A stretch of 64,000 nucleotides of DNA from Lampris incognitus (Eukaryota; Chordata; Actinopteri; Lampriformes; Lampridae): contig NC_079217.1 of NCBI RefSeq assembly GCF_029633865.1, positions 52,700,479 through 52,764,478 of the forward strand. Reading direction: 5' to 3'. A model generated the notes under the pieces. That model worked only from the letters and a program-made list of their open reading frames with translations. It was not told where the DNA came from and ran no database searches. Shown one piece after another: positions 1-64,000 of this stretch; position 1 is the stretch's first letter; each line of letters starts with the position of its first letter. The translations under genes and the position numbers were made by a program.

Positions 1-32467
<32,467 letters not shown>

Positions 32468-33538
32468 CAGACGAGCAGGTGGGCAGACAGACGGAATCAC
32501 GGAGGACGGACGGACGGACATACCCGCCGGGGAGCTGAACTGCAAACTAAAGTGGACTAAATGATCCGAGTACAGCTCATTTCACCCCTCATCCTAAGGC
32601 TGAGGGGTGGTGCAGGGAGAAAGCAGGGGAGGTAGACGGGACAGTGGCAGCATATCCAAATTTCAAAGTCTCCACATTAGCCTCCCCAAGAAATGGAAGA
32701 ATTCAGCAGTAGCCACCCTCCTCCTCATCCCCGGTTCTTCCCACCTTGCCTTAAAACATCACCTCGTGACAGCTATATCAAGTAAAGGAATCCAGCCAGA
32801 TGACGTCCGTGAGGATGATGAAGAGGAGGTAGAAAAAGATATTTTGGGGCGGGGACGGGTGTGAGAAGAGGGCAGCGCTGCACAATAACCTGGGCTTTAG
32901 CCTTTTCTTCTTCTTTTTTTTATCTTAACCTGTCAAGCTTGCAAAAGATATTTTAAGACAAACTACTAGCCCATCATACTGTCAGCTAACTGCTGCTTCC
33001 AAGAACCTTTACACATGGCTGTCAATATCTATCTGACTTGCTTCAAGAAACGTTCAGGAGACATGACAGGAAAGACGCTCGATAAGGCTGGATTGGGGAA
33101 AGAAAAAAAAAACTTGCCCAACGAGTCATTTTTCAGAGTGACGTTGAGGTTTTATTAAGGGGAGGGAGAAAGCGGGTGGTGTACGGGATGGCCCTTTTTT
33201 GCCATATATAGTCCGATCATCATATACGTACTCAGTGTGTATTAGTACAGTACATTACTGTCGTCATAGGAATGTTCCAGAGTTATGCGCAGCATTTCAT
33301 ATAGCCTAACCCAGTTGAATGGAATACCTGTTTGATATGTAGTGGAAAATGTATCCTCGTCTTGATCTTGAAAGGGCATTGTAAATATCATTAGGAGGTG
33401 TCGAGGGAAGACAGGAGGAAGGGGAAGAGAGAGTGGAAGAACGAGCGAGGGAAAGAAGAAAAAACGGAGGCTGGATCCTCCCTGAACATTCTGCTCTGTC
33501 TTTACCACTCTTGCCATCTCTCCACACACTCACACTCA

Positions 33539-33688
<150 letters not shown>

Positions 33689-35581
33689 TTCTTCAACGAT
33701 CCACTCTTTTCATCGGCAGTCTGTGTGTAACAATCAGACATACATGGCATTACAGGTAACATTACACCTGCTGACACACACACATCACTATCTCTTCTCT
33801 GCGCTTGTCCCTGCGTGGCCTGGCGGGTGTGACTATCACTAATATTTAGTTCTGAAAGAGATCGGCACCGTAGGAGGGACCCTGACGCCGAGACACGGAG
33901 ACAGTTCACAGGGTTTCGAATCTCGCCGGCGATTAAACCGAGCGACTTCAAGGGTGGCGACGTTTCGTCTGGACCGGTGCGGACACCGGAATCGGACAGG
34001 GGTCGGAGTCTTCGGTGTTCGGATGAAACGCAGAATGAAGGGATGGATTTTGTCGTTTGACGTTTATCTTATCTAATCAGGTCTACTTTCTTTTTGCTTA
34101 GTTCCGTTACAGAGCTTACCCTCACTTAGCTGGTCTCCCCCTGATGTCCTGTCAGGCGAGACACAGCGTATAGCCACGTGGTCATGCAGCATATTCAGTC
34201 TGATATCGGTTCTACCTTTTCCATCCTGTTTTATGTTCGAACCCTCCGTTGTGACAAAAAAAAATGAAACCTGTATACAAGATTAAATTGTACTTCAACC
34301 GTCATTACCACGTTTTCAATTGTGCAAAATGGGCCACTGTAGCAAAAGGCGTACAACACGAGGCCAATCCAGATGTTTCTTTTTATGCTCGTTTGTTGTC
34401 GTTTGGTTAATTTTTTTTGTTTTTTTTTTTTTTTTTTGTTACGTTGTTCAGAGTAAATCTAATTCCTCTCCAGACGTCACTCAAGCCTTTTGAAAATCCC
34501 TGCCCAAAGGGCAATGTAGCACTTTTAATTATTTTTACCCTGCTGGAAAGTAACAGTGTATCCTCTTGAGACTAAACCCTCTAATTATGATTGATAGAAG
34601 CGACTCTTTCTGGGCAGCGCTTGGCAATATGATTGATCCAGAAACGATCACAGCAGTTCAACTCATCGTTATACTTCGGAGGATCCTCTTTGTTTCAGTG
34701 TGACTGATGACGTAATGTTTTGTTGTCTCTCTTCTGATGAGAAGGAGAGAGGAAGGTGGACGGTGTAACTTGTTATTTTCCTTTTACATAAAAAGACAAA
34801 AAAAAAAGGTCTGATGTTTTGAATGAAGACGTGACGAGTGTGTATTTTGATCTTAGCGAAGGGCACGGCTGTCTCTGTGTGTGTGTGTGTGTCTGGGAAT
34901 GCCTGGTAGAGGAGCGAGAGGAGGCTATTGGGTCCGAGGCCGGGTTCGACTCGTCTCTCTAACTGGTGTCGTGTGGCCGGCGTGGGGAGGAGCTGCCCTC
35001 CACAGTCATTAGTATATCTAAGGTCAGATGTCAGTGTTTCTTCCCTGCCTCTTGCTGAGGGGGAACCGAGTTATGAACAAGTGTCGTACTGAGACAAGCG
35101 GTGCCAGTGGGTGCAGAGGACCCGGGGCGGTTTGCAGCCTCACTTCTGAGTGAATCCGATGCAGTGCGCGTGGCACGTTTTGCACCGTGGCCACGCCAAA
35201 TGCAACAAAGCGTGCTGGGTTGACTTCACAAGTTGCAGGGGTTGCGCGACGGCGCTTAGTTATCGGGGGCTAGCGTGACTTTTTGCAGTGTGGACGGTGG
35301 ATATGTGGACAGCGGGCTCTCCTTGATCTCTCTGAGATCTTATTTATAATGTTTTTCAAACTTGTTTTGAAGTTTATGGTTTACAGCAGTGTCCTACAGT
35401 ACTTCCCCTCCCCCCCACCACTGAGCTGTTCACAGCCCAATCCCAAGCAGTCAAATACCCTTTTATACCCTCCCGTCATCAGCCCATTCTCCGCCTGCCA
35501 AGATACGACTCCGTAATGTCCCCCTTCTTTTCAACAGCCCCTTCAGTTCGGTGATTTTTTTAGCCCTGTTTTTGTATGCAT

Positions 35582-35668
35582 ACATATATATGTATATATG
35601 TATATGTGTGTGTGTATATGTATATATATGTATATATATATATATATATACATATATACATATATATG
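35582..35668. repeat. AT/GT-rich low-complexity tract
   Basis: Alternating tatatgtatatatgtatatg sequence close to the end of the fchsd2 transcript. Confidence 0.9.
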
Positions 35669-35866
35669 TATGCACTATTTCATCCTTAAGTTTGGAGAAG
35701 TTGCACAGCTGCTATTATGAATAATGCGGTGGGAAACTGGCCTTCTCTCTCTCTTCACAGACTGTTGCCATGGTGACAATAATGAAAACAGGTGCAAAAG
35801 TCTTTCTGCATATTATTGTTGGCTGTGAAAAACTAAGTTTGTATTTATTGTGTACAAATGTTAATT

Positions 35867-35872
35867 AATAAA
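35867..35872 (+). terminator. Candidate poly(A) signal of fchsd2
   Basis: AATAAA followed within about 30 nt by a T- and GT-rich stretch (ttgtctttgtgtgtg), the usual layout of a cleavage and polyadenylation site. It lies about 460 bp upstream of the next gene's start codon. Confidence 0.45.
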
Positions 35873-35905
35873 ATAATTGATGAAAAGCTGTCTTACGGCT
35901 TTGTC

Positions 35906-35939
<34 letters not shown>

Positions 35940-36328
35940 TTGTTTTTTGGTTTTTTTTGTGTAGTTTCCTTCAGTGAAAAGTGGGTGTGATCATGTTCAC
36001 ACGCAGCCCACAGTAAACCACCCAAGGCCTGAGTTTCCTGGCTGGAGCCGGGGGGGGGGGAGGAGGGGGCAGACACACCAACAGCACAGAGGGGGAACAA
36101 GCAGCTCTCCTCAGCGTGACATCTTAACTTTTTGGTTATCTTACGTTGATGAAATGTTCATTATGGGTGCAGAGGGCCGGTCTGCAGCTTGCTCACCAGT
36201 TTGCCAAGTGAAGCTGAGGTAAGAAGTGGGGGAGGTGGTGGTGGGCTTCTTAGCGGTGTGGATGTGGAGTCTTGTTTCCCTTGAGAACCACGTAAGACGG
36301 ATTAGACTCGAGCTCCAGAGGGGGACGG

Positions 36329-36401
36329 ATGGACGGGTCTCCGCCGGGTCTCGGCCGCAGATCTTCCTGCGTGAAAGTCTATCTGAGCTCCAACCCAGAA
36401 G
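36329..36401 (+). CDS. nwd2-like: nwd2-like exon 1 with start codon
   Basis: ATG at 36329 in a good context (ggacggATGg), preceded in frame by TAA at 36293-36295. It encodes 24 residues ending VKVYLSSNPE, which aligns with the VRVFISANPE segment of NWD2. The donor is G|GTAGGA and leaves phase 1; the next exon completes the Asp codon. Confidence 0.85.
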
Positions 36402-36519
36402 GTAGGAGACTTACGATCACGGACATAGTGAAGCTGGTCCAGGTGCGACCCTCACCGCGCTTTTTGCATCGCTGTCTTGAACCATACGAGAGGTGCAGTG
36501 TATGACGTGCTTGTGTGTG

Positions 36520-36564
<45 letters not shown>

Positions 36565-37591
36565 TGTGTGTGTGTCACACACACACACACTGTAGGTATA
36601 CACTTGCATATACACACATCTGTAGTATATAGATATATATATACGTGTGTGTTCTCGTGTGTGTATGTGTTCTCACGTGTGTGTGTATATGTGTATGTTC
36701 TCGCGCGCGCGCGCATATGTTTGTTCTCACGTGTGTGTATGTGCGTGCGTGCGTGTGTGTTCTCACGTGTGCGTGTGTATGCGTGTCCTCACGTGTGTGT
36801 ACGTGTTCTTACATGTGTGCGTGTGTGTGTGTGTTCTCACGTGTGTGCGTGTGTGTGTTCTTGCGTGTGTGTGCGTGTGGGTGTGTGTGCGTGTGTGTAC
36901 TGTGTAGATTCTGCGGTGGAGCGCAGGGCTCTGAGAGAGACGGTGTTCCCCAGACTCCGGGAGCATTGCAGACACACGCTGGGAGTGGATGTCAGGGTGA
37001 GTCTGCCCCCCCCCCCCCCTCCCCTCCTCCCTCCCTCCGTCTCTCCCCCCTGACAGCTCTCTTCGTTCCGGTAACTGTTGATTTCTAAACCACAAGCCGA
37101 GCAGAAACACAGAGAGAAATGATGGTGATTATAAAGGTGGAGACGTCACGCTGATTCAGCTTTTACATTCTTCCTGCCCCTTGCTGCCATCATAATGAAC
37201 TGTCTCTCCATTGCAAACTGGATGACAGTATGAAATATGACACTTATCTGTGTTGTCCTGATTATTAACTGCCGTCAAAAGCAGGTAGGGTAAGGATCCT
37301 GCTAGCTCAGATGTCATAACAACTTCACGTAGACCAGTGTTATCTTGGTTTAAAGTACATGTGTGACTAGAAGGCAGTATGAATTTTAAAAAAAACTTTC
37401 TGTCAGAGTTTGGGTGGGAAGAGGAAGAGTGAATACAGAAACACAACTTTGCTGTGTTTCCCTGAGAAAACCAAGAAACCCTAATGACACTGGCCCAGTG
37501 TCCACCAGTCTGAGATACCGATGTCGCTTTCAAAAGTATACACGTGTTTGTTATGGGATGTTATGTCCATGTCCATGTCCATGTCCATGTC

Positions 37592-37640
<49 letters not shown>

Positions 37641-40600
37641 CACACACATGCACACATGCACTGTGCATATGTGTGTGAATTATGAGGTGCCATTTAGGCC
37701 ATATATCAAGAAAGCTTGCACATACATTACTTTTTCCTCACACATGCACAGAAAAAGCTTGCACATACACTATTTTTACCTTGAACATGCACATAAAAAG
37801 CTCACATGCATACCACTTTTACTTTGCACATACACTACTTTTCCTCACACGTTAAAATAAAAAGCTCGCGCATGCACTACTTTTGCCTCGCACACACACA
37901 ACCTTCTTCATTCAAGTCACATTAAAAGCTCGTGAGAGAAAGTGTACGAGCAAGCTTTTTCTGTGCATGTGCAAGGTAAAAGTAGTGCATGCATGAACTT
38001 TTTTTATGCTATGTGTGAGAAAAAGTGGTGTATGTGCAAGGGAAAAGTGGCATGTGTGTGAGCTTTTTCTGTGCATGTTCAAGGTAAAAAGAGTGTGTGC
38101 AAGATTTTTATGTGTATGTGTGAGGGGAAAAGCAGTGTGTGTGCAAGCTTTCTTGATATATGGCCTAAACGGCACCTCATATCATCTCCATTTCCACTGC
38201 ATCGCCACACAATGCAGCCTATTAAAATTAAAACTAGGCCTGCATATAAAATTACGACCAGCTGTTGAACGCCAGTGTCCTGTCTCGCCTTGAGGCAGCG
38301 CCACCGCTGCTGTTCCACCAGCCACCTGTCTTCCCAGCGCAGGACACGAGACAGGGGGACTCGACGCCTCGTCCACCGCTTTCACGTCTTGTTACGAGCC
38401 AGTGTTGTTATTACGCCCTTCACCCGGGTGTGCCACTCTTTCTATTTGGCTCACCAATCACCTTTCCTCTGTATTGTTATAAAAGATTGTGTGAACTGAC
38501 ATTGATACGTGTTTGCAAGCAGAACGTGTATTTGCATGTTTCATTGTGCCCCAGTCTGAGTTTGTCTGCATATCTGTGTGTACGCATGTATGTGCATACG
38601 TGGCTGCGTGTGTATGAATCTGTGCGTCTGTTTGTCCATAAAAATGCGTGTGTGCGCGCGTGCACGCGTGTTCCTATAGGTCATAGACCCGTTCGAGTCC
38701 AGTGATCCGAGTCGGTGGCCGGACCAGACTGTTAGACAGCAGCTGATGCAGGAGTGCAGAGAGAGCTCTGCTGGTCCCTTCTTCATCGTGAGTACATCAG
38801 TGTAGCCGAGGGTTTGTAGATGTCGCCTGTACTGTATGAAACTATAAAATAACAAATGCGGAGGCTCCACTTTCACACGAGGGCCACTTTATTTTGGATT
38901 CTTCCCCCAACAGTAAACGCCACCGCCACCACGCTACATACAGCACTTCCGCTCTCTCTTCAGCCTTCAAAATAAGAGCTCAAGGCATATGTTGTGGCGA
39001 CAGCTTATAACAGGCACTTAAAATCACTAACAGGCTAAGTCCAGAAAAATAGGTTACATAAGTAATGTAGGCTGGAGTCATGATCATAATGAACTGGTCA
39101 GGAATCAGGAACAACTTACTGTCCCGTTTCCCCCAGCCCACAGCAGTGCCACACAAAAGACAAAAACACACATCCCAAATTTCCCGAAAACGACACCACC
39201 AAAACCATACAAAAACAGAGAGAACAAAGCAAACAAAAAAACAAAAAACACAAACAGATGACAACACAGTCCACTCGGTGCAACTCAGTCCAAAATGTCC
39301 ACTGGTCTAAGGGAACGAACGCCAGCCAGCGTGACTGTGGGAACTGCCGCTCTGCGTGGGCTAGCAGTTAGCTTAGCCTGCCCCGCTTCCGCGTCCTGTC
39401 AGACCGCCCTCGGTGTTTCCTCGTAGGGCGCAACTCCGGGCAGGGCCGTGGTCCCTGGGCCCACAGGATGGAGCAGCAGATCCAGCGCCAGCTCTCCCAG
39501 CCAGACACCCTCCACACACCTTCCCGCACTCCACACGGCGACACCAAAAGCACCCCAGTCAGCGCCAAGCGAGCCCGCCGCCAGACCGCCAGCAGCCAGC
39601 CCCGTTTCCGCGTCCCGTCAGCCCACCCTCGTGTTGCAAACTGAGCCTTGCCCCTTTAAGGAGGAGGGGGTGGGGCTTTGTGGGTAATCTGTGGGGGCGA
39701 CGTAGTCGCAGCCGTGTGTGTAAATTCTGTTTTTAGCCGCAGCCACCGAGATACAGATAGCAAGGTTGCCACCGTTACCAAGTGATGCTGGTGTAACCGG
39801 TTATTTTCTTGCCCGGTGCGGGATCCGATACGGGGTGTATTGCACCACAAGGCGACATCACTAACCGCTCGGCTAAAGGGTCAGACCCGTTAGCTAGGGG
39901 CTAACGGGTCTTATTAGTAGTTTACAGTCGTCACCCTCCCCGGAAGCGCGCCCTCGCGCTTTGTTATTCCCGCGCTCCGAAGAGACTTCTGAGGATCTGC
40001 ACACTTCCGGATCCCACCGCTGCCACCAATGTAGCCGAGGGTTTGTAGATGTCGCCTATACTGTATGAAACTATAAAATAACAAATACGGAGGTTCCACT
40101 TTCACACGAGGACCACGTTATTTGGATTCTTCCCCCAACAGAACGCCACAGCAACAACACTGCGTACAGCACTTCCGCTCTCTCTTCAGCCTTCAAAATA
40201 AGAGCTCAAGGCATATGCTGTGGCAACAGCTTATAACAGGAACTCAAAATCACTAACAGGCAAGTCCAGAAAAATAGGTTACAATAGTTATGCATCAGAG
40301 GGAGGCTGTGTGTTAAAGTGACTGCAGCGCCCCGATCTCCCCCGCAGAGCTGGTCCGGACTCTTGGTGACGTTTGTTACGAGCCAGGCTAAGCTAAACGG
40401 GCGAGCGACCCACCAGAGGCTTCCAGCTACGGTTCGGGGCCGCGAAGCTGGAGCGGTAACACTCGGTTACCTCCTCGTTCGCAGCTCCGGGCAGGACCGT
40501 GGTCCCTGGGCCCACAGGACGCAGCAGACCAGGCTCTCCCAGCCGATCCGGAGCCAGCTCTCCCAGCCATCAAACGAAGACAAAACAAGCGGAAACGCAG

Positions 40601-43600
40601 ACGCGGACAAAGACGCTGCACGGACGGCACTGCGTGAAACGTGAATTCGCGCCGCCATCTTCCCACACCGGAAGCGGAAGCTCGACCTTCCCAGCAGTGA
40701 CAATAGCTGCTATTATAGCTACGATAGTGTTACTGCTGACTAATGGGGGGGGGGTATGTATTGACGCTTCTGAAGATTTCTAGGTTGCCTAAAAAAGAAG
40801 GTGGCTGATCTGAGCCCGTGTCACTCCAACAGCTTATCATGGCACGCTCCTCCGTTCAACCGGGAGTATTAAGACAAAGTAAAATCAACTAAAAGCAAAA
40901 AAAAAAGGAGAATTCATGAAAAGAAATGCGCGGTGGGACTATCTGCTACAATTCAGTTATCAGCACAAGCATCGCCTCCTCCATCCACTTTCTATTTGAT
41001 GTACGCACACCTTATCAAGGTTCATCCTTGTAGAACCTGATAATGTAATAAATTCCCAATAATGTAATAACCCAGATAATGTAATAAAAATCTGCTCTTG
41101 AGTCCATTGAAAATGCAATAAAACCTGATAATGTAATAACTTCCTGATAATATAATAAAGTGCAGCTCCAGTGATACAGTGGTTGTGAAAAATGGATAAA
41201 CAGGTCAAAAGTTAATAAACATTCATACATGTCCAACTTTGACCTGTTGGTGGCGCTGGAGCTCTGGAGCTAGAGTTGCCAACACAGTATCACCACTTGA
41301 ACCCATTAATAGGTGGTCTGCTGTTAAATTATTACAATATTGGGGAATTATGACATTATCAGGACCTGCAAAATGAAGGCTAACCTGATCATGTAATAAC
41401 CTCCTGTTAATGCAATACTTTATTACATTATCGGTAAAAAGTTTATTACATTATCGGGAAATGCACTTTATTACATTATCAGGAAGTTATTACATTGTCA
41501 GGTTTTATTGCATTTTCAATGGCCTCAAGTGCATTTTTTATTACATTATCAGGGTTGTTACATTATCGGGGATTTATTACATTATCAGGTTCTACAATCC
41601 TTTATTTTTCCGTTTTGCACGCATCTTTGCCATGTGAACAAGGGCAGGATGAAAAACAAAAGCCAGAATAGCTGAGAAGGCGTCACTGTGCTGCAGGGCA
41701 ACACAAGCTGCACACAGGACTATACTTCAGGAGCTACGTCATCATTGATATTGTAGCGAATTCGGGGGACAACGCAACCACAGGAACTGCCGCGGCCGGG
41801 AAGCGAACCCGTATCGCCCGCACCGCAGGAGCCGCCGCTAACCGCTAGACTAAAGCGTCAGACCCACCAGCCAGCGGCCAGCGTGTCTACTTATCTATGC
41901 ACGTTACAATATTGATGAGTTAAACAAGCCTTCATATGTCCCACATGAGGGACGCTGAGAAAAGTGAGTCTGAGGAATTGTCTGATCTTTGTGGAAATGG
42001 GGACGCATTTCTACATCAACTAGAAAAATGTCCCATCCCTCATAAATAATGATTCCTCCTGCATTGCATTATACGGAAAGGAATTATTACAACGTTGGCC
42101 TGAAAACGTTGTTATTTCTGCTACTGTTATTGTCATTACATCTCTGGCTCATTTAGGAGGAGCATTTATTTCATTGGCACATGTTATTCCATCATCCACC
42201 AGTTGCTGCACACACCTTGTCACGCAATAATTGTTATGTGATGCAATGATGTTTTAAAAATATTAAAAGAAAATACAAATTATTGAGCAGAACTTGTCAT
42301 AACGTATTGTTACATCTGGTATTTTATTAGAATGACAAGTATTATTACAGTTTTAACTTATTCAGAGGACACATTTGTCACATTTTGAAAAACGGTCACG
42401 GTGTGTAGCAGAGACTACACGAACCCCCTGTGCCCCCTCCTACCGGTACCGCGGGTCTCCAACCAAGCCGGACAATGCTCTGTAAGCTGGAAGGTTTGGG
42501 TGCCAGGGGGGTCTTGGCCAGGTCATCCCCTAAAAGGCCAGTCGTGGATTCAAATCCCCAAAACCGAACACTGTGGTTCATCGGTCGCTGACCCCCAGAC
42601 GTTCCTGTAAACCTGGATTCAAGCCCCCGTGCTGTGTGAGGTCTCCTTGAACAAGATGTTGTTGTGACGAACATGGAAGTTCAAAGTTACTCTCTGGGCC
42701 TCTGCCTTGCTGCCCTTTCTGCCCCCGAGTGTGGCCTCGTCAGCACACCGCAGCGAGGGAGTCGCCCACAGACCCTCGCTGACCGGGTCCTGATGAGCAG
42801 CTCGCCTCTTACACACTCCAGCAAACACGCCGCCATGAACATCACAACGCAAGGCTCCTGACTGGGCCTACCCAAGTCAAAGCTTCCTTTGTTCTTACCA
42901 CTTTGCAGCGAATTCAGGGTGCAGCCGGGATGCGAATCCGGGTCTCCCGCACCACGGGCGACTACATTAACCAGTCGACTAAAGGGTCCGACCCATAGCC
43001 AAGGTCCAGCGAGTCTAGTTACCCGTGGTCGTTACAACTTGTTCGCCCGCGTCAGTCAGGCCTTCTCGATAACGTGACCTCTCAACACGGGGCGGACGCC
43101 TGCCGCCCGTCTGACCGCTTGCCTCTGACTGCGTGGCCGAGTGACTTTTGGCATGTTCATCTCAGCGACGCTGCACCTGACCCTGTGTTACGTCTAAAAC
43201 GAGGTGAACGTAGGGTACATTTTGTTTAACGCATCATATTATCATTCCATTTCAGAAGGGGGACTCTATAATGCAAGCCACACTTTTTGCCAGGACATAT
43301 TATGCTACAGTCGCCCATCTAGCCCATGCATGCAGCATGCCTGGTCACAGTTCAGGAGTCTCATGGCCTGCAGGCAGAAGCTTTCTTGGACCAGCAGGTT
43401 CCGAGATAGCTTCTGCCTCCGAGCTATGCGACTCTTAAACTGATCACTCAGTCACACACTGGCCTTATACACACTTGGGCCGTTCTTTATGGTTACTGTT
43501 ACCGACTGCACAATCCGCCGTTTGCACCAGTTCACCGTTTACAACACCATTGCATATGTCACCGTACCAACAAAGTCCATCCTGTCTGCACTGACTGTTT

Positions 43601-45598
43601 TTGATCATGTATCCTGTTCTTGCACCTTGATTTCTCCGAGTCTGTTTGAGGACTTTTATTTTCCACTTGTGTGTTGAGCCAGCAGAACAACATTATGAGA
43701 ATAAGTGTACATTTTTTTCTTTCTTATATGACAAACTTGAAAGAGTCAGACCACAGAAATATACATACAGGAAGTGAGACGTCTCATTGTGCTGGTCCTG
43801 TTTGTGTCCACATGGTGGTGGGGCTGCAGGCTCTGGTGGGACATCGGTACGGCACGGCCGGTATTCCCGTCCGGGTGGAGGTGGCAGAATATCAGCAGCT
43901 GCTCCAGGTGTGCCAGCAGAAAGGCATCGGTACCCAGGTGCTAGAGAGGTCATATGTGAGAGATGAGAACACGGTACCCCCCTCCTACCGCCTGCTGCGC
44001 CCGCTGACCCACGCACACCGTCCTCAGGTGATCATGATGGACGCCACTGTTGGACAGATTCATTTGGTCATTCATTGACTCCCTCCCTGTCCAACCCAGA
44101 GGACAGGATGTTAGAGCTACCACATGACACATTGTCCCCCAATAGTGTCATTTCTTTGACTAGGATGAGCTCGACAAGTGAAGCCCGCACAACTGCATCT
44201 AACGTGTAATTGTGGGAGGTGTCCGGTAGCACAACTCAATGTGAGCAAGGCAAACAAATTCAAATAGAAAGGCGGTGCATCGTTTGCATTCATGTGTCAT
44301 TTGCAAACAGCGTCATGTGAGATCGTTTCTCAAACAGTGTGAGTCAATCGGTGCCATCCACCTCCACTGATGTTTACTGGTCTGATTATGCTTCTAGAAA
44401 TATTAAACATAATTATCAAAAATAAGCCCCATTGATTTACAAGCTAACATGATGTGGGTGGAATCGAATACTGTAGACGCTGTACACGCTCTGGGGCCAC
44501 TGTACCAACATCCTGTCTCAGAAAGGGACAGATGTTGCAACCAAGAACAGGACTGTGGAGTCTCTGTGTGGATCTTAGGGTACAGTGCATGCCTGCATAT
44601 GTGAATTTAACATGGAACATCAAATCAGACATCAAATTATCATTGCCCCCCTCCCCCCTCCCCCCCAGCAGTCAGAAGTACAAGGAAACATAGAAGTGAT
44701 GGCGGACACAGAGGAGGAGTTGAGGAGGATGTTTCAGACTGCTGAGGGGCTGTGTGAGCAGGAGAAACTAATGACGTCAGAGGATGCCAACAGCTACTAC
44801 AGATCAGGTCAGCTGTTCGTATGTGTGCGTGCGTGCGTGCGTGCGTGCGCATCATTCCCTGCATGAGCCCTCGTGTGCAAAACCATGAACGAGTCAGTCT
44901 CTATGCTATCCATATCTATATATCTGCATATGTGTATGCACACATGCAGATTTAGTGTTTAATATTTGCGTTGTGATCCACCCCCCCACCCCCCCAGCCC
45001 TGGAAGCTGATCTGCGATTTGCTCTGGAGGACCAGTCTGCTGAAGACATCCGGCGCTGTCTGGTCTACGTCCATAAGATCATCCACGCGACAGGCCAGAA
45101 AGAGAGAGACGCGCTGGAGCAGATGAAGCAGGACTCACAAGCACGGCTGCAGGTTAAAGCTACGCCACACATGCGCAGTATCGACACATGCGCAGTATCG
45201 ACACATGCGCAGTACCGACACATGCAGTCTCCCAACCAACAGCCTCACCTGGCAAATCACTCATGAGAGGAAGACTTTTCAATCAGCCATTTATTTTAAA
45301 CCAGCCGGAAGTACCTGCTTTGCTGGGTCATGGAGGGGTTTGGTCCAAAAGTAAAATCCATCAAAAAGATTATCTTCTGTCTGCTCCGGTGTTTGTTTGT
45401 TTGTTTGTTTGTTTGTGTGTTTTTCGTGGCTTCTTATGAAGCGCAGCTTGCTGGCATCTGGAGCTTTAGGTCCACGGGATGATTCCCATCAGTGAATCTC
45501 AACTAATTACCGGTCTAATGGCTTCCTGATTGGAAGCTGGGAAAACTGGCTCAAAACGGGAATGTGTGTGTAATAAAGAGACGTTGCTGAGCATCGCT

Positions 45599-45631
<33 letters not shown>

Positions 45632-48211
45632 ATATGAGAAACAAAAGGGAAGTAAGTCTGACGCATGTTTTTTTTTGTGCAAATATTTAGTTTTCACATA
45701 TTTTTGATGTACATTCTTGTGGCACCCGGGTAGCGTAGCGGTCTATTCCGTTGCCTAGCAACACGGGGATCGCCGGTTCGAATCCCCGTGTTACCTCCGG
45801 CTTGGTCGGGCGTCCCTACAGACACAACTGGCCGTGTCTGCGGGTGGGAGGCCGGATGTGGGTATGTGTCCTGGTCGCCTACCTATGGGGGTGGGGGGGA
45901 TAGCTAGCGTGAGCCTCCCACGCGCTACATCTCCCTGGTGAAACTCCCCACTGTCAGGTGAAAAGAAGCGGCTGGCGACTCCACATGTATGGGAGGAGGC
46001 ATGTGGTAGTCTGCAGCCCTCCCCGGGTCGGTAGAGGGGTGGAGCAGCCACCGGGACGGCTCGGAAGAGGGGGTTAATTGGACAGTACAACTGGGGAGAA
46101 AAGGGGGAGGGGGGGAAATCAAAAAAAAAGAAAAAAAGAATAAGAATATTTAGGACTATGGCCACAGTTTACAAGGTAGTGGTGTTTTGTTTTTGTTTGT
46201 TTTTTGTTTTTTAATTTTCCTTGGACTTAGACTTTTCTAGCCACCAAGGCAGCTTTCCCGCCGCAGGGGGAATCTGTGACCGAGTGGCTACAAAGTGGCT
46301 ACAAAGTGGCTACAAAGAGACCAGCGCTAATCATTTCCCCTGGCCTGTCCTCCATACGCAGAGTGACGAGCTCTTCATTTCCCGGCTGTGCGTCAACTTC
46401 CTGCCCGGCCTCGTCGCCTCCCACCAGCTCCTCGTCTACACCACCGCCACAGAGTGCGACCCTCGCCATGGTTACACGTCGGCGAGGAGGCGGGGCTACG
46501 CCGAATCCCTCTGCCAGCAGCTGTATTCCGACCTCCTGGGCTTGATTGACAGCTCCATCACCTCGGAGAGCTCACAGCCTTCATCCGCAAGTCAAACGCC
46601 CTGCTTGGGCGCTTCGTTGGCCAGGGAGCAGGCTGAGCAGGCAGAGCTGTGCAGCATCCTGTCCCGTCTTTACCATGTCGTTCAGCCAGAGGAGGAACAG
46701 GTTATTATTATCATTATTATGTCTTCTCTTTTAACCTTATATAGATGACTTGTGAGGGCACAAAAGATCTGATTTTTTTCCCCCTAGTGGTGCATATGTG
46801 ATGGATTTGTCATTGTTTTCTTTACAGGGAAGAAACCACGCTGAGTCTGATTTTTCGTCAGCTAGACAGAAATCTAAAGACCACAGATGAATGAAAAGCA
46901 GAAATGTTTTTCCTGTGTTAAAGCCACCTATGCAGACAGGGGAGTTTTGTAGAAGTTAAGGGCCCCTGGCTGGTACCGGTACTGTGAAATGCAGCGGATA
47001 CGAGCCCACCTTTTGCTCTTTTTGTAGAAATTCCAGTAGGCTCATTCCGAAGCTGGTCTTATGTTATTTCTTGACGTTTCTCCCGTGCGGCTTTCTTCTT
47101 AGAGACCTGCTTGTTACTGGTTGTAGGTGAGAGCTTACGTGGAGCAGGCGGAGAGCCGGTGTCCCATGGTGGTGGCTGGGGGACCGTGCACGGGGAAAAC
47201 GGTGCTGCTCGCACACTGTGCTCAACAGGTAGGCTGATTGTGACTAGCGAAACTGAAACCCCGGTATCGTACACGCTTCAGCTCCTCCGACGTAGACATG
47301 TCCATCTAACAGTGTCTCTCCTTTGTCTTTACACGCACACCTTAAAGCTGTCCAGTGCATCACCTCATCGCTGTAAATCTTACCAACAGCCGTTATTCCA
47401 ACACACCATTACACCTCTCATTTTCCTCTTCAAAACATATGTGCAAGATTTCAGAGGATGAATGTGGACCTTTGCAAGATGCAACGCTAATGCAAAATGG
47501 AGTCATTCTTCTGTGAAACACGACTGAGGAGGTCCAAAATCAACAAAAATCCCCAACTCCTACCAGCAGCTTTAAGTTCCTAGATCAAACTGCATAGCTC
47601 CAACAATCAACCAACCAAATTAACACCCACTGAACACCAAATGTAGGTAAAATGTTACTGTGATGGATGAGTTAATGGGAGTCATCTGTCAGCGGGCAAA
47701 ATGGCAGGTTTTGATGTGAGGATGTGGCCCTCACTGTCCCAAGTACACTGATTTGTGAACGAACGACTCAAAATAAAGTTATAAAAGCCTAACAAGTCTG
47801 TGACAGGCTGTTGTACAGAAAGGTGGCTTGCACAGTTGAGTCAGACCATCTCTCTTCACTGTCCTCTCATTGCCAAACAACAGTGGAAAACAAAAAGAAC
47901 TGAAACTTTACTGTCCACTTATAATATGTAGCAACGCATTAGGCTGTCAGAAAGGACTATGAAAGGTCGAGGCACTGCAGGCTACAAGAGCTAACAGCAA
48001 AGGTTTTAATTAAAAACTCTAGATCTGATCAACTGTCTCTAGTATATAACTTTGTACTCGTTGAACTCAATGTAAACATGAAACTGCATGGGAAGAATAT
48101 TTGTAATGAAACAAGACATGCAAAGTTTAATGTCTGGCCGGTTATATTTTCTTCTTCACTAGCCCTTGGCAGGTGAACCCAATGGTTCATTTTGAACTCT
48201 GCCAACAGTAC

Positions 48212-48243
<32 letters not shown>

Positions 48244-51200
48244 TCATTGAAATGGGACCACTGTGTGTTATCTTTCCTTCTCCACAGATAAAGTCGTGGC
48301 TTGCTGACAGTGATCCCGTGGTGATCCCTTATTTTTTCAACCTGTCCATCAACCCCACCTTAAAGCACCTGCTTTCCAGTCTGTGTTATCAAATAGCTCA
48401 TGGCTATAGCGAAAGCTCTGATCCAAGCCCCAAGCCTGACTCAAAGCCCTTTCTTCACCCCAAGCTCCAATCTAGCCATACCTCTACTTTCAGTGGTCAC
48501 CCCTGTGAGCCTCACTTTTACCTTGGCTCTGCACCTCCCCTGGATCCTCATCATGAACTTGGTACTGAAGGGCATCATCCACAGGTTAATCCTTGCCTTA
48601 CTACTGTACGTAACCCTGATCCCGGAGACCTCTGTCCTAACCCCGACGCAAAACTCAGACCTGCTGACCATAAACCCTCTATCACAGACCACGATTTTAA
48701 ATCTCACCTCACTTTCACTCAGCTTAAAGAGCGTCTGTCCTCCCTCCTCTTCCATTTTCCATCTACCAAACGTCCCGTAGTATTAATGCTGGATGGCATA
48801 GACCAGACTGACGAAAACCATGCATGCCCAATCATCCAATGTCTCCCCTCCCCCCTCCCTCCCAGTGTCAAACTCATCCTTGCAGTCTCTACAAACCAAG
48901 TCCACATCCTACAAGCCATTAAACTACATTACCCACAATGCAACACGCCCCCCTATATGGCTGGGGGGAAAGTGGGTGTGGAGAAAAAGGTGGGCGAGCG
49001 GTTGGCATCAGACCAGGCGGAGAGGGCAGATTGTGTGTATGTGGAACTAAAGGCTACGGACAGGAAAACGCGTGTGAGGATGGTAGCGTCTCTGCTGAAC
49101 AGTGCTGGGAGGAGGGTCACATCTGGACAACAGGCAATACTGAACCAGGCTCTGACATCGTGTTCTCTGATGCTCTACGCTCGGCTCCTGCACATACACG
49201 CCCTGCTCTGGAGTTCAGGTATAAACACAGTAAAAGAAAAACAACATAATATATTGATACTTAATAAGGTTACCCCCATTACGCTATTTTATAGCATAGT
49301 TCTGTTTATCATTTAGTTGCAAAAGGTAACGGCCGAGCTATGTTTCTTTGACATTGAAACAGCTCATTGTCATACATGTATGATTTGCTTTGGTACTGTC
49401 CAGTCTATTCTGTTGCCTACCAACACGGGAATCGCTGGTTCGAATCCCCGTGTTGCCTCCGGCTTAGTCGGGCGCCCCTACAGACACAATTGGCCGTGTC
49501 TGCGGGTGGGAAGCCGGATGTGGGTATGTGTCCTGGTCGCCGCACTAGCACCTCCTCTGGTCGTTCGGGGCGCCTGTTCACGGGGGAGGGGGAACTGGGG
49601 GGAATAGCATGATCCTCCCACGCGCTACACCCCCCTAGGGAAACTCCTCACTGTCAGGTGAAAAGAAGCGGTTGGTGACTCCACATGTATGTGGTAGTCT
49701 GCAGCCCTCCCCGGATCGGCAGAGGGGGTGGAGCAGCGACCGGGACGGCTTGGAGAGTGGGGGTAATTGGCCAGATACAATTGGGGAGAAATATTTTGAT
49801 TCAGATCATACAGATGATCCCATGAAAACACTAGAAAATTCCCACCACACCTCTTTTCTGTTTCCTTCCTCTCACATCAGATTCAGAGGTAACTGAATCT
49901 TTGCTCCCTGATGGTGTCCATTCATCCATTTCTGCTCTGCTGGATCACTTGGAAGAGAAACACAGCTCCTCTCTGGTGTGTCGCTCCTTATCTTACATCA
50001 CCCTCTCCAGGACCGGGCTCACAGAGGCCGAGCTCACAGACCTCCTGTCCAGTGATGACAAGGTGCTGGTTGAATGTACTGAGCAAGGTGAAGCCCCCCT
50101 ACTCAAAACGAGGGTTCTGCAAGTGGATGTTGAAAGACTTCTGCTAGATTTGAGGCAGTTTCTGGTCAGGAGGAAGGTTGCAGGGACACAGGTCCTGTTC
50201 TGGATAAGCAGGCATTTTGGGCTTGTGGTGGGTAAGAGGTATTTAGGCACTCAAAAGGTGAGGAAGGAGATTCATTCATTATTGGCTGACTATTTCAGTG
50301 GGCAGCGGGGGTACGGAAGAGTTAAATCACTCGACACCACCAACGAATCAGGGCTCAACAACACTACTACAACTGTCTCTGCCACCGACCAGCCCTTTGT
50401 CTTTAAACCTCTCTCTTCATCTCCCTCTTCCAAGGGGATAGGTCTAGTAAATTTAAGGAAGATACTAGAACTGCCCCATCACTTGAGAAAGAGTGAGAGG
50501 TGGGAGGAGTTGGAGCGTGAGGTGATGATGTCACTTGGTTTTCACCAGGCTATGGTTCGGGCAGATCTCTTGGGTGATCTGGTAACTATGCTGGAGGGAG
50601 AGAGTGGTTTGCCACAGGCGTCCTTACCCAGGGAAGGCATGCTCTTGGCAAGCATATTGAAATCCTCTGCATGCTTACTCCAGAGCTTGCCCCTGGAGCT
50701 GTCAATGGTGATGGAGACTAGGCTTCTCCCTTACCTGGGAGTCTACCCTGAACTGGGGGGCTATGCTAGAGATATTTGGCAGGAGAGGAGGAAAAGAGGC
50801 TGTGGGGTAGGGGTGGCGCTTCACCCAGCTCCCACTGATGTTCCCTCCTTTCACAGTTCACTAAGCACAGCCAGAGCCGGGGAGAGTGTCCTCGTCGAAG
50901 CAGCTGTGACAGAGTGTGGTACTGTAGTTGGGGTTATGGATGATGGCTCTGCATGGATATGGAAAGTCCCATGGAGCGAGGGAGTGGAACTGTCATTAAG
51001 GGGTGAACAGAGCAAACTAAAGTTTGTTGGAGTCAAAAGTAGCAGTCGATTTATCCTGCTTCCTACACATTGCTACAAGCTTCTCCTATGGGACGCGGAA
51101 GGCCCAGAGATGCTTCTGGTCTTAGAGGAACCACTTAGAACAGAACTGGGGCTAAATGTTACTGAGGGCTTTGTGGTGAGTCAGGGAAAGTTATGCATAT

Positions 51201-53068
51201 GGTGGAAAGGGAAGAACTCGGTGAGTGTGTTTGATATCTCCAACAACGAGTCCCTGACTCATTTCCAGTGTCCAAGTTCTGTGACCTGTCTGGTTTGGTC
51301 CTCGGATGCCTGTTACATATTCTGCGGCCAGGAAAAAGGCAAGGTGTCCATATTTGACATGAACACTAACAACTTCATCGGTGTCTGTTCAAACCCAAAT
51401 CAGAATGCTATTCTGTCAGTTATTGTCTGTGAGGAAAAGTGGGAAATGGCATGTCTTGACACCACAGGGACTATTACACTTTGGAACATAGAGGCCAAAA
51501 TACAACCTGTTCTTTTAAAGGAGTGTTTTGGTGGGAGCAATACCACTAAGATCTTCAATACAGATTACTCAGAAGAACTGTGCACCTTATTGGTATGTGA
51601 AGCCCACCAGGTCACATTATGGGATACATGTGAATGGGTACTATGGGGCCAGTTTTTGGCACCGCAAGGGCGGGCTTTCATTCATGCTGTGCTTGCCGAG
51701 GAAGGCCACCTCTTTCTGGCTTTGTTAGAATCCTGTCCCCTAGTCTTTGTGTGGCGAATCAGCACTGGGGAGTGTGTTCTTTCCCTAGACACAGGCGCCA
51801 ACACACTACTACTTACACTTATCAAAGCAGCGTCAAATCTGATATCTGTGGCTCAAAATGGATGTCTCACAATGTGGGACTCCAAGCTGTTATATGCAGC
51901 AGGTTTGGCCTCCAAAATGGGGTCTGGGGTGAAGGATGTAGTAGTTGAACTGATGGACAAGCATTTTTACACGACTGATGGTTCAGAGACAGTGTGGGGG
52001 TGGAACTTAGAAACAGGGATTTCATGTTCCAACTTCCTGCACGACTGTCCCGTTGAAAAACTTTGCCTCTCTCCTGATAAAAAACATCTTCTGACGCTGT
52101 CAGGAGGGGATATTTATCTTTGGCAGACGGAAACAGGGCAGAACACCCAGCGTATTAGTGGTAGCAGAGCCACAGACATCTTGATAACCCTAAATGGTCA
52201 TTTTGGGGTAAGTCTTTCTGAAAGGGCGCTCTCACGGGTTTGGAAGCTTGCAAATGGAGTTATAGTGTGTAACATACATCTTTACCTAACTAATGCCCAG
52301 GTGTCACCTGAGAGCACTTACCTTATAGGCTGTTATCAGGGAGACCTGTTAGCTGTTGGCTTGTGGTCAGGTTATGTCAGCAAGCGCTTCTCTTGCACTG
52401 AGTGCTCTGAGCACATTCTGGCATTCCACACACTTCCAGAACAACCAGAGTTTGTAATGGTGATGGATGCCTCTGGGACAATATTCACGTGGAAAGTGGC
52501 AGAGGAGACAGTGTGCAGGCAATTTCAGCTTCCCTCTTGTTTCCAGTACCAGCTGCAAATCCTCCAAATGTCCTCAAATGGGAACTTTGTGCTCCTCTCT
52601 ACGGATGATGAAGTCATAACAATCCTGGACCTATTTCGGGCCAGGTTGTGTTTGGTCAAAGTTGAGGGTGCTGTCTTTAAAGCCGGCTTAGACAAATGTG
52701 GATGCTATGCTGCCTACATATCCCATCCCCCTGCTCAGGGGAACTGCTGTCTCTGCAACTTGCATGGCAAATGTGTCCTCACAGTGGTGCGACTTGCAGA
52801 TGGGTTAATAGTAGGAAGGTTGCGTCTGTGTAAGACGCCTTTGACTCTGGTTATGCACGATCAGCCGTGTGTTTTCGTAGGATTCAAGGATGGATCTGTG
52901 GGAGTATATTCCATTTTAGACGTCACGATGAATGATGGAGAGTTCATTAAGAGCAGGGAAAATCTCATCAGTCAGCAGCAGCAATGCCCATGTGACAAAA
53001 CACTGGTCAGATGGTTACCTTTAACAGTCCCTAATATTACATGGCCTGACACTCTTGACATAATTTAG
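36329..53068 (+). CDS. nwd2-like: NACHT and WD repeat domain-containing protein 2-like
   Basis: A complete STAND-type P-loop NTPase gene. Ten exons join in one frame: 36329-36401, 36908-36996, 38680-38787, 43830-44027, 44669-44807, 44998-45152, 46362-46700, 47127-47228, 48288-49218, 49881-53068, giving 5322 nt and 1773 residues, close to human NWD2 (about 1740). Order: N-terminal NWD module (1-155), helical region (157-367), NACHT with Walker A GGPCTGKT (385-392) and Walker B LMLDGIDQ (about 567-574), winged-helix-like region (700-900), WD-repeat half (about 1035-1725). Similarity to remembered human NWD2 runs the whole length but seems only moderate, so I call it NWD2-like. Such proteins are thought to oligomerise on nucleotide binding with the WD half sensing a ligand; the ligand is unknown. 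An in-frame TAA upstream fixes the first ATG. Confidence 0.9.
36522..36558. repeat. (AT)n microsatellite
   Basis: About 18 AT units in nwd2-like intron 1. Confidence 0.93.
36640..36900. repeat. GT/CG-rich minisatellite, Z-DNA-prone
   Basis: Degenerate tandem copies of a unit like gttctcacgtgtgtgtatgt, including a (CG)n core tcgcgcgcgcgcgcat near 36702-36717. Alternating purine-pyrimidine throughout; it runs directly into the acceptor of nwd2-like exon 2. Confidence 0.85.
36908..38787 (+). CDS. nwd2-like: nwd2-like exons 2 and 3 (N-terminal module)
   Basis: Exon 36908-36996 encodes AVERRALRETVFPRLREHC and 38680-38787 encodes QQLMQECRESSAGPFFI, matching the start of the NWD/TEP1-type N-terminal module (AERQALRENVYPKLREFC and TSAGPCF in NWD2). 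Exon 2 follows a GT-rich tract ending tgtgtag; exon 3 has acceptor ttcctatag. The intron between them carries the 497-bp fold-back element. The intron after exon 3 is 5 kb of nested repeats. Confidence 0.88.
37562..37628. repeat. (CCATGT)n followed by (GT)n
   Basis: Six hexanucleotide units of tgtcca type passing into about 15 GT units and a short (GA) run. Confidence 0.9.
37683..38179. mobile_element. 497-bp fold-back element with internal tandem repeats
   Basis: The left end TGAGGTGCCATTTAGGCCAT returns inverted at the right end (ATGGCCTAAACGGCACCTCA), and inverted similarity covers almost the whole element. Each arm is built of degenerate units of about 45 bp (aagcttgcacatacactact). It is flanked by TA on both sides (37681-37682, 38180-38181), the Tc1/mariner target. 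No coding capacity. Confidence 0.8.
38801..39058. repeat. LTR-like direct repeat, left copy
   Basis: About 258 bp starting TGTAGCCGAGGGTTTGTAGA and ending AATAGGTTACA, with tataaaataac inside. Repeated at 40030-40283 with roughly 90% identity. It starts 13 bp after the end of nwd2-like exon 3. Confidence 0.8.
39792..39926 (-). mobile_element. TG...CA mini-element with tRNA-like core, type B, copy 2
   Basis: 135 bp, TGTAACCGGTT at one end and TTTACA at the other. The tRNA-like core on the - strand has A-box TAGCCGAGCGG and B-box-like GTATCGGATCC. Nearly identical in length and sequence to 61315-61449. Flanks do not match (CTGG and GTCG). It lies between the two LTR-like repeats. Confidence 0.8.
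40030..40283. repeat. LTR-like direct repeat, right copy
   Basis: Second copy of 38801-39058 with the same TG...CA ends. A further similar block follows each copy (39425-39480 and 40485-40560, ctccgggcagg...ctgggcccacagga), so the repeated unit may be longer than the LTR-like part. No primer-binding site or coding sequence seen between them; flanks TCAG and ATAG are not a clean duplication. Confidence 0.75.
41029..41596. mobile_element. 568-bp TIR element built of GATAATGTAATAA motifs
   Basis: Terminal inverted repeats of about 136 bp (41029-41164 and 41462-41596, about 90% identical by eye) start TGTAGAACCTGATAATG. It is flanked by a perfect 5-bp duplication ATCCT (41024-41028 and 41597-41601). 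Each arm has about six copies of GATAATGTAATAA at irregular spacing. No ORF, so non-autonomous; superfamily not assigned. Confidence 0.9.
41752..41908 (-). mobile_element. TG...CA mini-element with tRNA-like core, type A, copy 2
   Basis: 157 bp. + strand ends TGTAGCG...CGTTACA, flanked by a perfect 4-bp duplication ATAT (41748-41751, 41909-41912). The core on the - strand has A-box-like TAGTCTAGCGG and B-box-like GGTTCGCTTCC. Confidence 0.85.
42904..43036 (-). mobile_element. TG...CA mini-element with tRNA-like core, type A, copy 3
   Basis: 133 bp. + strand ends TGCAGCG...CGTTACA, flanked by a perfect 4-bp duplication ACTT (42900-42903, 43037-43040). The core on the - strand has TAGTCGACTGG and GGATTCGCATCC. 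Confidence 0.85.
43204..43443 (+). mobile_element. Possible LINE ORF2 C-terminal fragment
   Basis: The + strand reads KLSWTSRFRDSFCLRAMRLL and stops, resembling the F..SF.P.A...LN ending of CR1/L2-type ORF2 proteins. The remainder is not recognisable. Weak evidence. Confidence 0.35.
43830..44027 (+). CDS. nwd2-like: nwd2-like exon 4
   Basis: Sixty-six codons, phase 0, from ALVGHRYG to THAHRPQ. The acceptor ctgcag at 43824-43829 was chosen over earlier open sequence because it joins FFI to ALVGHRYG with no gap relative to NWD2 (CFVGLLGEKYG). It also contains YVRDENTVPPSYRL, matching YCRDENSVPAAYYL of NWD2. The donor GTGATC is weak. Confidence 0.87.
44669..46700 (+). CDS. nwd2-like: nwd2-like exons 5-7 (helical region before NACHT)
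   Basis: Exons 44669-44807, 44998-45152 and 46362-46700. They encode EELRRMFQTAEGLCEQEK, then FALEDQSAEDIRRCLVYVHK, then LPGLVASHQLLVYTTATECD and a Gln/Ala-rich helix ending HVVQPEEEQ. Each aligns with NWD2 between the N-terminal module and the P-loop. The exon 5 acceptor is a tandem cagcag (44669-44671), so one Gln may be optional. The exon 7 donor GTTATT is weak. A SINE (45721-46139) sits in the intron before exon 7. Confidence 0.85.
45721..46139 (+). mobile_element. tRNA-derived SINE (family 1), near full length
   Basis: The best-preserved head of the family: A-box-like tagcgtagcgg and perfect B box ggttcgaatcc (45775-45785), then the family body with a short internal deletion near 45880, and an A-rich tail. 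Confidence 0.92.
47127..47228 (+). CDS. nwd2-like: nwd2-like exon 8 with the Walker A P-loop
   Basis: Thirty-four codons from VRAYVEQAES to LLAHCAQQ with the Walker A motif GGPCTGKT, the same as in NWD2. This is the nucleotide-phosphate binding loop of the NACHT domain, with Lys and Thr intact, so ATPase or nucleotide-switch function is plausible. Acceptor ggttgtag, donor GTAGGC. Confidence 0.9.
47229..48287 (+). other. nwd2-like intron 8 without recognised elements
   Basis: About 1.06 kb with no ORF or repeat that I can name, except a (GAT)10 run at 48213-48242 shortly before the acceptor. Confidence 0.6.
48288..49218 (+). CDS. nwd2-like: nwd2-like exon 9 (rest of NACHT)
   Basis: A 931-nt exon (310 codons plus one base), acceptor tctccacag, donor GTATAA. 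It begins with the strand after the P-loop (DPVVIPYFFNLS), contains Walker B LMLDGIDQ and ends near RVTSGQQAILNQALTSCSL, matching KVTSGQQIYVNNALSKCTL of NWD2. Residues about 444-539 (48414-48701) form a Pro/His/Asp/Ser-rich, apparently disordered insert with degenerate repeats such as NPDPGDLCPNPDAKL, not present in the remembered NWD2. Confidence 0.88.
49403..49792 (+). mobile_element. tRNA-derived SINE (family 1), 5'-truncated
   Basis: Begins within the tRNA-like head (gtctattctgttgcc), keeps the B box ggttcgaatcc and the full body, and ends ttggggagaaatatt. It lies in nwd2-like intron 9. Confidence 0.9.
49881..53068 (+). CDS. nwd2-like: nwd2-like exon 10 (winged-helix-like region and WD repeats)
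   Basis: A single 3188-nt terminal exon with 1061 codons and TAG. The first part (SLSYITLSRTGLTEAELTDL) matches the SRALGYITMAKMGLSEMELEDV region of NWD2. From about residue 1035 it carries at least a dozen WD-repeat strand ends: SAWIWKV, LLLWDAE, SVFDIS, SIFDMN, ITLWNIE, VTLWDT, LVFVWRIS, LTMWDSK, IYLWQTE, SRVWKLA, IFTWKV, ITILDLF, VGVYSIL. Two seven-bladed propellers would fit. No stop or frameshift interrupts it. The acceptor is tcacatcag at 49872-49880. Confidence 0.93.
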
Positions 53069-53145
53069 GGTGAGATTTTTTGCATGTATACAAAATGTAT
53101 ACTCTATTTGAATGGACCTAAGGTAGAGATCGAGAGAGATGTAGT

Positions 53146-53225
53146 ATGATACGTGGCAGAGATTATGAGCAGGATTCAAACCCATGATGTCTCTGAGGTT
53201 TGCTTTACAAACTGAGCCACAGAGA
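53146..53225 (-). repeat. tRNA-like SINE-head relic
   Basis: The - strand reads TGGCTCAGTTTG (A-box-like) and GGTTTGAATCC (B-box-like) about 33 nt apart. The stems do not close into a standard cloverleaf, so this is a tRNA-derived relic rather than a tRNA gene. Confidence 0.45.
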
Positions 53226-53268
53226 CTGGCACCCATTCAAGAACAAATTACTTTACTAGTACATAATC

Positions 53269-53729
53269 GGTAACACTTTAGTATGGGGAACGTAGTCACC
53301 ATTAATTAGGTGCTTATTAGCATGCAAATTAGCAACATATTGGCTCTTAATTGGTTATTATTACGTACTCATTAATGCCTTATTCTGCATGGCCTTATTA
53401 TACAACCAGTAAGCCATTAACTATGAGTTTTCCCTCTATAACCTCAGAAGTATTGCTTATTAGTAGTACCATCTCAATATGCTTTGCTTAGTATGGACTT
53501 TATAAGGTGGTAGTACCACAAGAAGAGTTATTCTCCCTTACTAACACTTAATGAATATGGTCTGTTCTTACATAACAAAACACAAAACTACAAGTGTTCA
53601 TAGTGTTAAATTACTGTAAATTAAGTTTTTGTTACTTAGAATATGTTCCCCATACTAAAGTGACATCTTGATCATTACTAATTCACTAGTAATTAAGTTT
53701 TTTTATGTTCCCCATACTAAAGTGTTACC
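53269..53729. mobile_element. hAT-type MITE, 461 bp, intact 8-bp target duplication
   Basis: Inverted ends GGTAACACTTTAGTATGGGG and its reverse complement, with a perfect 8-bp duplication ACATAATC (53261-53268, 53730-53737) as made by hAT transposases. The right-end motif ATGTTCCCCATACTAAAGTG occurs twice (about 53645 and 53706), a 60-bp internal duplication. No ORF. Confidence 0.92.
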
Positions 53730-53737
53730 ACATAATC

Positions 53738-54400
53738 TTATCATCTGTGGACACACCAGCAGTAGACCTACCCATGACCCACTCTGGACACCTCCCCACA
53801 GTTTAAGAAAAACTGGTTAGGAGAAGACCTGAAAGGATGCTACCAGCCAGGGATCATATCATTTTATTTACTTTGATTTACATAGAGTTAACTGGTTCGG
53901 CATTTAGCATAATCATGGAGATACTCCTCACAATACCTTTCAGCATGGTAATATTTTTAGTTTAATTTCTGGGATAAATCTTATGTTGAGCTACATGTAT
54001 TATGTCTGTGTATTCTTGAAACATAAACTAAGCATCCATCCATAATCCAAACCGCTTATCCTGCTCTCAATATTTTATCATTATGAATTAGTATATCATA
54101 GTTATTTCCTGCTGTAAAAAATCTACATATCTGATTTCCAGCACTGCCATGTTTTATACGCTCTTAGGTAGTTCAGCATTAACTGTAAGTTTGATATGAT
54201 CTATGAGTCAATATGGACTATTCTCCCACAGAGCCAGGGACATGACAAACTGTAAGGGCTTGTCCTGTCTGTTAACGTTTACTACAAAGCCCGGCACTTT
54301 GCTGCACTTATAAATTGTTGCACAAAATTAGTAGTGTTCATCGTCACACTCGAAAAAAATGTTGTGTTAAACAATTCATTGACTGTCTGTAAGCATGCTC
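53738..54400. other. Downstream flank of nwd2-like, little recognisable
   Basis: AT-rich DNA with a 35-bp relic of the family 2 SINE tail near 54032-54067 (catccataatccaaaccgct). No poly(A) signal AATAAA is visible between the nwd2-like stop and here. Confidence 0.45.
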
Positions 54401-55013
54401 CCTAATCCAGGTAAGAAAAGCAAAGAAAGTTGCATCAGTTCATCCGGATACATTTACTGAGAGAGAGAAACGTTTTGACCATACGTTTCATCACTCGTCC
54501 AAGAGATGCAGTCTCATCTGACTGCAGGTGTCCCACCCTTACGAACAATACAGCTGCATGACGGCCGAAACCAACGGTCAGTTTCATATGCAATATGGGT
54601 GAGAGTGACCATTAACTAGAGTTACAATGGTACTATTCACAGAGGATTTGGGAATAGTTGCATTGCATTGTAAGATGGTGACAGGTGTACTCTTACCCCC
54701 CCCCCTTGGTTCAGGGTTGGTCGTTCTCTCTTCACATAGCTGGCCTGTTTGACTTCCCATTCAAACCAGCCTTCCTCCCTATCAAGGATGTGCACATCCT
54801 CATCCTTGAACGAGTGGCCACTGGCCTGTAGATGGTGTAGACTGCGGAGTCCTGCGCTGACATGTTAGCTCTCCTGTGTTGTGCCATCCTCTCGGCCAAC
54901 GCCTGAAAGTCAAACCTTAAGTACTTAAGTAAACAGACCCTGGCCAAGAGGATGGCACAACCCAGAAGAGCAAAGCCTGTAACAAATGTGATGATTTTAT
55001 TGGCACAATACAT
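54400..55013 (-). mobile_element. Penelope-like element 3' fragment
   Basis: The - strand encodes a decayed GIY-YIG-type C-terminus (ERMAQHRRANMSAQDSAVYT, then HSFKDEDVHILDREEGWFEW and VKQASYVKRERPTLNQ), typical of fish Penelope-like elements. The 3' region includes the characteristic gagagagaaacgttt and catcactcgtccaag. The RT domain is missing. Confidence 0.65.
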
Positions 55014-55059
55014 CTTTCATAAAATGTAAATTATTTTTAAACTAAATCCCCATTTACTG

Positions 55060-56241
55060 CTTTTAAACCTAGATAGGTACAGGCCTATCGCGCTAGCCAG
55101 CATGCTGCCAAATGTCCTGGAAAAGTACTGCTGGATAGAGCGCATGAGTTTATCCCCTCCACGGATAACCAGTTTGGTTTTAAAGCTAAAAATGGCCACT
55201 GACTTATGTATATGTATGCCTTAAAGGAAATTATTAACAAATACAGAGGCCAAAACTCATCGGTTCTTATGTGTTTTATTGATGCTTCTAAAGCTTTTGA
55301 TTGTGTTAATCATAGCAAGTTGATTGTTATACTGAGTCAAAGAGGGGTGCCTAAATACTGTGAGAATCCTGGCTTATTGGTATGCCCACCAGACTATGCA
55401 AGTGAAATGGGGTAATAGCGTTTCAGACCCATTTGGGGTTAGTAATGGTGTCAGACAAGGGGGGATTCTGTCTCCATTTCCCTGCAATCTATATATTGAT
55501 GATTTGTCCAAGCTGTTGAAAGCCTGTAACACTGGGTGCATGATGGGTAACACCTTGGTGAACCATATTATGTATGCAGATGACCTTGTCATTCTTGGTC
55601 CCTGTAGCGCTGGTCTCCAGCAGCTCTTTGATATACGTTGTGTGTATGGTGTGCAGCATGATATCAAATACAATGCTAGTAAGAGTGTTGTCATGATCTG
55701 CAGAACCAAAGAGGTCAATCATCTAAAATTTCCTGATTTTAAATGGTCTGATAATAATCTTGGGGTACGTAATAAGGTGAAACATCTTGGACATTAAATT
55801 ACTGAACAAATGACAGACGATGATGATATTTATAGGCAATGCCGCATGATGTATGCACAAGCAAACACTCTCACGCAAGTTTGGTATGTGTTCAGTTAGT
55901 GTGAAGATGTCTGTTCAGAGCATATTGTACACCACTCTATACTGCCCCCTGTGGTCAAACTACAAAAAGCAAGCTTACAGAGGCTTCGAGTAGCTTATAA
56001 TGATGCCATGAGAATACTGCTAAAAAGACCTAGATGGTGTAGTGCAAGTGAAATGTTTGTGGCTGCAGGAGTCAGCACCTCTCAGGCTCTTCTAAGAAAT
56101 CTGATGTATAAATGTATTTGCCGGCTCAATGACTCTGATAATGTAATCATCAAGTGGTTAACGAATATGAGATTCAGTGCCACACGCTACCAGTCCCTGC
56201 AGTGGGACCACTGGTATAGCTGCCTTCTTATAAGACACTGA
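55060..56241 (+). mobile_element. Non-LTR retrotransposon RT domain remnant
   Basis: Decayed ORF2: YRPIALASM, then SSVLMCFIDASKAFDCVNHS, NGVRQGGILSPF, the catalytic YADDLVILG (about 55572-55600) and a C-terminal part (AYNDAMRILLKRPRWCSASE). Frameshifts and stops occur near 55200, 55390 and 55795. Both ends are truncated. The RT type differs from the L1-like copy at 57.7-60.0 kb; clade not certain. Confidence 0.78.
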
Positions 56242-57186
56242 TTTGTTCCTTTTATTTACTGTATGTATTGTCTAGGGTTTATCTTTTACCTATGGTTCTT
56301 ATATTTTATGGACAAGACTGCTTCTGTCATTGCCTTATATGCACGTCTCATACATATGAGGGAACGAAATCACGTTTCACATGGACCCCAGTGCCACATA
56401 AAAACAAATAGCACACAATAAATATTAAAAACAAAAAGTGCATTAAAAACAACTGCTGACTCTCTCCACGTCCATACCATTGGTGGTCAGAGGGCGGTGG
56501 TCTTTTTAAAGTAAATAATGAACCTCCTTAGTTTTATCTTCTTTTTTTTCATGGCGTCATTTTTTTAAAAATTTTTTAACCATGTCTTTGTCTGTTATGG
56601 ACCCTGAGTCTGCAATGACGTTTTTGAGTTGAGTTTTAAAACTGATGTTGAGAATTTCCCACCTTCGTTGATCATACATTACTCGCCTTCATAATACAAG
56701 AAAGTGCTACTGTGGTGTCTCCAGATCCCCACCAAAATACATCTCTGTTGAATGATGAATTTAACGAAGGTTGTCTTTAATCCTGTGTCATTTTTTAAAG
56801 TGTCACATTCTACACAAAGACAATGTTGGGAAAAGAAAAGAAAAAAAAAACAGAAAAGAGATATTGTGGAGAATAAGTATAAAACAGACCGGTAGATGGC
56901 AGCAGTTACACCAGCGGGCGTCGAGGCTGCCCACAATTGAACAGAAAAGGAATTAGCGGCTCCGGGAGGAATAGCCTTGCCTTGCCTTGCCTTTTTTCTT
57001 CTTTTTTAAGAATACAAACGACACAGGAATGTTGTACATATGTATCATCAGACCAATCAACTATAAACAACCTTACACCTTCACATTCCATGGTCATACC
57101 AAATGCAAATAAAGAAAACAAATGAACAATAACAATGATGATAATGTTGAACAAAAATAAAGCACTTTTGTCAGGGGGGAAATCCA

Positions 57187-57275
57187 TCTATCCATCCATC
57201 CATCCGCTTATCCTGCTCTCAGGGTCCCGGTGGGGATGCTGGAGCCTATCCCAGCAGTCACTGGGAGGCAGTCGC
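57187..57275 (-). mobile_element. SINE family 2, 3' fragment, reverse
   Basis: Tail (ccatccatccatccgctta) and adjacent domain (atcctgctctcagggtcccg, gctggagcctatcccagcag) of the family at 13069-13425. Confidence 0.8.
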
Positions 57276-57399
57276 CATGTTATAATGTAAGCTAGCGTTA
57301 TATGTTCTGACTGCTTTTCTGTTTGTGCTTCTGGAAATGGTAGATATATATTTTTCAATTTCTATAATTAACGCAGGAAAGAATGATTTATTATTTAAA

Positions 57400-57740
57400 A
57401 TTGTACTTTTATGGTTTTGAAATTTTGCAAAACAAAAACAAAAAACAAAAGATTTATTAAGTAAAACTCACTGTTGCTTTCACTATTTCTGTCATGGAAA
57501 CTAAACAATACATATTCCCATTTAAGGGAAAATTACAGACTTAAGACATATAAAAGCAGTTAGTTCCTTCCAAAGTTTTCTGGGAAAGGTGCAGTCCCAA
57601 AATAAATGTGTGATTGTCTCAATTTGAGTTTTGCACAACGAACAAGTGGGGTTCGTTGTTTTTACAAATCTTCTCAGGTACTGACTCGTTGGGTAAAACC
57701 TGTGTAATAATTTAAAGGAAAAATCTTTTATTTTCTTATT
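57400..57740 (-). mobile_element. L1-type ORF2 C-terminal fragment, reverse
   Basis: The - strand reads KDFSFKLLHRFYPTSQYLRR, TNPTCSLCKTQIETITHLFW and RKLWKELTAFI, the zinc-finger-like C-terminus of fish L1 ORF2. It is oriented opposite to the L1 remnant that follows. Confidence 0.7.
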
Positions 57741-60013
57741 AACTTATTTATCATGTTAACTGTGGACACCTTCTGTCTTGGGAACCCTGACCCATTTGCT
57801 TACTCCCTTACACTCTATATTGACAGTGTCTTGTGCAAAGACCTGAACAAGATCTCTGCTTTTGTCTCTGCTTTTTATGAAAAACCGTATCATTCCAACT
57901 TCAATGCTTAAGGCTAGTGAGGAGTTTCTTAAACAAATTCAAAATAGGATTCCTAGAATAGACGATAACTTTAAATCAATATGTGAGGCTGACCTATTAT
58001 TGATGAAATCAAGATTGCACTATTCTCAATGAAGAAAGGCAAATCCCCAAAAATTGATGGTCTGTGTGCTGAATTCTACACTCATTTTTGGGAAATCATT
58101 AGTGGACCACTACTCGACATGTATAAGGAATGTATCAGCCAGGGGAAGATGGTCCCTACAATGAGACAAGGCATAATGACCCTCATACCCAAGCCCGAGA
58201 AAGAGCCTCTATCGATAGAAAATTGGGGCCCAATTACCTTTTTATTTATACAGTACAAGATTTTGGCCTTGGTCTATTAGCATAGACCAAGGCCAAGCAT
58301 AGACTCTATGCTAATAGATTAAGAAAAGGATTGGGTCAAATAATAGCAGAAACTCAAACTGGCTTTACGAAAAACCAACATATAAGCAGGAATATTAGAT
58401 AAGTGTTTGACCTGTTGGATTATGCAGATGAAGTAAACTCAGAGGCGCTCATTTTGTTTAGACTTTTACAAGGCATTTGACACAATTGAACATGCAACTA
58501 TTTGGCTTTGGGGATAATCTTGTGCGTATAATTGATATGTTATATAGAAATATAAATAGCTCTTTATTATTTAATTTTGATACTTCTAAAAGATTTCCAA
58601 TCAACAGAGGGGTACGTTAAGGTTGCCCAAGTTCCACTATTTATTTTGGTTACAGAACTATTATCTTTGAATATCACCAGTGACAGAAGTTTACAAGGAA
58701 TCTCTATTTTTGATGAAGAAATTACGATTTCTCAGTTGGCAGATGACACAACCTTATTTCTAAAAGACAAAAGTCAATAACCCATTATTAACTTAATCGA
58801 TCAATTCTCAAATGCCTCAGGTTTAAAGCTAAATTTACCAAAGTGTGAAATTTTGTCCATTCACGAATGTTCTGATTCTGTACCTATGAAACCTATGGCT
58901 TCAGATGGATCTCTCTATTATTAGGAGGGTGCTCCTCTCAAAGGCAGAAGGTCTGCCCCGCTTGGTCTACCCATCTTTGTTGCTATTTAGTCAAGACTCT
59001 ACAGTTAAACAAATAAATAAGTCCTTCTTAGATTTTGTATGGAAAAAAACAATTCGAATAGACTTGAAAAAATCTGTACTTTCCAATTCTAGAGAGGTGG
59101 GTGGTCTTGAATTTGTGAACTTTAATGACACTGTAAATACCTTTAAAATAAACTGGCTGAAAATATGTCTTTCAAATCCCATATCAACTTGGTATTTCAT
59201 CCCAAACACATTTTTTTATAAAATTTGGGGCCTTTCATTCCTTCTAAAATGCAATTATCTACCAAATAGGTTACCTGCTCGTTTATCTAAATTCCATCAG
59301 CAAGCCCTTTTAGCATGGAAACTGGCATTCGTCCACAATTTTTCACCTCATAAATCACTTCTTTGGCACAACAGTGATATTATGAATAAATCATTGTTTT
59401 TTTCCAAAATGGCATCACAGACATATTCAATCACATTCTAAACCTCTTTGATGATTTTGGTAATGTTTTGTCCCATGAACAGTTTATGGTGGTTCGTGAC
59501 TTTCCAGGTCCATGTAGAGAGTTTAATTCCATAATACATGCACTTCCTCTTGGATTGACTCAATTACTTAAAAGTCATCTATGCGGCGGGGGGACTAAAA
59601 CTTGCTAACGTTAGATGGAATTGAACTCACTGACAAAAAATGTATCAATAAACAGAAGAATTTTCGAAAGAAGGAATAAAGTGATACCTAGAGGAACGTT
59701 CTACTGGAATTCTTGTGTTGAGGACATTTACTGGAGGAGGGCTTGGTTGTTACCATATAAATACTGTATTTCAAATAAGGTATAAGAGATTCATTTCAAG
59801 CTTCTGCACAGCATACACCCAGCTAATACTCTTATAGCAAAGTTCACATGTCTTGATGGCTGCTGCACTTTCTGTGGAAACGATGGGGAGACTCCTGTTC
59901 ATTTCTTTTTCAGTTGTTCAGTAACAAATACGTTTTGGAAAGATCTGGGATCTCACATCTTCTTAAATACAAACATCACACATTCCTTTACCCTGAAAGA
60001 CATAGTTTGTTAT
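57741..60013 (+). mobile_element. L1-type LINE ORF2 remnant (RT to C-terminus)
   Basis: Frameshifted L1-like reverse transcriptase: KKGKSPKIDGLCAEFYTHFW, TLIPKPEKEPLSIENWGPIT, AETQTGFTKN, the catalytic motif QLADDTTLF (about 58732-58758), a thumb/connection part (LPRLVYPSLLLFSQDSTVKQ) and a cysteine-containing C-terminus near 59850-59990. Many stops and shifts. It is cut at 60013 by a type B mini-element. Confidence 0.78.
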
Positions 60014-60110
60014 TGTAACCGGTTATGTTCTTGCCCGGTGCGAGATTCGATACGGTGTGTACTGCACCACAAGGCGACGTCACTAACCGCTCGGCTAAAG
60101 GGTCAGAACC
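60014..60110 (-). mobile_element. TG...CA mini-element with tRNA-like core, type B, copy 3 (truncated)
   Basis: Starts TGTAACCGGTTATGTTCTTG as in the other type B copies and keeps the tRNA-like core (reversed CGTATCGAATC and TAGCCGAGCGG), but ends after gggtcagaacc without the second terminus. It interrupts the L1 remnant. Confidence 0.75.
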
Positions 60111-60870
60111 ATACTACCCAGAGGTCATACTACCCAGAGGTCACCTGAGAAGGAAAAAAGCATATGTACTGAAATTCGCCTCCATTCTGTGTGATATCCT
60201 GCAGAAACTCATAAGAGATGTATGCAAAGATTGTCTGACTTTATCCCAAATTAACGGGGTTTTGACCCAGAATGAGGGAGTAAATGCTGCCATCTGCTGG
60301 TTGAAAATGTGAACTTCAAGTGAGGGGACAAGCGCACAAATGCGCCACTGGTCAAATAACCTGTAAGGATGTTAGACATGGTCGTTATTCTATTTCGCCA
60401 AGTTGGAGGTCATTTTATTTGGTTGCAGCTCCCTTAACTACTCCAACATCACGGACAGGGTCATCGATCAGCCCATCTCCTTAAAAGAATTCTTTCTTCC
60501 ATGGTGAACCTCGCCATATTTCGGCAGCTGACACTGTGGCCGGGCAGAATGCCAGCCAGTCATGCCCTGAGTTGTCTGGGGGACTGGGGGCGAGCTGGAG
60601 GGAGAGAGAGAGAGAGAGTGTGTGTGTGTGTGTGTGGGGGGGGTATAATTGTGTTTCCATGAGTGTGTTTGTTTGTCTGCTATATACAGAAAGGGGGAGG
60701 AGAGAAACGGACATACAGAGAACAAAAGAGGTTGTTTCCCCTTCAAATACAAGGACAGACTGAGACAGTTTGACAGCCAAACACTTTTTGTTTAACCTCC
60801 TGTCACCTGGTAATTAGTGATGTTTGAAACAGCCACTGTTATCAGCGCCTTCTCCAGGGCCAGACCAAAA
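60111..60870. other. Unrecognised sequence between L1 remnant and hAT element
   Basis: Contains an open stretch to 60312 (ILCDILQKLIRDVCKDCL) that I cannot assign, and a GA/GT-rich run near 60600-60640. A short direct repeat catactacccagaggt occurs at about 60111. Confidence 0.4.
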
Positions 60871-61717
60871 CTAGCGCTGCACGATTCATCTAATGTCAGC
60901 CTGCGCAGTTATAGAACCGCAGAAGGCTGCGGTTCAATCAAATAACACAATGTCCGTGTGTGAACGTCTGTTTGTGTGCAGTCTGCATAACCACGCCCAT
61001 AATTAATTAAGAGACGACCGATCGGTCTCTGTTGAGGCAGCGAAGCGCGTGCAGTCTACGGTCACGTGACTATCCAGCGTGCTGCGTGCAGACCAGAAAG
61101 AATGGAAAAATGGATACCGATCACGACGAGCAGGTTGACGCGGATGAACCGCTGGCAAAACAAAACGCGACCTCTGATATATGGCGATGTTTTGGATTCC
61201 AGCTCAGCGACGCTGAGCAGAACGAGGTTTTGTGTAAAATATGCAAAATGAAAGTCGCTACATGTCGCGGCAACACGCCGAATTTGTATTCGTTTGTTTT
61301 GTCTTGGTTATAGGTGTAAACTACTAATAACACCTGTTAGTCCCTAGCTAACGGGTCTGACCCTTTAGCCGAGCGGTTAGTGATGTCGCCTTGTGGTGCA
61401 GTACACCTGGTATCGAATCCCGCACCGGGCAAGAAAATAACCGGTTACATAGGGATACATAATTCCCCTTATTGAGCTAGTAGGAACGTTTGATTACAGC
61501 TGCTGTTTTCTCGGTTCGTGTTTACAGTGATACACTTCCGCTGCGCGGGTTTTTGTTATGGTGACGGACTAAATAGTGCACGTTGTGTAGACGAAAGAGA
61601 AAGTTGTCACGACTCCTGATTGAGCTCCTCTACAGTTTATTATATCGCAAATCGCGATATTGTCCACAATAATCACAACATGACTTCTTTTTTTTTTCAC
61701 CAAATCGTGCAGCACTG
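60871..61717 (+). mobile_element. Internally deleted hAT transposon with BED-finger exon
   Basis: Inverted ends CTAGCGCTGCACGATT (60871-60886) and reversed CAGTGCTGCACGATTTGG (to 61717). From the ATG at 61110 the + strand encodes an acidic N-terminus and a BED-type zinc-finger start (SDIWRCFGFQLSDAEQNEVL, CKICKMKVATCRGNTPNLYS), as in ZBED/hAT transposases. The rest of the transposase is gone and a type B mini-element is inserted at 61315. Flanks do not show a clean 8-bp duplication. Confidence 0.75.
61315..61449 (+). mobile_element. TG...CA mini-element with tRNA-like core, type B, copy 1
   Basis: 135 bp from TGTAAACTACT to AACCGGTTACA with a perfect 4-bp duplication TAGG (61311-61314, 61450-61453). 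The A box TAGCCGAGCGG (61366-61376) fits the consensus TRGCNNAGYNGG except for length; B-box-like GTATCGAATCC is at 61410-61420, with 33 nt between, as in a tRNA. Confidence 0.88.
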
Positions 61718-61789
61718 AAAAGGTGCCCACTGGTGTTCAGTTGGTAACGTTGCTTTATTCTTTTGCATTTGGCTGCCATCACTATGTAT

Positions 61790-61932
61790 TGTAGCGGGCA
61801 GTCCGGGGGACCGTCGCCACAGCCGGGACGCGAACCCGTATTTTCTTCTCCGCAAGCGACAACGTTAACCAGTCGACTAAAGGGTCCGACCCGTTGGGGG
61901 GCCAACGTCTCTACTTATCCATGCACGTTACA
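61790..61932 (-). mobile_element. TG...CA mini-element with tRNA-like core, type A, copy 1
   Basis: 143 bp. + strand ends TGTAGCGGG...CACGTTACA, flanked by a perfect 4-bp duplication GTAT (61786-61789, 61933-61936). The core on the - strand has TAGTCGACTGG and GGTTCGCGTCC. It shares CGGGTC.GACCCTTTAG with the type B copies. Confidence 0.88.
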
Positions 61933-61936
61933 GTAT

Positions 61937-62559
61937 CATTGCTCCCCCGTGGAGGCCTACTCTGAAAAACCCCCAGCATAATATGCAAGTACAAAAGCTT
62001 TCATTATATCCATGAATCTGCAACTGCACTGTCTTTCAAGTCGAAATCTGAAACTTTTCTCCCTTTTTAAGTTAGTTTACTTAACACCAAATGGCATCTC
62101 CACTATGGTTGGAGACAGCTCTCTAGTCTCTGTATAGCGCAGGCGAATTATGTTTGACCAGGTAGAAGGAACACCCGGTAAGCAGCAAACACGTACGTGT
62201 TGGAAAATAGGTTGAAACACGATGCCAATGTGGCGATGCTGTAGAAAGTGTTCCCATAGCCAGTAATGAGAGACGACATCAATGAATCACACAACGCAGA
62301 TGGAAACGTGCGGCAGCAGCCATTTAGTTGAAACAGGAAGAACAACCGAGACTGCAACGCAGGCAGACCGGAACGGAGGCTTGCAACCACAACCAATACT
62401 GGCGTCACCCCTTTCTTCCCAAAAGAAAGACCCCCCCACCCCCTACACACAGTACAACAATAACACCACAGAACACCAGGCAACATCACAGCTCAGGCTA
62501 TATAACTAGACCTGTAAGGTAAGACAAAACATTATCACCAGTACACACAAACAACTGGC
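61937..62559. other. Region downstream (3') of the minus-strand pol remnant
   Basis: No recognisable protein. If the pol remnant is part of an LTR retrotransposon, its 3' end would lie here, but no LTR pair was found. Confidence 0.4.
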
Positions 62560-63985
62560 CTAAAGTTCAAAGTCCTCTAAATGCCGCGGCAAGCGCCAGC
62601 GACGCTCCGAGCATTGAGGTGCAGCATCAGGTGCAAGAGCAGGCACACACTCGCCAGGGGAGCTCCCCCCAGGCTCGACCTCGACGGGAGGCACAGTCTC
62701 ATCCCCCAGCCTCATATGGTTATCACAAGGCAGGCAAGGTGCAGGTGGGGGCTCGGCAATGGCTGGCGGTATGTCAGGGCAAGGCAGGCAAGGTGCAGGT
62801 GGGGGCTCGGCAATGGCTGGCGGTATGTCAGGGCAGTGCGGGGCAGGGTTGTCCAAGTCCTCATCAGACGCGAAATCGTCCGCGTGGGGTTCAGAGGCTG
62901 TAGAGGGACCTTCCACTTTGTAGCAGTCACCCAGCCTGACCCTGTAGGAGGTACGACGGAGTTGAGACCCCGTGAACTTCTGGATATTGCACCATGCCCC
63001 ATCCACGCTAGTGACGAGGTACCTGTCACGGGCCTTTGACTTATTCCGGTCACCATACCAGTACACCAGTTCACCAGGTCGAATGGCGGGAGGCACGGCC
63101 CCATGACCAGAGGGCACCTTTGACTTCATGCTGTACGGATGGTTGGTGACACGCTCCGAGTGTTGTTTCAAGATGAGGTCCTGGTCGACCACAGGCAACT
63201 GCCTATGGGAGAACTGGTCACGCTGAAGCAGCATTTCACAGGGAGACAATCCACGCGACCTAACATGACTGTTCAGGTTGGCCGTAGCGACAGAGAGTAA
63301 CAGGGGAGTAACAGCCCTACAGTTAGGCTCGAGGCGAAGAATCTGCCCCTGAATCTCTTCTCCGCCACTGGGTTCTTATTGACATTCTTGGCGTTGCCCA
63401 CCTCAACAACTAGTCTGTGCATAGCGAGGGCCCCATCCCCTGCCAATGCAGCAAAACCAGGGGCAGGGTCAGTCCTGATCACAGCAAAGGGGCCGTCGAG
63501 AGGGCACAGACCCACACATAAGCGGGTTAAAGCGTCCCTGAGGGTGTCTCTGCGCTCGTCGTGGATGAGACTCCATCTGAGGTCAGAGCACTCTGCCTGT
63601 ATGGCAAGCCAGGCCGACCTGTTGGTGAAGGGAAGAGGTAGGACAGGTCCCATGTTCACCCTGGCCTGGAACGGACCCACAGCGCCGTTATGTCCTTCAA
63701 AGTGGGGATCAAACACTGCATCAAACTCTCTATGCAGGGCACGGAACTCATCTCTGATGTCAGCAGGCATGAGGTTATCTGGATCCAGAGCGACAAGGTC
63801 AGAGGACAAGCCTGACATGGTCGTCGGGGCCGGTTTGGGGGGATCAGCTGGCATGGCGGCGTCGCTGAGTGGCGGGACATATGTGGCGCGGACACGGCAT
63901 AGGTGGTGGCTTTTCTGGACCAGCCGCGGCTCTCCAGTGAGATGTGGGACACGGATCTTCCCGGACACACCCCGTAGCAAAGTTG
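62560..63985 (-). mobile_element. Ty3-like LTR retrotransposon pol remnant with internal deletions
   Basis: Reading from 63985 down: a pre-RT region ([20 protein letters not shown], ending NMGPVLP), then directly a short segment ending [11 protein letters not shown], then integrase core-like sequence ([35 protein letters not shown]), a frame break near 63270-63370, and the integrase C-terminal region (MLLQRDQFSHRQLPV, LVYWYGDRNKSKARDRYLVT) with a proline-rich tail ending at 62560. The RT catalytic and RNase H parts are missing, so this is a deletion derivative. Family named from memory. Confidence 0.65.
62727..62834 (-). repeat. 54-bp in-frame tandem duplication in the pol tail
   Basis: Two perfect 54-bp copies (62727-62780 and 62781-62834) encode two copies of an 18-residue Pro/Ala-rich unit (CPDIPPAIAEPPPAPCLP) on the - strand. 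Confidence 0.95.
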
Positions 63986-64000
63986 GGGCAGGCCACTGCT

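What the first reader, a model, noticed from the sequence alone, without database searches (positions are those of the whole stretch)
39792..61932. Family of 133-157 bp TG...CA elements with a tRNA-like core and 4-bp target duplications
Six copies (39792, 41752, 42904, 60014, 61315, 61790) fall into two related types sharing GACCCTTTAG and a tRNA-like core with A- and B-box-like sequences 33 nt or so apart. Unlike SINEs they have fixed TGTA...TACA termini (one TGCA) and no A-rich tail. Four of five complete copies have perfect 4-bp duplications (ATAT, ACTT, TAGG, GTAT). That is what Ty3-type integrases or Ginger-like transposases (TGTNR...YNACA, 4-bp duplications) leave. They may be Pol III-transcribed solo LTRs, comparable in idea to plant Cassandra (5S core in the LTR), or MITEs that captured a tRNA. 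I do not recognise them as a named family.
Basis: partly seen in the sequence, partly recalled or inferred. Interest (0 to 1): 0.78.

Follow-up and report, generated by a model that had tools for sequence, protein, structure and literature searches.

The report
tRNA-promoter solo LTRs in a fish
Six short scattered repeats in a spiny-rayed fish genome are best explained as leftover ends of tiny retrotransposons that borrowed a tRNA-gene promoter, a kind of element described in 2024 under the name Helenus; the find probably extends it to another branch of fishes but is not a new kind of system.

Summary
The window has six related elements (five complete, 133-157 bp; the one at 60014 is truncated) with TG...CA ends. 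Four of the five complete copies have perfect 4-bp target duplications (chance about 5.5e-9), and a tRNA-like core has A and B boxes 32-33 nt apart. Exact terminal inverted repeats are only 2-5 bp. There is no A-rich tail, unlike a SINE in the same window. The best explanation is solo LTRs of miniature LTR retrotransposons (TRIMs) whose LTR carries a tRNA-derived Pol III promoter, integrated by a Gypsy-type integrase. This kind is in print: Kojima 2024, Helenus (PMC10886601), in which animal families leave 4-bp duplications. The host looks like an acanthomorph teleost, outside the chordate groups in that paper's table (coelacanth, sturgeon/paddlefish, Ostariophysi), so this looks like a new member, in two subfamilies, in a new host lineage. 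Formal membership stays open: 0 of 6 copies keeps an internal region, so primer-binding site and polypurine tract could not be verified, and the host genome was unreachable. MITE, Ginger and SINE readings fit worse.

The parts
61315..61449 (+). Type A element, complete solo LTR-like copy, TGTAAAC...GGTTACA, 135 bp
61311..61314 (.). Target duplication TAGG, left (right copy 61450-61453)
61366..61376 (+). A-box-like sequence TAGCCGAGCGG (7 of 7 scored positions of TRGYNNARNNG)
61410..61420 (+). B-box-like sequence GTATCGAATCC (8 of 10 scored positions of GGTTCGANTCC)
39792..39926 (-). Type A element, complete, 94.8% identical to 61315; no target duplication
60014..60110 (-). Type A element, truncated at its 5' end, lying just after a stretch with a weak LINE zf-RVT match (E 7e-05, below the Pfam cut-off)
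41752..41908 (-). Type B element, complete, 157 bp, TGTAACG...CGCTACA; duplication ATAT at 41748-41751 and 41909-41912
42904..43036 (-). Type B element, complete, 133 bp, 3' end TGCA; duplication ACTT at 42900-42903 and 43037-43040
61790..61932 (-). Type B element, complete, 143 bp; duplication GTAT at 61786-61789 and 61933-61936
39884..39910 (-). Hairpin GACCCGTTAGC/GCTAACGGGTC just before the tRNA-like core (best-preserved copy); partly kept in the others
   Evidence: 86.5% of 52 cells paired, 20-42% when slid; 52 of 500 shuffles as good, so only suggestive

Best explanation
These are solo LTRs of a Helenus-type TRIM, a miniature non-autonomous LTR retrotransposon whose LTR carries a tRNA-derived RNA polymerase III promoter. 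Proposed cycle: TFIIIC and Pol III recognise the A and B boxes inside the 5' LTR and start an RNA close to the GACCC before the A box. A Gypsy-type partner supplies reverse transcriptase and integrase in trans. The linear DNA is inserted with TG...CA ends and a 4-bp duplication, and recombination between the two LTRs then leaves one LTR. Shown here: repeat family, two subfamilies, LTR-like ends, 4-bp duplications, an A/B-box pair in every copy. Inferred: transcription, reverse transcription, the Gypsy partner, and loss of the internal region.
For: Fixed TG...CA ends with 4-bp duplications in 4 of 5 complete copies. Exact terminal inverted repeats of only 2-5 bp, as in LTRs. Joint A+B-box score at tRNA-like spacing is reached by 0-12 of 1000 dinucleotide shuffles per copy, six copies. 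Between types (two A and three B complete copies), identity is highest at the acceptor/A-box block (110/132 = 0.83) and next at the B-box block (59/84 = 0.70), against 0.60 between the boxes and 0.33 at the 3' end. Kojima 2024 describes this anatomy, with 4-bp duplications in animals, Gypsy-like primer-binding sites in animal families, solo LTRs, and A-box TRGCY/YGG and B-box GGTTC signatures.
Against: No copy in the window has a partner LTR, and no flank shows a primer-binding site above background (0 of 6). The box signatures are imperfect: type A reads GGTATC or CGTATC instead of GGTTC; type B has TAGTC in place of TAGCY and a C instead of the conserved A in TTCGA, and two of three type B copies match 6 of 7 A-box positions. 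No copy contains a TTTT Pol III terminator (0 of 6). ARAGORN calls no tRNA in the window and the Rfam tRNA model none in 36000-64000 or in three copies tested alone. The tRNA isotype is unclear (His-like for type A; Glu, Asp and Arg best for the three type B copies), whereas Kojima's fish Helenus are aligned with tRNA-Val-CAC.
Confidence: 0.85

Rival explanations
1. Ordinary tRNA-derived SINEs moved by a LINE through target-primed reverse transcription.
For: tRNA-like core with A and B boxes.
Against: Fixed TG...CA ends, tRNA-like part in the middle and not at the 5' end, no A-rich tail, exactly 4-bp duplications. A repeat of about 400 bp in four main copies in the same window looks like a real tRNA-derived SINE: by eye its tRNA-like head comes first, two of four copies end in A/G-rich tails, and one of three copies tested shows a 15-bp duplication with 14 matches.
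Confidence: 0.03
2. MITEs of a Ginger-like or other cut-and-paste transposon that captured a tRNA-like sequence.
For: 4-bp duplications and TGTNR termini are shared by Gypsy LTRs and Ginger1 (PMC2836005 passages).
Against: Exact inverted repeats only 2-5 bp against about 40-270 bp for Ginger1. Targets ATAT, ACTT, TAGG and GTAT are not CCGG or CCGT, and none of the four duplicated sites reads RTATAY, the Ginger2 preference (sites read by eye from the flanks). I know of no transposon family with such short inverted repeats and 4-bp duplications that fits better (recall).
Confidence: 0.06
3. Solo LTRs of an ordinary Pol II-driven Gypsy element or TRIM in which the A- and B-box resemblance is decay or chance.
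For: Boxes are imperfect, no TTTT terminator, no tRNA call. Both complete type A copies have AATAA at two places.
Against: Box pair at tRNA spacing in six of six copies, rarely reached by shuffles. The A-box block is the most alike region between the two diverged types.
Confidence: 0.06

Closest known systems
Helenus (TRIMs with a tRNA-like sequence in the LTR; Kojima 2024, PMC10886601)
   Same: tRNA-like core with A and B boxes inside a short LTR, 4-bp duplications in animals, several families per genome; some fungal families are known only as fragments and solo LTRs.
   Different: No full-length copy seen here. Host looks like an acanthomorph teleost; the paper's Table 1 lists, among chordates, only coelacanth, Acipenseriformes, Cypriniformes, Siluriformes and Gonorynchiformes.
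Cassandra (plant TRIM with 5S rRNA promoter in the LTR; PMC7215508 passages)
   Same: Pol III promoter carried in the LTR of a non-coding miniature LTR element.
   Different: 5S-derived and in plants; here tRNA-like and in a fish. Cassandra keeps Pol III terminators (as summarised in PMC10886601); these copies have no TTTT run.
Ginger1 / Ginger2 DNA transposons (PMC2836005 passages)
   Same: TGTNR termini; 4-bp duplication in Ginger1.
   Different: Ginger1: about 40-270 bp inverted repeats and CCGG or CCGT targets; Ginger2: RTATAY targets; both encode a transposase. None of these features was seen in the six copies.
tRNA-derived SINE in the same window (about 400 bp; copies near 9963, 30538, 45726, 49403)
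   Same: tRNA-like sequence (by eye).
   Different: tRNA-like head at the 5' end, A/G-rich tail in two of four copies, a 15-bp duplication with 14 matches in one of three copies tested.

Membership tests
Helenus | tRNA-derived sequence with A and B boxes inside the LTR | tested here: met
   Six of six copies, shuffle tests; Kojima's signatures TRGCY/YGG and GGTTC are matched only in part.
Helenus | 4-bp target duplications (animal families) | tested here: met
   4 of 5 complete copies.
Helenus | LTR-type termini, TG...CA | tested here: met
   Five of five complete copies. The parts of the paper I read do not spell out termini; TG...CA for LTRs is general knowledge.
Helenus | Two LTRs flanking a short internal region with PBS and PPT, total 311-1263 bp | tested here: inconclusive
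   0 of 6 window copies have a partner LTR; 41752 and 42904 lie on one strand 996 bp apart but differ by about 26% and each has its own duplication. Best PBS-like flank has 9 of 12 matches, also reached by 8.5% of random places; purine runs upstream were listed but not tested.
Helenus | Core mostly predicted not to encode a functional tRNA | tested here: met
   ARAGORN 0 genes in the window; no Rfam tRNA match in 36000-64000 or in three copies tested alone. The two SINE copies in that stretch are not called either, so this is weak evidence.
Helenus | Sequence similarity to a named vertebrate Helenus family (for example LTR-11_DR) | not testable with these tools
Ginger1 | About 40-270 bp TIRs and CCGG or CCGT target duplications | tested here: not met
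   Exact inverted repeats 2-5 bp; targets ATAT, ACTT, TAGG, GTAT (definition).
Ginger2 | RTATAY target sites | tested here: not met
   0 of 4 duplicated sites reads RTATAY (flanks, read by eye; definition).
tRNA-derived SINE (SINE2) | 5' tRNA head, A-rich or simple 3' tail, variable 7-20 bp duplications (general knowledge) | tested here: not met
   Core is internal, no tail, 4-bp duplications; contrast with the in-window SINE.

The most novel reading that the evidence does not exclude
The LTR-length unit is itself the mobile element: a 133-157 bp Pol III-transcribed 'LTR-only' element that is copied and integrated by a Gypsy machinery without any internal region, a kind of SINE that uses an integrase. 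In the window 0 of 6 copies keeps an internal region, whereas counts in Kojima 2024 section 3.8 (copies over 90% length) imply, by my arithmetic (LTRs minus twice the internal portions taken as solo), about 11% solo loci for LTR-11_DR and 44% for Helenus-2C_CGi. But about 63% for LTR-1_PTrit and 84% for Ajax-1_LiLo follow from the same counts, so all-solo in a small, partly old sample is not surprising.
Probability: 0.06. Interest if true: 0.75.

Novelty: new member of a known kind. Interest (0 to 1): 0.33.

Why it matters
If confirmed in the host genome, Helenus-type elements would reach acanthomorph teleosts, a chordate lineage absent from the published table. Their two subfamilies, one with 5% divergence between two copies and one about 26% diverged, would suggest long residence and not one recent arrival. 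Such elements can also be mistaken for tRNA genes or SINEs in annotation. The missing Pol III terminator raises a concrete question about how the RNA of these elements ends, which young copies could answer.

Tried and rejected
Host genome search (genome search, own) was attempted ten times with the same request and never answered. Collection scans: a loose 15-base pattern hit 60 viral contigs that look like chance (the 30 best BLAST alignments to the elements are 16-26 bp); the 21-base core pattern had 0 hits in genome contigs and 0 in viral contigs, as expected for prokaryote and virus collections. Rfam: no tRNA match. PBS search in the flanks of the six copies against 19 recalled tRNAs found nothing above background. 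The hairpin before the core is suggestive only (86.5% of cells paired, slid controls 20-42%; two pairs with changes on both sides, but the version slid by -1 also has two, and 52 of 500 shuffles do as well; single-copy folds give z -3.77, -0.93, -0.75 and +0.82 for four of the five complete copies). A tRNA isotype assignment was attempted and is not stable. The retroelement-like stretch at 62563-64000 was checked as a possible autonomous partner: three reading frames gave no Pfam match, so no link is claimed. Literature: LTR-11_DR appears only in Kojima 2024; the search for Helenus with TRIM and retrotransposon from 2024 on returned only that paper; by the titles and abstract openings listed, the other searches showed nothing closer, and I did not open those further papers.

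A slip mended here: my script labelled the A-box maximum 8 and the joint maximum 18; the consensus used has 7 scored positions, so the true maxima are 7 and 17. Scores and shuffle counts are not affected.
Full report
WHAT IS THERE. They form two types. Type A: 39792-39926 (-), 61315-61449 (+) and a truncated copy at 60014 (-). Type B: 41752-41908, 42904-43036 and 61790-61932, all on the minus strand. In element orientation the five complete copies start TGTAA; the copies end in GGTTACA (three A), CGCTACA (two B) or CGCTGCA (42904). A profile built from all six finds the six at E 3.3e-27 or better, the opposite strand of a known copy at E 0.016, then only hits at E 0.11 or worse, and on the reversed window nothing better than E 0.083. 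The profile was built from the same copies, so this shows that no further clear copy exists in the window, not independent homology.

TARGET DUPLICATIONS. Four of five complete copies have perfect 4-bp duplications: ATAT, ACTT, TAGG, GTAT on the + strand. The fifth (39792) has none. The window's own background for a 4-mer match at that spacing is 0.58%, giving about 5.5e-9 for at least four of five. The truncated copy at 60014 was not counted.

ENDS. The exact inverted terminal match is 5 bp in type A and 2-4 bp in type B; with one or two mismatches it stretches to 7-11 bp. This is what LTRs have. It is far from Ginger1 (about 40-270 bp inverted repeats, CCGG or CCGT targets), and none of the four duplicated sites reads RTATAY, the Ginger2 preference (PMC2836005, passages only).

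THE tRNA-LIKE CORE. A and B boxes start 43 or 44 nt apart (32-33 nt between them) in all six copies. The joint box score is reached by 8, 11, 1, 0, 12 and 2 of 1000 dinucleotide shuffles (39792, 60014, 61315, 41752, 42904, 61790). A-box matches are 7, 7, 7, 7, 6 and 6 of 7 scored positions and B-box matches 7, 7, 8, 9, 8 and 9 of 10, in the same order. The best isotype differs between copies: His for the three type A copies; Glu, Asp and Arg for the three type B copies. I therefore make no isotype claim; Kojima's figure legend aligns fish Helenus with tRNA-Val-CAC, which was not the best match here. ARAGORN and Rfam call no tRNA, but Rfam calls none on the two SINE copies in the 36000-64000 stretch either. 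Between types A and B (two and three complete copies) the acceptor/A-box block is the most alike (110/132, 0.83), then the B-box block (59/84, 0.70), against 0.60 between the boxes, 0.65-0.66 before them and 0.33 at the 3' end. Deviations that count against an intact promoter: type A reads GGTATC or CGTATC where GGTTC is expected, type B has C in place of the usual A (TTCGC, three of three). No copy holds a run of four T (0 of 6), so a canonical Pol III terminator is missing. An RNA reading through the 3' LTR would still allow strand transfer, because its start lies inside the LTR (inference).

CONTRAST WITH A SINE IN THE SAME WINDOW. A repeat of about 400 bp with four main copies (9963, 30538, 45726, 49403) looks like a conventional tRNA-derived SINE: by eye its tRNA-like head comes first, two of four copies end in A/G-rich tails, and the copy at 30538 has a 15-bp duplication with 14 matches. 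Of the three copies tested for duplications the other two were not clear, and the fourth was not tested. This serves as an internal yardstick: the TG...CA elements do not look like that.

HOST. The 1067-residue NWD2-like reading frame at 49865-53065 matches fish NACHT and WD repeat protein 2. Best are Centroberyx gerrardi (68%), Polymixia lowei (66%) and Myripristis (63%) (120 of 220 hits listed, only the 7989 candidates sharing most words scored). A tree of 29 rows puts it in an unresolved fork with Polymixia and the gadiforms (support 89, drawn open); the nearest rows by path are Centroberyx and Polymixia; salmonids and Hypomesus fall in the same drawn half, but the root is for drawing only. 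One gene, quick method: the reasonable statement is an acanthomorph teleost, probably near the base.

WHAT IT IS. The anatomy matches Helenus, defined by Kojima 2024 as TRIMs with a tRNA-like sequence in the LTR. Animal families leave 4-bp duplications and show Gypsy-like primer-binding sites; solo LTRs with duplications are described for fungal families (PMC10886601; I read the outline, parts 1-4 of 6 of the text, the tables and legends section, and searched passages). Its Table 1 lists, in Chordata, only coelacanth, Acipenseriformes, Cypriniformes, Siluriformes and Gonorynchiformes. I found no later paper on Helenus (the library lacks most subscription journals and preprints). So the finding works like Helenus and very probably is Helenus. 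Formal membership lacks the PBS, PPT and paired LTRs, which no window copy shows (0 of 6) and which I could not look for in the host genome because the search machine did not complete.

HOW IT WORKS. Shown: dispersed copies, LTR-like ends, 4-bp duplications, a box pair present in both diverged types. Inferred from established knowledge of LTR elements and from Kojima 2024: Pol III transcription from the 5' LTR, reverse transcription primed by a host tRNA, integration by a Gypsy integrase, and LTR-LTR recombination to a solo LTR. Type A is young enough for 94.8% identity between two copies (7 substitutions listed). Type B is older (73.5-74.8% identity over the aligned 115-120 bp).

A POSSIBLE EXTRA. 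A hairpin just before the core (perfect 11-bp stem in 39792) pairs in 86.5% of 52 scored cells, against 20-42% when slid, with two pairs changed on both sides; but the version slid by -1 also has two such pairs, 52 of 500 shuffles do as well, and the stem was read off one of the sequences. I leave it as a lead.

VERDICT. Whether the sequences match a named family could not be tested.

Noticed in passing
window 9963-10366, 30538-30974, 45726-46134, 49403-49791 (fragment at 4465-4670): A repeat of about 400 bp that looks like a conventional tRNA-derived SINE; the copy at 30538 has a 15-bp duplication with 14 matches.
   Followed up: partly
window 41028-41597: Large inverted repeat (137-bp arms, 92.7%) built from repeated units like CCTGATAATGTAATAA; a palindromic MITE-like element.
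   Followed up: no
window 38795-39067 and 40024-40292: Direct repeat of about 270 bp, 91% identical, 1.23 kb apart, with the duplication-less type A copy 39792 between the two halves.
   Followed up: no
window 62563-64000, minus strand: Retroelement-like coding stretches (by eye; three reading frames) without any Pfam match, running off the window end.
   Followed up: partly
window 61100-61314: A reading frame that looks by eye like the N-terminal part of a BED-finger/hAT-type protein (recall, not searched) lies just before the type A copy at 61315.
   Followed up: no
window 55336-55794: Reverse transcriptase fragment (Pfam RVT_1, E 3.5e-12), a LINE remnant by inference.
   Followed up: no
window 49865-53065: NWD2-like gene (NACHT and WD repeat), used here to place the host among acanthomorph fishes.
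   Followed up: yes
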